Shown piece after piece: positions 1-64,000 of a DNA stretch of 64,000 bases. The translations under genes were made by a program, and so were the position numbers. How positions within the stretch are numbered: position 1 is the stretch's first letter; every line of letters starts with the position of its first letter. A model generated the notes under the pieces. That model was not told where the DNA came from. It saw nothing but the letters and a program-made list of their open reading frames with translations, and searched no databases. Source of the DNA: Chitinophagaceae bacterium (GTDB lineage Bacteria; Bacteroidota; Bacteroidia; Chitinophagales; Chitinophagaceae); the NCBI GenBank assembly GCA_947381435.1, contig CANCVE010000011.1:1-64000 (forward strand). Direction: 5' to 3'.

Positions 1-106
1 ATAACGTTTTCGCAAATATATAAGGTTCTTACAAGTGTAATGCAAACATTTATGCCTTTTCTAAAAAGAAATAGGTCAGTATAACTAAATACTGACCTAT
101 TTTATA

Positions 107-1438
107 TTAAATAAAGCGATTAATAATGTTCTCCAAGTACTCTTGCTTACCACTTATGGTAGCTGGTTCGCCATGTTCTATCGCATAAGCCCTTAATTCT
201 TCCAAAGACAATTTACCTTCTTCAAAAGCTTTGCCTGCTCCTGTATCGAAAGAAGCATATCTATCAGCACGAATCTTTTTGTAGTCAGACTTATTTAAAA
301 TTTCATCAGCAACTATCAATGCCCTTGCAAAAATGTCCATTCCACCTACGTGTGCATAGAACAAATCGGCAGGATCGGTACTGTTTCTTCTAATTTTAGC
401 ATCAAAGTTGATACCGCCCCCTTGCAATCCACCACCTTCTAACACAACCAACATGGTTTCTACCAATTCATTAATATTATTAGGGAATTGATCGGTATCC
501 CAACCATTTTGATAGTCGCCTCTGTTTGCATCCATGCTTCCTAATAGGTTATTATCTACAGCAACCTGTACTTCATGTTGGAAAGTATGACCAGCCAATG
601 TAGCATGGTTCACTTCAAGGTTCAATTTAAAATCATTCAATAAATCGAACTTACGCAAGAAGCCAATTACGGTTTCACTATCGTAATCATATTGGTGTTT
701 GCTAGGCTCGCAAGGCTTTGGTTCTATAAAGAAAACCCCTTTAAATCCATTTGCCCTTGCATAGTCTTTAGAAGCATGCAAAAACTTAGCAAAATGCTCT
801 TGTTCACGTTGCATATTGGTATTAAGCAAGCTCATATAGCCTTCTCTACCACCCCAAAAAGTGTAGCCACCGCCACACAATTCAATAGTAGCGTCAATTG
901 CAGACTTTACTTGTGCCGCACCATGAGCAACTACATGAAAATCGGGGTTTGTAGAAGCCCCATTCATATATCTTCTGTGCGAAAACAGGTTTGCAGTACC
1001 CCATAAAAGCTTTACGCCACTAGCAGCTTGCTTTTCTTTAGCATAAGCCACCAACGCTTGTAGGCGTCTGTCGTTTTCGGCAATATCATTACCATAATCT
1101 ACCACATCCACATCGTGAAAGCAGTAAAAAGGAAGGTTCATCTTGGTTAAAAATTCAAAAGCTGCGTCCATTTTGTCTTTTGCACGCTCTACCGGATCGG
1201 CTTTCACGCTCCAAGGAAACAAATGTGTTGATTCACCAAAAGGATCTGCACCACTTCCGCAGAAGCTATGCCAATAAGCACCTGCAAAACGCAGATATTC
1301 CTTCATTGGCTTACCTGCTACAATCCTATTTTCGTCGTACCAACGAAAAGCTAATGGATTATCGCTCCCTAAACCTTCAAATTTTACTTGATTAATCCCT
1401 TTAAAAAACTCTTTTTCTCCTGTAATTACTGTACTCAT
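107..1438 (-). CDS. xylA: xylose isomerase
   Basis: 443 aa ORF with xylose isomerase motifs (FYCFHDVDV, GGREGY, FIEPKPCEPSKHQYD, EVNHATLAGHTFQHE); adjacent to xylB. Confidence 0.97.
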   Translation of the reverse strand: MSTVITGEKEFFKGINQVKFEGLGSDNPLAFRWYDENRIVAGKPMKEYLRFAGAYWHSFCGSGADPFGESTHLFPWSVKADPVERAKDKMDAAFEFLTKMNLPFYCFHDVDVVDYGNDIAENDRRLQALVAYAKEKQAASGVKLLWGTANLFSHRRYMNGASTNPDFHVVAHGAAQVKSAIDATIELCGGGYTFWGGREGYMSLLNTNMQREQEHFAKFLHASKDYARANGFKGVFFIEPKPCEPSKHQYDYDSETVIGFLRKFDLLNDFKLNLEVNHATLAGHTFQHEVQVAVDNNLLGSMDANRGDYQNGWDTDQFPNNINELVETMLVVLEGGGLQGGGINFDAKIRRNSTDPADLFYAHVGGMDIFARALIVADEILNKSDYKKIRADRYASFDTGAGKAFEEGKLSLEELRAYAIEHGEPATISGKQEYLENIINRFI

Positions 1439-1445
1439 GTTATTA

Positions 1446-1473
1446 ATTGATAATTGTTAATTGATAATTGTGA
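1446..1473. repeat. 7-bp phased tract AATTGAT/AATTGTT/AATTGAT/AATTGTG (4 units)
   Basis: Direct reading of the xylA-xylB intergenic region. Confidence 0.8.
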
Positions 1474-1586
1474 TTAAACTTAGTTTTATTGTTAAAACAA
1501 TCACCCTCTTCCATTCTCTTTTCTTTTTTCTTTATTTTTCTTAGTGCATCTTTCCGTCTTCGCGCCTTTGTGGCGTCCTTTACTCT

Positions 1587-1614
1587 CCATATCTCCTATC
1601 TAATATCTACAATC
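1587..1614. repeat. 7-bp phased tract CCATATC/TCCTATC/TAATATC/TACAATC (NNNNATC, 4 units)
   Basis: Direct reading; abuts the 3' end of xylB. Confidence 0.75.
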
Positions 1615-3090
1615 TCATAACTGCCTTTCAAGCAATTCTTTCCACACCAGATATTCCGAATCATAAGCCGCATTAACGGTGGGTTCTATCAAATTGAGTG
1701 GTTTTGCGTTGGCAAAAGCTTCTTTTTCGCTCGCAAATATCTTCGCACCAATGCCTGCACCCTTTGCCGCACCCACACTTCCGTCCACTTCGTACAGTTC
1801 TACGGGTACATTGGTGGCATTTACGAACGCACTGATAAATACATCGCTCAAAAACATGTTAGCCTTTCCTGCTCGTATCACCGATGGCAATATTCCGTTC
1901 TCTTTCATGATGTCCAATCCGTATCTAAACGAAAAAGCAATCCCTTCTTGCACCGCCCTGAAGATATGTGCTTCGGTATGTATGTTAAAGTTGATATTTT
2001 GGTAATGCGCCCCCACCGTTTTGTTGTTGAATATCCTTTCTGCACCATTCCCAAAGGGTAATACCGACAATCCTTCAGATCCGATGGGAATTTGTTTGGC
2101 CGCCTCGTTAATTAATGGATACGATTTATCGGCAGCAAGCAATTTTCTGGTAAAACTATTGGCAATGCCCGTACCATTAATACATAGCAGCGTACCAATC
2201 CTCGTTTTTGCAGCGGTATGGTTTACATGCGCAAAACTGTTTATTCTACTTTGCTTATCGTAACTTAAAGTATCACCAACACCATAAATAACGCCCGAAG
2301 TTCCTGCTGTTGCAGCTACTTCTCCGGGTTGTAACACATTGAGCGACAAGGCATTGTTGGGTTGATCGCCTGCTTTGTAGGTAACAGGAATATTTTTTGC
2401 AAGAGATAAGCGTTCTGCAACCTCGGCACTCAATAATCCGTGCTCGGTAAACACATCTTTGATGGTAGGGATGATGGATGGATTGAAACCATAATATTCC
2501 ATCACATCTTTCGACAATTCATTGTTCTTAAAGTCCCAAAAAACACCCTCCGATAGAGCAGAAGCCGACGTAGTGATGGTTCCTGTGAGCTTCATGGCAA
2601 TAAAATCGCCGGGCAGCATCACTTTATCAATCTGTTCATATATATGTGGTTCATTTTCCTTCACCCAAGCCAATTTACTCGCCGTAAAGTTGCCGGGAGA
2701 GTTCAATAAGTGCGAAAGGCATTGTTCTTCCCCAATCGTTTCAAAGGCTTTATTACCATAAGGCACCGCGCGGCTGTCGCACCATATAATACTATCGCGC
2801 AGCACGTTCCCATTTTTGTCTACACACACCAATCCGTGCATCTGGTACGCAATACCTATCGCCGCTATGTCTTTCGGGTTGTAACTATTGGTTGCATTGG
2901 CCTTCAATATTGCCTGTTGCACATGTTCCCACCACATTTCAGCACTCTGTTCTGCCCATCCACTCTGCAAAGAAGTAATGGCGGTCTCCGTTTCGGGGTA
3001 TTGAGCCGTAGTTATTGTTTTTTGTGTGGCTGCATCTACAATGGCAACCTTAATGGAAGAAGTACCTATATCTATTCCTAATAAAAGCAT
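1615..3090 (-). CDS. xylB: xylulokinase (FGGY family); likely start at internal Met (MLLLGIDIGTSS)
   Basis: FGGY signatures GIDIGTSSIK, KAGDQPNNALSLNVLQPGEVAATAGTSGV; next to xylA. The ORF track extends to 3159. Confidence 0.95.
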   Translation of the reverse strand: MLLLGIDIGTSSIKVAIVDAATQKTITTAQYPETETAITSLQSGWAEQSAEMWWEHVQQAILKANATNSYNPKDIAAIGIAYQMHGLVCVDKNGNVLRDSIIWCDSRAVPYGNKAFETIGEEQCLSHLLNSPGNFTASKLAWVKENEPHIYEQIDKVMLPGDFIAMKLTGTITTSASALSEGVFWDFKNNELSKDVMEYYGFNPSIIPTIKDVFTEHGLLSAEVAERLSLAKNIPVTYKAGDQPNNALSLNVLQPGEVAATAGTSGVIYGVGDTLSYDKQSRINSFAHVNHTAAKTRIGTLLCINGTGIANSFTRKLLAADKSYPLINEAAKQIPIGSEGLSVLPFGNGAERIFNNKTVGAHYQNINFNIHTEAHIFRAVQEGIAFSFRYGLDIMKENGILPSVIRAGKANMFLSDVFISAFVNATNVPVELYEVDGSVGAAKGAGIGAKIFASEKEAFANAKPLNLIEPTVNAAYDSEYLVWKELLERQL

Positions 3091-3417
3091 GACAAAAAAT
3101 CGTTTATTTTCGAGGTGTAAAAATAGATACTGAACATTTAATAGGATACCACTTTTCAATGCATTTAATATACTATTTTAACCATTATAAATAATTAAAT
3201 ATTAAATAATGATTAATAAGGTAACTATTTTTAATCAATGAATGAAAATAAATAAGACTCAATCGATAATATTATTAGATTGATTGGTAATTAATTATTG
3301 TACATTTTATAATACCCTAAACTGAATGATGCTCCTGCACTCCTAATCAACCACAACCACGCATTCATTATTATATTCTACATTCTGATAGATAAAAACA
3401 CCTCTAAGACCTTGTCA

Positions 3418-3501
3418 TTTTACTCACGAACAACGAATTTTCACTCACGGTTTACGAATTTTCAGTCACGAAAGATGCTTTTTCACTCACGGATTACGAA
3501 T
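3418..3501. repeat. 21-bp tandem array, 4 units (consensus TTTCACTCACGRWTTACGAAT)
   Basis: Units TTTTACTCACGAACAACGAAT, TTTCACTCACGGTTTACGAAT, TTTCAGTCACGAAAGATGCTT, TTTCACTCACGGATTACGAAT. Confidence 0.85.
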
Positions 3502-3525
3502 TTTTTATCAACGATTAAGGTTATT

Positions 3526-3646
3526 CGTGTCAAAAAACGTTGTTTTTCTCCATAATTTAAGTGTTTTTCAGCCTGAAAAGACCCAAAACGTGTCAAAAAA
3601 CGTTGTTTTTCACGAGAAAAACAACGTTTTTTGACACGTTTTAACT
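3526..3646. repeat. Three copies of a 23-bp word (two direct, one inverted) with 21-bp phasing; includes a perfect 27-bp-stem hairpin at 3585-3642
   Basis: CGTGTCAAAAAACGTTGTTTTTC at 3526-3548 and 3589-3611, inverted at 3616-3638; 3585-3611 is the exact reverse complement of 3616-3642 with a 4-nt loop. Confidence 0.9.
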
Positions 3647-3862
3647 CATTTCTTGCGTAAATTTCTTTCTTCTGTGGCATAAAAAAGAAGGCTTTTGAGT
3701 GAATAATGCCTTTAATTGATAGAAAAAGAAAGAATGCTGAAGTTATTTTGGCAATTATCGCAACAATTCTTTTTACCCCATCAGCAATTTTATTATCCAA
3801 TAACCTATTTCTCTGCATCCAATTAAATATATTCGCCCTTCACAGAGGTAAGTAATTTTTTA

Positions 3863-4843
3863 ATGATTTTAGATACACACAATAGGATACATAATTACTT
3901 ACGCATTTCGCTTACCGATAATTGCAACCTGAGATGCTTTTATTGTATGCCCGAAGCTGACTACTCGTTTATGCCTTCGTCGCAAATGATGCAGGCATCA
4001 GAAATAAACGAGATTGCTGACACTTTTATTAAGCTGGGCACTACCAAAATAAGGCTTACTGGCGGCGAACCCTTGGTGCGAAAGGATGCGGACACCATCA
4101 TTAAAAACTTATCCTCCTACCCTATCAAACTTTCGCTGACAACAAATGGGGTAAGATTGCACGAATTTTTGGACACCATTCTTCAAGCAAAAATTACTTC
4201 GCTAAATGTTAGTCTGGATACGTTGCAAGCAGACAAATTTTTATTGGTCACCAAAAGAGATAACTTTAAAAGGGTTTGGGATAACATCAATTTACTACTA
4301 GAAAACAACATACGCGTAAAAGTGAATGTAGTGGTGATGAAGGGCGTAAATGATGGCGAAATATTGGACTTTATAGAGTGGACAAAACACGTACCTGTGC
4401 ACATTAGGTTCATAGAATTTATGCCTTTTACGGGTAATAGGTGGATGGATGATAAAGTTTTTACATGGCAAGAAATTTTGGGGACAATTGAGACTAAATA
4501 CCCTTGGATAAAGCTGCAAGACGAGGCTAACGACACAACTAAAAAATATATGGTGCCGGGACATGCAGGAACTTTTGCGGTGATAAGCACCATGACATCG
4601 CCTTTTTGCAGTACTTGCAACCGAATGCGCCTTACGGCAGATGGACGGATGAAGAACTGTCTTTTTTCGAAGGAAGAAACGGATTTATTGTCGGCATTGC
4701 GAAGAGGAGAAGATATTGTGCCGCTGATATTGGGTAATGTACAGGCAAAAGCTGCCGAAAGAGGCGGGCAATTTGTGGAAGACTTTCATGATCTGCAAGC
4801 AAAAAGAATAGAAAATAGAAGCATGATTGCAATAGGAGGATAA
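3863..4843 (+). CDS. moaA: GTP 3',8-cyclase (radical SAM)
   Basis: DNCNLRCFYCMP radical SAM motif, RLTGGEPLVR, C-terminal TSPFCSTCNRMRLTADGRMKNCLF cluster motif. Confidence 0.97.
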   Translation: MILDTHNRIHNYLRISLTDNCNLRCFYCMPEADYSFMPSSQMMQASEINEIADTFIKLGTTKIRLTGGEPLVRKDADTIIKNLSSYPIKLSLTTNGVRLHEFLDTILQAKITSLNVSLDTLQADKFLLVTKRDNFKRVWDNINLLLENNIRVKVNVVVMKGVNDGEILDFIEWTKHVPVHIRFIEFMPFTGNRWMDDKVFTWQEILGTIETKYPWIKLQDEANDTTKKYMVPGHAGTFAVISTMTSPFCSTCNRMRLTADGRMKNCLFSKEETDLLSALRRGEDIVPLILGNVQAKAAERGGQFVEDFHDLQAKRIENRSMIAIGG

Positions 4844-4846
4844 GCA

Positions 4847-4923
4847 GTTATTAGTTGTTAGTGTTTAGTGATTAGATTTTGGTGAAGAGTGAGCAGTAAA
4901 CAGTGAGTAGTGAACAGTAAGAT
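4847..4923. repeat. 7-bp phased tract, 11 units, about AGTNNNN
   Basis: GTTATTA GTTGTTA GTGTTTA GTGATTA GATTTTG GTGAAGA GTGAGCA GTAAACA GTGAGTA GTGAACA GTAAGAT in uninterrupted 7-bp register. Confidence 0.9.
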
Positions 4924-5245
4924 GGAAAGTAGTTATTTGTTGGATTTAATTTGGCTACTCTATTGATTTTTTGTTTTGTGTTTTGGTAGATAAGTACTTT
5001 AATGTACTAGATATTGTTAGAAATTTCATTGATTTATGTTGGATAAGTCCCTTTGGGGACGACATATTTTTTAATAGCTTAACATTAATTGGGATTGGAT
5101 TTCGTACCTACGCCACTATGGTTCGTTTATGTGTAAGATTGCTACCAATATTTTGTACCTACGGTACTTTTCAGGGTTGTTTTGCACTAAAAACAAATAT
5201 ACTTTGTAATCTTTTTGTAAACCCTTGTAACCTTTTTTGTAAATC

Positions 5246-5350
5246 CTTGTGTTCTTTGTGATTAATTACCCAAAAAATAAAAAGACCTTGTGTTCTTTGT
5301 AAAAAGTCTTTGTGTTCCTTGTGGTTAAATTTTCTCTTTGTGGTTTATTA
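5246..5350. repeat. Degenerate CTTTGTGTTCYTTGTGGTTAAA-type repeats
   Basis: Repeated words CCTTGTGTTCTTTGT, CTTTGTGTTCCTTGTGGTTAAAT, CTCTTTGTGGTTT upstream of moeA. Confidence 0.6.
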
Positions 5351-5361
5351 AATAATTAATT

Positions 5362-6543
5362 ATGATTTCTGTAGGAGAGGCAAAAGATATTCTGGAAAAA
5401 AATGGAAAGGCACTGACACCAATTGTGATGCCCTTACATAAGGCCGTGGGATTGGTGCTGGCAGAAGACATTTTTGCTGCGGTAGATGTGCCAGGATTTA
5501 ACCAATCGGCGATGGATGGCTACGCTTTTAGGTTTGATGATTGGCAAGAAAACGAAAATTTGATCATCGCCGGAATGGTGCAGGCAGGAAGTGTGCTAGA
5601 AGGCGAACTAAAGTCAAAACAAGCCGTGAGAATATTTACCGGAGCTGCTGTGCCAAGCGAAACAGATACCGTTGTGATGCAAGAAAAGGTGGTAATTGAG
5701 GATGATAAACTACTAATAAACGACCCTTTACTCGAAAAAGGTGGTAACGTACGCTTAAAAGGTGGAGAAATAAAACATGGTGACCTAGCATTGCCTAAAG
5801 ACACCAAACTATCACCCGCCGGCATAGGTTTTTTGGCAGGAATAGGCATTAAAGAGGTATTGGTGTATCCTTTACCAAGAATAAAACTAGTAATTACGGG
5901 CAACGAACTGGTACAACCCGGATTACCACTACAAAATGGGCAAGTTTATGAGTCTAACTCGTATGCATTGTCGGCGGTTTTGCAACAAATGGGTATTCAA
6001 AATCTGTCAATTAGTTTTGCCAAGGATAATATGGAAGAATTAAAGTCGGTATTGGAGGCCGCTTTGCAAGAAGTAGATATTTTGCTGATAACAGGGGGTG
6101 TTAGTGTAGGCGATTATGATTTTGTGGCCAATACTTTAGCCGATTGTGGGGTGGAAAAACTGTTTCATAAGATAAAACAAAAGCCGGGTAAACCATTATT
6201 TGCTGGCAAACGGAATGACCAACTTATTTTCGGGCTGCCGGGCAATCCATCCTCGGTGCTAACTTGTTTTTATGAGTATGTGGTGCCTACAATAGCACAG
6301 ATGATGAACGCAAAAACGAGTATTATTCAAAAAATAAATCTTCCTTTAAGCAATGTTTACAGCAAGAATGCTGGATTAACCCACTTTTTAAAGGGGCATT
6401 GCGCCAATGGGAAAGTTACGCTACTAACAGGGCAAGAATCTTATAAACTTAGTTCATTTGCTACGGCCAATTGCTTGGTTTGCCTAGCAGAAAACGGCAC
6501 TCACTATCATGCAGGAGATATTGTGGAGGTACATTTGTTTTAG
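5362..6543 (+). CDS. moeA: molybdopterin molybdotransferase
   Basis: NQSAMDGYAF, FTGAAVPSETDTVVMQE, TGGVSVGDYDF, GLPGNPSSVLTCFYEYV motifs. Confidence 0.96.
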   Translation: MISVGEAKDILEKNGKALTPIVMPLHKAVGLVLAEDIFAAVDVPGFNQSAMDGYAFRFDDWQENENLIIAGMVQAGSVLEGELKSKQAVRIFTGAAVPSETDTVVMQEKVVIEDDKLLINDPLLEKGGNVRLKGGEIKHGDLALPKDTKLSPAGIGFLAGIGIKEVLVYPLPRIKLVITGNELVQPGLPLQNGQVYESNSYALSAVLQQMGIQNLSISFAKDNMEELKSVLEAALQEVDILLITGGVSVGDYDFVANTLADCGVEKLFHKIKQKPGKPLFAGKRNDQLIFGLPGNPSSVLTCFYEYVVPTIAQMMNAKTSIIQKINLPLSNVYSKNAGLTHFLKGHCANGKVTLLTGQESYKLSSFATANCLVCLAENGTHYHAGDIVEVHLF

Positions 6544-6653
6544 GTTTTAAGTTCTAGGTATTAAGTGGTAAGTATTAGGTATTACGTTGTACGTTCTAAG
6601 TTTTAAGTTGTACATTTTAGGTATTATGTTGTAAGCATTAGGTATTGAGTATC
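6542..6653. repeat. 7-bp phased tract, 16 units (about ANGTNNT), also periodic at 21 bp
   Basis: AGGTTTT AAGTTCT AGGTATT AAGTGGT AAGTATT AGGTATT ACGTTGT ACGTTCT AAGTTTT AAGTTGT ACATTTT AGGTATT ATGTTGT AAGCATT AGGTATT GAGTATC. Confidence 0.92.
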
Positions 6654-6932
6654 CGGATTTCTAATTATTGTTACAATAGTTTTGGGTAATTGTATAGAAA
6701 CGTTTTTCATTGATTCAATAAATAAATTTTATTCGACTTTTTGATTTTAATAATCAAAAAGAAAATGGTTACTCTTGCTAAAATTTGGATTGATTTAGTA
6801 GCATTTATAAACGGAAATAGTAATCTTTTACCAATGTATATACGGTTTATTATTGGCTAGATACAATTAACCAAACTTAAATAGTCATTTTTTAACCAAT
6901 TCAGTAAAATAGTTACCCTTAGATTTGCAGTT

Positions 6933-7931
6933 ATGAAAATAAACAACGAAACAAAGGTTGGTGCATTGACTGCAATTGCAATTACGATGCTAATACTCGG
7001 TTTCAACTTCTTGAAAGGAAAGAGTCTGTTTAAAACAGGCAATTATTTATTTGCAAAATACACAAATACTAAGGGTATCATGGTATCTAATGGGGTATTT
7101 ATAAATGGATTTAAAGTTGGGTCTGTTTATGAGATTGAAAATTCTGATCCTAGCCTAAAAGAGATAGTTATAACCATAAAACTTATTGATAACTACAAAA
7201 TACCAAAAAACTCAGTAGCTTCTATTAAAGAGTCTGCCTTATCGGCGCCAAGTATTGAAATCATTATGGGTAATGCCCCTCAAAATCTAAATACAGGTGA
7301 TACTATTGCCACTGGCGAGAGCCAAAGCTTGATGGGAAGCTTAGGAAATAAACTAGCCCCCGTAGGCGATCAGCTAAAAACTACCTTGCACAGTGTAGAT
7401 AGCTTGGTAAACAATGTAAATAGCCTGCTAGATGCAGATGGAAAAGGTAATTTGAAGCAGAGTATTGCCAACATTAATAAGGCCACTGCAAGTTTGTTGG
7501 TATCAGCCGCATCAATAGAGAGAATGCTGAATGCACAATCGGGCGCAATTTCTCAAACAATGGCTAACGTGAATGGATTTACTAAAAACTTGGCCGACAA
7601 CAACGATAAGATAACCAAAACAATGGCTAACATGCAAAAGACCACAGAAAACTTGGCTAATGCAGACATTGATGGCATCATAAACTCATTGAAAAAGTCG
7701 ACAAATAAGCTAACCGACATACTAGAAAAGGTAGATAATAAAGAAGGTACTGTGGGTTTGTTGGTTAATGATAAACAGTTGTACTATAACCTTACCAATG
7801 CGGTGAGAAGTGCCAATATTTTGATGGATGATTTGAAAGTACATCCTAAAAGGTACATAAACATTTTGGGAAGAAGAGATAAAACACCGCCACTTACAGC
7901 CCCTTTAAACGATAGTGCAACACATCCGTAA
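6933..7931 (+). CDS. MlaD/MCE-domain lipid transport protein
   Basis: N-terminal TM followed by an MCE domain (NTKGIMVSNGVFINGFKVGSV) and a long coiled C-terminus. Confidence 0.9.
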   Translation: MKINNETKVGALTAIAITMLILGFNFLKGKSLFKTGNYLFAKYTNTKGIMVSNGVFINGFKVGSVYEIENSDPSLKEIVITIKLIDNYKIPKNSVASIKESALSAPSIEIIMGNAPQNLNTGDTIATGESQSLMGSLGNKLAPVGDQLKTTLHSVDSLVNNVNSLLDADGKGNLKQSIANINKATASLLVSAASIERMLNAQSGAISQTMANVNGFTKNLADNNDKITKTMANMQKTTENLANADIDGIINSLKKSTNKLTDILEKVDNKEGTVGLLVNDKQLYYNLTNAVRSANILMDDLKVHPKRYINILGRRDKTPPLTAPLNDSATHP

Positions 7932-9675
7932 ATTGATAGAAATAGAACATACTTCGAGGTTAAAATATTGCATAAGCTTGCTGCTTATCCTAGTTAGTAC
8001 TGTTGGGATTAGCCAACAGAAAGCAAAAGACACCACTAGATCGGGCAAAACAATTGTAATTATTAGTGCCGATAGGTACAATTTTCAAAACCTAGATTCA
8101 AACACTCAGTTTGTTTCGTTGGGTGGGCACGCTATTGTGCAACAAGAACGAACCTTATTCAGCGCGGACAGTATTGTGCTCAATCAAAAGCTAAATACAC
8201 TAGAAGCGGTGGGCAATGTGCACATAAACGATGCCGATAGCATACATACTTATGCGCAATACCTGCGCTATGTGGGCAAAGAGAAGAAAGCATACCTGAG
8301 TAAGGGTGTAAAACTAACGGATGGCAAAGCAACACTTACAACCGAAGATTTAATGTACGACGTGCAACTAAAAACAGGCACTTATACCAACAATGGAAAG
8401 GTTGTAAACGGCAAAACAGTGCTTACTAGCACAGAAGGTTATTACTATGGTGAGACAAAAGATGTATATTTTAAAAAGAAAGTAGTACTGATTGACCCAG
8501 GCTATAAAATGTACACAGATACGCTATTATATAATCTTAACAGCTCTACTTCCACGTTTGTTACTGCAACAAAAATAATAGAAGGCAAACGTACCATTAC
8601 AACAACGGATGGTTACTACGATACAAAGAAAAAGAAGGGGATATTTAATAAAAGAACGTTTATAGATGATAGTACTTATACGTTTGCTGCCGACAAAACT
8701 GCACTTGATGAAGGAACGGGATTGAGTGAATACCAAGGCAATGCGGTATATAGAAGCAAAGACACGGTGGGGGGCTATGATTTGATAGCAGGAAACATTA
8801 AGATAAATAAGAAAACGAGCTCATTTTTGGCAACAAAGAAGCCTTTACTATTAATAAAACAACCAAAAGATACCTTATACATAACAGCCGATACCTTATA
8901 CTCCAGTAAACTAGATTTATTACTGAAAACAAGAAATGTTCCTACAGTAAGGGAAGTCACTACTGCGCCTATTAAAGTAAAAAGGAATATTAAATTCAAA
9001 AAAGGTGATACTACACAACTAATAGCGCCAATAGAAGACAGTTTATTGACTGATAAAGTATTGGTTAATACTAAACCATCCATCAAAGACACCAATAACA
9101 ACCGCTTTTTTGAGGCATACTACAATGTGAAGATATTTTCTGATTCGTTACAGGCAGTATGCGATAGTATGTTCTATTCGCTAGAAGATTCTGTAATAAG
9201 GTTATACAAACAACCAATTGCCTGGGCACAAGACAATCAGATTACGGGCGATACCATGCTATTGTTTGTAGAAAACAAGCATCCTGAGCGACTATATGTT
9301 TATGAAAATGCGCTTACCATTCAGAAAGTGGCTGCCCAATACTACAATCAGGTAAAAGGGAATAGTATTAACGCTTATTTCTTAAAAGGGCAGATGGATC
9401 ATCTTCGAGCAAAGGGAAATGCAGAAACAATTTATTACGGTCAGGACGAAGGCAATAAGTTTGTAGCTGTAAATCAGGCCAATTGTGATGTGATTGACAT
9501 GTATTTTGAAAAGGTAAAGGACGATTCTAAACCACACCGCATCGTATTGCGCAATAACCTGAAGGGAACAGCCTACCCGATGAAACAAGTAAACCATGAG
9601 CAGCTAAGATTGCGCGGCTTTAACTGGCAAATTGATAAAAGACCAAAGAGTAAATTTGATTTGTTGGGGTTATAA
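7915..9675 (+). CDS. OstA/LptA-like organic solvent tolerance protein
   Basis: Signal peptide, then repeated OstA-type strands (GNVHINDADSIHTYAQYLRYVGKEKKAYLSKGVKLTDGKATLTTEDLMYD). Confidence 0.88.
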   Translation: MQHIRKLIEIEHTSRLKYCISLLLILVSTVGISQQKAKDTTRSGKTIVIISADRYNFQNLDSNTQFVSLGGHAIVQQERTLFSADSIVLNQKLNTLEAVGNVHINDADSIHTYAQYLRYVGKEKKAYLSKGVKLTDGKATLTTEDLMYDVQLKTGTYTNNGKVVNGKTVLTSTEGYYYGETKDVYFKKKVVLIDPGYKMYTDTLLYNLNSSTSTFVTATKIIEGKRTITTTDGYYDTKKKKGIFNKRTFIDDSTYTFAADKTALDEGTGLSEYQGNAVYRSKDTVGGYDLIAGNIKINKKTSSFLATKKPLLLIKQPKDTLYITADTLYSSKLDLLLKTRNVPTVREVTTAPIKVKRNIKFKKGDTTQLIAPIEDSLLTDKVLVNTKPSIKDTNNNRFFEAYYNVKIFSDSLQAVCDSMFYSLEDSVIRLYKQPIAWAQDNQITGDTMLLFVENKHPERLYVYENALTIQKVAAQYYNQVKGNSINAYFLKGQMDHLRAKGNAETIYYGQDEGNKFVAVNQANCDVIDMYFEKVKDDSKPHRIVLRNNLKGTAYPMKQVNHEQLRLRGFNWQIDKRPKSKFDLLGL

Positions 9676-9912
9676 TAAAAAACAATCGGAAGGAAGATTC
9701 GACTGAATAGCATTTAAAGAATAATTATTTAATCTCAACTTACTTATTTAGCTATTATTCAATTAACTTATAGTAATTGTTCATATTTATTTTGTAGTAT
9801 TACTATTACTTTGTTAATATTGCATTTGTTGGTATACTAAACACCCATACAACGATGAAACTAAAAACTTAGCAGGCTCTAATGCTGTGTATTTAGATTA
9901 TCGCATTTTATT

Positions 9913-10674
9913 ATGAAAAAAACATTGAAGCTTTTTTGCTACACCGCACTGTTACTACAACTATTTACCATTGAGGTTAATGCACAATCGAGCCCAGTTT
10001 CATCAGGTGGACAAGCAATTGGTAGTGGTGGTACTGCAAGTTATTCTTTAGGTGAAGTTGTTTATACAAGTCATTCTTCAACCAATGGATATTTAATTGA
10101 AGGTGTACAACAGGCATATACCAATGCTGAACTACCAATTTCGTTGTTAGAATTTAATGCCAATGTTACTTCTAACAAGCAGATTGCCCTAAGTTGGATA
10201 ACTCTCTCTGAATTTAATAACCTATACTTCACTGTGGAACGTTCAACGGATGGTCTATCTTTTTCAGATGTAATAAAAGTTGATAGTAAAAGTAATAGTG
10301 CTAACAATCAAAAATACGAGACCACAGATGCGTCTCCCTGTAATGGCATTAGTTATTATAGGTTAAAACAAACCGATGTAGATGGCAAAAGCACTTATTC
10401 TAAAAACATTAAGGTTAACATTATTCCAAGCGAAGGTGAGTTATCAGCTTTTCCAAACCCTACTACTACTATACTTAATCTAACCATAAGAGAAGCAGCC
10501 TCAAAAAAGCTGGTATATATTATTTACACACTGGATGGCAAGCGGATAGTTGAACAAAAAATAACAAACGATTTAACAACAATACCTACTTCTAAGCTTG
10601 TAAATGGGGCATATTTATTACAAGTAAAACAAAACGGAACCACCATTAAAACATTTAGGATTATTAAAAATTAA
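9913..10674 (+). CDS. secreted protein with T9SS type A C-terminal sorting domain
   Basis: Signal peptide; C-terminal FPNPTTTILNL...IYTLDGKRI...LVNGAYLLQVKQNGTTIKTFRIIKN. Confidence 0.88.
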   Translation: MKKTLKLFCYTALLLQLFTIEVNAQSSPVSSGGQAIGSGGTASYSLGEVVYTSHSSTNGYLIEGVQQAYTNAELPISLLEFNANVTSNKQIALSWITLSEFNNLYFTVERSTDGLSFSDVIKVDSKSNSANNQKYETTDASPCNGISYYRLKQTDVDGKSTYSKNIKVNIIPSEGELSAFPNPTTTILNLTIREAASKKLVYIIYTLDGKRIVEQKITNDLTTIPTSKLVNGAYLLQVKQNGTTIKTFRIIKN

Positions 10675-10680
10675 AAAATA

Positions 10681-13233
10681 ATGAAAAAAGCTCTATACTT
10701 ATTTATTTTTTTACTTGTTTCTGCCAGTAGCTTCTCTCAGGTACCCCAAGGGATAAGCTACCAAGCAGTTGTACGTAATGCAAGCAATGTGTTGGTATCT
10801 AATTCAACCGTTAGTGCATTTATAACCATTCAAAAAGACTCTGCCAATGGTACTCTTGTTTATGGAGAAATAGACAATGCCACCACAAATGCAAATGGTC
10901 TTTTTAGTGTAGTGATTGGAAGAGGACAATCGCAAATAGGTAGCCTATCAAACATTAATTGGGGCAACGGCGTATATTATATTAGGTCAGCTATAGACCC
11001 TGCCGGTGGCACAAACCGCACTATTGTGGGAAGCAGCCAAATATTGAGTGTGCCATATGCATTATATGCAGCTAATGGTACAGCCAATGGAAATAAGGTT
11101 GGTGATATGCAGTACTGGGATGGTACCAAATGGACTTTGATTTCTGCTGGCACCAATGGTAGTGTACTTACGCTTTGCAATGGAGTACCTACATGGGGCG
11201 GCTGCGGAGTAGTGGCTACGATACCCACTGTTACTACAGCTACTGCAAGTGCTTTAACCAGTAGTGCTGCCACACTTAGTGGCAATGTTACTTCCGATGG
11301 CGGTGCTACCGTAACAAGTCGAGGATTTTGCTACTCTACTAATAGTTTTAGCCCTTCGCTTTCTAATAGCACAGTTGCCGTAGGTAGTGGCACAGGTGTG
11401 TTTAGCACTACTCTTTCTAGCCTGGCACCTAATACCACTTATTATGTTACGGCTTATGCCACCAATAGCGTTGGTACTAATTATGGCACACCAATAAGCT
11501 TTACTACAATTAGTAGTGGTTTGGCCACTATTACTACAACTGCTGCAAGCACAATAACAAGCAATAGTGCAGTATTAGGTGGAAACATTACTTCAGATGG
11601 TGGTTATACTATTATTAGTCGGGGAATATGTTATGCTAGCACAACTGCAAGCCCTACATTGGCAAACAGTAGTGTAGCAGTTGGTAACGGTACGGGTTCG
11701 TATAGTACTAATGTTTCAGGTCTTACTGCTGGCACTACGTATTATGTTGTTGCCTATGCTACCAATAGCTTAGGCATCACTACTTATGGAGCACCTGTAA
11801 GCTTTAATACGGCTAGTGCTATTATATTGCCTACTGTTACTTCATCGGCTGCTAGTTCTATAACAAGTAGTAGTGCTATACTTAACGGTAATGTTACTGC
11901 CGATGGCGGTGCGAACGTTACTAGTAATGGTTTTTGTTATTCTACAACAAATTCTTCGCCTACATTAACCAACAGTACAGTGGCAGTTAGTAGTGGTGCA
12001 GGCGCATTTAGTTCAACACTTTCTGGACTAACTTCTAGTTCCACTTATTATGTTACTGCCTATGCTACCAACAGTGCAGGCACATCTTACAGTGCCCCAA
12101 TAACATTTACAACTTCTAGCAATGGATTGCCATCTATAACTACGACTATAGCCAGTTCAATAACAAGTAATAGTGCTGTTCTTGGAGGTAATATTTCTAA
12201 CGATGGTGGTTACACCATTCTTAGCCGTGGTATTTGTTATTCAAGCACAAACACTAGTCCTACTTTGGCTAATAGTATTGTTACCATTGGTAATGGTATT
12301 GGTGCTTACACTACAACTGTTACTGGTCTTACTGCAGGCACCACTTATTACGTAGTTGCTTATGCCACTAATAACCTAGGTATTACAACTTATGGAATGC
12401 CCGTAAGTTTTATTGCAAGTAATAGTAGTAGTATTATATTACCAAGTGTTACAAGTTCACCTGCAACTTCAGTTACTTCTACAAGTGCACTAATTAACGG
12501 GAATGTTACTGCGGATGGCGGAAGTGCTGTAACAAGTAGAGGTATATGTTATTCTTTCAGAACAGTTAACCCAACATTAGATAATCCTAACATAGTAACT
12601 AGTGTAACCTCTGGTAGTGGAACTGGCAGTTTTACAATTAACATTACAGGACTACTTCCAAATACCACTTATGTATTCACTATTTACGCAACTAATAGTG
12701 CAGGTACTTCTTATAGCACGCCAATAAGCTTTACTACAGGGGCTACTACAACAAACTATACTATTGGTCAAGCTTACGGTGGAGGAACAATATTTTACAT
12801 AGATGGAACTGGACATGGCTTGATTGCTGCTCTTAGCGATCAAGGCACTGTACCTTGGGATTTAAATAATTCTGGTGGATCATTTGCAGTAACTGGTGCT
12901 ACTGATACTAGCTTGGGAAGTGGTCTAAAAAATACAACAGCCATCAAGACTACTTTACTATCAGCTGGTTCTTACGCTGCAAATATTGCTACACAAACTG
13001 CAAATGGTTATAGCGACTGGTATCTTCCTTCTTTGGGAGAGTTGCAATTGATGTATATCAATTTGGCTAGTGCTAAGCTAGGTAATCTGTCTTCAAGTAA
13101 CGTATATTGGTCTGCATCCGAGTATTCTGCTGATGCTACACATCAGGCATGGGTAAAAGACTTTGGAAATAATAGCATGTATGGTTATTGGAAAAGTAAT
13201 AAAGCCAATGTGCGTGCGATAAGAAAATTTTAA
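10681..13233 (+). CDS. secreted fibronectin-III-like repeat protein with C-terminal DUF1566/FISUMP-like domain
   Basis: Signal peptide; five about 100-aa repeats (SSAATLSGNVTSDGG..SRGFCYST..TTYYVTAYATNS); C-terminal NGYSDWYLPSLGELQLMY...YWSASEY...VRAIRKF. Confidence 0.85.
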   Translation: MKKALYLFIFLLVSASSFSQVPQGISYQAVVRNASNVLVSNSTVSAFITIQKDSANGTLVYGEIDNATTNANGLFSVVIGRGQSQIGSLSNINWGNGVYYIRSAIDPAGGTNRTIVGSSQILSVPYALYAANGTANGNKVGDMQYWDGTKWTLISAGTNGSVLTLCNGVPTWGGCGVVATIPTVTTATASALTSSAATLSGNVTSDGGATVTSRGFCYSTNSFSPSLSNSTVAVGSGTGVFSTTLSSLAPNTTYYVTAYATNSVGTNYGTPISFTTISSGLATITTTAASTITSNSAVLGGNITSDGGYTIISRGICYASTTASPTLANSSVAVGNGTGSYSTNVSGLTAGTTYYVVAYATNSLGITTYGAPVSFNTASAIILPTVTSSAASSITSSSAILNGNVTADGGANVTSNGFCYSTTNSSPTLTNSTVAVSSGAGAFSSTLSGLTSSSTYYVTAYATNSAGTSYSAPITFTTSSNGLPSITTTIASSITSNSAVLGGNISNDGGYTILSRGICYSSTNTSPTLANSIVTIGNGIGAYTTTVTGLTAGTTYYVVAYATNNLGITTYGMPVSFIASNSSSIILPSVTSSPATSVTSTSALINGNVTADGGSAVTSRGICYSFRTVNPTLDNPNIVTSVTSGSGTGSFTINITGLLPNTTYVFTIYATNSAGTSYSTPISFTTGATTTNYTIGQAYGGGTIFYIDGTGHGLIAALSDQGTVPWDLNNSGGSFAVTGATDTSLGSGLKNTTAIKTTLLSAGSYAANIATQTANGYSDWYLPSLGELQLMYINLASAKLGNLSSSNVYWSASEYSADATHQAWVKDFGNNSMYGYWKSNKANVRAIRKF

Positions 13234-13246
13234 TCGAATAATAACT

Positions 13247-13298
13247 AAATACAATACTGGCATCGTAATTAAGATTTTATGATGCCAGTATTGTATTT
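13247..13298 (+). terminator. hairpin terminator-like, 18-bp perfect stem
   Basis: AAATACAATACTGGCATC (13247-13264) / GATGCCAGTATTGTATTT (13281-13298) just after the stop codon. Confidence 0.75.
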
Positions 13299-13577
13299 AC
13301 TAATATGATTGAAAAGTTTACTAATTATAAGGAACATTACGATAAAGTACATAAAGAAAAAATCAAAGAACTCAAAAGTTTAAAGTTCCCAAATGGTAAT
13401 TCTACAATAGGAATAACCTTCAATCTTAGTGTTCTAATGAAAACATTTGTTTTGCTTATGGCTAAATACCCCTTGAGTTGTAAAAAATATTTTTTAATCC
13501 ATCATGTTATTTTAAAATAGAAATATGGCTTATAAACTTTATTTTCGTGTGGATCAAAATTATAAGAAGTAGACAAT

Positions 13578-14627
13578 ATGTTTGAATTAGCTAAGATTAC
13601 GAGAGAAAATATCAAAAGTTTAGTTGCATACTCTTCTGCAAGAGATGAATTTAGTGGCACAGCCGAGGTATTTTTAGATGCAAATGAAAATAGCTTAGGT
13701 AGCCCTTTAATAAAATGGTATAACCGCTATCCAGATCCTCATCAAAATGCAGTAAAAACTGCTTTAAGTGCAATAAAAGGCATTACTACTGATCATATTT
13801 TTCTGGGCAATGGAAGCGATGAATGTATTGACTTACTTTACCGTTGTTTTTGCAATCCGGATAAAGACAATGTAATTATTTGTCCTCCTACTTATGGAAT
13901 GTATCAAGTAAGTGCAAACATCAATGATGTTGAACTAAGGATTGCTCCCTTGCTTGAAGATTTTCAACTAAATCTGGCTCATATTGAAACGTTAGTTGAC
14001 GAAAATACTAAAATAATATGGTTATGTTCACCGAATAACCCTACAGGAAACTCTCTTAATAGAAGTGACATTGAAACTGTATTGAATAATTTTAATGGAC
14101 TAGTTGTAATAGACGAGGCGTATATAAATTTTGCCAAACAAAAGACATTTATACAAGAACTTGGTGAATACCCTAACCTAGTTGTGTTACAAACTTTTAG
14201 TAAAGCTTGGGGATTGGCAGCATTACGCTTAGGAATGGCATTTGCATCGAAAGAAATAATAGGAATACTTAATAAAACGAAGCCACCCTACAATATTAAT
14301 CAAGCCACACAGGAACTGGCACTTAAAGCATTGGAAGAAGTAGGGCAAGTAAATGATATGATTACTGAAATTGTGGATATGCGAAATGCATTAGCTGATG
14401 TTTTAATGCAAGTTCCTACCATAGAAAAGGTATATCCATCTGATGCAAATTTCTTATTAGTAAAAATTAAAGATGCTCATAAAGTGTATGAATTCTTACT
14501 AACAAAAGGAATTGTGGTTAGAGATAGAAGTAATGTAAAGCTTTGTGAGGACTGCCTTCGTATTACTATTGGAACAGAAAAAGAGAATACAATATTGGTA
14601 GATTCACTTGCAGAATGGCTATCTTAA
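13578..14627 (+). CDS. hisC: histidinol-phosphate aminotransferase
   Basis: LDANENSLGSP, RYPDPHQ, LGNGSDECIDLL, CSPNNPTGN, VVIDEAYINF, QTFSKAWGLAALRLGMA. Confidence 0.94.
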   Translation: MFELAKITRENIKSLVAYSSARDEFSGTAEVFLDANENSLGSPLIKWYNRYPDPHQNAVKTALSAIKGITTDHIFLGNGSDECIDLLYRCFCNPDKDNVIICPPTYGMYQVSANINDVELRIAPLLEDFQLNLAHIETLVDENTKIIWLCSPNNPTGNSLNRSDIETVLNNFNGLVVIDEAYINFAKQKTFIQELGEYPNLVVLQTFSKAWGLAALRLGMAFASKEIIGILNKTKPPYNINQATQELALKALEEVGQVNDMITEIVDMRNALADVLMQVPTIEKVYPSDANFLLVKIKDAHKVYEFLLTKGIVVRDRSNVKLCEDCLRITIGTEKENTILVDSLAEWLS

Positions 14628-14647
14628 AGTGGATAGCAAGATATTTA

Positions 14648-15220
14648 CTACTCACTGCTACCCCATCTATATGTCCCAACTTCTAATCCTGCAAGATCTA
14701 ATACTCGATCTACTACAGTTGCAGCAACATCTTCAATAGTGGCCGGTCGACTGTAGAAAGATGGTGTTGCAGGGCATATAATACCGCCAGCAAGTGTTAT
14801 GGTTTCCATATTTTTTATATGAATCAAATTATAAGGAGTATCTCTAACCATCAGTATCAGCTTTCTTCTTTCTTTTAATATAACATCCGCGGCCCGAGTC
14901 ACTAAGTCATCACTAATACCATTTGCAATACGTCCTAGTGTACCCATACTGCAAGGTGCTATAATCATTGTGTTATATCGAGCAGATCCTGAAGCGAATG
15001 GTGCCGAAAAATCAGTTTTCTGGTAATAGTTAAATGGATATTGTTCATAAGAATTATTACCAAGTTCAGTTATCCAAACTTCTTTCGCATTATTACTCAT
15101 AACTATACCTACCGCATCCCATTGATGCTTTAATAGCATCAATTTATCTAGTAACACTTTAGCATAAATAGCACCACTAGCACCCGTTATTGCAACTATA
15201 ATCCTATTCCTGTGTAACAT
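14648..15220 (-). CDS. ubiX: UbiX family flavin prenyltransferase
   Basis: AITGASGAIYAKVLL, APCSMGTLGRIANGISDDLVTRAADVILKERRKLILMVRDTPYNLIHIKNM. Confidence 0.94.
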   Translation of the reverse strand: MLHRNRIIVAITGASGAIYAKVLLDKLMLLKHQWDAVGIVMSNNAKEVWITELGNNSYEQYPFNYYQKTDFSAPFASGSARYNTMIIAPCSMGTLGRIANGISDDLVTRAADVILKERRKLILMVRDTPYNLIHIKNMETITLAGGIICPATPSFYSRPATIEDVAATVVDRVLDLAGLEVGTYRWGSSE

Positions 15221-15282
15221 TAAAAATTATTTGTTAAACCAAAAGAACAACCTATAATAAGATTGGTTGAGTTATAAAAAGA

Positions 15283-16510
15283 AATAGGCAATACCTAATT
15301 ACATTGTAATCTAAATATTTTTAAATTTTTTATTACTTGTATTGACGATTGTATACCTATTGTTCAACCTGCTTCTTGCACTTCCAATTGAGAACTGCCA
15401 ATCAATTTTTATCTGTTGTTTATTTCTTTGTTCCACTATATGTTTTATCTGTTCCTCTAATTGTTGCATTGTAGGAATCCTTCTGTTCAGGCACTGCTTT
15501 GATAGTGCGGAGAACTCTATTTCTATCATATTGAGCCAAGATGCGGATTTGGGGGTATAATGGAACTCAAACCTGGTCCGCCAGTGCCTTCGCCTCATCG
15601 GCAGGTAGGTGTTCATAGAATGAACTTGTATTGTGTGTATTCAAGTTGTCCTGTACCACCTTAATTTTAATGGCATCGGGATAATTCTCCGCTATCACCC
15701 GCATGAACTGCGTATATTCTTTCTTCGTCCTTTGTGCATATACCATTGCCGTCCTTTTACCCTGCAATGGTTCTATTGCTGCCAGGCAGCAAGAACCATT
15801 TTTTTCATAACTGTAGTGCTCTTTGGCAATCTTGCCAGTTTGCGTTGGGATGGGGGCTACAGTGTCGCCAATCAAGAAACAAGGCCTCTCATCAAAACAC
15901 ACAACAGGGTAGGCGGCATCATAAGGCTTTGCATAAACATCCAACTCGTCTTCCATCTTTGACAAGAGGCGGCATCTACTTTCGATATGCACCAACTCAC
16001 CTTCAAATGCGGCTTGATGTCGTTTTTTTAAGTATGTCAGCCACACAACTATGTGAAATGGTATCACAATAGTTCAACTCCACAATCTTGTCTGCCAATA
16101 ACCTCAGGCTCCATCTGGCAAACCCTTCCGGTGATTCGCTACAAGCCAATGCCGTAATCTTTGCACGCTGTGTACCATTTATCCTCGCCGGGCGACCTGG
16201 CTGCTTCGTCATACAGACAAGACAAGCCACTTTCCTTATATTTGGCTATCAAACATTAAATGGCAGGATAGCTCAACCCTACTATTAACCGCACATTACC
16301 TATCGTTTGGCCCTTATCCAGTTCCAACAGGACTATAACCCTTTTGGACACCTTACTACGCAAATTTGTGCTGTTGCGTAAGGTTAATAATTCTTCCCTG
16401 TCACTATCAATCAAACTAATTCGTGGACGTATCATTATATCGTTTATTATATTAACGAAATAATTTCCAATTTTTTTAATTTACATTGTACTAATAAGAT
16501 ATTGCCTATT
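15283..16510 (-). mobile_element. decayed IS630-family insertion sequence
   Basis: Imperfect terminal inverted repeats: AATAGGCAATA at 15283-15293 and its exact complement TATTGCCTATT at 16500-16510, with related flanks (...CATTGTAATCTAAA / ...TACAATGTAAATT). Transposase-like reading frames between them. Confidence 0.82.
15311..16438 (-). pseudogene. IS630-type transposase broken by several frameshifts
   Basis: Fragments MIRPRISLIDSDREELLTLRNSTNLRSKVSKR..., RPARINGTQRAKITALACSESPEGFARWSLRLLADKIVEL, VVCFDERPCFLIGDTV...VVQDNLNTHNTSSFYEHLP, RFEFHYTPKSASWLNMIEIEFSALSKQCL lie in different frames. Confidence 0.88.
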
Positions 16511-16532
16511 GACTAAATTATTAAAAATAAAA

Positions 16533-18950
16533 CTACTTATGATCTGGGGATGTGGAATTCATTGATGGAACAACCATAGTTGCCTTCACCTTCATTACAA
16601 CCCTTCTATTTTTAGCTCTATTGGAAGGGCTATCTTTATGATTAATGAAGTCTGGCGCTACTGGTGTAGACTTACCATAAGATTTTAACCTCAATCTCGA
16701 CTCACTAATACCATTTTGAATCATGTAATCCAAACAAGCTAAAGCTCTTTGACGTCCTATTCTTAAGTTAACCTCATCTGAACCAACAGCATCTGTATGA
16801 CCACTTATATTCATTTCTAAAAATATAGTTGGATACGTTTTCAATATCGCTAATAATTTATCAAGTTGTTCAATACCTTCAGCATTTAAATCTGTTCTAT
16901 TGAAATCAAAATGAACCGTAACGGAATCGCTTTTATTGATATTGTCTATTACATATTTAACAATCTTATCAGTGGTAATTGGAGCAGAAGGGGTGCTTTT
17001 CTGATCAGCCTTGAATACTTCCATACAGTAAGTATTCTTGTAGATGGTATCGCTTTCGAGTGAATCTGAATCTAACTTAAAGTGAATATCCTTATCATAA
17101 TAGCCTTTCTTTTCAAACCAGAAACCATCGATTGAATCATTCAATTCAAATTTGAATGTACCTGCATTTGAAGTAGCCAATACAACGTTCTTGGTAGTAT
17201 CTACAGAATTTAAAACCGTTACAAAGGCTTTAGGTAGAGGTTTCTTGGAATCACAATCAATTACAGTAGCCTCTAAGTGTTGCTTATGATAAACCTTCTT
17301 AGATTTTGTTAAACAAACTTCTATAAGAAAGGTAGTGTCAACATACAAGTCAGGATTATACCTAAACGATTGTGTTCTGTCATTATACCCCTTTCTTCTA
17401 AAAGTTAAACCCGAAATTGAGTCTGAAAGATTCAATAAGAAAAGACCATTAGTGTTGGTACCCATTTTAAGGTTTCTAGTAGTATCAATTTGGTTATTAA
17501 CGATAATTGAACCATAAGGAATTGGTTTACCAGTTTTGCAATCAGATAATAATCCGTCAACCTTTTGCTTAAATATTTTTTTAGGTAATCGTTCAATAGA
17601 AAAAACCTCTAAACAACATTCTGAAGCTCTGTCAGAACTTACAAATGCTCTTCTCATAAGTGAGTCCTTTGATGCACTAAAGAAATAGTTATCGTCTTTA
17701 ACTGAGTTGATCGGCGCTCCCAAATTAACTGGCGTAGATAAAGAAGTCAAATCGCCAGTTGCAGAATACAAATCAAATCCCCCCATACCAATTCTACCAT
17801 TGGTTGAGAAGACTAATGTTTTACTAAATGTGTGGTAAAAGGGGGCTTTGTCGTCGTCTTTTGTATTAATACTAGAAAGATTAAAAGGTTCTCCAAATCC
17901 AGAAGTATCAATGTTAGATGCCCAAATATCGTATTTACCTATACCATCAGGCCTGTCAGAAGCAAATAATAAGTATTTGCTATCATCAGTAACAAATGGT
18001 TGGTTTGAGTTATAACCAGACTTATTAATTTTTTCATCCAACTTTACAGGATCACTCCAACTGTTATCATCTTTCTTCTTACTAACATAAATGGCAGAAT
18101 TAATTTTTCCACCTACCCCCTCCCATCTAGTAAAGTATAAAGAATTTCCATCAGCAGAAAGAGTTGGCGTTCCCTCATTTGTAGAAGCTAACGATGGGAA
18201 TTTAACCAAAGAAGATTTGCCAATAACTTCGTCATTGGAAGAAATTGTATTAAAAAAGAGATGATTTACGTGAGCGTTTACTTTACTAAACTGGCCAACT
18301 GAATCTATTATCCTAGCAGAAGTAAAAACCAAGGTTGTATCATTTAGAACTATTGGAGCATAGGCGCCTTCAATTTGGTTTACATCTCCCTTTAACTTGT
18401 GCAATGCAAAATCTGGAGGACGCTTAGTTTCCACTTGCTGCCTTATGAAATTGATGGTATTTAATTCATTATTTGCAATTGTTGTATATTCTTGATCGCC
18501 CTTTGCATTTTCTTTTATGAACCTTCTTATTTCCTTATCCGCAGATTTATATTGCCCTATTGCTCTCAAACAGATGCCATGCCATAAACGAGTAAGTGGA
18601 AACTTTGGAGAACGCATTTCTATAACTTTTTGATACCATTTTTCAGCAGATACAAAATCGTTTAATAATCGGTAAGATTGTCCTAAGTTATAAAAAGCTA
18701 AATCAGCATCCTTTATATTTTCATTCACCTGATCTAATACAACCAATTTCTTTTTCTTATTGTTAGAATAAGGCGCGTACAAAGCAGGCGCTGTCCTTAA
18801 ACCAAGGTAGATTTCATAATTAATTATCGCATTGTAATACGAACTGTCCTTATAATAATTATTCGCTGTCTTAAGTGCAAAAGAGGATTGTCCAATTGCA
18901 TATTGTTGGAAAAGAATAACGAGTGCTGCAAAAAATATACGCTTCAACAT
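16533..18950 (-). CDS. OmpA-family protein with TPR and WD40-like (PD40) repeats; T9SS/gliding-associated
   Basis: C-terminal OmpA motif MNISGHTDAVGSDEVNLRIGRQRALACLDYMIQNGI; TPR-like N-terminus; PD40-like repeats (NSLYFTRWEG, KYLLFASDRPDGIGKYDIWAS). Confidence 0.9.
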   Translation of the reverse strand: MLKRIFFAALVILFQQYAIGQSSFALKTANNYYKDSSYYNAIINYEIYLGLRTAPALYAPYSNNKKKKLVVLDQVNENIKDADLAFYNLGQSYRLLNDFVSAEKWYQKVIEMRSPKFPLTRLWHGICLRAIGQYKSADKEIRRFIKENAKGDQEYTTIANNELNTINFIRQQVETKRPPDFALHKLKGDVNQIEGAYAPIVLNDTTLVFTSARIIDSVGQFSKVNAHVNHLFFNTISSNDEVIGKSSLVKFPSLASTNEGTPTLSADGNSLYFTRWEGVGGKINSAIYVSKKKDDNSWSDPVKLDEKINKSGYNSNQPFVTDDSKYLLFASDRPDGIGKYDIWASNIDTSGFGEPFNLSSINTKDDDKAPFYHTFSKTLVFSTNGRIGMGGFDLYSATGDLTSLSTPVNLGAPINSVKDDNYFFSASKDSLMRRAFVSSDRASECCLEVFSIERLPKKIFKQKVDGLLSDCKTGKPIPYGSIIVNNQIDTTRNLKMGTNTNGLFLLNLSDSISGLTFRRKGYNDRTQSFRYNPDLYVDTTFLIEVCLTKSKKVYHKQHLEATVIDCDSKKPLPKAFVTVLNSVDTTKNVVLATSNAGTFKFELNDSIDGFWFEKKGYYDKDIHFKLDSDSLESDTIYKNTYCMEVFKADQKSTPSAPITTDKIVKYVIDNINKSDSVTVHFDFNRTDLNAEGIEQLDKLLAILKTYPTIFLEMNISGHTDAVGSDEVNLRIGRQRALACLDYMIQNGISESRLRLKSYGKSTPVAPDFINHKDSPSNRAKNRRVVMKVKATMVVPSMNSTSPDHK

Positions 18951-18987
18951 TAACTATATCGTTTATAGAATTACTAAATTGCTCATA

Positions 18988-19983
18988 CTAGAATCGAGGA
19001 CATTTGAAATATCCCTTGTCTGATGCCTTCTTATTTGAATACATCAAAGAAAACTCATAACTGCTAGCTCCCTTAGCGCCATTTCCTAATTTGGATGCAT
19101 TTACATCATAACTTAATCCAATGATTAAACTATTAAAATTTACACCAAGGTATGGATAGATAGCATCGTTTAAACGGTAATTAATTCCTGCCATTAAATC
19201 CAAATCATCAGTTACCGAAGTTTGGTAATAACCACCCACCATAATTTCATTTGCTCCCGCTTCTTTCATAATTAATGCATTTGGAACAATACTTGCTCTA
19301 TCAGAAAGCAGGATTCTAGCACCACCATGTAAAGTAAGCCTCATCGGGACTTTACCATTATTCACACTGGTATCAATAAACATATCTTTTGCTTGGTTAA
19401 GGTGAGCTGCCGAAAATCCCCCAAAGAAATTTATTTTCTTATCAGGATCACCATCATAATAAGCCAATCCTGCACTCATATCCAATGTAGTGGTGCCTTT
19501 CTTGCCAGTTAAATTTGTTAAGTTATTATTTACATAACCAAAGGATTTAACATATTCATCACCCCATCTTGCATTTGAAAAGTCGAAGCGTCTATTTACT
19601 AATCCAGCACTCATGCCAAATGAAAGAACTTGTAATCCTTCTTTTCCGAACTTGATACCTGAATAGGATATAGAAGCCAAACCATTAAAATACCTGTAAC
19701 CTCCATCCCCTGCACTCTGTTGCATTAAACTTAGACCAAAATTGATGTTCTTGCTTGTAGTAATATCTGCCATTAATCCCTGTGTAGAAAAGGCATTGGT
19801 TATGCTACTCCATTGATTTCTGTTAATGGCAGCAACACGATAGTCTCCATTTATGGCACCAGTTAATGCAGGATTAAGCCATAACGGGTGCATATAATAT
19901 TGTGAAAAGTGAGGATCTACCTGCGCTTTTGCAAGGGAGGTAATCCCTAAAACAACTATAAAAAAAACTTTCTTCATTTTCAT
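18988..19983 (-). CDS. PorP/SprF family type IX secretion system membrane protein
   Basis: AQVDPHFSQYYMHPLWLNPALTGAINGDYRVAAINRNQWSS signature. Confidence 0.93.
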   Translation of the reverse strand: MKMKKVFFIVVLGITSLAKAQVDPHFSQYYMHPLWLNPALTGAINGDYRVAAINRNQWSSITNAFSTQGLMADITTSKNINFGLSLMQQSAGDGGYRYFNGLASISYSGIKFGKEGLQVLSFGMSAGLVNRRFDFSNARWGDEYVKSFGYVNNNLTNLTGKKGTTTLDMSAGLAYYDGDPDKKINFFGGFSAAHLNQAKDMFIDTSVNNGKVPMRLTLHGGARILLSDRASIVPNALIMKEAGANEIMVGGYYQTSVTDDLDLMAGINYRLNDAIYPYLGVNFNSLIIGLSYDVNASKLGNGAKGASSYEFSLMYSNKKASDKGYFKCPRF

Positions 19984-19990
19984 CTTTTTA

Positions 19991-22900
19991 CTATCGTACT
20001 AAATTTACAGACCCTTTCTTAGTAATTGTATTAAGCTTATTATCTACATCTTTTACTGTAATTCTAGCCGTATACACATATACCCCTGCAGGCATTTCTT
20101 GACCATTATACTTTCCATCCCAACCTATTCCATCTCCACCAATGGTGTTTATATCAGTAGTATGATAAACTAATGCACCCCAAGGGCTATATACATTAAA
20201 ATCTATTGCGGTGATAAACTGACCAAATATTTTGAAAGTACTATTTTCCTTTTTACTATTTGTAGTAGGACTGAAGAAGTTCGGAATGTAGATATCGTCA
20301 AGTGGTTTCAAAATATTGATTGCCACTCCCGTAGAAGCCTTACATCCCGCATTATCAGTAATTGTATATACTAATGAATCTGGACCGAACGTCTTTCCTG
20401 TAACAGAAACTGTCTGTCCACTTCCAACTATGTTTGAATTAGGATTTGGATAAAAACTCCATACCCCCTTGTTGACAGTTGAATCATGAAAACGGATTGA
20501 CAATCCAATAGGAACACTTAATCCATCCAAAACATCAATTTTAGCAACGTAAGGAGTTGTGACCCTTATTGGTAATGTAACCGCCGTATCGCACCCATTA
20601 GTTATAATTTGGTACTTAACAGTGTCTGTACCTACCGAAACACCACTCAATTCTCCAGTAGAAGTTATTGTTGCTTTACTGTTATATAATGTCCAGACAC
20701 CACCTGTAAAACCGTTGTTAGATAAAGGCAATGTTTTTCCAACACAAATACTGCTATCTATCAGACCAGTGATTGGTGCTATTCCTGGAATTGCATTTAC
20801 TGCTATTGGACTCGAAACGGAATCCCTACAATTATTGGCGTCTACCACTACATATTTAATGGTGGTGCTTCTACTAGGAGCTAAACCAATTACAACGCCA
20901 TCTGTTGTAATCCCCGCTATGGATGGGTCTAACGAACTCCAAGTACCAACAGCACCAATTGCTGCGCTATCTTTTAGCGTAATTGTTCGTCCATGACAAA
21001 CAGCGACAGAACCACCAATAGCTGGTACAACAGGTAAGGAATTTACAGTAAATACCTGACTTACAGAATCATGACAACCTGTAGTTTTATCTGTCACTTT
21101 GTAACCAACATTTGCGGTACCAGCTGCTAAAGCTGTTACGAATCCTTTGTTAGTTAGGCTTGCAATTGAAGTTTTGTCTATACTCCAGTCCCCTTTTATT
21201 ACTGCTGCATCTGTAAGTGTAGTGGTATCCTTTAAACACAATTTAAAATTACCAGCAATGAGAGGAACTACAGGTAAGCTATTCACCTTGATATTTACAT
21301 AGTTAGTAGAATCTGAAAGATCTTTCAAAGTAGAGCCACATCTGTTAACTGCTACAAATAAGATGGTTGCATTTCCACCGTCAACTCCTACAAATACCCC
21401 TTTAGCATGGTTTCCATCTATTGTTTTCAAATTGTTGCCGTCTTGCTTTATCACACTCCATGAGTAGGTATTTGCCCCTCTGATGTTATTGGTAATGGTT
21501 AAAGTATCTCTAGAACAAATAGGATTATTGTAAGTATAGTCTCCCTTTACAGGTTCGCCCACAATAATTACTGTATCAATGTGGTAACTTCCACATTGCT
21601 GTGTAATAGTATACCTTATTGTTGCTAACCCACCACTAATACCCGTAACCAATCCACTGTTTTGGTCGATGGTTGCTAAATTAGTGTTTAAGCTTTCCCA
21701 TACACCACCAGTTGCGTTATTATTCAGTTGCAATGAATTGTTGTTAGGTTTGGTACAAACAATGGTATCATTTGCAGTGATAGGATACTTGGTTGGGGCA
21801 GTAATAACAGTAATAGACTTTGAGGTGCTGAAGGCCCCACAGGTATTTTTAACGGTATAGTAAATAGTTGCTGTTCCTACTGTTTTTCCTGTTGCAATAC
21901 CAGTAAGAGAATCGATGGTAGCCACTAGAGTATCAGCCTCTTTAATTGACCAAACACCACCTGTAATTACATCATTTTTAAAAGTATTGCTAGTACCTAC
22001 ACATAGGTTATTGGCTCCATCGATAGTACCTGCATCTGTAGGTGGCCCTACTTGAATAGTTACACTACTAGAAGCATTAACCACATCATTTGTACAATTA
22101 TTATAAGCGGTATAAGTAATGTGGGCAACGCCAGCACTTACCGAAGTAACCAAGCCATTTGTATCTACTGTTGCAATATCTGTTCTATCACTTAACCATG
22201 TATGCGCAGTATCTCCATGAACGTAAGCCGTTAATTGAATAGTCCCATTAGGAATTAAACAAATAGTCTTATTGCCAATAATAGAATCAATTACCGGTGG
22301 CCCAATTACCAATGTATCAATCCTTACAGTGTTACCACAATCTTGAGTGTAAATAGAGTCGTAGATATAAACCTTACCATTACCAACTGCTGTTACGATG
22401 CCTGCATTTTGTAAAACAATACCATTTTCATCCTTGATTTCATAATTCTGAACAGTAGCAATACTATTATCACTTGTATACCAATGTCCCTGACTAGATG
22501 CATTATAAATGGTATCTATATTATTTGGTTCAGCAATACAACGGAACTTGTAGATCATAGAGTCTTGGGCAATGCTACTCAAGCTAACATTAATTGATAA
22601 ATTAGCAGAGTTTGAACAGAGCGTTGTTGGATCAGTAACTGTGTAAGCCACGTTTGCGCTACCTTCTGCCAAACCTGTAACCTTTGCAGAATCAATTCCA
22701 TTCATTAACCCAAACGGATCTACTTTTATAGTTGATGGTGAATTTACAGACCACACACCACCAAGTGTTGTTTCGCTTAAGCCTTTGAATGAACCCACAC
22801 AAACAGAAGGAGCAAGTGAGCCATCACCTAATATTTCACCAGTAATAGGTGCAACAAAAGGAATAGGGTTCACAGTTATAAATATTGCGTTACTTGTATC

Positions 22901-25603
22901 ATTAGGGTTTGCTAAACAAGGTTCCCCACTATGCATCACCACAAAAATAGAATCCAACCCTACTGGCATATCTCTAGCAGAAATCTGTAATGGCAGAGAT
23001 ATACCAGCTGGTTGGTGTAAGTTACCATTTATATATATGTCAAAATTAGTTGCTGGATTATTTAAAGACCTATCATCCTTCCCTGGATCTAGATATAATG
23101 TAAAAACTTCGTTTTGACAAACGGACTTTTTATTTACTGTCGAATCGATAGAGATAAAGGTAGTATAAGGATCTGTAATAATCACACGTAACCCAGCCCA
23201 AGCGGTATCATGAGGTTGTGTACAGGCAACACTGCTTCTTACCCTTAGTGTAATAGTGTCATTTGCAACAACCTGATTGTAAACATAGGGAGTACTATCA
23301 TATACATCTTTACCATTTAATGTCCACAGATAACTAGGTTTTGTACCTAGGTTTGTTCCCGAAGGTGAAAGCAACACACTAGTTACATTATCGTTTTTAC
23401 AAAAAGGAATGTTTTGACTTGATGTTATTGTAACACTTACCGGCGGCGGATAAGGATCAAAAGTAGCAATGTTGTAAATCTTTAATTCTGAAGTATCGCT
23501 TACTACAAAACATTTGTTAGTAGTATTGATAATCTGTACAGCAATGGTGTCTGCACCATAATACAAACCTCCATTACTGATAAAGCGCGAAGTATCTCCA
23601 ATGGAAAAGACGGTATCCGTACCAATTCTTGCACTATCCGTACCTGCATATAGCGATACTGGTCCATTTTGTACAATCACACCATTTTTATACCAGATAA
23701 ACTTAGGGTTGCTACCAGCACCATTCAAACTATCTGTAGTAGCAGTAAACTGTACACTATCTATAAACGGTCTCATACACAATCCGAACTGTGTTGCTTC
23801 AATCTTAATCACAGTTGGATTAACAACAGGAATAACATGCATGTGAATGGTGTCACTAATACTAACTAAAGTATCTGGAGGGATGGTTAAAGTAGAGTCA
23901 TAATACGGGCAACTCTGTGTTTTCTTAGCAATCAGTACAGCGTAAACAGTTGAGTCGCCCAATGCACCCGCAAAGTTGTTTGCCACAAATGTTTTCTTCA
24001 CACCATCTGTATCATGATATAGTAGTGTATCTCTAAATGCCAGTGATCCACCCACAAACCACTCTAGTTGATACCTTGCCGATGTATCCATCTTGTCTAA
24101 AATCGCATCCGTACTAAGTACAGCCCTGAAAGTGTCAATACCATTAGCACAAATAGAAGAATCTCCAGATATTTTTATGGTAGGAACAGGGATAGAATCT
24201 AACCCTCTAATTATAATGGTATCGTACAAATCTTTTTTTACTATACACGGTACATTACTATTCATGTGAAAAAGTAGCGTATCAACACCACTTACTATAT
24301 TACTGTCAATATAAGTAGAATCAAACGAGACCACAACCCCATTTCTTATCCATTCGTATTTATCTGAACTAGATGAGGAATCAGGATGTGCGTGAAACTT
24401 TGCCCGACTTCCCTTACAAAATCCCACATATAGGAGCGATGAATCAATAACGCCTGATGTATCAATAAAAAAATGATTGTAAAAGGGTTTTGAAAGGGTA
24501 TCTTCTACCGTTATAGTAGCATGCAGAGGCGGTGGTACCGCAACAACACTTGGTCTTGTGTAATAACCAGTCGCGAAACTGTTTTTTCCTGTAATACACT
24601 TTAGCTCAGTGGTACCTATTAGTGTAATGAGCGAACCCTTTTTTAAAATAACTGTAAGCGTATCGCCACCATAGTAGGTAGTATCGGTAAGGCCAGCGCC
24701 ATTTACAGTAAAAATGGTATCTGCTACTCCATCTACATACCAAGTAAAATTAACATCTTTAGGATTGAGGGTAAGTCCACCCTTTGTTAAAAGCACTTGT
24801 TTAGGAGCACACTCGCGTACAGTATCATATATAGGTTTAAGGGTTAAGGTATCAAACCCAATTTGGAATATTTGCATCCTTGGATCCGCAGAGATAGTGA
24901 ATTTAAACGGACTAGTTGCTGGTATTAGTAAAGTTTTAATCCAATCATTTGTTGCATTCAAATTATTAGCAGGAAGATCGGCTCCATTTACAACTAAACC
25001 AACTTGCCAATCACTAACCGAGGTTGTGAAATTTGGAGGATCAATTGGATTCTTGAGCAAGGCTACCACACCTTGCTTATTTGAAAATCCAAGTCCCTGC
25101 GGTGATGGCAAAATCGAGTCTCTAGAAGGAATAGAAGCAGTGTCTACATTGGCACTATCTATTATTTCGAGACTACTAAGCGGTATCACATGAAAATTGG
25201 GAATAACAGCTGTAAAAAAAGATTTAGGAATATCAGAGTTTATATTTTTATCATTATAAACCAAAATTTGAGTTCCAAAAGAGATAGAATCCCAAGGAGC
25301 CTTTGCTGGAAATCTATATTTACCGGAACCAATTCCCCAATAAGTATTACCTCTGAATGTGAATGTAGAGTCAAGATTAGTATCATAAATGGCAATACCA
25401 CTTAGGTTAGCAATACTATCGCCTCCAGTAGCTTCACTACACGTGTTTTTTCCATCTACCAATAACTGTATATAATCATTTCCGGGCGTATATCCTTTAG
25501 ATACCTGAGTGGTAACCAACTTAAACTTGGGTGATTGAGCCGCAGCTGACAAGCAAAATGATACAAATAGGAGTAATAATATATTCTTTACCATAATAAA
25601 CAA
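19991..25603 (-). CDS. giant Ig-like (BIG2) repeat adhesin with gliding motility-associated (T9SS type B) C-terminal domain
   Basis: 1870 aa; repeated GVW...V(T)GxxxGTAxIxYT units; C-terminus IYIPNFFSPTTNSKKENSTFKIFG...FNVYSPWGALVYHTTD...WDGKYNGQEMPAGVYVYTARIT. Confidence 0.92.
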   Translation of the reverse strand: MFIMVKNILLLLFVSFCLSAAAQSPKFKLVTTQVSKGYTPGNDYIQLLVDGKNTCSEATGGDSIANLSGIAIYDTNLDSTFTFRGNTYWGIGSGKYRFPAKAPWDSISFGTQILVYNDKNINSDIPKSFFTAVIPNFHVIPLSSLEIIDSANVDTASIPSRDSILPSPQGLGFSNKQGVVALLKNPIDPPNFTTSVSDWQVGLVVNGADLPANNLNATNDWIKTLLIPATSPFKFTISADPRMQIFQIGFDTLTLKPIYDTVRECAPKQVLLTKGGLTLNPKDVNFTWYVDGVADTIFTVNGAGLTDTTYYGGDTLTVILKKGSLITLIGTTELKCITGKNSFATGYYTRPSVVAVPPPLHATITVEDTLSKPFYNHFFIDTSGVIDSSLLYVGFCKGSRAKFHAHPDSSSSSDKYEWIRNGVVVSFDSTYIDSNIVSGVDTLLFHMNSNVPCIVKKDLYDTIIIRGLDSIPVPTIKISGDSSICANGIDTFRAVLSTDAILDKMDTSARYQLEWFVGGSLAFRDTLLYHDTDGVKKTFVANNFAGALGDSTVYAVLIAKKTQSCPYYDSTLTIPPDTLVSISDTIHMHVIPVVNPTVIKIEATQFGLCMRPFIDSVQFTATTDSLNGAGSNPKFIWYKNGVIVQNGPVSLYAGTDSARIGTDTVFSIGDTSRFISNGGLYYGADTIAVQIINTTNKCFVVSDTSELKIYNIATFDPYPPPVSVTITSSQNIPFCKNDNVTSVLLSPSGTNLGTKPSYLWTLNGKDVYDSTPYVYNQVVANDTITLRVRSSVACTQPHDTAWAGLRVIITDPYTTFISIDSTVNKKSVCQNEVFTLYLDPGKDDRSLNNPATNFDIYINGNLHQPAGISLPLQISARDMPVGLDSIFVVMHSGEPCLANPNDTSNAIFITVNPIPFVAPITGEILGDGSLAPSVCVGSFKGLSETTLGGVWSVNSPSTIKVDPFGLMNGIDSAKVTGLAEGSANVAYTVTDPTTLCSNSANLSINVSLSSIAQDSMIYKFRCIAEPNNIDTIYNASSQGHWYTSDNSIATVQNYEIKDENGIVLQNAGIVTAVGNGKVYIYDSIYTQDCGNTVRIDTLVIGPPVIDSIIGNKTICLIPNGTIQLTAYVHGDTAHTWLSDRTDIATVDTNGLVTSVSAGVAHITYTAYNNCTNDVVNASSSVTIQVGPPTDAGTIDGANNLCVGTSNTFKNDVITGGVWSIKEADTLVATIDSLTGIATGKTVGTATIYYTVKNTCGAFSTSKSITVITAPTKYPITANDTIVCTKPNNNSLQLNNNATGGVWESLNTNLATIDQNSGLVTGISGGLATIRYTITQQCGSYHIDTVIIVGEPVKGDYTYNNPICSRDTLTITNNIRGANTYSWSVIKQDGNNLKTIDGNHAKGVFVGVDGGNATILFVAVNRCGSTLKDLSDSTNYVNIKVNSLPVVPLIAGNFKLCLKDTTTLTDAAVIKGDWSIDKTSIASLTNKGFVTALAAGTANVGYKVTDKTTGCHDSVSQVFTVNSLPVVPAIGGSVAVCHGRTITLKDSAAIGAVGTWSSLDPSIAGITTDGVVIGLAPSRSTTIKYVVVDANNCRDSVSSPIAVNAIPGIAPITGLIDSSICVGKTLPLSNNGFTGGVWTLYNSKATITSTGELSGVSVGTDTVKYQIITNGCDTAVTLPIRVTTPYVAKIDVLDGLSVPIGLSIRFHDSTVNKGVWSFYPNPNSNIVGSGQTVSVTGKTFGPDSLVYTITDNAGCKASTGVAINILKPLDDIYIPNFFSPTTNSKKENSTFKIFGQFITAIDFNVYSPWGALVYHTTDINTIGGDGIGWDGKYNGQEMPAGVYVYTARITVKDVDNKLNTITKKGSVNLVR

Positions 25604-26199
25604 TCATTGAAATAGCCACGAAAGTACCAATAATACCAATTTAGCGATTAACTTTTTTTTATATTCCTCGATTTTAATGGCTTTTATGTGAAATAATGTC
25701 AACAAACTATAACGTTTTATAGCTCAAACCATTTATTCAACTGCTTCAGACGACTATTGAAAACGTTATAAACAAAAAATAAGCGCGCTAGAACAGGCTG
25801 AAAATTGTGGAGATAGTCAGTACCAATATTACAACACCAATAAAGTATCAGCATCCCCGATGTCTTGCTGACGAAGGAAGCATCTAACCAAATAAAGATC
25901 AATTACATTTTGTCGAGTAAAAGGCATTTCCATTTCAAAACAGGTTTATGTAGCAAAATAAGTTTCTTCGTAAACTCAGGAGGACATTGCGGGGCTATGG
26001 TGCAGTTGGTAAATTTCTACTTTTTCAGCTTTTTCTGTCAAAAAACACTCGAAAATGCTAACAAAATCACAATACTCGCAACAATAAAAACTTTTTTACG
26101 TCTGAATCAACTTTTTACCAGTGTATCATTGAAAAGTAATTAAATACTTATCCAATTATTACACTCACCTTTGAAGACAAATAAAAAGGCATTGAAAAT

Positions 26200-26440
26200 A
26201 GGGTGTGTAACCGGATACAAAATGCCTCTAGTTCTTTGAATAAAGCATCTAATTTTAGTATAGACGCACGTGCATTCAGTTTGGCAACGGATGATACCAA
26301 CCCAGAAACAGGCGTTTATATGTTAAAATGGTGTAAAGTTGGCACAAACACATAGAGGTTTGGCTTGGTAACAAGCAAAATGAAACTGATTTCAAGTGCT
26401 TTGAAACAAAAAGCTCAGGCTAAAATTGGGAAAACACAGA
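26200..26440 (+). pseudogene. possible degraded ORF (frameshifted)
   Basis: Frame 1: NRIQNASSSLNKASNFSIDARAFSLATDDTNPETGVYMLKWCKVGTNT*; continuation in another frame: IEVWLGNKQNETDFKCFETKSSG*. No assignable family. Confidence 0.4.
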
Positions 26441-26455
26441 TAATCCATTAAAAAA

Positions 26456-26503
26456 CAACTGTATTGAGTTTGAATGCACGTGCATCGAAACTCAATACAG
26501 TTG
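26456..26503. repeat. nested palindrome: 16-bp perfect stem enclosing the 12-bp palindrome ATGCACGTGCAT
   Basis: CAACTGTATTGAGTTT-GA-ATGCACGTGCAT-CG-AAACTCAATACAGTTG. Confidence 0.9.
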
Positions 26504-26646
26504 ACATTATGTTAAAACCGTGCATTTCAAAAAAACTTTAACACCAAGTGCTTCCATTAAAAATTTTTCCCTCTATTTTCTGTATTGATGGCTTACGAAA
26601 ACATGGTTTAACAAATATATTTTAAACAATTTTAAATCGTAAAATC

Positions 26647-27261
26647 ATGTCACAAGCAGTATTAGGTTTCAGAGGATTAACAGTAACACAAATTGTAGTA
26701 CGCACAAGAGAAATTGCGGATGCCACTGAGGGCAACGCCAACTATACCACGCCAATTCCTACCCTACTTCAAATTAGAGACTCTGCTAGTTTATTGGAAT
26801 CAAAGTACAACCTTTCCCGCAAGAAAGGCCCAGCAGCTACAAATGTGATGAAACTTCAACTGAAGGCACATAGAATTTTGATGGTTAAATTTTTAGCTTA
26901 CATCCAGCAAGCAAGTGGTGGCGACGCTACAAAGATAGAAAGTGCTTCATTAACCGTAAAAGGTGGCCCTACATCATCCCAAGTACTCGGCAGGGTATAT
27001 GGTTTGAAGGGGAAAACAAGCGAAATGATTGGTCAGTTGATATTGTCTTGGGATAAATTAGTTGGAGCAAACCGTTATGTTGTTCAATCAAGTCCCGATA
27101 ACACCACTTTTAAAGACACCGAAGATACACCCTCAAAAACTACCGTAACCATTAGCAATCTTCCCCCAGGCAATACAGCCTATTATCGAATAGCTGGCAT
27201 AAATACGCATGGGCGTGGAGCTTATAGTATTCCAATAAAAGTAAGTGCCGGTGAAGCATAA
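26647..27261 (+). CDS. fibronectin type III-domain protein, no obvious signal peptide
   Basis: C-terminal FN3-like: LSWDKLVGANRYVVQSSPDNTTF...VTISNLPPGNTAYYRIAGINTHGRGAYSIPIKV. Confidence 0.7.
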   Translation: MSQAVLGFRGLTVTQIVVRTREIADATEGNANYTTPIPTLLQIRDSASLLESKYNLSRKKGPAATNVMKLQLKAHRILMVKFLAYIQQASGGDATKIESASLTVKGGPTSSQVLGRVYGLKGKTSEMIGQLILSWDKLVGANRYVVQSSPDNTTFKDTEDTPSKTTVTISNLPPGNTAYYRIAGINTHGRGAYSIPIKVSAGEA

Positions 27262-27366
27262 TAGGGGTTTAGTCTCCATAAAAAAACACAAGTACTGATA
27301 AATAGAAACAGCTTTTAGTGATTCACAACAATACTAGTATTTGTTTCATTTTAAGTTTATAAAAGA

Positions 27367-27564
27367 CTACTGATTAGGATTTGCCTTTGATTTTGTCTCC
27401 ACTAAACAATTCTGGCAAAGGCAGTCAAACCCTGTGCTTGATAAAATGCTCCTTGATGCTTCATCGAATTCAACACCATAACATTGGCAGTTTACAATAT
27501 CACCCACATTGCAGATAAAAGCGCTGTTGCACCTGGGACAATGTTTCTCTTCTGGCTTTTCCAT
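27367..27564 (-). CDS. cysteine-rich CWC-like small protein
   Basis: 65 aa: HCPRCNSAFICNVGDIVNCQCYGV...FDCLCQNCL. Confidence 0.7.
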   Translation of the reverse strand: MEKPEEKHCPRCNSAFICNVGDIVNCQCYGVEFDEASRSILSSTGFDCLCQNCLVETKSKANPNQ

Positions 27565-27592
27565 TATTACAAACTGAATTAGGTTATTCCAA

Positions 27593-28774
27593 TTAAACCT
27601 TCACAGTTGCAGCCAACCAAGCCATTACACCGATGCCAGTTTCGATGGCGCTTTCATCTATATTGAACTTTGGGGTATGTACATTATGAACAATTCCCTG
27701 TGCTTCATTACGTACTCCAAGTCGGTAAAAACAGCCTGGAACTATCTGTGTGTAATAGCCAAAATCTTCAGCACCCATACGTATTTCGGTTTCTTCTACC
27801 TTTTCTTTTCCCATATAAACATCTGCCTGTTGCCAAGCCGCTTCTGTAAATGCGGGATCATTATCAACCGTAGGGTAACCAACATCTATCTTAAAATCTA
27901 TTTCTGCACCCATCGATTCTACCAAACCAACCGCTTGTTTGGTCATCAATTCATGCGCTTTAAAACGCCAAGCCTCATCCATTGCCCTAAATGTGCCCAT
28001 CATTTTCACCTCACTCGGAATCACATTAGTGGTATGTCCGCCCTGAATACTACAAATACTTAACACAGACGGAGAAAGCGGATTACAGTTTCTACTGATA
28101 ATCTGTTGCAGACTAACAATCATCTGCGAAGCAATTAAAATAGTATCTGCCGTTAGATGAGGTGCCGCCGCATGACCACCCTTGCTGCGGATGGTAATAT
28201 ATATTTCATCGGCACTTGCCATCACCCTACCCTTTCTAAAACTAAGTTTGCCAACTTCTAAACTAGGGTTTACGTGTAAGGCAATGATGCCTTGAGGACG
28301 GGGATTATCCAACACGCCTTCCTTAATCATATAGCTAGCACCACCAGGGTTGCGTTCTTCACCAGGTTGAAAGATGAGTTTTATGGTTCCTTCAAAGTCG
28401 TCTTTTATTTCATTCAATATCTTGGCTGCACCCAATAAAACCGTGGTATGCACATCGTGACCGCAGGCATGCATCACTCCCTGATTCTTCGATTTATAAG
28501 GCACATCATTTTCTTCGTCAATGGGCAAGGCATCCATATCGGCACGTAAAGCGATAATACGGCTCTCTGGATTCTTTCCTTTTATCAATCCAACAACTCC
28601 TGTTGTAGCTTTTATCTCGAAGGGAATACCAATGGCAGTCAGTTTATCCTGCACAAATTGACTAGTATTAAACTCTTGGTAACTCAATTCTGGATTGGCA
28701 TGAATGTGCCTCCTGATAGCAATACTTTCTGGAGCATAGTCAGCAGCCAGTTGTTTTATTTTTTGTAATAACAT
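27593..28774 (-). CDS. M20-family amidohydrolase/peptidase
   Basis: RRHIHANPELSYQEF, ALRADMDALPIDEENDVPYKS, GVMHACGHDVHTTVLLGAA, MGAEDFGYYTQ. Confidence 0.93.
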   Translation of the reverse strand: MLLQKIKQLAADYAPESIAIRRHIHANPELSYQEFNTSQFVQDKLTAIGIPFEIKATTGVVGLIKGKNPESRIIALRADMDALPIDEENDVPYKSKNQGVMHACGHDVHTTVLLGAAKILNEIKDDFEGTIKLIFQPGEERNPGGASYMIKEGVLDNPRPQGIIALHVNPSLEVGKLSFRKGRVMASADEIYITIRSKGGHAAAPHLTADTILIASQMIVSLQQIISRNCNPLSPSVLSICSIQGGHTTNVIPSEVKMMGTFRAMDEAWRFKAHELMTKQAVGLVESMGAEIDFKIDVGYPTVDNDPAFTEAAWQQADVYMGKEKVEETEIRMGAEDFGYYTQIVPGCFYRLGVRNEAQGIVHNVHTPKFNIDESAIETGIGVMAWLAATVKV

Positions 28775-28781
28775 CTTTTTT

Positions 28782-28844
28782 AATGTTTAGTGATTAATGT
28801 TTAAAGATTAATATCTAATCACTAAACATTAATCATTAATTACT
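28782..28844. repeat. 7-bp phased tract (9 units) containing a 16-bp perfect inverted repeat
   Basis: AATGTTT AGTGATT AATGTTT AAAGATT AATATCT AATCACT AAACATT AATCATT AATTACT; 28781-28796 is complementary to 28816-28831. Confidence 0.88.
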
Positions 28845-29260
28845 CACTGATCATTATTCATCGTATATTCAACCGCATCTTCTACCACATAAACTCCTTG
28901 TGGATATATTTTACTCAGTTGCTGACGGAACTTCTCAGCATCATCTCTATTAATAAAATTGCCTATCCTTACTTTAAAATAAGGAGAGTTATAGGTAAGA
29001 TAAGCCTTTTGATCAGTAAACTTGGAGAGAACTTCAGACTTAACCTTATTTGCCTGATCTCTATTGGTAGTACTTAGAATTTGAATTCTGTAACCCTTGT
29101 AAAGTCCAGAGCTAGTCATCATACTTGTACGCTTATTTATTTCTGCTTGCTTATCGGAAAGTACATCCAAACGAGGATCCTTTCTTACAATGATGGTATC
29201 ATTGGCTAACAAATGACTACTTGCTATTAAAATTGCGATGAGAAATACGATGTGTTTCAT
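28844..29260 (-). CDS. SPOR-domain secreted protein
   Basis: Signal peptide; GYRIQILSTTNRDQANKVKSEVLSKF...YFKVRIGNFINRDDAEKFRQQLSKIYPQGVYVVED. Confidence 0.82.
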   Translation of the reverse strand: MKHIVFLIAILIASSHLLANDTIIVRKDPRLDVLSDKQAEINKRTSMMTSSGLYKGYRIQILSTTNRDQANKVKSEVLSKFTDQKAYLTYNSPYFKVRIGNFINRDDAEKFRQQLSKIYPQGVYVVEDAVEYTMNNDQ

Positions 29261-29298
29261 GGGTAACTTTTATAGCTGCAAAGTAAATAAATTATAAT

Positions 29299-29374
29299 AG
29301 TCGAAAGTGAAAAGTCGGAAGTCGAAAGTAGGAAGTAAAGAACGGCTCACAACTTTTGACTAACGACTCACTAC
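29299..29374. repeat. pair of inverted 7-bp phased tracts (AGTNNNN x6, then NNNNGAC/TAC x3)
   Basis: AGTCGAA AGTGAAA AGTCGGA AGTCGAA AGTAGGA AGTAAAG ... TTTTGAC TAACGAC TCACTAC. Confidence 0.85.
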
Positions 29375-30112
29375 CTAAAGTAAAAGTGCCGCAATTGTAT
29401 AATCGGCAATGAGAATTAATATACATGAAACCACAACAGCACTTGTACTGGCACGACCAATTTCGAGAGAGCCACCTTTAACATTAAAGCCATAATAGGC
29501 CGGAATACTGCTTACAATGAAAGCAAATGCGTAAGATTTGTAGAAAGCAACCGTAATGTTATAAATGTTTAAGTTTTGGCGAAGACCAATATCATATAAA
29601 TCTGGGGCAAGTATACCGCTAAGGTTACCCGCCATCTTACCACCCCAGATACCTAAGAAAGCAGAAATAACAATTAGCCCTGGAATGACCACTAAGCCAG
29701 CGGCTATCTTAGGGAGTATCAAATAACTTTTTGGATTAATCCCCATTATTTCTAAGGCATCTATTTGCTCGCTAATGCGCATATTACCCAGTTCGCTCGC
29801 AATCTTACTTCCTATAACACCCGCCAAAACAATACTTAGTACGGTAGGAGAAAGTTCTAGAATCATACTATCCCTTACAATCTGCGCAACGGTTGTCATA
29901 GGAATTAGGGGACTCACTAACTGATAGGCCGTTTGTACCGTTGATACCGCACCTAAAAACAAGGAGATGATAACAACAATTGGCAATGCTCCAAAACCAA
30001 TTTCAGCACATTGATGCATGAATTCGTTCCAGTACATCTTGTTGTTTTCAGGTTTTGTAAACATGCCTTTCAGCATCAATATATAAGCGCCTATATGAGA
30101 AAATAACTTCAT
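29375..30112 (-). CDS. mlaE: MlaE-family ABC lipid transporter permease
   Basis: GFGALPIVVIISLFLGAVSTVQ, VRDSMILELSPTVLSIVLAGVIGSKIASELGNMRISEQIDALEIMGINP. Confidence 0.94.
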   Translation of the reverse strand: MKLFSHIGAYILMLKGMFTKPENNKMYWNEFMHQCAEIGFGALPIVVIISLFLGAVSTVQTAYQLVSPLIPMTTVAQIVRDSMILELSPTVLSIVLAGVIGSKIASELGNMRISEQIDALEIMGINPKSYLILPKIAAGLVVIPGLIVISAFLGIWGGKMAGNLSGILAPDLYDIGLRQNLNIYNITVAFYKSYAFAFIVSSIPAYYGFNVKGGSLEIGRASTSAVVVSCILILIADYTIAALLL

Positions 30113-30121
30113 TATTTTTTT

Positions 30122-30228
30122 AGTTGATAGTCAAAAGTCGATAGTTACAAGTAACATGAGTCTTACTATAAAAACAAATATATAGATTAGACTCGTTACT
30201 TACGACTATCGACTCTTGACTTATTACT
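30122..30228. repeat. pair of inverted 7-bp phased tracts (AGTNNNN x5 / NNNNACT x6)
   Basis: AGTTGAT AGTCAAA AGTCGAT AGTTACA AGTAACA (30122-30156); TTAGACT CGTTACT TACGACT ATCGACT CTTGACT TATTACT (30187-30228). Confidence 0.88.
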
Positions 30229-30234
30229 TCTTAA

Positions 30235-32571
30235 CTAGCTTTTGTCTTTCATCCTTCCCCAATATTCAGAAGCATTAACTATTGGTTCAATATCCGTTTT
30301 GCATTTCAATTGCGCATCAATTACTGCAACCAATGCCATGTTTACAATACTTCTAACAGTACTTCCTAACTGCAATACATGTACAGGTTTTTTCATACCT
30401 AATAGTATTGGTCCAATAGCATCTGCACCACCTATCTCCTTCATCAGGTTGTAGGCTATATTTCCAGCAGTAAGGTTAGGGAATATCAGCACATTTACAT
30501 CGTGTCCTACCAACTCACTAAAAGGATAGTTATCCTTTAATATTTCATTATTGAAAGCCAAACTAGCTTGCATTTCTCCATCAATAATCAATGTTGGATT
30601 TTGTTCCTTTACCAGCTTTGTTGCTTTAGCCACCAAATTAGCTTCATCACTATTACTGCTACCAAAATTGCTGTAACTAAGCATTGCAATACGTGGAGTG
30701 ATGTTCAGGTTACGAACTTCGCGCGCTACCATCACCGTAATATCTGCCAATTCTTCGGCAGTAGGATTAAAGTTTACAGTAGTATCTGCCAAGAAAAGAG
30801 GACCTTTCTTCGTTAATAATAAATACATTCCTGCAATCTTCTTCACCCCATCTTCTGTTCCTATAATATTCAATGCAGGTCTGATTGCATCTGCATAATT
30901 TCTGGTCAGTCCACTTATCATTGCATCAGCCTCACCAGTTTCTAGCATCATACAACCATAATGGTTTCTATCCTTCATTATCTTAACGCTCTCGTACTGA
31001 TTTACTCCTTTACGACTTCTTTTAGAGAAATACAGCTCACCAAACTCAGTCCTTTTTGCATCCATACTTTCAGAGCGAGGATCGATGATTGGCAAATCTG
31101 CAATATCAATTTCATTCTCTTCCGCAATCTTTTTTATCTTGTTTTCATCACCCAAGAGTATCGGATAAGCAATTTCTTCATCATATACAATGCTTGCCGC
31201 TTTCAATATCTTAATGTTATCAGCTTCGGCAAACACTATACGCTTAGGCTCTTTCCTTGCTTTACTACTAATTGCTCGCAACAATTGGTTATCTAGGCCA
31301 AGTCTTTTATCCAATTCTACCTTGTACGCATCCCAGTTTTCTATTTTCTTCTGTGCCACACCACTTTCTATTGCAGCCTTAGCAACTGCTGGGGCCACCG
31401 TACTCAACAAACGAGGATCTAATGGTTTAGGAATAATATATTCAGTTCCAAAAACGATATTCTTCTGGTTATAAGCCATGTTTACCAAATCTGGCACAGG
31501 CGACTTTGCCAATTCAGCTAAAGCCAATACAGCTGCCAACTTCATTTCTTCATTAATCTTGGTTGCTCTCACATCTAATGCACCCCTAAAAATGTACGGA
31601 AACCCAAGTACATTGTTTACCTGATTAGGATAATCGCTTCGCCCGGTTGCCATGATTATGTCTTTACGAGCAGCAATTGCAATCTCATAAGTAACTTCTG
31701 GATCAGGGTTAGCCATTGCAAATACTACTGGGTTTGGTGCCATGCTCTTCAGCATCTCCGATGTAACCACGTTTGGCACACTTAATCCAATAAATACATC
31801 GGCACCAATAAAGGCAGATTCAAAAGTCCAATCGGCACTTTTTGAAGCGAATAATAGTTTATTAGCCGATAATCCTTCCCTTCCTACATGAATAATACCT
31901 TTACTATCAAACATCAGGAAGTTTTCGGGCTTCGCGCCCAATGCCACATAAAGTTTGCAACAAGACATAGAAGCCGCACCCGCACCATTAACGATAATGC
32001 GGACATCCTGAATACTTTTACCTTGAATTTCTAGTGCATTCAGTAAAGCAGCCGAACTAATGATAGCTGTACCATGTTGGTCATCATGCATAATAGGAAT
32101 CTTGCACTGCTCCTTTAGCTTTTCTTCTATATAAAAACATTCAGGGCTTTTAATATCTTCCAGATTAATTCCACCAAACGTAGGTTCTAAAGCTTTTACT
32201 ATCTGAACAAACTTCTCTGGATCTTTTTCATTAATCTCAATATCAAAAACGTCTATATCTGCAAATATTTTGAACAATACCCCTTTTCCTTCCATTACAG
32301 GTTTACCTGCTTCCGGCCCTATATCTCCCAATCCGAGTACGGCAGTACCATTACTTATCACAGCCACCAAGTTTCCTTTGGCAGTATATTTATATACATC
32401 TTCAGGGTTGTGGAATATTTCCATACAAGGAGCAGCAACTCCGGGACTGTAAGCAAGGCTAAGGTCGCGTTGTGTCTTAGCTTCTTTGGTTGGTATTACT
32501 TCTATTTTGCCCGGTCTTCCGCTGGCGTGGTACTCTAATGCCTGTTCCCATTTAGCATCTTTCTTGTCCAT
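30235..32571 (-). CDS. maeB: NADP-dependent malic enzyme with C-terminal phosphotransacetylase-like domain
   Basis: [44 protein letters not shown]-terminal PTA-like region [16 protein letters not shown]...[20 protein letters not shown]. Confidence 0.94.
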
Positions 32572-32885
32572 AAAACATTTTTTAGTTAGCAATTAATATT
32601 TGGCGTTTTCTATTTAGTGCCTATTATAGTTTCAGTGTAACTGTTAAAATAATTGGCATCAACCAAACCAAGGGTGCAAAGTACAGGTAAATGCGAAAAG
32701 CAAGGGTGACTATTCTCAGTAAGCGTTTTCGGAATTGTTAATTTATTGCTTCCGAAAAGAATTATAAAGGTTTCAGAAATTAGGAATTGAATAATAACGG
32801 TGCTTTTAGAAATAGCGATTCGGACAAGCTACGCTCGATATCATTACCAAAATAAGATTGAATGCCATTAGCTATCTAAGGCAAA

Positions 32886-33095
32886 GTTTGTAGTAAACTG
32901 GAGTATTTTGAAAGTAAAATGGAGAGTTTTGAAAGTAAAATGGAAGGTTTTGAAAGTAGAATGGGTGGGATTTAAAGTAAAATGGAAGGTTTTTAAAGTA
33001 AAATGGAGGGGATTTAAAGTAAAATGGAGAGTTTTGAAAGTAGAATGAATGGTTTTGAAAGTAAAATGGAGAGTTTTGGAAGTAAAATGGGTGGA
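32886..33095. repeat. 21-bp tandem array, about 10 units, consensus TTTGAAAGTAAAATGGAGAGT
   Basis: Ten consecutive 21-bp units read directly; first unit degenerate (14/21 identity to consensus); followed by a short inverted copy ACTTTCAAAAC. Confidence 0.92.
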
Positions 33096-33260
33096 GAATA
33101 CTTTCAAAACTTTTACAATTCTTAAGAATAATGTAAGATTATAAGCTTAATAAAAGAAAAAAAAGTGTTATTGTGTGCATCCTAAATCATTTCTTTAATA
33201 TCCTTTCCACAACTGAAAAGGGCATTTCTATATCTCTATCTAATTTTTTCTATTTAAAGT

Positions 33261-34034
33261 TTATCCTTTCTTTGCTTCCATCATCCGCATTTGCTTGGCA
33301 TCCTGCAAGAAGTCGGAGGCAAATATGAACTTGTTCAACAGCTCATTATCACTAAAAATAATTTCTTTATTGCTCCCTTCCCACTGTTTCTTTCCTTTAT
33401 GAACATATACAATATTGTCGCCTATCTCCATTACACTATTCATGTCGTGGGTAACAACAATGGTAGTCATATTGTATTCCTTAGTTATTTCGTGTATTAG
33501 TTTATCAATTAATAAAGACGTTTGTGGATCAAGTCCAGAGTTTGGCTCATCGCAAAATAGATATTTTGGATTCAATACGATGGCCCGGGCAATACCAACC
33601 CTTTTCTTCATACCACCACTTAGCTCTGAGGGGAACTTCTTGTTCGATCCCACAAGGTTTACCTTCTCTAATACTTCATTAACGCGTTTCTTTTTCTCGG
33701 CAAGTGTCTGCTTCGAAAACATATCTAATGGGAACAATATATTCTGTTCAACCGTCATACTATCAAACAGCGCAGAACCCTGAAACAACATACCAATTTG
33801 TCTGCGCAATCCCTTTCGTTCATCATCGGACATGTCAATAATATTCTTTCCATCAAATATTATCTCACCGCTATCTGGTTGAAATAATCCCACCATACAC
33901 TTTGTCAATACTGTCTTGCCACTACCACTTGCCCCAATAATTAGATTGCACTTGCCAGTTTCCATTACAGCAGTAATATCGTCGAGTACTACCCGACCAT
34001 CAAACGACTTTTGTATGTTACGTATTTCTATCAT
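33261..34034 (-). CDS. mlaF: MlaF-family ABC transporter ATP-binding protein
   Basis: Walker A GASGSGKTVL, signature ELSGGMKKRVGIARAI, Walker B YLFCDEPNSGLDPQ. Confidence 0.93.
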   Translation of the reverse strand: MIEIRNIQKSFDGRVVLDDITAVMETGKCNLIIGASGSGKTVLTKCMVGLFQPDSGEIIFDGKNIIDMSDDERKGLRRQIGMLFQGSALFDSMTVEQNILFPLDMFSKQTLAEKKKRVNEVLEKVNLVGSNKKFPSELSGGMKKRVGIARAIVLNPKYLFCDEPNSGLDPQTSLLIDKLIHEITKEYNMTTIVVTHDMNSVMEIGDNIVYVHKGKKQWEGSNKEIIFSDNELLNKFIFASDFLQDAKQMRMMEAKKG

Positions 34035-34082
34035 CGCGCTGCAAACTAAGAAATGAAATTTATATTGACGGAGATTGTTTTA

Positions 34083-34163
34083 AGTCGAAAGTCAAAAGTA
34101 TAAAGTATTTCTAATCGAAGCTAAAACACACAACTTTTGACTTTCAACTTTCCACTTTTGACT
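34083..34163. repeat. pair of inverted 7-bp phased tracts (AGTNNNN x4 / NNNNACT x5)
   Basis: AGTCGAA AGTCAAA AGTATAA AGTATTT; CACAACT TTTGACT TTCAACT TTCCACT TTTGACT. Confidence 0.88.
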
Positions 34164-34165
34164 TC

Positions 34166-35374
34166 TTACAATACTTCCACCTGATTCCTCAATAAATCCT
34201 CAAACACATCCCTTCTTCTAATCAAATGAAAAGCCTCATCCTTCACCAAAACCTCTGCTGGTTTGTAGCGGCTATTAAAGTTACTACTCATTTCAAATCC
34301 GTAGGCGCCCGCATTGGCAAAAACCAAATAGTCGCCCTCCCTTACTTCATGCAGTTTTCTGTCCCACGCAAACGTATCTGTCTCACAGATATTTCCTACC
34401 ACCGCATAGTGTTTTTCTTCTCCCTCAGGATTGGATATGTTGCTGATGTTATGGTGTGCATCATAAAACATTGGGCGTATCAGATGATTAAATCCACTAT
34501 TTACACTCGCAAAATGAATAGACTTTGTCTCTTTTAAAACATTTACCTGCGTAATTAAATAACCTGCACCACTCACCAGATACTTTCCCGGCTCAAACCA
34601 AACCTGCAAAGGCTTGCCATTGGGATTAGGATGATTGGCAAATGCCTCACCTACCTTTTGTGCCAATAATGCAATGTCGGTTTCATGATCTCCTTTTTTG
34701 TAAGGCACTTTAAATCCACCGCCCAAGTCGATAAACTCAAGTTCATTAAACAGAGGAATTATATCGAACAAAACTTCAATACCTTTAATAAATACTTCCA
34801 CATCCTTAATCTCGCTACCGGTATGTATATGTAACCCCTGCATAAAGAGATTGGTTTCCTTGATGATAGCCAATAGTTCATCTATCTGATCGATAGGAAT
34901 ACCAAATTTGCTTTTATCATGACCTGTAGATATTTTCAGGTTGCCACCCGCCATGATGTTGGGACGCAAACGCACACCTACAGGATAGCTATGCCCGTAC
35001 TTTTCGCCAAACTTTCTGAGGTTAGAAAGACTATCTATATTGATATGAACGCCCAAACTTTGCGCTTCTTCTATCTCATCGAAGCCAATACCATTGCTGG
35101 TATATAATATCCTCTCTGGCGGAAAACCTGCGTGTAAGGCAAGCTTTACTTCGTTGATAGAACTACAATCAACGTTGGAACCCAACTGCAAAAAGTGTTT
35201 GAGAATATTGATATTGGTTAAAGCCTTACAAGCATAGAATATCTTTACATCTTGCCCTGCAAAGGCGGAAGTAAGGTTATTATACTGCTGGGCCATTTTT
35301 TCTGCGTGATAAACATATACTGGCGTGCCAAAATGTTGCGCAATGCTTGTAAGCTGTTGATTTGATAAAGTCAT
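34166..35374 (-). CDS. lysA: diaminopimelate decarboxylase
   Basis: FYACKALTNINILKHFLQLGSNVDCSS, HIHTGSEI, IDLGGGFKVPY, EPGKYLVSGAGYLIT, GNICETDTFAWDR. Confidence 0.95.
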   Translation of the reverse strand: MTLSNQQLTSIAQHFGTPVYVYHAEKMAQQYNNLTSAFAGQDVKIFYACKALTNINILKHFLQLGSNVDCSSINEVKLALHAGFPPERILYTSNGIGFDEIEEAQSLGVHINIDSLSNLRKFGEKYGHSYPVGVRLRPNIMAGGNLKISTGHDKSKFGIPIDQIDELLAIIKETNLFMQGLHIHTGSEIKDVEVFIKGIEVLFDIIPLFNELEFIDLGGGFKVPYKKGDHETDIALLAQKVGEAFANHPNPNGKPLQVWFEPGKYLVSGAGYLITQVNVLKETKSIHFASVNSGFNHLIRPMFYDAHHNISNISNPEGEEKHYAVVGNICETDTFAWDRKLHEVREGDYLVFANAGAYGFEMSSNFNSRYKPAEVLVKDEAFHLIRRRDVFEDLLRNQVEVL

Positions 35375-35419
35375 TCTTCTATTAATGTTTTAGGAATAGT
35401 TTGTTTAAAGCTGTCAGGT

Positions 35420-36094
35420 CTATTCGGTTGTATCTAGTTCTCCATCCTTATTTACTACGATGTTGGAAGCTTTTCCATCCTCATCGAAAGTTTCTGTTCC
35501 AGATGCAAAATCCTCTGGCATTACGATGGTACCTTGAGTAAATTGTTCGGCAAGCACTTCTCTAATCTTAGGTAAATCGTCCGCAGTATTGATGCCGAAA
35601 TAATCCATAAAGTTCTTGGAAGTTGTATATAAAAGCGGATGCCCCGGCATCTTCTCATTACGCCCAGCTATCAGTATCAGTTCCTTTTCAAGCAATTTCT
35701 GAATACTGTAATCGCTATTCACCCCGCGAATGCTTTCCACTTCTCCCTTGGTTATAGGTTGTTTGTAAGCAATGATGGCAAGTGTTTCTAAAGCTGCATT
35801 CGATAACCGTTTCAGGAACTTATCTCCATTTAGTTGTGCAACTGTTTTATAGTAACTAGGTTTGGTAAGAAACTGTAAGCCTCCACCACTTTCTTTAACT
35901 TCAAATGGATAAAACTCTGCACTGTATTTTTCTCTTATTCCATCAATGCAAGTAACCACCTGATCGAGAGATACCCTTTGCTCCATAAAACCAAAAGCAT
36001 TGTTTATGAGCTCCACAATCTCCAATGCCGTAAGGGGTTTGTCGCTTGCAAAAATCAGCACTTCAATATGAGGTATTATTTCGCTTAATTCCAT
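35420..36094 (-). CDS. scpB: segregation and condensation protein B
   Basis: IEVLIFASDKPLT, LSNAALETLAIIAYKQPITKGEVESIRGVNSDYSIQKLLEKELI. Confidence 0.93.
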   Translation of the reverse strand: MELSEIIPHIEVLIFASDKPLTALEIVELINNAFGFMEQRVSLDQVVTCIDGIREKYSAEFYPFEVKESGGGLQFLTKPSYYKTVAQLNGDKFLKRLSNAALETLAIIAYKQPITKGEVESIRGVNSDYSIQKLLEKELILIAGRNEKMPGHPLLYTTSKNFMDYFGINTADDLPKIREVLAEQFTQGTIVMPEDFASGTETFDEDGKASNIVVNKDGELDTTE

Positions 36095-36109
36095 TTGTAG
36101 AGTATTTTG

Positions 36110-36206
36110 CCACAAAGACGCTGAGTCTCAAACTAACACTAAGAACTAAAGAGAAAAAGGCAGAAGGAAACGTTATGTGCTTCTTTCTGCCTTCGTGTCT
36201 TTGTGG
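36110..36206. repeat. inverted CCACAAAGAC ... GTCTTTGTGG intergenic repeat
   Basis: CCACAAAGAC 36110-36119 and GTCTTTGTGG 36197-36206 with an internal GGCAGAAG/CTTTCTGCC arm. Confidence 0.75.
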
Positions 36207-36217
36207 TGAAAAAAGTT

Positions 36218-37099
36218 TTATCCTTCTAATGCTGCTGCACCACTTACAATTTCTGTAAGTTCGGTAGTGATGGCAGCTTGTCTTGCCCTATTGTAGCTAA
36301 GTTTCAGGCTCTTCAACAATTCGTTAGCGTTTTCGCTCGCCTTATCCATTGCCGTCATTCTTGCTCCGTGTTCGCTGGCATTACCATCCAAAACGGCTTT
36401 GTATAATTGTGTATTTAATATTTTGGGCATCAACTCAGCAATCAATACATCTTGTGCTGGTTCAAAAATAAAGTCAGCTTTCTTAGCTCCAGCCTTAGGA
36501 GTTACCTTAGGAATTGGCAAAAACTGCTCAGCCTTAAACTGTTGAGTGGCAGCATTTTTAAACTCACTATATATCAATTCTACTGCATCAAATTCTTTAC
36601 CTTCAAACGCTTTCATCGCGGCAACGGCAGCAGCTTGTACGTTCTCGAAGTTTAAGTTCAGGTATATATCTTTAAAGGTTGCATCTGTTTTAAAGCCAGA
36701 CTTAGTTAAACTTTCCCATCCTTTCTTACCTATGTTCCAAACAGTAATGTCGCCTTTAGAAAATTGAGTCTTATATTTTTCTTCGATAGTAGCTTTTGCC
36801 ATCTTCACCACGTTAGCGTTGTATGCACCGCATAATCCTCTATCGCTAGTGATAACTATCAACAAAACTTTTTCTACTTCTCTTACTTCAGCTAGCTTAA
36901 TCTCAGTATTACCATCAGAATTACTTACGATATTACTCAACATTTCTTGCAACTTTTGGGCGTAAGGCCTCATTTGGATAATAGAATCCTGTGCCTTACG
37001 AAGTTTAGCCGCACTTACCATCTTCATTGCCTTGGTAATTTGTTGCGTACTCTGAACACTCTTAATCCTGTTACGTACTTCTTTTAATTGAGCTCCCAT
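36218..37099 (-). CDS. atpG: F0F1 ATP synthase subunit gamma
   Basis: EVRNRIKSVQSTQQITKAMKMVSAAKLRKAQ, TSDRGLCGAYNANV, C-terminal YNRARQAAITTELTEIVSGAAAL. Confidence 0.96.
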   Translation of the reverse strand: MGAQLKEVRNRIKSVQSTQQITKAMKMVSAAKLRKAQDSIIQMRPYAQKLQEMLSNIVSNSDGNTEIKLAEVREVEKVLLIVITSDRGLCGAYNANVVKMAKATIEEKYKTQFSKGDITVWNIGKKGWESLTKSGFKTDATFKDIYLNLNFENVQAAAVAAMKAFEGKEFDAVELIYSEFKNAATQQFKAEQFLPIPKVTPKAGAKKADFIFEPAQDVLIAELMPKILNTQLYKAVLDGNASEHGARMTAMDKASENANELLKSLKLSYNRARQAAITTELTEIVSGAAALEG

Positions 37100-37492
37100 T
37101 GTATACTTTTTCTTGTTTTATGTAGACCGATCTGTTAGTTTAACGGACAGTAAGTCACTATTTCGAGCGGCAAAAGTAACAGAAAACAGTTTATTATTTT
37201 CTATTGTTTTTAGTGCGTGGATAAATGTTGTATTAAACTAAGAATATGACTAAATAATAAGTAGGGCATTTCTACATCTTAAACAGGAACCTTTTCTTTT
37301 TCAAAAGCAATTAGCCTATAAAACAATACTTTTTGTCAAAGCTGATTAGTTATTTTATCAACCCTGACATTTTGCACCTCAATAAGTCAAAAATGTGGAA
37401 TAACCTTTTAAGTTTTTATCAATTAACATAAACTAACTAGGAATGATTGCTATGACATAAACAAATTTTTTTCAGCAATAAAAATTAACAAA

Positions 37493-38515
37493 TCAGGCTG
37501 CCACTTTGGTGTTATCCACATAAGGCTGCTGCTTTTTTATTACTGCCACCACCCTTAAAAGTAACTTGTTCTTGATTGCATTCAATACACTTCTGCTATG
37601 TTTCCCCTCCGCTATTTTCCTGTCATAATACTCCCTGAACTCCGGGTAATTCCTGATGCAGCTCAATGCCGCCATGTGCAGGATTGCCTTCAGTTCCTTG
37701 TTTGCCATCGGGTGCACCTTGTTTTTTCCTTTCACCGACGAACCACTGGTTTGCGCAAATGGAACAACCCCTGCGTAGCTGGCCAATTGCTTCCCACTGG
37801 GCTTGCCTGCAAAATTGTTGGTACAGCATATCAGACTGGCGGCTATCACATTCCCTATGCCCGGTATTGTATTCAACAGTTCATAATTCTTATCAATCCC
37901 TTCCGTATCCTTTATCAGTGACGCTATTAGCCCATCTATCTTTTGCATCGACTTTTCCAACCCCTTCAAGGCAGCCTCGTTTGCCTTTTCCATTACTTGC
38001 TGTATATCCTTATCGTTACTGTTCTTTAGTTCCTTGAGATATACCTTGATCGCATTAAGTTGCCTTTGCAGCATGCTTCTAGATGTCATCAAATCCTTTA
38101 ACTTCAAATGGACCGGATCCAGTGCCGCCGTTGCTTTCAGGTCTTCCGCCTGCTTGTAGGCATAATCGCACAGGCGTTTGCTGTCTATCACATCGTTCTT
38201 TCCCCTGGCTATGCCAAAGCTCCACTTGATGTGGGCGGCATTGCCAATATGGATGGGTAACGAATGCTCGCTACAGTAGCGCCATAACCGCCTGTGGTAG
38301 ATGCCTGTGTTCTCAATGACCAACAATGAGTTCTCATCAAAGGGTACGCTCTGTTTTACCAACAACTTGTGCATGAGGGCAATGCCATCTGCCGTGTTGT
38401 CGAACCGTTCCGTCACCACTGTCTGCCGCTGATGATTTATCACCTTCATGAACGACAGGTCGAACCACGACTTGGATACATCAATCCCCAAATAACACTT
38501 TACATTACTTTCCAT
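37493..38515 (-). CDS. IS110-family transposase (apparently intact)
   Basis: N-terminal YLGIDVSKSWFDL (DEDD), VIENTGIYH, KNDVIDSKRLCDYA; C-terminal NTIPGIGNVIAASLI...QLASYAGVVPFAQTSGSSVKGK...NKELKAILHMAALSC. Confidence 0.94.
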   Translation of the reverse strand: MESNVKCYLGIDVSKSWFDLSFMKVINHQRQTVVTERFDNTADGIALMHKLLVKQSVPFDENSLLVIENTGIYHRRLWRYCSEHSLPIHIGNAAHIKWSFGIARGKNDVIDSKRLCDYAYKQAEDLKATAALDPVHLKLKDLMTSRSMLQRQLNAIKVYLKELKNSNDKDIQQVMEKANEAALKGLEKSMQKIDGLIASLIKDTEGIDKNYELLNTIPGIGNVIAASLICCTNNFAGKPSGKQLASYAGVVPFAQTSGSSVKGKNKVHPMANKELKAILHMAALSCIRNYPEFREYYDRKIAEGKHSRSVLNAIKNKLLLRVVAVIKKQQPYVDNTKVAA

Positions 38516-38727
38516 AATTTTACAGCTTTAAATGTTTCATTTAAATGACCTGACCCAATTTGCCCCATCGTCCTAGTCCTTAATAATGGGTAATGAACCC
38601 TAATTGCTATATGGACACCAAGGGAAAATAGCAGCAAGGGATTGTATCATTCCATAGGTAATTAACCTTGACGTGAAAATAATGAGCCCTTGCTGCGGGT
38701 TAGGTTATTCACAAATTAATGTGAATA
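38516..38727 (-). ncRNA. candidate IS110 bridge-RNA-encoding non-coding segment
   Basis: Structured non-coding DNA directly upstream of an intact IS110-type transposase: 10-bp perfect inverted repeat GCAGCAAGGG (38631-38640)/CCCTTGCTGC (38687-38696) and hairpin TATTCAC/GTGAATA (38706-38727). Confidence 0.45.
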
Positions 38728-38977
38728 CCCAAAAGAAAAAAAGAAGCAAAAAAAGAAAACCATAGTAGTAGTAATATTTTAACAGTTAATTGCTAAAGCA
38801 AATCTAAAGGACGGGGAAGATTATGGAGAAGAACGAAGCCAAAGGAAGTTCTACGCTCAAAGCGAAGACTTCCTTTACAAAACCATCATTCCTTAAAATT
38901 ACTAATAACGAATAGACAAGTTTATACATAATCCTCCTACCTAAAAGAATTGGGAAGGTTAGTTTTAAGCAACTACT

Positions 38978-38985
38978 TACATTTG
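38978..38985 (+). promoter_or_regulatory. Bacteroidota-type -7 element TACATTTG upstream of purH
   Basis: Matches TANNTTTG about 58 bp upstream of the purH ATG; a well-spaced -33 TTG is not obvious. Confidence 0.45.
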
Positions 38986-39042
38986 CGGCTCAAAAATTTT
39001 ATTGGTCGTTGATGAGATAACATCAACCAAAAAAGCTCTTTT

Positions 39043-40563
39043 ATGAATAAAAAAGTACAGTCGGCACTCATTTCTGTGTTCTACAAAGATGGATTGGCAT
39101 CGTTAGGTAAAGAATTGCAAGCGCAAGGCATTACCATCTACTCCACTGGAGGAACGCAACAGTTTTTAGAAAACGAAGGCATCACTTGCGTACCCGTAGA
39201 AAGCCTTACCACCTACCCATCCATCCTTGGTGGAAGGGTTAAAACCTTGCACCCATCTGTGTTTGGTGGCATATTGGGCAGAAGATATGTAGCGCAGGAC
39301 TTGGAAGAAATGAAGCAATACAACATACCAGAAATAGACTTGGTAATAGTTGATTTATACCCTTTTGAAGAGACTTTGAAAAACACGACCGAAGAGGCAT
39401 TGATAATAGAAAAGATAGATATAGGCGGGCCATCCATGATACGTGCCGCTGCAAAAAACTTTAAAGACGTTGCCGTAATAGCCGCCAAAGCAGACTATGG
39501 CGTTTTGGAAACGTTACTGAGAGAACAATCAGGAAGCCTAAGCATCGAGCAGCGTAAGGCATTTGCAGCCAAAGCATTTGAAGTAGTGATGAACTACGAT
39601 ATTGCCATCAGCAATTATTTTAATCCTACCAACACTACCTTCCAAACAAGTTCGCAAAAGCAAGTGCTTCGTTATGGCGAAAACCCACATCAACAAGCTA
39701 CTTTTTATGGTGATTTAAGCAATAGTTTCACGCAGTTGAATGGTAAGGAATTATCGTACAACAACTTGGTGGATGTAGATGCTGCTATACAATTGATTGG
39801 TGAATTTAAAGGAAGTGAGGCTGCTGTATTTGGAATCATTAAGCATACCAATGTATGTGGCATTGCTGAAAGAACTACTGTAAAAGAAAGTTGGGACGCA
39901 GCACTTGCGGGTGATCCTGAAAGTGCATTTGGTGGCGTATTGGTAAGTAATGGAACAATAGGAAAGGACACTGCCGAAGCAATTAATGAGATATTCTTTG
40001 AAGTTTTGATAGCCCCTGCTTTTGACGAAGACGCATTGGTGGTACTAAAAAGTAAGAAGAACAGGATTTTATTACAATTGAAAGAAGAGTCTAATGGGAC
40101 TAATAATGGTCAGTTCAAATCGTTGCTTGGTGGCACGCTTTACCAAGGAACTGACAACGGAAACTTTGCCGCTTGGAAGGAAGTAGGTGGACGACCAACT
40201 ACCGAAGATGAAAAAGCAAACTTGGTATTTGCCAACATCATCTGCAAGCACTTAAAGAGTAACGCCATTGCTTTGATAAAAGATAAACGCTTGGTAGGTA
40301 AGGGTTGTGGGCAAACGAGCAGGGTAGATTCTTTGCGTCAGGCAATAGAAAAAGCAAAACAATTTAAGATAGATTTAAAGGGTGCGGTATTGGCAAGCGA
40401 TGCGTTTTTCCCTTTTAATGATTGTGTTCAGATGGCACACGAAGAAGGCATTGAAGCCTTTATTCAGCCAGGCGGTTCCATCAGAGATAAGGACAGCATT
40501 GAATATACTGTTCAAAATAACTTGGCGATGGTTATTACCGAGTTGAGGCATTTTAAGCATTAA
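39043..40563 (+). CDS. purH: bifunctional AICAR transformylase/IMP cyclohydrolase
   Basis: STGGTQQFLENEGI, LGGRVKTLHPSVFGGIL, DIGGPSMIRAAAKN, RYGENPHQQATFYG, C-terminal SDAFFPFNDCVQMAHEEGIEAFIQPGGSIRD. Confidence 0.97.
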   Translation: MNKKVQSALISVFYKDGLASLGKELQAQGITIYSTGGTQQFLENEGITCVPVESLTTYPSILGGRVKTLHPSVFGGILGRRYVAQDLEEMKQYNIPEIDLVIVDLYPFEETLKNTTEEALIIEKIDIGGPSMIRAAAKNFKDVAVIAAKADYGVLETLLREQSGSLSIEQRKAFAAKAFEVVMNYDIAISNYFNPTNTTFQTSSQKQVLRYGENPHQQATFYGDLSNSFTQLNGKELSYNNLVDVDAAIQLIGEFKGSEAAVFGIIKHTNVCGIAERTTVKESWDAALAGDPESAFGGVLVSNGTIGKDTAEAINEIFFEVLIAPAFDEDALVVLKSKKNRILLQLKEESNGTNNGQFKSLLGGTLYQGTDNGNFAAWKEVGGRPTTEDEKANLVFANIICKHLKSNAIALIKDKRLVGKGCGQTSRVDSLRQAIEKAKQFKIDLKGAVLASDAFFPFNDCVQMAHEEGIEAFIQPGGSIRDKDSIEYTVQNNLAMVITELRHFKH

Positions 40564-40580
40564 GATAATCGGGATTCGTT

Positions 40581-40626
40581 AAACGAAAATCGCAAGTTGA
40601 GGCAACTCAACTTGCGATTTTCGTTT
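40581..40626 (+). terminator. terminator-like hairpin, 21-bp perfect stem
   Basis: AAACGAAAATCGCAAGTTGAG-GCAA-CTCAACTTGCGATTTTCGTTT between convergent purH and the aldo/keto reductase. Confidence 0.85.
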
Positions 40627-40645
40627 CTACCGATTCCCTTTCCTT

Positions 40646-41638
40646 TTAAAGTTTTATATCCATCGCTCCTAAAGCATTGTTTATTGTTTCCAATTCATCT
40701 GCACCTAATTTAAAAGAGACAGCTTTTACATTATCCAACATCTGTTCAGCATTTCTAGCACCAACTAAAACTGAGGTAATGGCAGGTTGCTGCATAGTCC
40801 AGTTGATGGTTAATTGCGCCAAACTAATACCCCTAGCATCAGCAATTGGCTGAATAGTTTCCAACATCTTCATCACTTCCGCGTGATTGTGTGGCTGAAA
40901 ATAAGGCGTATTTGGTCTGTGGTCACCTTCTCCAAATTGATGTCCCGGTTTTATTTTACCCGTCAACAATCCCTTTTGCAAAGATGTGTGCGGTAAAATG
41001 CCAATGCCGTGTTCCAAACAAAAAGGAACCAATTCTTTCTCAATGGCTCTGTTTACCATACTATAACCCACTTGATTGGTAGATATCACGGTGCATTTTA
41101 TAGCTTTTTCCAGCAATGCTACAGGTGTATTACAAACACCCGCAGCCCTAATTTTTCCTTGTTGCTTTAGTATTTCCAAGGCTTCCATTGTTTCTTCAAT
41201 GGGGGTTGTGCTATCTGGCCAGTGCATCTGCAATAAGTCGATATAGTCTGTTTGCAAGCGTTTAAGGCTTTGCTCACATTCATAAATTACGCTTTCCTTG
41301 CCATTGTACTTATATACTTTAATTGGATTGCCATCATTATCTTTCGTATCAAAAGTAAAATCGCCAGTGGTCACATCCCAACGCATTCCAAACTTGGTGA
41401 GTATTTGCACCTTATCACGCTTGCCTTTAATGGTGTTTCCTACCACATTTTCACTGTGCCCCATGCCATAAATGGGTGCTGTATCAATAGTGGTAATGCC
41501 ATTATCTATTGCGGCTTCTATTGCTTTGATGGCTTCACCTTCATCGGCGCCGCCCCAAAACCAACCGCCAATAGCAAATGCTCCGTAAGTAATTGGTGAT
41601 AGTAAAATGTCAGTACCGGGTAATTGTCTTTTTTCCAT
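40646..41638 (-). CDS. aldo/keto reductase
   Basis: GITTIDTAPIYGMGHSENVVG, DYIDLLQMHWPD, GILPHTSLQKGLLTGK. Confidence 0.93.
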   Translation of the reverse strand: MEKRQLPGTDILLSPITYGAFAIGGWFWGGADEGEAIKAIEAAIDNGITTIDTAPIYGMGHSENVVGNTIKGKRDKVQILTKFGMRWDVTTGDFTFDTKDNDGNPIKVYKYNGKESVIYECEQSLKRLQTDYIDLLQMHWPDSTTPIEETMEALEILKQQGKIRAAGVCNTPVALLEKAIKCTVISTNQVGYSMVNRAIEKELVPFCLEHGIGILPHTSLQKGLLTGKIKPGHQFGEGDHRPNTPYFQPHNHAEVMKMLETIQPIADARGISLAQLTINWTMQQPAITSVLVGARNAEQMLDNVKAVSFKLGADELETINNALGAMDIKL

Positions 41639-41668
41639 GGTGATATAATTTAAAATTGATTGTGTAGA

Positions 41669-43141
41669 TTATTTTTTGGGTGAAAAAATGAATATTGAGA
41701 TGATAGACAGCGGTAGCATAACGGTTCCCATTGCAAAGAATAAAAACCAGTTGCCGCCTGCTGTGATATACGGAATGGCGAACATGCTACTGATAGTTCC
41801 TAATACGGCTGCTGCACCACCAAGACCGGCCAATGAGCCAACGGTTTTGCCAGTATGAAAATCGCTGGCAAAGGTTTGGATATTAACTACTGCAAACTGA
41901 AATCCACCCAGTATGAATGTCATTAGTATTACAGCAATCAGGGCGGTAGAAGCATAAGCCGCGGCAATCATTGCAGGCAACGTTATACAAGCGCCAATAA
42001 CAATAGCTGTTTTTCTTGCCTTACTGATTGCAACTCCTTTCTTTATAAGTGATCCTGAGAACCATCCTCCTGCAATTGCTCCAATGGCAGCACCAACATA
42101 AGGCACCCATGCAGAAAAAGCGATTTGTTTAATGTCGAGTTTAAAAACTTCCCCCAGATAAATGGGCAACCATGTTACAAACATCCACCAGATGGGATCC
42201 AGAAAAAACCTGCCAAGTATCAGTGCATAGCTATCCTTTCTTTTTAATAATTCTCCCCAACTTTTTGCTTTGTCATTAAGTGTTTTCGTTTCAGGTTCCC
42301 CACTTAGTATGTATTCTTTTTCTTCATCGGTTATCCAAGGATGGGTAGCAGGAGAAGTTTTATTGATAATAAACCAAGGGATTAACCATAGAACTCCTAA
42401 TGAACCTACCACAATAAAGGTATGCTGCCAGCCAAAAGCGATGTAAAGCATCGAAATAATAATGGGCGCAAGGATGGAACCCACCGAACCTCCCGCACCA
42501 AAAAGTCCTTGAGCAAAGGCACGTTCCTTTACTGGAAACCATTCTGCATTGCTCTTCACTGTACCAGGCCAAGGGCCTGCTTCTCCTAAACCAAGCAATA
42601 CCCTAAAAGATATTAAAGACGAAACGCCTGTGGCAAAACATGTTGCCATATCAGAAAAGCTCCAGAGGATTACAGAAAAAAGAAAGCCTTTTCTAGTACC
42701 AACCCTATCATAAATTTTACCTGATATTAGCTGACTAGTGCCATAAGCAAACATGAAAAACATGGTGATGTAAGAGAGTATCTTTTTAGATTGTTTGCCC
42801 ATCTCTGCAGCATTTGCAGTAGCATCCACCAAGCCAAGATCAATGGCAATTCCTCCTTTTTTAATGTATTGAATACTTGTGTTGTCTTCCTTTTTTACAA
42901 TAAACTCTTCGTTTACCGTCTTTGAGCTGCCGTCTGTATTGTGTAGTGTGTAGCTTTTATTGGCAAGATTGAAAGTTGCATAAGCTGAATTGTTTGCCTT
43001 ACGGCTATCATTAACCAAATTGTAGTTTACTTTGGTGTTGGTAATCCACATATAGTTTAGCGTTCCCCGATCCAAATAGTTGATGATGGTGATTAAAACT
43101 ATCAAACCAAGCACAAACCAACGCAACCCTTTTACTTTCAT
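41669..43141 (-). CDS. MFS transporter (anion:cation symporter-like) with a large loop after TM1
   Basis: NYLDRGTLNY in TM1, SGKIYDRVGTRKGF, RVLLGLGEAGPWPGTVKSNAEWFPVKERAFAQGLFGAGGSVG. Confidence 0.9.
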   Translation of the reverse strand: MKVKGLRWFVLGLIVLITIINYLDRGTLNYMWITNTKVNYNLVNDSRKANNSAYATFNLANKSYTLHNTDGSSKTVNEEFIVKKEDNTSIQYIKKGGIAIDLGLVDATANAAEMGKQSKKILSYITMFFMFAYGTSQLISGKIYDRVGTRKGFLFSVILWSFSDMATCFATGVSSLISFRVLLGLGEAGPWPGTVKSNAEWFPVKERAFAQGLFGAGGSVGSILAPIIISMLYIAFGWQHTFIVVGSLGVLWLIPWFIINKTSPATHPWITDEEKEYILSGEPETKTLNDKAKSWGELLKRKDSYALILGRFFLDPIWWMFVTWLPIYLGEVFKLDIKQIAFSAWVPYVGAAIGAIAGGWFSGSLIKKGVAISKARKTAIVIGACITLPAMIAAAYASTALIAVILMTFILGGFQFAVVNIQTFASDFHTGKTVGSLAGLGGAAAVLGTISSMFAIPYITAGGNWFLFFAMGTVMLPLSIISIFIFSPKK

Positions 43142-43344
43142 TTTACTTCAATTTAGGCAATGAGCAATCATTAAAACCATTTAAGGCAACTAGAGTTGCT
43201 TTAAAGCATTAGATTTTAAATTAAAAAGACAGCGTGAAGTTAATTACCTAAAAAATAAATCTCGGAAAAATCAACGGTAGCGTTTCCGAAAATTGATTGG
43301 TAGTTTAATTTAAGTTATTTTATTGTCAGGTTGGTATTAAATAA

Positions 43345-43731
43345 TTACTTCCCGTTACTATGTTTTGTAGTATCAATAGTAAGCAATGTCTTTGTCTTTT
43401 TAATAACTAAAGGCACTTTAGGTTTTGCAACTTTTGGTATAAACTGCTTTTTCACACTCACAGTTTGACTTCTTAAAAAATATAGCGTAGGTAGCCCTAT
43501 CAGGATGTCCAACACATTTACTTGTGATTTAATGGTGTAATCCTTAGCTCCTTTGGCCATCTTTTTAGCATCCACGGTATTCAAAGAAGATAGTCCCCAC
43601 AACAAATACCACTTCTTTTTATGAACTGTTTCTGTATTTGTTTTAGGTGCGCCTTTTCCAATATCCATCTTAAATGTATAACAGGAGGATAGAGTTGTTA
43701 CCATTATCAACAATATAAAGGCTGCTTTCAT
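43345..43731 (-). CDS. Bor/Iss-like small lipoprotein
   Basis: Lipobox LSSC; WGLSSLNTVDAKKMAKGAKDYTIKSQVNVLDILIGLPTLYFLRSQTVSV resembles the Bor family pattern. Confidence 0.6.
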   Translation of the reverse strand: MKAAFILLIMVTTLSSCYTFKMDIGKGAPKTNTETVHKKKWYLLWGLSSLNTVDAKKMAKGAKDYTIKSQVNVLDILIGLPTLYFLRSQTVSVKKQFIPKVAKPKVPLVIKKTKTLLTIDTTKHSNGK

Positions 43732-43901
43732 AATAAACTTTATTAAGGGACGAATTTATAGATATAAGGCTCATGACTAATTAAATTCATCAAATACTTT
43801 GTTTTTATAGTGATTAAAGATAGTTTTATTTTAATAAGTAGCAAAATTACTACAGAGATATGAGTGTTTTAACGGAGTATAAATAGGGTTATTTTACGGG
43901 G

Positions 43902-43930
43902 TTGTCACTTGTTGCCAGAATGTATTTTTG
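43902..43930 (+). promoter_or_regulatory. Bacteroidota-type promoter TTG-N18-TATTTTTG
   Basis: TTG at 43902-43904, TATTTTTG (TANNTTTG) at 43923-43930. Confidence 0.6.
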
Positions 43931-43936
43931 CATCAT

Positions 43937-44095
43937 CCTAAAACAATAAGATTCATACGTGGGGTGTGACATCGAATTTAGAACCGGGCAAAACAAAAAA
44001 GGCGGCCGACTCTCCCGATAGGCCGCTTTCTTATTTAAACTTGGGAGATACCGAAATAAAAGAGATCGCAGCAGTAGTTGCGGTCTCTTTATGTT
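43937..44095 (+). ncRNA. candidate small RNA with two terminator-like hairpins
   Basis: Promoter at 43902-43930; hairpin AAGGCGGCC/GGCCGCTTT about 43999-44029 followed by CTTATTT; second hairpin AGAGATCGCA/TGCGGTCTCT 44061-44088; no ORF; carB has its own -7 element at 44143. Confidence 0.45.
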
Positions 44096-44142
44096 TTAGG
44101 TGATTAGTTTAAAATTATTTGTACTCCTTTGCCTGTGGCACT

Positions 44143-44150
44143 TACATTTG
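44143..44150 (+). promoter_or_regulatory. Bacteroidota-type -7 element TACATTTG upstream of carB
   Basis: TTTG 44118-44121, N21, TACATTTG 44143-44150, 22 bp before the ATG. Confidence 0.55.
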
Positions 44151-44172
44151 CACGATTTTCTAAAAATAAATT

Positions 44173-45819
44173 ATGCCTAAGGACAATTCAATTAAATCGG
44201 TACTTATCATTGGTTCAGGGCCAATTATCATTGGACAAGCTTGCGAGTTTGACTATTCTGGTACACAAGCAGCACGTAGTATTCGTGAAGAAGGAATAGA
44301 AGTTATTTTGATAAATAGCAACCCTGCTACTATCATGACAGACCCAATGATGGCTGATAGGGTTTACTTACTTCCATTGACAGTAGAGAGTATTGAAAAG
44401 ATTCTACAAGAAAATAAGATTGACGCTGTTTTGCCTACAATGGGTGGACAAACTGCCTTGAATCTTTGTAAAGAAGCTGACGAACAAGGAATATGGGAGA
44501 AGTATAACTGCCGTATGATTGGGGTAGATGTTGCAGCAATCGATACTGCTGAGGACAGAGAAAAGTTCCGCCAATTGATGATGAAGATTGGTATTGCTGT
44601 AGCGCCAAGTCATGTTGCTAATAGCTTTTTAGAGGGAAAAGAATTTGCACAGAAAATAGGTTTCCCATTGGTTATTCGTCCTTCGTTTACTTTGGGTGGT
44701 ACTGGTGGAGGCTTTGTTCATACTAAAGATGATTTGGATGCTGCCCTTGAAAGAGGATTGAAAGCTAGTCCAATTCATGAAGTATTGGTTGAAAAAGCAG
44801 TATTGGGATGGAAAGAATATGAACTTGAATTATTGCGTGATAAGAATGATAATGTAGTAATTATCTGTACTGTAGAAAACCTTGATCCAATGGGTGTTCA
44901 CACGGGTGATAGTATTACAGTGGCTCCGGCAATGACATTGAGTGATACTGCTTTTCAGGATATGCGTAACAAAGCAATGTTGATGATGCGTAGTCTTGGA
45001 AACTTCCAAGGTGGTTGTAATGTGCAGTTTGCACAGAATCCTCAAACAGAAGAATTGATTGCCGTAGAAATTAATCCACGTGTAAGCCGTTCATCAGCAT
45101 TGGCCAGTAAGGCTACTGGTTATCCAATTGCTAAGATTGCTGCAAAGTTGGCCATAGGATATACACTTGATGAATTGAAAAATCAAATCACTAAGACTAC
45201 CTCAGCTTATTTCGAACCTGCATTGGATTATGTAATCGTAAAGATTCCTCGTTGGAACTTTGATAAGTTTAAAGGGGCAAACGATACACTTGGCTTGCAA
45301 ATGAAGAGTGTGGGTGAGGTTATGGCCATTGGAAGAAGCTTTAATGAGGCATTGCAAAAGGCTTGTGTTAGCTTAGAAAATGGTGCTATCGGTTTAGGCT
45401 ACTACGGTAAAAGCTTGATGAAGAGCGAAGAGATTGTAGAATATATAAAGACGCCGAAGTGGGATAGAATATTCCGTATAAAGGATGCTTTAATGCAAGG
45501 TTCTACCATTAAAAGTATTGCTCAGGCAACAGGCATTGACCGTTGGTTCTTGTATCAGATTAGAAAGATTTGTGACATAGAAAAGGAAGTTGCTAACTAT
45601 CGTTTGGAAACATTACCTGATGACTTATTGAAAGATGCTAAGAAGAATGGCTTTAGCGATGAGCAAATTGCCAAGATATTGCAAGGCACTTGCACAGACG
45701 ATCAGGTGTACGAAAAACGTAAGAGCCTTGGTATTACTCGTGTTTACAAAATGGTTGATACTTGTAGCGCGGAGTTCGAAGCAAAGACACCTTACTTCTA
45801 TAGTACTTTCGAGAACTAA
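44173..45819 (+). CDS. carB: carbamoyl-phosphate synthase large subunit, N-terminal half only
   Basis: [89 protein letters not shown]; ends [25 protein letters not shown], the normal boundary before the second ATP-grasp half. Confidence 0.95.
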
Positions 45820-45826
45820 GTAATAT

Positions 45827-45961
45827 AGATATTAACTATCAAATATTAGTTATAAGTTAAAAGAAAAGGCCCTTGAAGCAAATGTTTCAAGGGCCTTTTC
45901 TTTTTTTGTATGCTAATTACGTTATCTTATAACTCCTAGTTAATATCTCATATCTATCTAC
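45827..45961. repeat. inverted pair of 7-bp phased tracts flanking a terminator
   Basis: AGATATT AACTATC AAATATT AGTTATA AGTTAAA (45827-45861); TTATAAC TCCTAGT TAATATC TCATATC TATCTAC (45927-45961). Confidence 0.8.
45863..45907 (+). terminator. rho-independent terminator after carB
   Basis: GAAAAGGCCCTTGAA-GCAAATGT-TTCAAGGGCCTTTTC then TTTTTTT. Confidence 0.92.
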
Positions 45962-46362
45962 ACTCCCAACGAATCGTACTTTACAGTCTTTACCCAAAGG
46001 TCTTTACAAGCCGAAACAAACTTCTGATGAATTGGGTCTTTATGGTAAACATCTATATCGCCGGGTTCATCAAAAACCATCAATAAGGATACATGATAAT
46101 TCTTCAATGGGTCATCGGCAGTAAACTGTTGAGGGACCCCAATATGGTGATACTTTATTTGCTTCACCGTTACCAATTCATGTAAACCTTCTATTAGTTT
46201 TTGTTTATCGGCTTCATTATCTGGATTCTTTAACCAATAATAAACCACGTGCATCAAACTCTGCTTTTTGGGAGGAGTTTTGCTACTTATACCTGAAGCA
46301 GTAACCGCAATTGTTGCGAGACTTGCAGCAGCCAAGAATTTTCTTCTAGATAATCTATTCAT
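45958..46362 (-). CDS. Dabb (stress-responsive A/B barrel) family protein with Tat-like signal
   Basis: SRRKFLAAASLATIAVTASG signal; MHVVYYWLKNPDNEADKQKLIEGLHELVTV...HHIGVPQ...YHKDPIHQKFV. Confidence 0.8.
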   Translation of the reverse strand: MNRLSRRKFLAAASLATIAVTASGISSKTPPKKQSLMHVVYYWLKNPDNEADKQKLIEGLHELVTVKQIKYHHIGVPQQFTADDPLKNYHVSLLMVFDEPGDIDVYHKDPIHQKFVSACKDLWVKTVKYDSLGV

Positions 46363-46487
46363 GTTTTTCAGTTATATGGTGCAATTTTGCGCAAAAATAA
46401 TGGATATTGAGGTTCATCGTGAAAAAAGAAAGAGCGAATCCAACGAATGAACCCGCTCTTTTAACAAACATTATATAAAAACAAACC

Positions 46488-47087
46488 TTATTCTGCTTCT
46501 GCAATAACTTCCTTTACTTCAGGAATCATGCGTTTCATCATCCCTTCAATGCCCGCTTTTAGCGTAATCATCGATGAAGGACATCCGCTACAGCTTCCTT
46601 GTAACATCAAGTTTACTGTTCCTTCTCTATAACTTCTAAATTGTATGGCACCACCATCCATTTCAACGGCTGGTTTCACATAGTTTTCCAACAATTCTTT
46701 TACTCGCTTCACAATATCATCATCATCTGCACTAACCGTATTGCTAGCTTCTTGCTTCGTTTTGGCAACTTCTTCTTCGTTTACCACAACGCCACCATTC
46801 TCCAAATATTCTTTCAAAAATTGTTTAATGGTAGGAATTACATCTTGCCAATCGTCGGTATCGCTTGTTTTGCTAAGCGTAATAAAGTTACTAGCTATAA
46901 AAACGCTTCTGATAAAAGGAAAGCTAAACAGTTCTTTTGCCAATGGAGATGGGCCAGCAAGAGATTCATCTGCAAAGTCGATGCTTTTACCCGGATACAA
47001 AAGTTTGTTTGCCACAAACTTCATTGTTTCCGGGTTTGGGGTCATCTCGGTGTATATGCTGATGATGGGGTTGCCTGTTTTAATCAT
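46488..47087 (-). CDS. NifU-family Fe-S scaffold protein (Nfu-like)
   Basis: N-terminal Nfu_N (YTEMTPNPETMKFV); C-terminal VKPAVEMDGGAIQFRSYREGTVNLMLQGSCSGCPSSMITLKAGIEGMM. Start reassigned to MIKTGNP. Confidence 0.93.
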   Translation of the reverse strand: MIKTGNPIISIYTEMTPNPETMKFVANKLLYPGKSIDFADESLAGPSPLAKELFSFPFIRSVFIASNFITLSKTSDTDDWQDVIPTIKQFLKEYLENGGVVVNEEEVAKTKQEASNTVSADDDDIVKRVKELLENYVKPAVEMDGGAIQFRSYREGTVNLMLQGSCSGCPSSMITLKAGIEGMMKRMIPEVKEVIAEAE

Positions 47088-47207
47088 AATAAATCTATTT
47101 AATTGGCAAATATAACAATCACAATTCAGGTAAACTGTCATGTGGAGGTCAGTATCCTTTATTAGACAGTTAAATTTCGCCTATCGAAAAGCTAGGAGTA
47201 TAGCTAA

Positions 47208-47328
47208 ACACATAGGCATATAGACACATAGAAACTATAAAAAAGCTGAATGATTTAAGTTAGCATAAGTTATATCTATTGTTTTCTGACACTTTCTCAA
47301 TAGCTATGTGACTTTAATGCCTATGTGG
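47208..47328. repeat. inverted pair of CACATAGGCA-type repeats
   Basis: ACACATAGGCATATAGACACATAG at 47208-47231; CTATGTGACTTTAATGCCTATGTGG at 47304-47328. Confidence 0.75.
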
Positions 47329-47335
47329 TAAGATA

Positions 47336-47920
47336 TTAAGATAAAACGGTAATTAAGCCTTTAATGATAGCTCCAAGTTTTACCGCTTCAAATATTTTGC
47401 TTTCGCTGTAACCGTGTTGTAACACAGATGCCTCGTGTGATGTAACACACATTTCGCATCCATTTAATGACGAAACTACTAGGCTTACCAATTCGAAGAA
47501 AGCCTTACCCAGTATAGGGTTCATCATGATGCTCATCTTGATTCCTGCTGGTTGATTAGCATAAAAATCTTTTTTCATGAAGTGACGGAAACGATAGAAG
47601 ATGTTGTTTGTATTCATCAAAGAAGTACAAGCCACTATTTCCGAAATCTCTGCGTCGGTAGCACCCGCTTCCTTTGCCATTTTGGTAAACGATTCCTTTA
47701 GTAAATCGAACTTTTCATTTATCGCTACGCTCAATGCTAGCAATAAAGCTTCCTTTTTATCTAGGTATTGTGCATTATTCAGCACATTACCTACATTAAT
47801 TTTAAGGTCTTTTATAAATCGTGCATCTGTGTTTATCAATGCCAATGCATTGGCCGAAGGCGTGTAATTAGGTATTTGTAACTCGTTCAACAAGTTTACA
47901 AAGGTTTCATTCTGTATCAT
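47336..47920 (-). CDS. carboxymuconolactone decarboxylase/AhpD-like alkylhydroperoxidase
   Basis: SSLNGCEMCVTSHEASVLQHGYSESKIFEAVKLGAII (CxxC...H) motif, adjacent to ahpC. Confidence 0.85.
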   Translation of the reverse strand: MIQNETFVNLLNELQIPNYTPSANALALINTDARFIKDLKINVGNVLNNAQYLDKKEALLLALSVAINEKFDLLKESFTKMAKEAGATDAEISEIVACTSLMNTNNIFYRFRHFMKKDFYANQPAGIKMSIMMNPILGKAFFELVSLVVSSLNGCEMCVTSHEASVLQHGYSESKIFEAVKLGAIIKGLITVLS

Positions 47921-47930
47921 AATTCACTTT

Positions 47931-48007
47931 TTAGATATTAGATATGAGATAGTAGAAATGTGTTGCTATGTTTAATAACTAATATCTACTATCTCATATC
48001 TCAAATA
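47931..48007. repeat. inverted pair of 7-bp phased tracts, including a 17-bp perfect stem
   Basis: TTAGATA TTAGATA TGAGATA GTAGAAA / TAATATC TACTATC TCATATC TCAAATA; AGATATGAGATAGTAGA is complementary to TCTACTATCTCATATCT. Confidence 0.85.
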
Positions 48008-48008
48008 C

Positions 48009-48569
48009 TTAGTTTGCTGCTAGCTGTGCAGTTAATGTTTCTTGACCGTTTGTCCAGTTGCAAGGGCAAAGTTCATCAGTTTGTAACGCATCCAATACGC
48101 GTATAACTTCTTGAACATTACGGCCTACGCTTAGATCGTAAACGCTTACCCAACGGATGATACCTTGAGGATCTACGATGAAAGTAGCACGGTAAGCAAC
48201 TTTTTCGCCATCTGCCAATATGCCCAATTCTTCTGCTAACGACTTAGAAGTATCAGCCAACATCGGGAATTTAAGGTCTCTCAAATCTGCGTGATCTCTT
48301 CTCCAAGCTGCGTGTACAAATTCGCTATCGGTAGAAGCACCAATCAAGACTGCATCTCTATCAGCAAAATCGCTGCTCTTTTTGTTAAACTCAGCTATTT
48401 CGGTAGGGCATACAAAAGTGAAATCTTTAGGCCACCAAAACATTACTGTCCACTTACCAGAAGTCTCGTTAGAAATTTCTACAAACTCCTTTCCTTTTTC
48501 GATAGATACTACTGCTTTCTTTTTGAACTCAGGAAACTTACTTCCTACTGACAATACTTGATTGCTCAT
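48009..48569 (-). CDS. ahpC: peroxiredoxin (AhpC-like)
   Basis: MFWWPKDFTFVCPTEIAEF, GASTDSEFVHAAWRRDH, PCNWTNGQETL. Confidence 0.93.
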   Translation of the reverse strand: MSNQVLSVGSKFPEFKKKAVVSIEKGKEFVEISNETSGKWTVMFWWPKDFTFVCPTEIAEFNKKSSDFADRDAVLIGASTDSEFVHAAWRRDHADLRDLKFPMLADTSKSLAEELGILADGEKVAYRATFIVDPQGIIRWVSVYDLSVGRNVQEVIRVLDALQTDELCPCNWTNGQETLTAQLAAN

Positions 48570-48808
48570 AACTGTTATATTTATTTGTTTAATTAGAGTG
48601 CAAATATCACTACATTTTTTGATAGTATATAATTGATAAATATTATGAATTGATAGAAAAAAACTATTGAACGATATTGCAATACGATATCAATTTAACT
48701 TACAAAAAGTTTAATGTTGAAAAGCGAATATTGAATCGATGTAATATTCAATTAATTTAGCAACAGTTCTTATTTAAGAAACGCACATTTCTCATTCTAA
48801 AAATTGAT

Positions 48809-49504
48809 ATGAATAGTAATAGGACATCTATATTTAAAGTAAATGTTTTGTTTGCTTTTCTATTTTGTTGCCAATTCTGTTTTGGTCAAAAGCAACAATA
48901 TTGTATCAATTTTCCAAGTTTTAAAGCCTATGTAAATAACATCTTGGTCGATTCAACAAACCATTGGTCCGAATATCCTAAACCTCCAAAAGTTACAGAT
49001 GAAGTTTTGTTGGGTATGGAAAATGAAATTATTGCTGATGATTCTGCAAGATATTTTTTAAACCATTTAAGTTTTAAAAACTACAAGTGGGCCATTGACT
49101 ATGATAATGCGTTCAATTATTTTAATAAAAAGGATTATACCTACACAATTTTAGCTTTAACTGCACATTGGAATCCTGATTTAAGGGTTTCGGCTCTAAC
49201 TCAATTGAATAAAAAAATTAGAATAAGATCATTCATTAATTCTGCAAAAGCGAAGAATGGTGAATGGAAAAAGTTTGATCCTATTGCCATTCAGTTTTTA
49301 ATTAATCTGTTACAAAGTAACCCGCTTCTGATTAATGGTAGCGAAAATGCTACTATTCATGGCTATTATATCTCCAATATTTTATGGAATCTAGACTTAC
49401 TTACTGGAGAAAATATAGTGGGTGAAAATAACTTTAGGGAATGGTATAAAAATGATTTACAATTATCAGCAGCAGTATTAAAATGGAAAAATCATATAAA
49501 GTAA
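48809..49504 (+). CDS. hypothetical secreted protein
   Basis: 231 aa ORF, N-terminal hydrophobic signal; no family recognised. Confidence 0.6.
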   Translation: MNSNRTSIFKVNVLFAFLFCCQFCFGQKQQYCINFPSFKAYVNNILVDSTNHWSEYPKPPKVTDEVLLGMENEIIADDSARYFLNHLSFKNYKWAIDYDNAFNYFNKKDYTYTILALTAHWNPDLRVSALTQLNKKIRIRSFINSAKAKNGEWKKFDPIAIQFLINLLQSNPLLINGSENATIHGYYISNILWNLDLLTGENIVGENNFREWYKNDLQLSAAVLKWKNHIK

Positions 49505-49998
49505 TTTTATTTCTGACACTTCTCCTCACCGCTAAAAGTGTATGTTATCAATCTGATACAGACTTTTGTAAGGCAGTAAACCATTTAAAATTCAGTAAGG
49601 TTGAGCGCATTATCAAAAGGCAGATAAAAAAGAAAGAGAATGGTTTTGTATATTATCCGGAAACTAATGGATGGGTTAGTAGAACAAGTTATTATTCTAA
49701 CTACGCGTTTTTGATAGAATGGTTAAAAAAGCAAGATTGTGTGGATGATGCTTTTTGGGATAAATGCCAAGTAAAGGAAGCAATTTACCCCGGACATTCT
49801 ACTATTGGTGTTAGGTTTAATACGAGTAAAGGGATTATACAAAAGTGTTTTGTTGTACAAGAGGGCACTACTGGGCAAGTAAATATTGGGGGATGGAGGC
49901 CGCATATTTATAAATATAAGCATATACTAGTGTACAAGAAAATGTATGATTGTGATGGTTTTATAGAGCAACAAAAACATCTCTGCGAAAGAAAATAA
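49483..49998 (+). CDS. hypothetical secreted protein
   Basis: 171 aa ORF overlapping the previous gene by 22 bp; signal-like N-terminus. Confidence 0.6.
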   Translation: MEKSYKVILFLTLLLTAKSVCYQSDTDFCKAVNHLKFSKVERIIKRQIKKKENGFVYYPETNGWVSRTSYYSNYAFLIEWLKKQDCVDDAFWDKCQVKEAIYPGHSTIGVRFNTSKGIIQKCFVVQEGTTGQVNIGGWRPHIYKYKHILVYKKMYDCDGFIEQQKHLCERK

Positions 49999-50082
49999 TG
50001 TGTAGATGGGGGTCATATTTGCTTTAACAACCTATATTCCATTTAGAGCTTAAAATACTTGATTTACAATAAGCATTTTCAA

Positions 50083-50123
50083 TAAAAAGAGCCTGATTTC
50101 AATCCGAAATCAGGCTCTTTTAT
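50083..50123. terminator. bidirectional terminator-like hairpin
   Basis: AAAAGAGCCTGATTTC-AATCC-GAAATCAGGCTCTTTT between convergent genes. Confidence 0.85.
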
Positions 50124-50138
50124 TATACTTCCTAAAAC

Positions 50139-50819
50139 CTAGTTACTACAAATTACTTCCAATGGTGTACCCATAAAGCCAACGGTATCAGCGCCATAAG
50201 TCAAAACATAATACACGTAGTAAGCAACGCCTGGTGTGAGGTTACTAAACTTTTTACGCTTCATGGATGTGCTGCTTGTAAAGATATTCATGGTACAGCC
50301 TGCGGGTATTTTTAGTTGCCCTGTTCGGCTAAGTGTTACGCCTAGGGGCATTACTCCTCCTTCGCAGATGATGGCAAAATAGCCAACTTTAGGACCATAA
50401 GATTTACAATCAACAAAGAATTGCCCCGTCATTCCCTTTTTAGAAATCATTCCAACAGCCAATGCTCCAGCCAATATCAATGAAGCAAAATCTTTTCTTT
50501 CCGTTGTTGGCAATGGTGTCAATGCCAAAATAACAATATCACCCTTAGCAATCTCATCTATATAAGGTGCAAACAATACGATACCATCTTTTAAAGCCTT
50601 AGTTGCAGCGGTATATGCTGGTTTAGCCAATTTGCCACCCGAACTAGCAAGAGCCTTAGTAGAGGTGAAATTTGATATCAGTGTTTGCAATTCGGCAGGT
50701 GTCAATGGCTGATCTCCTATAAATAATTCCCCTGTCATAGAAACTTTTAAATCCATACCCATTTGAGCCAGATTTTTCAAGGGTGTTGATCTTATTTTTG
50801 TTACACTTATTGTTACCAT
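50139..50819 (-). CDS. hypothetical protein with helical N-terminus and C-terminal FN3-like strand region
   Basis: 226 aa, no signal peptide; SNLTPGVAYYVYYVLTYGADTVGFMGTPLEVICSN. Confidence 0.55.
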   Translation of the reverse strand: MVTISVTKIRSTPLKNLAQMGMDLKVSMTGELFIGDQPLTPAELQTLISNFTSTKALASSGGKLAKPAYTAATKALKDGIVLFAPYIDEIAKGDIVILALTPLPTTERKDFASLILAGALAVGMISKKGMTGQFFVDCKSYGPKVGYFAIICEGGVMPLGVTLSRTGQLKIPAGCTMNIFTSSTSMKRKKFSNLTPGVAYYVYYVLTYGADTVGFMGTPLEVICSN

Positions 50820-50893
50820 AATTGTTGTTTAAAAAATTAAAAATTATTCTGTCTATCTACAAGTTCGTAAAAAATCAAAAAACACTGCTTGTC

Positions 50894-51103
50894 TCAATGT
50901 TATTACCACTAACGTCATTTTTGTCACTACTTGTCTCAAAGTTGTTACTACTAACGTCATTGTTGTCACTGCTTGTCTCATTTTTGTTACCACTAACGTC
51001 ATTGTTGTTACTACTTATCTCAATGTTGTTGTCACTAACGTCATTTTTGTTACTACTAGTCTCATTTTTGTTGTCACTAACGTCATTGTTGTTACTACTT
51101 GTC
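50894..51103. repeat. 21-bp tandem array, 10 units as five 42-bp dimers
   Basis: Alternating units CAWTGTTGTTACYACTAACGT and CATTKTTGTYACTACTTGTCT. Confidence 0.92.
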
Positions 51104-51269
51104 GTTATCGATGTTATTGTAGCATAAATGCCAACTAAACTGGTGGTTGAAAAGAGGATTGCGCAGGATACATGATGCCATTTGCAAGTAAAGTAATGGG
51201 GTGATATATTGAAATCGTTAGATACATTGTTACCTTTTATTTATAGAGCAAAACTCGCTCTGCACCTAG

Positions 51270-51425
51270 CATTTATCATTATACTATTTATCAATTAATT
51301 TACATGATTCACTGATTTCTGGGTTGATAGAGTATTATAATGCTAGATTCTCTATTAATCATGGAGGTAATATCAATCAAAATGCTTTTAGTGAAGGTTC
51401 TATAAACACGGGATGGCTTGAATAG
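51270..51425 (+). pseudogene. possible coding remnant
   Basis: Open frame HLSLYYLSINLHDSLISGLIEYYNARFSINHGGNINQNAFSEGSINTGWLE*, without a start codon; protein-like composition. Confidence 0.3.
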
Positions 51426-51452
51426 GGAAGTATCAAATGTTGTAATATTGTA

Positions 51453-51806
51453 TTGAGGAGCGAAATAGCAATCAATGAAATAAAAATGATTAAAGAATTA
51501 CTATCAAATATTTCACCATTAGACGTTTTGTTTTTTATGCCCGTGTGTCAATGTATTGGGTATATAGTTCTGGATTTATATAAACAGAATAAATGGAAGG
51601 TCTTGATATTAGTATTGCTTTTAATTATGTATATCTTCATATTGCCAGGTTACTATATTCCGAAAGTATCAAAAAAAGATAGTTGTGGTATGCCATACAT
51701 TGCAATTACACTTGGATTTTGGGTATTTGGAGGTGGATTATCTATAATAACTCATATAGTCTATGTGCTTTTAGCAAGATTTGTCAAAAATGGATCAAAG
51801 AATTAA
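51453..51806 (+). CDS. small hypothetical membrane protein
   Basis: 117 aa with three hydrophobic segments. Confidence 0.5.
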   Translation: MRSEIAINEIKMIKELLSNISPLDVLFFMPVCQCIGYIVLDLYKQNKWKVLILVLLLIMYIFILPGYYIPKVSKKDSCGMPYIAITLGFWVFGGGLSIITHIVYVLLARFVKNGSKN

Positions 51807-51896
51807 ACGGTAATTGTTTCGTTATAAGTACGGAGGCGTGGATCGAATAGAATAAAATGGCTATGAATATTCAGCTGAAAATTATGACACATTAGA

Positions 51897-52628
51897 ATGA
51901 TGTTAGTTAAAGTTGTAATATTGTGCATTGGTGTAAGGAACACAAACAAGGCTATAAAACAATTACTATCATCTACTAAAATAAAGCAAATTCTTATGAA
52001 AAGAGTTTTAATGTTATTCATTATTTTTTTAATTACCAGCTGGAGTGTATCCGCTCAGGATACAGATAAGAGGAGTAGTTACAAATTGAAATACGGGATA
52101 AAGGGAGGTATTAATATTGCAAATGTTGATGAATCGCCAACACCTAAGGTTGACACTAAAAATTTAATTGGTATAACTGGAGGAGTTTTTATAACCATAC
52201 CAATTGATAGTAATTTTTCTATTCAACCAGAATTACTCTATTCTCAAATGGGGGCAACTGTTTCTGCTAGCGCATTGTATGGTGGAGATCAAAAATTGGT
52301 TTTATCCTATATAGATCTGCCAATACTGGCTAAATATGATTTATCTAAGTCTATCGGACTATATGCAGGGCCACAGATTGGCTATTTGAATTCGGCAGTA
52401 ATTAAATCTGCAAATTCTTTATCTTTCTATCCAAATAATGACTTCTCGTCACATGTAAAGAAAATTGATGTCAGAGCCATTATAGGCGTAGATGTTTACT
52501 TCTCGGAGGTTATGTATCTGTCTGGACGCTACCAATTAGGGCTAATGAATGCGTCGAGCAGCACAGATGGCGTGACAGATAAGAATAACGCCTTTACAAT
52601 TACACTCAACTTTCCTCTATCACATTAA
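51897..52628 (+). CDS. outer membrane beta-barrel (PorT-like) protein; likely start at an internal Met (MKRVLMLFI)
   Basis: YKLKYGIKGGINIANV...FSIQPELLYSQMGA...LSYIDLPILAKYDLSKSIGLYAGPQIGYL. Confidence 0.85.
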   Translation: MMLVKVVILCIGVRNTNKAIKQLLSSTKIKQILMKRVLMLFIIFLITSWSVSAQDTDKRSSYKLKYGIKGGINIANVDESPTPKVDTKNLIGITGGVFITIPIDSNFSIQPELLYSQMGATVSASALYGGDQKLVLSYIDLPILAKYDLSKSIGLYAGPQIGYLNSAVIKSANSLSFYPNNDFSSHVKKIDVRAIIGVDVYFSEVMYLSGRYQLGLMNASSSTDGVTDKNNAFTITLNFPLSH

Positions 52629-52700
52629 TTGTATTTTTTTGATGATTAATTATAGTGTGAGTGATTATAATGTAGTTGCAATAAATATTCTAATGCAGAA

Positions 52701-53510
52701 ATGACACGTTTTAAGTTATTACTTATTATTTCACTACTTCTCTTTAATTACACAAAAGCTCAAGTGAAAGATGTTTTTCATACAGAATATGATTCGACTG
52801 AAACAGCATTTGATAATTTTACTTCTGGATTTTCAAATGTGTTTCATGAGCATAACAGCACTTTTAGAATTAGAGTGAAAGATACTGGGAATGGTAATGA
52901 GAACCCAATAATTTTTGAAAAGTTAATAAACAACAAATGGTCGTTTATTGACAGCTTAAATTACACCTATTGTTTTACCCATTCTGTTTTCTTTAACATT
53001 AATCATGAGGATTATGACTTTGATGGTGCAAAAGATTTTATAGTTGAATATCATTGGAAATGGAATAAGAATAATGAAACAATTAAACTTGCATACACCT
53101 TCGATAAAGTTAAGAAAACGTTTAAAAGAATAGGTTACTTCTCTGGAAAGCCAAAGAAAGTTAAGGGGTATTCTGACTTATACTATGATGAATGGAATGA
53201 TAGATACAATGATTGGAGTTACTTGTTTACATTAAGAAACAACGAAAGGGTTAATTTAGGTATTGCAGAAACTAAGGTAAAACTAAACAAAAGCGCAGAT
53301 GAGATAATTAGTATTCCTCAATATGTTTCAATAAGGAAAATGACAAACACAACAGATATTGAAATATTGAGGCTAAACAATAAGCAGCTTTTCAAATTCA
53401 ATTACGGAACATATTGGCTTAAGAATGCAAAACAATTTTATGATGATGCCTCCAACAAAATAAGAACTCAGAAAAATGAATTTCCAAAATACTTCGAACC
53501 GATTGAATAA
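52701..53510 (+). CDS. hypothetical secreted protein
   Basis: 269 aa ORF with a signal peptide. Confidence 0.6.
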   Translation: MTRFKLLLIISLLLFNYTKAQVKDVFHTEYDSTETAFDNFTSGFSNVFHEHNSTFRIRVKDTGNGNENPIIFEKLINNKWSFIDSLNYTYCFTHSVFFNINHEDYDFDGAKDFIVEYHWKWNKNNETIKLAYTFDKVKKTFKRIGYFSGKPKKVKGYSDLYYDEWNDRYNDWSYLFTLRNNERVNLGIAETKVKLNKSADEIISIPQYVSIRKMTNTTDIEILRLNNKQLFKFNYGTYWLKNAKQFYDDASNKIRTQKNEFPKYFEPIE

Positions 53511-53540
53511 TTATTCTGATTAAAGCATTGCAAACACAAA

Positions 53541-53571
53541 AACGCTCGACTTCATCACGAAGCCGAGCGTT
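53541..53571. terminator. hairpin AACGCTCGACTTCATCACGAAGCCGAGCGTT
   Basis: Near-perfect stem; near-copy at 54115. Confidence 0.75.
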
Positions 53572-53662
53572 ATATTATGCCTTTAAGTTTTGCTATCACT
53601 TTTTTTAGAATATTGAATTGTGAGGTTGAGGAGGAAAGTGTATTTTTACTAAAATAGATATT

Positions 53663-53833
53663 ATGGAACGGAGTACCATCATTAAAAAGAAAAAATTAAT
53701 AGTTGAAGTCCAGAAACCTGAACAATTGCAACAATCAATCACTGACAAAACAACTTCAAAGAAAAAGTTATCCCTTACCGAAGGCAAAGCACATGCTTAT
53801 CAATTGATTGAGGCATGGGCAAAAGGAAAGTAA
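53663..53833 (+). CDS. putative antitoxin (56 aa; absent from the ORF track)
   Basis: MERSTIIKKKKLIVEVQKPEQLQQSITDKTTSKKKLSLTEGKAHAYQLIEAWAKGK*; overlaps the downstream toxin-like ORF by 19 bp. Confidence 0.55.
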   Translation: MERSTIIKKKKLIVEVQKPEQLQQSITDKTTSKKKLSLTEGKAHAYQLIEAWAKGK

Positions 53834-54114
53834 ACATACTAGAACAAGCTGCCACTTCAGTTGCTGAGATTGCCTATTTTATTGAAGGAAAGGGAATGCC
53901 ACTTACCGCAAAAAGATTTGTTGATGGCGTATTTGAATTTTTTGCTACAATATCCATTGATGAGTTAGACCATCGGTTATGTAGTTATTCAAGATGGAAA
54001 GACCTAGGATATCAATGTGTGGGCTACAAGAAAAAATATGTAGTGGCATACCTTAGCCTACAAACCGAAATAATCATCTGCGACTTTGTTGTAGCCAAAT
54101 TATTGAAGGATTAA
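53815..54114 (+). CDS. putative RelE/ParE-superfamily toxin
   Basis: 99 aa; AATSVAEIAYFIEGKGMPLTAKRFVDGVFEFF...YVVAYLSLQTEIIICDFVVAKLL resembles the ParE/RelE fold pattern. Confidence 0.55.
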   Translation: MGKRKVNILEQAATSVAEIAYFIEGKGMPLTAKRFVDGVFEFFATISIDELDHRLCSYSRWKDLGYQCVGYKKKYVVAYLSLQTEIIICDFVVAKLLKD

Positions 54115-54149
54115 AAAACGCCCGACTTCATTACGAAGCCAGGCGTTTT
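54115..54149. terminator. hairpin AAAACGCCCGACTTCATTACGAAGCCAGGCGTTTT
   Basis: Near-copy of the hairpin at 53541-53571. Confidence 0.75.
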
Positions 54150-54176
54150 AATTATAAATTATTACCTATCCATTAA

Positions 54177-57100
54177 TTACAGCCAACCACCTATAAAGGC
54201 ATCATTAACTGTTTTTACGTTCTTTAATCTTTTAGCACGACCTACATGCTTTATCTTTTGAACTATTAATGTTACCAACATTAGTAATATGAAAGGTAGT
54301 ATTGTTAGTCCCAATAAACTAATCCATTTACCACCATACATCTTGCGCATTGGACGGCGTAAACGTTCTGCAATAAGGTACATACTCGGTACAATAATCA
54401 ACGTCATAAAGAAGGCAAATGCCAAACCAAAGATGATTGTCCAGCTTAATGGTTTCCAGAATACCACGTTGTCTCCACCAAAGAAGATGTGTGGTTTCAG
54501 TTCACTAAACAAAGTGATGAAGTTGATATTGAAGCCTACAGCGATAGGGATAAAACCTAGTATCGCTGCCAAAGCGGTTAACAATACAGGTATAATACGT
54601 GTTTTACCAGCTTGCACAATGGCTTCTCTTGTTTTCATTCCCCTTCCACGGAGTTCATCCGTAAACTCAATTACCAAGATACCATTCTTTACCACAATGC
54701 CCGCAAGACCAACAATACCTAAACCTGTCATCAATACCGAAACTTCCATACCTGTAGCCGAGAAACCAAGGAATACCCCGATAACGCTAAAGATAATTTC
54801 GGAAAGGATGATAATGGACTTGCTAACGCTATTGAATTGTAATACCAAAATAAATAGTATTGTTCCAAGTGCTATTTTTAATGCACTAAAAAGGAATGCA
54901 CCTGTTTCTGCTTGTTGCTCACCTTCACCTGTTTGCTTGATGGTTACCCCATCTTGCAAGCCTTTAAACTTGGCAATATGACCCGCCAATACTTGGTTTA
55001 CACCTGTGGCATTGTACCCCTGCGTGGTTAATACATTGGACACTAGGGCTATCAAACGCTTTTGGTTTTTGCGTTTCACACTACCTAAAGTGCTAGAAGG
55101 CTCGAACGTAACCAAAGAACTTATAGGGATGCTCTTGATAGCACCACCAGAAGCAAAGTCGCGGAAGTATATCTTCATATTTAGTAACTCAGCCAAGTTT
55201 TTACGTTGTATTTCGTTGTTACGAAGCTGAATCTTATACTCTTCTTTTCCTTCTTTAATCTTAGAAACTTCCTTACCAAATAGGGCAGTCCTAATGGCCA
55301 AACCAATCTGTGCAGTAGAAACACCTTCTATTAATGCACGCTCACGATTGACTTTCAAGGTAATTTCTGGATTGGTTAAATCGACACTCATCTTCAATTC
55401 CTCCACACCCGGCACCTGAATAGAATCTAGATAATTCTTTAGAAGATTAGCCGATTTAATCAATGCATCAAAATCTTCACTAGCAATTTCTATATTGATT
55501 GGAGGATCAGTTGGCGGTCCACCACTTTCTTGGTCAACGGTAATCTGCGCACCTGGGAATCCTTTCATTTCTTTACGGATAGAATCCATATAAGGTCTTG
55601 TAGCTACTCCATTACGTTTCTCGAACTCCACAAATGAAACCTGTATTCTACCCAGTTCGCTTCGTGTACTTCTATCGCCACTGCTAGGGTCATTAGCACC
55701 TAAAGCCACGTTGCTGATAACGCTTTCTACTACTGGATTCTTCTTTCCATTATCCAATCCCAATACTTTGTTTACTCTTTTCTCTAATTCTTGGGTGATA
55801 CTGTCCGTATAGTTTACGTTAGTACCAACTGGTAGTTTGAGGTAAACATATATCTGGTTAGGATCGCCCTTAGGGAAGAAGGTAATAGGGATTCTACCAG
55901 AACTAATTGATCCAATAAAAATAAATAGGGATACAAAGAATAATGCGATAGTGCCTAATAGAAGATAAACAGGTTTCCAACCATCCAATGCCCAACGCAA
56001 TAAGTTTTCGTAGTGACTCATTATCCAAGGTAAGGCCCTGTTTTGGAAACCATGAATAGCATCATCCAATACATAGCTATTAAATATCATCAATAAGCAT
56101 GATAAGGTAATTAGGTTTGCAAAGAACATGTTAAGCGTAGCACCATTTACTTCGATTTCTACAATCACTTTAGATGTGTGTGGGAAAAGAGTAGAGACAT
56201 AAAGTATTAGTGCAGATGCCACAAGGAATAAGAAAAATGGTTTCTTAAATACATCATTTTTTTTCTTTATCCCCTCATCATCAGCATGGTTCATAAAGTC
56301 AACCGCAAATACTGGGTTCATTATAAATGCCACCAACAATGAAGCTGCCAAAGTAAATATTAACATGGTAGGTAAATAAACCATGAATTTACCAATGATA
56401 CCCGGCCAGAAAAGCAACGGGAAGAACGGAGCAAGTGTGGTAAGCGTGCCCGCTAATACCGGAATAAATACCTCGCCAGCAGCCATACGAGCCGAAATGG
56501 TAGAAGATATTTTTCCTTTGCCTTCTACAAATATCCGGTGCGTGTTTTCTATTACCACAATGGCATCATCCACAATAATTCCTAGCCCGAAAAGTAAGGC
56601 AAATAGTACGATGAAGTTTAGGGTAACGTGAGTGCCTACTATCAAGTCTGCTCCCGGCAAGAACACAAACGCCACGAACATACTTAGCGGCACAGACAAG
56701 GCCACAAAGAAGGCGTTGGTAACGCCCATAAAGAACATCAGGATAATTAATACCAAGATGAAACCAATGATAATAGAGTTTACTAAATCGTTAAAAGAGG
56801 TACGTGTCTTAATACTTAAATCGCCTGTTATTACAGCATTTAAGTTTTTAGGATAGATAATGCCACGACTTTCTTCCACAATCTTTTTAACGCCATCACT
56901 TGTTTCAATTAAGTTTTCTCCACTACGTTTAATGATGTTTAACGTAACCACATTTTTGCCATCCAATCGTGCATAGCTTTCTCTTTCTTTGGTAGTATCA
57001 ACGATAGAGGCAATGTCTTTAAGATAGATGGGGCTGCCAGAAGTATTGCGGATGATAATCTTTTCAATATCAAAAGCGGTCTTTAACTGACCTTTCAATT

Positions 57101-57827
57101 GAAGGTTACGTTTCATGGTACCCACATCTAGCAGACCACCAGAAATGTCTAGGTTTTCTCTTTGCACAGCATTGCTGATGTCATCAAAAGTTACACCTGC
57201 ACTTTGCATACGGTAGTTGTCTACATTAATCTGAAACTCCCTTTCTGGCGCACCTACTACATCCACACGAGTAATTTGCGATAAGTCTTCCAGTTTGTCT
57301 TTCAGGTCATCGGCATACTTTTTCAGGTGCACCAAATCATAGTCTCCACTAAGGTTTACATACATAATTGGTTGCTCACTAAAGCTCACTTCCAATGCGG
57401 TAGGAGGTTGTGTAAGATCGGTAGGTAAGTCTTGTTTAGCCTTATCCACCGCATCTTTTACCTTTTGAAGCGCTACATCAGTCTTTACATCCGTATCAAA
57501 CTCTACCATGATAGCACTGTAATCTTGCTGAGAAGTACTGGTAAACTTTTTAATCTTGGCACCAGTAATACCCTTTATTTGTTTCTCAATAGGGCGCGTT
57601 ACCAAGTTTTCAATGTCCTTCGGTGAGTTACCTACATAAATTGTTTGCACATAAATAGTAGGGATAACAATATCGGGAAACTGCTCTTTGGGCAGCGTAA
57701 GAAACTGTGTTATACCTGCCAACGACACAAAGAGCATCGCCAGATAAATGGAGGTCTTATTATTGATACTCCAGGTGGTGGGGCCAAACTCCTTGAATTT
57801 GTCCTTTATATTTTCTAATACACTCAT
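54177..57827 (-). CDS. RND efflux permease (AcrB/MMPL type)
   Basis: LPKEQFPDIVIPTIYVQTIYVGNSPKDIENLVTRPIE, GIIVDDAIVVIENTHRI, GLAGIVVKNGILVIEF; 1216 aa. Confidence 0.93.
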   Translation of the reverse strand: MSVLENIKDKFKEFGPTTWSINNKTSIYLAMLFVSLAGITQFLTLPKEQFPDIVIPTIYVQTIYVGNSPKDIENLVTRPIEKQIKGITGAKIKKFTSTSQQDYSAIMVEFDTDVKTDVALQKVKDAVDKAKQDLPTDLTQPPTALEVSFSEQPIMYVNLSGDYDLVHLKKYADDLKDKLEDLSQITRVDVVGAPEREFQINVDNYRMQSAGVTFDDISNAVQRENLDISGGLLDVGTMKRNLQLKGQLKTAFDIEKIIIRNTSGSPIYLKDIASIVDTTKERESYARLDGKNVVTLNIIKRSGENLIETSDGVKKIVEESRGIIYPKNLNAVITGDLSIKTRTSFNDLVNSIIIGFILVLIILMFFMGVTNAFFVALSVPLSMFVAFVFLPGADLIVGTHVTLNFIVLFALLFGLGIIVDDAIVVIENTHRIFVEGKGKISSTISARMAAGEVFIPVLAGTLTTLAPFFPLLFWPGIIGKFMVYLPTMLIFTLAASLLVAFIMNPVFAVDFMNHADDEGIKKKNDVFKKPFFLFLVASALILYVSTLFPHTSKVIVEIEVNGATLNMFFANLITLSCLLMIFNSYVLDDAIHGFQNRALPWIMSHYENLLRWALDGWKPVYLLLGTIALFFVSLFIFIGSISSGRIPITFFPKGDPNQIYVYLKLPVGTNVNYTDSITQELEKRVNKVLGLDNGKKNPVVESVISNVALGANDPSSGDRSTRSELGRIQVSFVEFEKRNGVATRPYMDSIRKEMKGFPGAQITVDQESGGPPTDPPINIEIASEDFDALIKSANLLKNYLDSIQVPGVEELKMSVDLTNPEITLKVNRERALIEGVSTAQIGLAIRTALFGKEVSKIKEGKEEYKIQLRNNEIQRKNLAELLNMKIYFRDFASGGAIKSIPISSLVTFEPSSTLGSVKRKNQKRLIALVSNVLTTQGYNATGVNQVLAGHIAKFKGLQDGVTIKQTGEGEQQAETGAFLFSALKIALGTILFILVLQFNSVSKSIIILSEIIFSVIGVFLGFSATGMEVSVLMTGLGIVGLAGIVVKNGILVIEFTDELRGRGMKTREAIVQAGKTRIIPVLLTALAAILGFIPIAVGFNINFITLFSELKPHIFFGGDNVVFWKPLSWTIIFGLAFAFFMTLIIVPSMYLIAERLRRPMRKMYGGKWISLLGLTILPFILLMLVTLIVQKIKHVGRAKRLKNVKTVNDAFIGGWL

Positions 57828-57841
57828 AAGTTTTAAATTTT

Positions 57842-57871
57842 ACCACATAGGCACAGTAGGCACATAGTGGG
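57842..57871. repeat. CACATAGGCA-type repeat
   Basis: ACCACATAGGCACAGTAGGCACATAGTGGG. Confidence 0.7.
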
Positions 57872-57901
57872 ATTAAGAAAAAAGAAGTTCACATTAGATT
57901 A

Positions 57902-58306
57902 TTATTCTAATCTTGAGTATAGTTCATTAACCATTGTTTTTTGTCCTTCTTTGTAAATGTTGGTACAATTAAAGTTTATAATTACTCCTTTGGGCTTTTC
58001 TAAAAGCTTCATGTATGTGAGTAATTGAGCTAGATTAACGGGATGAATACTGTCAATAGCTTTTAACTCAACAATAATTTCATCTTCTACTATCACATCC
58101 AGCCGTAATGTAGCACCTAATATCTTACCCTTGTAAACAACGGGCACATAGACTTGAGATTTATACGACAATTGCTTTCTTATTAATTCTTCGATAAAAC
58201 AAGATTCATAGATGCTTTCTAATAAGCCAGGCCCTAATTCCTTATGTACTTCGATAGCACACCCTATGATTGAGTAGGTTAAATTATCAATGTGCTTCTT
58301 AGTCAT
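57902..58306 (-). CDS. GxxExxY family protein
   Basis: SIIGCAIEVHKELGPGLLESIYESCFIEEL...DVIVEDEIIVELKAIDSIHPVNLAQLLTYMKLLEKPKGVIINFN. Confidence 0.9.
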   Translation of the reverse strand: MTKKHIDNLTYSIIGCAIEVHKELGPGLLESIYESCFIEELIRKQLSYKSQVYVPVVYKGKILGATLRLDVIVEDEIIVELKAIDSIHPVNLAQLLTYMKLLEKPKGVIINFNCTNIYKEGQKTMVNELYSRLE

Positions 58307-58338
58307 TTATCTATGTTTTCTTTCTTTATTCTTAAGGA

Positions 58339-58362
58339 AACTATGTGTCTATGTGCCTATGT
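58339..58362. repeat. CACATAGGCA-type repeat, inverted relative to 57842
   Basis: CTATGTGTCTATGTGCCTATGTGT; reverse complement is 23/24 identical to 47208-47231. Confidence 0.75.
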
Positions 58363-58369
58363 GTTGAAG

Positions 58370-59569
58370 CTATTTAGTGGTTAACAACTGTCCTTCATAC
58401 AAACCTTGGTAACCTTCGGTAATGATTACATCACCTACTGCGATTCCACTTTTAATTTCAAGTTTATCAGCATAAAGATCGCCGATGGTAACAGGCTTTT
58501 TCTTCGCTACAAGCTTTGAACCTTCTTGTGCAGCCACCATTACATACTTTCCTTTTTCATCATTTTGTAAAGTATTTACCGACACAGTAATTGCTTTGGC
58601 ATTAGTGTAATCTTGAATGTTTACAAGCGCAATTTGGTTAGGATGAAAACTATTATCAGACGGAATCTTAGCTTCTACATAAAAGCTTCTACTATTTGCA
58701 TCTATCAGGTTACTTGCTACTGTTACAGTTGCTTCAATAGTTTTCTTAATATCAGGTAGATTCACTTTTATTCTACTTCCTACATGAACCTTGTTTATGT
58801 AGTTTTCTGGAATGTTTACAACCACCTTCAAGTCGCTCGCATTTACAATTTTTATTTGTGGTGCATTACCTAAAACACCAGTAAATGCTTCACCCACACG
58901 AACATTAACTTCATCGGCAACACCACTTACATCTGCATACACATTCGTAAAGTTTAATTGCTCTTTAGAAATCTTCACTTGTTCTTCTGTAGCCTTTAAT
59001 TGCGATTCAAGACTTTCAACATTGTTTTTTGCAGTAATCAACTGTACTTCTGTTCCAATATTCTCTGCCCAAAGACTCTTTTGTTTTTCATACATTGTCT
59101 TAGCAAAATTCAATTGAGTGCGCAATGTTTTTAAACCTTGCTCGCCAGCTGCTAGGCTTTGTTTTGCTATTATATTATCCAATTGAAGCAATAATTGTCC
59201 CTTCTTCACTTCGTCTCCTTTCTTTACAAAGATTGCTTTCACTTGTCCGCCACCATTTTTAGGCGTTACATAGCTAATGTTTACGGCTTCTACTTTTCCT
59301 TCCAAATCAATAAAATGACTGAATGGTTGTGGTGCAACAGTTTCAATTGCTACCAATTTAGCTTTCTCTGCTACTACAGATGATGGATCAAGCTTGGCAA
59401 TCTCCGCTTCCAATCCTGCAATCTGTGTTACCAAAGCAGTTTGCTGTTCTTTCAGTTTTGCCAATTGGTCTTTCTTTCCTTGTATGCCGGCATCACCTGC
59501 TTTTTTGCCGCCACAAGCTGCCATTGTGATTACTGAAATTATCAGTATTGTTGTTCTTAATTGTTTCAT
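58370..59569 (-). CDS. efflux RND transporter periplasmic adaptor (MFP) lipoprotein
   Basis: Lipobox ITMAACGG; EGKVEAVNISYVTPKNGGGQVKAIFVKKGDEVKKGQLLLQLDN. Start moved to MKQLRTT. Confidence 0.92.
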   Translation of the reverse strand: MKQLRTTILIISVITMAACGGKKAGDAGIQGKKDQLAKLKEQQTALVTQIAGLEAEIAKLDPSSVVAEKAKLVAIETVAPQPFSHFIDLEGKVEAVNISYVTPKNGGGQVKAIFVKKGDEVKKGQLLLQLDNIIAKQSLAAGEQGLKTLRTQLNFAKTMYEKQKSLWAENIGTEVQLITAKNNVESLESQLKATEEQVKISKEQLNFTNVYADVSGVADEVNVRVGEAFTGVLGNAPQIKIVNASDLKVVVNIPENYINKVHVGSRIKVNLPDIKKTIEATVTVASNLIDANSRSFYVEAKIPSDNSFHPNQIALVNIQDYTNAKAITVSVNTLQNDEKGKYVMVAAQEGSKLVAKKKPVTIGDLYADKLEIKSGIAVGDVIITEGYQGLYEGQLLTTK

Positions 59570-59627
59570 GTTATCTATGATTAATTGTGATTTGAATGAA
59601 ATGAATGATTCTTTCTTACTTAATACC

Positions 59628-59662
59628 TTCAACTCTTGACTTTCGACTTTCAACTCTCGACT
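59628..59662. repeat. 7-bp phased tract NNNNACT (5 units)
   Basis: TTCAACT CTTGACT TTCGACT TTCAACT CTCGACT. Confidence 0.85.
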
Positions 59663-59665
59663 AAT

Positions 59666-61009
59666 CTAAAGCTTGCCTATTGCCTTTTGATAATCTACTT
59701 TAGCGATGATGGCACTGTACAATGCATTAATATAATTAGTCTGAGCAGTAACAAGATCCGTTTGAGCCGCAGTTATTTCCGTATTACTACCAGTACCTAC
59801 TTCAAACTTCTTTTTTGTCTGATTATACACTGTCTCAGCTAATACCATATTTTTCTTCTGAAAGTCAATGGTAGCAACTGCCGTCTTATAATTTAGGGTT
59901 GCTTGCTCCACGTCACTATCAATGGTGTGTTTCAGGTTATCAATGTTGTTCTCTGTTTGCTTCAATTCAATTTTAGACTGTTTCACTTTTGCGTCTTTTG
60001 CGAAACCATCAAATATTGGAATAGAGATATTCAATCCTACCCAAGATGCGGGATACCAATCTCCCTTTTGCAAAAAGTCGAAACTGTGCCTGTACGCTTG
60101 CTTTGCATAAGTACCACTAACCGCAACAGTAGGCAAATACGAAAGTTGGTAACGTTTTATGTTGTATTCGTTAAGTTTCTTACCAAGCATGGCATATTGG
60201 TATTCCTTTCTATCACTGTATTGGTAAGGAGCATCTTGCAAAATACCATCCTTTATCTGTGCTTCGCTTAGGGTATCAGTCAATTCTAACACCTCCTTTG
60301 CAGGCATACCAATCAATGTTTTCAAGCCCAGATACCCTATGTTTATGCTGTTTACAATGCTAAGTTTCTGTGTTTTTAGGTTAGTTACTTGCACATCAAT
60401 CTTGTCTACATCTAGCTTTTCGGCAAAGCCAGTTTTAAACAACTCCTTGGCATCGTGTTGTAGTTTTTCAAGCCTAGAAATGTTGGCATCTATCAAGGCA
60501 ATCTGTGTTTTACTCACTACCAATTGATAATATACCTTCTCCACATTGGTTTTAATTACCTCTTCCGTTACTTCAATGTTTTTAGATTGAAAATCGATAG
60601 AAGCCTTTCTTGCTTGCAATCCTACAAATACCTGCCCATCAAAAAGCAACTGTTGCAACTGCAAAGACGCTGTAGAATTGTAGTTGAGTCCAAAATTTAC
60701 AGCTTGATCTGTTGGGCCAAATGCTCCTGCTGGTATTACCTGTGTAGGGATATCAAAGTACTTAGTTGCAGCAATATTACCAGATAACGAAGGCATTGCC
60801 GCTGCCGTAATACCACGATTTACTTGCTTCTGAATGTCCAGATTCAACAAAGCATTCTTTACTTGCGTATTGTTCTTTTTTGCATACTCTACCGTTTGCT
60901 GCAACGTAAAGCTGTGTGTATTAGTTGTTTGCGTCTGTGCAAATGCACCAGATGCCACCAACAGCAGCACATACATCAACGCTGTTTTTACGTGTTTGTG
61001 TGTCATCAT
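59666..61009 (-). CDS. TolC family outer membrane efflux protein
   Basis: FTLQQTVEYAKKNNTQVKNALLNLDIQK...GTGSNTEITAAQTDLVTAQTNYINALYSAIIAKVDYQKAIGKL. Confidence 0.93.
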   Translation of the reverse strand: MMTHKHVKTALMYVLLLVASGAFAQTQTTNTHSFTLQQTVEYAKKNNTQVKNALLNLDIQKQVNRGITAAAMPSLSGNIAATKYFDIPTQVIPAGAFGPTDQAVNFGLNYNSTASLQLQQLLFDGQVFVGLQARKASIDFQSKNIEVTEEVIKTNVEKVYYQLVVSKTQIALIDANISRLEKLQHDAKELFKTGFAEKLDVDKIDVQVTNLKTQKLSIVNSINIGYLGLKTLIGMPAKEVLELTDTLSEAQIKDGILQDAPYQYSDRKEYQYAMLGKKLNEYNIKRYQLSYLPTVAVSGTYAKQAYRHSFDFLQKGDWYPASWVGLNISIPIFDGFAKDAKVKQSKIELKQTENNIDNLKHTIDSDVEQATLNYKTAVATIDFQKKNMVLAETVYNQTKKKFEVGTGSNTEITAAQTDLVTAQTNYINALYSAIIAKVDYQKAIGKL

Positions 61010-61626
61010 AATTGTTGTTTTTTTCTTTCTAATTTATATTTAGTTATCAATTCTTTTCCCTTTTCAGTTACCAATCCGTGCAAAAAGTTATCCGTTATCT
61101 CTACGCACAACCTCGATAGTGGATAGCTGCCATGTGGAAAGTAGTTCATGTTAAAAATGAGAAACATACTCCCTATTCTATACTTTGTTACGATGTCCGA
61201 GTCTATTTCTGCTCTATAATTTCCTTCGGCAATACCTCTGTCTAAATTTTCCTTTATAGTTTCGTATAAGTAGGCATTATGATGCTCGGTAAACTTTTTA
61301 AATGACTTTGGATGATATTTTTCCAAGTCAAAAAGAATGGACGGATTAAAGCCTGCAAACATTTCTTCCATAATATCCAATGCTAAAAACATCTCATGTA
61401 CTGCATTGTCCGAAACCTTCTTGGTGTGAGAACAATCGCATTCCATCCTATTCATCTCTATGTTCAGAACACCATCTACAACTGCGTCTTTATCTTTGTA
61501 CGACTGATAAATAGTCTTTTTCGAAATGCCTAGTTGGCTCGCTATTTCATCCATACTAATGCTCCGAATGCCATATCTCATAAACAGTTCGTGTGCCTTT
61601 CGTACTATCCTTTCTCCTATCTCCAT
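61006..61626 (-). CDS. TetR/AcrR family transcriptional regulator
   Basis: IVRKAHELFMRYGIRSISMDEIASQLGISKKTIYQSYKDKDAVV; overlaps tolC by 4 bp. Confidence 0.92.
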   Translation of the reverse strand: MEIGERIVRKAHELFMRYGIRSISMDEIASQLGISKKTIYQSYKDKDAVVDGVLNIEMNRMECDCSHTKKVSDNAVHEMFLALDIMEEMFAGFNPSILFDLEKYHPKSFKKFTEHHNAYLYETIKENLDRGIAEGNYRAEIDSDIVTKYRIGSMFLIFNMNYFPHGSYPLSRLCVEITDNFLHGLVTEKGKELITKYKLERKKQQL

Positions 61627-61859
61627 TTCTTTTAAAATCTGCCGCGAAACTAAGGAAACTTTTTTTGTTACCAAAGTTTCCGCTTAATTATTTTTATTTT
61701 TTATAGAAAATTTAGAATGCTCAATTCAAAGTTGACGGATAAGACAAAAAAATATTTTATCTGTCTAAAGAAAAAAGAAAGAATATTTTATCCATAATTT
61801 ATTGATTGAACAAGCGCTTTCGTTAAATACTATTGATTCAAAATGCCTAATCAAACACA

Positions 61860-61943
61860 GCATTTGGCAAAGCAAACGTGGCATTTGGTAAAGCAAATGC
61901 GGCATAAGGCAAAGCAAATACGGCATAAGGCAAAGCAAATGCG
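61860..61943. repeat. 21-bp tandem array, 4 units GCATAAGGCAAAGCAAATGCG
   Basis: Four units, contiguous and in phase with the next array. Confidence 0.9.
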
Positions 61944-62153
61944 ACGGAAGTTCAAGCTTATACGACGGAAGTTCAAGCTTTTGCGACGAAAGTCCAAACT
62001 TATGCGACGAAAGTTCAAGCTTACGCGACGGAAGTTCAAACTTATGCGACGGAAGTTCAAACCTATGCGACGGAAGTTCAAACTTATGTGACGGAAGTTC
62101 AAACTTATGCGACGGAAGTTCAAGCTTTTGCGACGGAAGTTCAAACTTATGCG
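61944..62153. repeat. 21-bp tandem array, 10 units ACGGAAGTTCAAACTTATGCG
   Basis: Ten uninterrupted units read directly. Confidence 0.95.
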
Positions 62154-62292
62154 GCATAAGTTCTGTCGTGAAACACTAACTAACCGTTAGCTTTTGCCAT
62201 ATTAACCTGCTTAATGTGAATAAACCTCGGCTTTTCCACCATCCCTACTAATCTTATTGGGAAGTAGACCTTTGGTTTGTTATTTTTACACA

Positions 62293-63024
62293 ATGGCACT
62301 TCAACAATTAGACTTATTCGGTAACCCCATTCCTGCTTCTAAGCAAGAAGAGGCAAAGGTTTCCACTACCAATAAAACAATTTCTCCTAAAAAAGAAAAA
62401 CCGCTTTCTGCACCTGTTATTCAAGAATCGAAAGCAGTTACCACTGATGATACAATTAAAGATCAAGCAACAGATTCCAATCAAAATCAAGTAGTGTATA
62501 GCGATAGTCAGATTAGGGTAAAAATAAAACCTAAAAAAGAGACTGTTGAAACCGAAGAAGACGCTTTTCCCAAAAAGAAAAAGCGTGGACGTAAGAAAGG
62601 AGCAGTACGGAAAAATGTAGCCAAGGGAAGTAAGATGAAGGTGAACGGTAAGGAAGTAGAAAATAAATCGAATTACCTTAATATACCCGATGATGAAACC
62701 TTGAATAAAAAATTGTATTGGGGCATTTCAGAAGTAGCCGTCATGTTTGGTGTAGCCAACTCGTTAATTCGCTTTTGGACAAACGAATTTGCAGTGATAA
62801 CGCCAAGAAAAGGGGTAGGAAGCCACCGTTTTTATCGTACTGAAGACATTAGAAAGCTAGAACTAATCTACGATTTAATAAGGGTAAAACAATTTAGTAT
62901 TGATGGTGCTAGGAAATACCTGACAAATAATAAGGAAGAAATAGATGTGCAAACAGAGGTAATGCAATCCCTTACCAAGTTTAAAACCTTTTTGATGGAA
63001 CTTAAAACAAGCATTGGCGAATGA
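62293..63024 (+). CDS. MerR family transcriptional regulator with long basic N-terminal extension
   Basis: KLYWGISEVAVMFGVANSLIRFWTNEFAVITPRKGVGSHRFYRTEDIRKLELIYDLIRVKQFSIDGARKYL; start reassigned to MALQQLDLFG. Confidence 0.88.
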   Translation: MALQQLDLFGNPIPASKQEEAKVSTTNKTISPKKEKPLSAPVIQESKAVTTDDTIKDQATDSNQNQVVYSDSQIRVKIKPKKETVETEEDAFPKKKKRGRKKGAVRKNVAKGSKMKVNGKEVENKSNYLNIPDDETLNKKLYWGISEVAVMFGVANSLIRFWTNEFAVITPRKGVGSHRFYRTEDIRKLELIYDLIRVKQFSIDGARKYLTNNKEEIDVQTEVMQSLTKFKTFLMELKTSIGE

Positions 63025-63548
63025 GATATTTTATTGGATTAATAGTGGTAATAGTTTTTGCAATGTCCTGCATTCAGCCTTTAAAGACATTAAAGATAAA
63101 CTATCAAGTGAAGGAAGATAAAGGTAATAAGATGCTTTTTGGGGTAATAAACCGAAGCTTGATAGCCAATGACACCGCCTTTGGATGGTTTAAGGAAAAC
63201 ATGAAATATGGTCAACCCGATGCTGCGGCAGTGAATGCTTTTAAACAGAAAAAAGACAAATTCAGCTTGCTTGTTTTTGGCGGCACGTGGTGTGAGGACA
63301 CCCAAAATTTGTTGCCTAAGTTTTACCAATTGATAGATGCAAGCGGTTTTCCCGAAAATAAAATCAACCTTTTAGCAGTTGACAGGAAAAAGGAAACCGT
63401 CAAAAATTTTCATTTCATCTATAAGATAACCAATGTGCCCACTTTTATTGTTTTGAAGAATGGAATTGAAGTAGGAAGGGTAAAGGAATATGGAACTAAA
63501 GGAGACATCACCAAGGAATTGGGTGAAATAGTTGCTGGCATTAAATAG
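63021..63548 (+). CDS. thioredoxin family protein
   Basis: LLVFGGTWCEDTQNLLPKFYQLIDASG...KITNVPTFIVLKNGIEVGRVKEYGTKGD; start overlaps the MerR stop. Confidence 0.88.
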   Translation: MRYFIGLIVVIVFAMSCIQPLKTLKINYQVKEDKGNKMLFGVINRSLIANDTAFGWFKENMKYGQPDAAAVNAFKQKKDKFSLLVFGGTWCEDTQNLLPKFYQLIDASGFPENKINLLAVDRKKETVKNFHFIYKITNVPTFIVLKNGIEVGRVKEYGTKGDITKELGEIVAGIK

Positions 63549-63641
63549 TTAGAATTTAAGGCTGTTGAAAGTTTTTCTTTTAATATTAAAAGGCTTACAA
63601 GCAATGGATTCTAGCCCCTTTTATACCTCATTTCTTATCCA

Positions 63642-63676
63642 AACTCATAACTCATCATTTATAACTCATAACTATT
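63642..63676. repeat. 7-bp phased tract AACTCAT (5 units)
   Basis: AACTCAT AACTCAT CATTTAT AACTCAT AACTATT. Confidence 0.85.
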
Positions 63677-63698
63677 TTTCTTATCTTGCAAGCCTGTT

Positions 63699-64000
63699 AT
63701 GGATAAATTTATTGTTTCTGCCCGCAAGTACCGCCCCCAGAATTTTAATACTGTTGTGGGACAAAGTCACATTACTACCACACTTAAAAACGCCATCAAA
63801 AACAACCAGTTAGCGCATGCTTTTTTGTTTTGTGGTCCACGTGGTGTGGGCAAAACCACTTGCGCCCGTATATTGGCAAAAACAATTAATTGTCTAGACA
63901 AAACACCCGAAGGAGAAGCATGCAACAAATGTCATAGTTGCGTTTCTTTCGATGCCGGTGCCAGCATGAATATCCATGAATTGGATGCTGCCAGCAATAA
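63699..64000 (+). CDS. dnaX: DNA polymerase III subunit gamma/tau (5' part; runs off the window)
   Basis: MDKFIVSARKYRPQNFNTVVGQSHITTTLKNAIKNNQLAHAFLFCGPRGVGKTTCARILAKTINC...CNKCHSC...NIHELDAASN. Confidence 0.96.
   Translation, partial: MDKFIVSARKYRPQNFNTVVGQSHITTTLKNAIKNNQLAHAFLFCGPRGVGKTTCARILAKTINCLDKTPEGEACNKCHSCVSFDAGASMNIHELDAASN

What the first reader, a model, noticed from the sequence alone, without database searches (positions are those of the whole stretch)
1446..63676. Genome-scale class of 7-bp phased intergenic tracts (3 fixed, 4 free positions)
At least twelve intergenic loci (1446, 1587, 4847, 6542, 28782, 29299, 30122, 34083, 45827, 47931, 59628, 63642) keep an exact 7-bp register for 4-16 units. 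Usually only three positions are conserved (AGTNNNN/NNNNACT, NNNNATC, or ANGTNNT) and four drift. A decaying slippage microsatellite should lose register as well as letters; here letters vary while spacing is held. All loci are outside genes. Heptanucleotide STRRs are known in heterocystous cyanobacteria, but those are near-identical units. Inference: either a repeat-binding factor reads the 7-bp phase, or an unusual templated or slippage process makes them.
Basis: partly seen in the sequence, partly recalled or inferred. Interest (0 to 1): 0.85.

Follow-up and report, generated by a model that had tools for sequence, protein, structure and literature searches.

The report
Seven-base repeats lining gene ends
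This freshwater Chitinophagaceae genome carries well over a hundred short DNA tracts with an exact seven-base rhythm that start right at gene stop codons, point outward from genes and often come in mirror-image pairs; the kind was known in other bacteria, but its varied spellings, precise placement and rapid replacement between relatives were not reported in the papers found.

Summary
All 12 loci pass their own shuffles (p<=0.001). In 1.2 Mb of this genome the 175 kb of intergenic DNA holds 148 period-7 tracts against 2 in shuffled DNA; no other period from 4 to 13 exceeds 13. The organism is a Chitinophagaceae bacterium (Bacteroidota), not a cyanobacterium.

"Three fixed, four free" is partly right: conservation across the seven columns is graded, but the best-kept triplet is AGT/ACT 2.8 times more often than expected. 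New findings: AGT tracts point outward from genes, 79 to 9 at 3' ends, starting a median of 1 bp after the stop codon. Many gaps have an AGT arm and a mirrored ACT arm, giving stable predicted hairpins. Tracts draw on a few genome-wide spellings. In relatives the slot is kept (17/27 versus 2/37) while the spelling may be wholly replaced. Register is not inviolate.

Closest known: TAACTGA heptamers (Beggiatoaceae, cyanobacteria, Bacteroidetes) and GGGANTN heptamers (Xanthomonas), which show the same polarity. Best explanation: seven-base-step copying (slippage, template switching, exchange between tracts), confined by coding sequence and held in a translation-safe orientation. A binding factor or a mobile hairpin is not excluded. 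New variant of a known kind.

The parts
1444..1470 (.). TAATTGA/TAATTGT heptads beside the start of the 107-1438(-) gene
   Evidence: score 16, p<0.001; an almost identical array in the same slot in G003
1590..1615 (-). TATCTNN heptads running up to the stop codon of the 1615-3159(-) carbohydrate kinase gene
   Evidence: for the gene
4846..4918 (+). AGTNNTT block then AGTNANC block, in the same phase (offset 42 bp), 2 bp after the stop codon of the 3863-4843(+) MoaA-like gene
6537..6652 (+). 16 heptads (GTNNTAR spelling); the first contains the TAG stop of the MoeA-like gene 5362-6543(+)
   Evidence: score 39; tract absent from the orthologous gap of G003
28779..28843 (.). hairpin with TTTAATG/TTTAGTG arms filling the gap between 27593-28774(-) and 28844-29260(-); replaced by different spellings in G003 and G005
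   Evidence: fold -20.9 kcal/mol, z=-7.2; orthologues
29299..29337 (+). left AGT arm (AGTCGAA spelling)
29352..29368 (-). right ACT arm ending at the stop of the MlaE gene 29375-30112(-)
30122..30152 (+). left AGT arm, in front of the start of the MlaE gene
   Evidence: retained in register in G003 with letter changes
30191..30228 (-). right ACT arm after the stop of the 30235-32592(-) malic enzyme/PTA gene; pairs with the left arm
   Evidence: fold -40.9 kcal/mol, z=-6.6
34083..34106 (+). left AGT arm, in front of the 33261-34034(-) ABC gene
34133..34163 (-). right ACT arm, 2 bp from the stop of the 34166-35374(-) decarboxylase gene; both arms absent in G005
45830..45863 (+). TATTANN heptads after the stop of 44173-45819(+); an inverted arm lies near 45930-45957
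   Evidence: sequence
47931..47956 (+). left arm TTAGATA/TTAGATATGAGATA
47973..48006 (-). right arm TAATATC/TACTATC/TCATATC; hairpin with the left arm
   Evidence: fold -27.7 kcal/mol, z=-5.8
59632..59662 (-). ACTCTTG/ACTTTCG/ACTTTCA heptads, 3 bp from the stop of 59666-61009(-)
63642..63673 (.). AACTCAT heptads

Best explanation
The tracts are one class of heptameric gene-border repeats. SHOWN: period 7 only; AGT outward from genes, starting at stop codons; a few spellings shared by unlinked loci; mirrored arms; slots kept between species while spellings are replaced. INFERRED: DNA copying moves in 7-nt steps (slippage of a nascent strand, template switching between the mirrored arms, and copying from another tract elsewhere), with the AGT/ACT triplet as the short anchor that keeps the phase. 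This multiplies, shuffles and overwrites units mostly without losing register. Coding constraint stops the growth exactly at the stop codon. The outward orientation is kept because only there are the repeats translation-safe: after a stop codon they supply further stops in all frames, and before a start codon they contain almost no start codons. No dedicated factor is required.
For: Period 7 only, 148 versus 2. Polarity at 3' ends 79:9, median 1 bp from the stop, 90% within 10 bp; at 5' ends 35:8. AGT/ACT is the best-kept triplet in tracts found without reference to it, 34 versus 12. Within a spelling, units are shared about as much between unlinked loci as between the two arms of one locus. 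The two arms of a locus share a spelling (0.49 versus 0.33), but mirrored unit order is not significant (p=0.12), as shuffling in phase predicts. Whole-unit differences in the L019_17962 left arm, with an almost identical loop and an identical ACT run in the right arm. Stops in all three frames within 30 nt of the stop codon: 56% with array, 14% without, 23% if the flank is reversed. Start codons per 30 nt in 5' arms: 0.30 as found, 1.69 reversed, 0.93 in other 5' flanks. Indels 'mostly in 7 nt increments' between two Cyanothece strains (PMC4679880).
Against: No mutation was watched happening. Dispersal of a spelling to unlinked loci needs exchange between loci, for which no direct trace (donor-recipient junction) was found. 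The translation-safe argument should not apply to the Xanthomonas GGGAATC repeats, which contain neither stop nor start codons in either orientation (read from the sequence) yet are reported with the same polarity (PMC4692102). ORF starts were called mechanically. Slots kept while spellings change would also be expected if the slot itself were under selection.
Confidence: 0.4

Rival explanations
1. Repeat-binding factor: a protein reads AGU (after stop codons) or ACU (before start codons) every 7 nt in RNA, or the duplex at gene borders, and selection keeps the triplet and the phase while the other letters drift. MacGregor proposed S1-, Csp- or CsrA-type regulators for TAACTGA repeats.
For: AGT is the preferentially kept triplet; the fifth position is a purine in 278 of 294 units; G165 holds a 114-bp array in which every 7-nt step carries AGT while the four letters between vary widely; exact placement at stop codons; slots retained.
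Against: Spelling families without AGT occupy the same slots; only 25% of tracts show significantly uneven columns; AGT-bearing slots are empty in close relatives, for example L011_8657 with 96% identical flanks; no candidate protein was sought or found.
Confidence: 0.22
2. Dispersed mobile hairpin elements: each spelling is a family of short hairpins mobilised in trans, inserting at gene ends and replacing one another.
For: Spelling families recur at many loci in three species; polarity is fixed within a family; both arms change together between species; composite slots with a second family inside one arm pair; hairpins more stable than controls (mean z -4.1 versus -1.7).
Against: The centres between arms are mostly unrelated and several hold native terminators or promoter-like sequence; single arms are common; no target-site duplication was recognised; the RAYT-like genes are not bordered by heptads but by other palindromes.
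Confidence: 0.2
3. Ordinary independent heptanucleotide microsatellites that arose by slippage and are decaying.
For: Period-7 repeats are over-represented in many bacteria and were linked to the polymerase footprint (Mrazek 2007, as cited in PMC4692102 and PMC4679880); many columns fit random substitution; register breaks exist.
Against: Independent seeds would not share a few spellings, one dominant triplet, one polarity relative to genes, a start at the stop codon, or mirrored partner arms.
Confidence: 0.08
4. Alternative transcript 3' ends: the hairpins act as weak bidirectional terminators or RNA 3'-end protectors, selection keeps a hairpin in the slot, and the spelling hardly matters.
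For: Enrichment at 3' ends and between convergent genes; stable folds; slots kept with spellings replaced; canonical terminators somewhat rarer at array ends, 6/64 versus 83/506.
Against: The terminator difference is small; several arrays flank a canonical terminator; arms also sit in front of start codons and between divergent genes; single arms cannot form the hairpin; no T tract.
Confidence: 0.1

Closest known systems
TAACTGA heptamer direct repeats (MacGregor 2015, PMC4679880; Beggiatoaceae, cyanobacteria, five Bacteroidetes)
   Same: Intergenic heptads; [quoted passage not shown] stops in all three frames; 7-nt indels between strains.
   Different: There one exact heptamer dominates and related heptamers are rare, mostly upstream of start codons, with one inverted repeat reported. 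Here many spellings share AGT, mostly after stop codons, with mirrored arms; no exact TAACTGA doublet in 175 kb of intergenic DNA.
GGGANTN heptamers of Xanthomonas and GGGGAYT of Nostoc (Rehm 2015, PMC4692102)
   Same: [quoted passage not shown] 70-75 mirrored pairs per Xanthomonas genome; extensive length and sequence variation between relatives at the same genes.
   Different: G-rich, quadruplex-forming, one spelling studied per genome. Here A+T-rich with several spellings, and the start lies at the stop codon (median 1 bp, against an average of 28 nt).
STRR heptanucleotide repeats of heterocystous cyanobacteria (Calothrix; reported in the Introduction of PMC4692102)
   Same: 7-bp tandem units, dispersed, intergenic.
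REP/RAYT palindromes
   Same: Dispersed intergenic palindromes, often near gene 3' ends.
   Different: No heptad structure, and they border their transposase genes; the RAYT-like genes here have their own separate palindromes.

Membership tests
TAACTGA direct repeats (PMC4679880) | two or more exact tandem TAACTGA units | tested here: not met
   0 TAACTGATAACTGA on either strand in 175 kb of intergenic DNA; 22 and 23 single copies
TAACTGA direct repeats (PMC4679880) | ACT-reading strand toward a start codon, reverse after a stop codon | tested here: met
   outward AGT 79:9 at 3' ends and 35:8 at 5' ends
TAACTGA direct repeats (PMC4679880) | stops in all three frames | tested here: met
   56% of array 3' flanks have stops in all frames within 30 nt versus 14% without array; stops lie on the AGT strand here
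Xanthomonas/Nostoc G-rich heptamers (PMC4692102) | G-tract unit able to form quadruplexes | tested here: not met
   unit AGTNRNN, A+T-rich
Xanthomonas/Nostoc G-rich heptamers (PMC4692102) | paired arms in convergent orientation | tested here: met
   33 two-armed gaps in 1.2 Mb
Xanthomonas/Nostoc G-rich heptamers (PMC4692102) | same gene slots in relatives, sequence variable | tested here: met
   17/27 versus 2/37 slots, p=7e-7; 9 of 25 shared pairs no more alike than random slots
long simple sequence repeats / STRR | near-identical tandem units | tested here: not met
   graded column conservation 0.97-0.50; best TRF period is often 14, match 66-100%
REP/RAYT elements | elements flank their Y1 transposase gene | tested here: not met
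   six RAYT-like loci examined; heptads do not border the transposase genes, other palindromes do; one locus (L241) has an array about 100 bp beyond the gene
intrinsic terminators | G+C-rich stem followed by a T tract | tested here: not met
   arms are A+T-rich; canonical terminators at 6 of 64 array ends

The most novel reading that the evidence does not exclude
A trans-acting system, templated or site-directed, writes heptad hairpins at gene borders from a small genome-wide vocabulary and rewrites both arms of a slot at once, with AGT as its recognition triplet; comparable systems with other vocabularies run in Xanthomonas, Nostoc and Beggiatoaceae.
Probability: 0.12. Interest if true: 0.9.

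Novelty: new variant of a known kind. Interest (0 to 1): 0.6.

Why it matters
Heptameric repeats have been noted piecemeal in distant phyla with no accepted cause. This genus shows many spellings under one grammar, fixed polarity, start at the stop codon, and turnover fast enough to compare species 80-90% identical, so the old question (slippage footprint, binding factor or mobile hairpin) becomes testable by strain comparison.

Tried and rejected
RAYT/REP mobilisation: seven Y1_Tnp loci examined, none with heptads bordering the transposase gene. Exact mirror complementarity as the maintained feature: not significant, although some loci (30113-30234, L137_18162) are near-perfect hairpins. Conserved centre of a MITE-like element: only a few TTAGT loops share AGCGATT. 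The 21-bp arrays as higher-order heptads: internal lag-7 identity is only marginally raised. A purine-outward rule: contradicted by the ACCGTTN family, which has the opposite purine bias (inspection). Cyanobacterial origin: rejected. Chance: rejected.
Full report
WHAT IS THERE. The window is part (contig C11) of a 4.88-Mb, 231-contig genome. Its proteins (malic enzyme/PTA fusion, MlaE, SPOR domain) and its nearest public relatives (Chitinophagaceae genomes assembled from metagenomes, MlaE 87-95% identical) place it in the Bacteroidota.

GENOME SCALE. I read 1.2 Mb of the genome (59 stretches including the window, 175 kb intergenic by a simple ORF caller). Lag-7 identity is 0.305 against 0.286 in dinucleotide-preserving shuffles (z=24), with a harmonic at 14; lags 5, 6 and 8-13 stay within 3.5 sd; coding DNA shows nothing comparable at lag 7. 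Lags 21, 42 and 63 are also high, but that is mainly a separate class of long 21-bp arrays. A scan for ungapped period-p tracts finds 148 for p=7 (2 in shuffles) and at most 13 for any other p. Four copies of one triplet spaced 7 apart occur 410 times in intergenic DNA (2.6 in shuffles), 156 of them ACT/AGT.

GRAMMAR. In runs of four or more, units read AGT-N-R-N-N: the fifth position is a purine in 278 of 294 units, with 66 different tetramers. There are families: TTAGTNN, CAGTNAN, AAGTYRN, AAGTNNT, AGTNATG, and others without AGT such as TTTAATG, AATTGAT, GGTTACTG and ACCGTTN. In tracts found without reference to AGT the conservation of columns is graded and only moderately more uneven than random substitution, but the best-kept triplet is AGT/ACT in 34 cases where about 12 are expected. 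So 'three fixed, four free' describes what is shared across families; within a family about five positions are fixed.

PLACEMENT. AGT runs point outward from genes. At 3' ends 79 are outward and 9 inward, with the first AGT a median of 1 bp from the stop codon and 90% within 10 bp; at 5' ends 35 outward and 8 inward. In many cases the stop codon is itself the first piece of the array (TAG-TTGT-TAG-TGAT; AG-TGA-AC-AGT). Gaps therefore read: stop, (AGTNNNN)n, unique centre, (NNNNACT)n, next gene; the centre may carry a native terminator or promoter-like sequence. The same polarity appears in a 400-kb sample of G005 (15:1 at 3' ends), across 80 Chitinophagaceae loci (12:4 and 6:0) and in several loci of other genera of the order. 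The pattern (ACTNNNN)4ACT occurs in 188 of 299 genomes of the order and 659 times in this one, against 36 for the reversed control. In G165 one 114-bp array carries AGT at every 7-nt step with highly varied tetramers between.

ARMS AND HAIRPINS. Array-bearing gaps fold better than shuffles (mean z -4.1, controls -1.7). The two arms of a gap share a spelling (0.49 versus 0.33 for arms of different gaps), but permuting the units of one arm hardly changes the fold (p=0.12), and within a spelling the vocabulary is shared about as much between unlinked loci as within a locus. The hairpin is thus mostly a consequence of one vocabulary written in two orientations, with some near-perfect exceptions (30113-30234; L137_18162).

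EVOLUTION. In orthologous gaps of two or three species of the same genus (flanks mostly 75-95% identical), a gap with an array here has an array there in 17 of 27 cases; a gap without, in 2 of 37 (p=7e-7). Gap length was not matched, so part of this could reflect room for an array. Of 25 shared pairs, nine are no more alike than random pairs of slots, for example L144_12781 with three species and three spellings, 28775-28843, and L158_10260 with 91/90% identical flanks. Others keep the spelling with letter changes in register (30113-30234), with whole-unit differences (L019_17962), or with a 1-bp register break (L144_3747 in G003). Presence is labile: L011_8657, with 96% identical flanks, is empty in the relative.

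HOW IT MOST LIKELY WORKS. See Best explanation. The orientation test was made here: after stop codons the arrays give stops in all three frames within 30 nt in 56% of cases (14% without array, 23% when the flank is reversed), and before start codons they hold 0.30 start codons per 30 nt (1.69 when reversed, 0.93 in ordinary 5' flanks). This is a property of the spellings, so it explains why the orientation is tolerated, not why period 7. Period 7 in unrelated phyla suggests a property of the copying machinery, as Mrazek proposed (cited in PMC4692102 and PMC4679880); that is inference.

WHAT IS KNOWN. MacGregor 2015 (PMC4679880) and Rehm 2015 (PMC4692102) describe heptamer repeats with the same polarity in Beggiatoaceae, cyanobacteria, a few Bacteroidetes, Xanthomonas and Nostoc, with no function shown. 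The present class differs in its many spellings around AGT, its start at stop codons and its documented slot-by-slot replacement, so I call it a new variant of a known kind.

LIMITS. Genes were called by ORF length, so 5' ends are approximate. Only 25% of the genome was read. Pairs of relatives are not independent. The families were defined by eye and simple rules. The call on presence uses fixed thresholds. The G165 array was found by searching for AGT, so its perfect AGT is partly ascertained.

Noticed in passing
window 3417-3504, 32892-33090, 50884-51100, 61866-62153: A second class of intergenic tandem arrays with 21-bp (or 42/63-bp) units of up to about 10 copies; 68 such arrays in 1.2 Mb. 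They are not clearly built of heptads.
   Followed up: partly
L239-L244: RAYT-like Y1 transposase genes (about 185-220 aa) bordered by their own palindromic repeats, e.g. CATCTAGCGCAGGCC and CACAAGTGACACACTTGCGGTAGCAGCGAG.
   Followed up: partly
window 47208-47232, 57844-57867, 58341-58364: Short 8-9-bp arrays of ACACATAG/CTATGTGT.
   Followed up: no
window 1513-1575 and 5286-5330: Dispersed non-coding repeats with many copies in G002, G003 and G005.
   Followed up: no
L136 17507-18096: Long intergenic region with repeated (pseudo)palindromic ATCTGTATACAGAT/ATCGGTATACCGAT motifs, 589 bp here and 1180 bp in G005 with 95% identical flanks.
   Followed up: no
L337 (genome G207) 1491-1908: GGGAGTA heptads directly after a TAG stop codon with a mirrored CATCCCT arm, a G-rich spelling resembling the Nostoc and Xanthomonas repeats but inside the Bacteroidota.
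   Followed up: no
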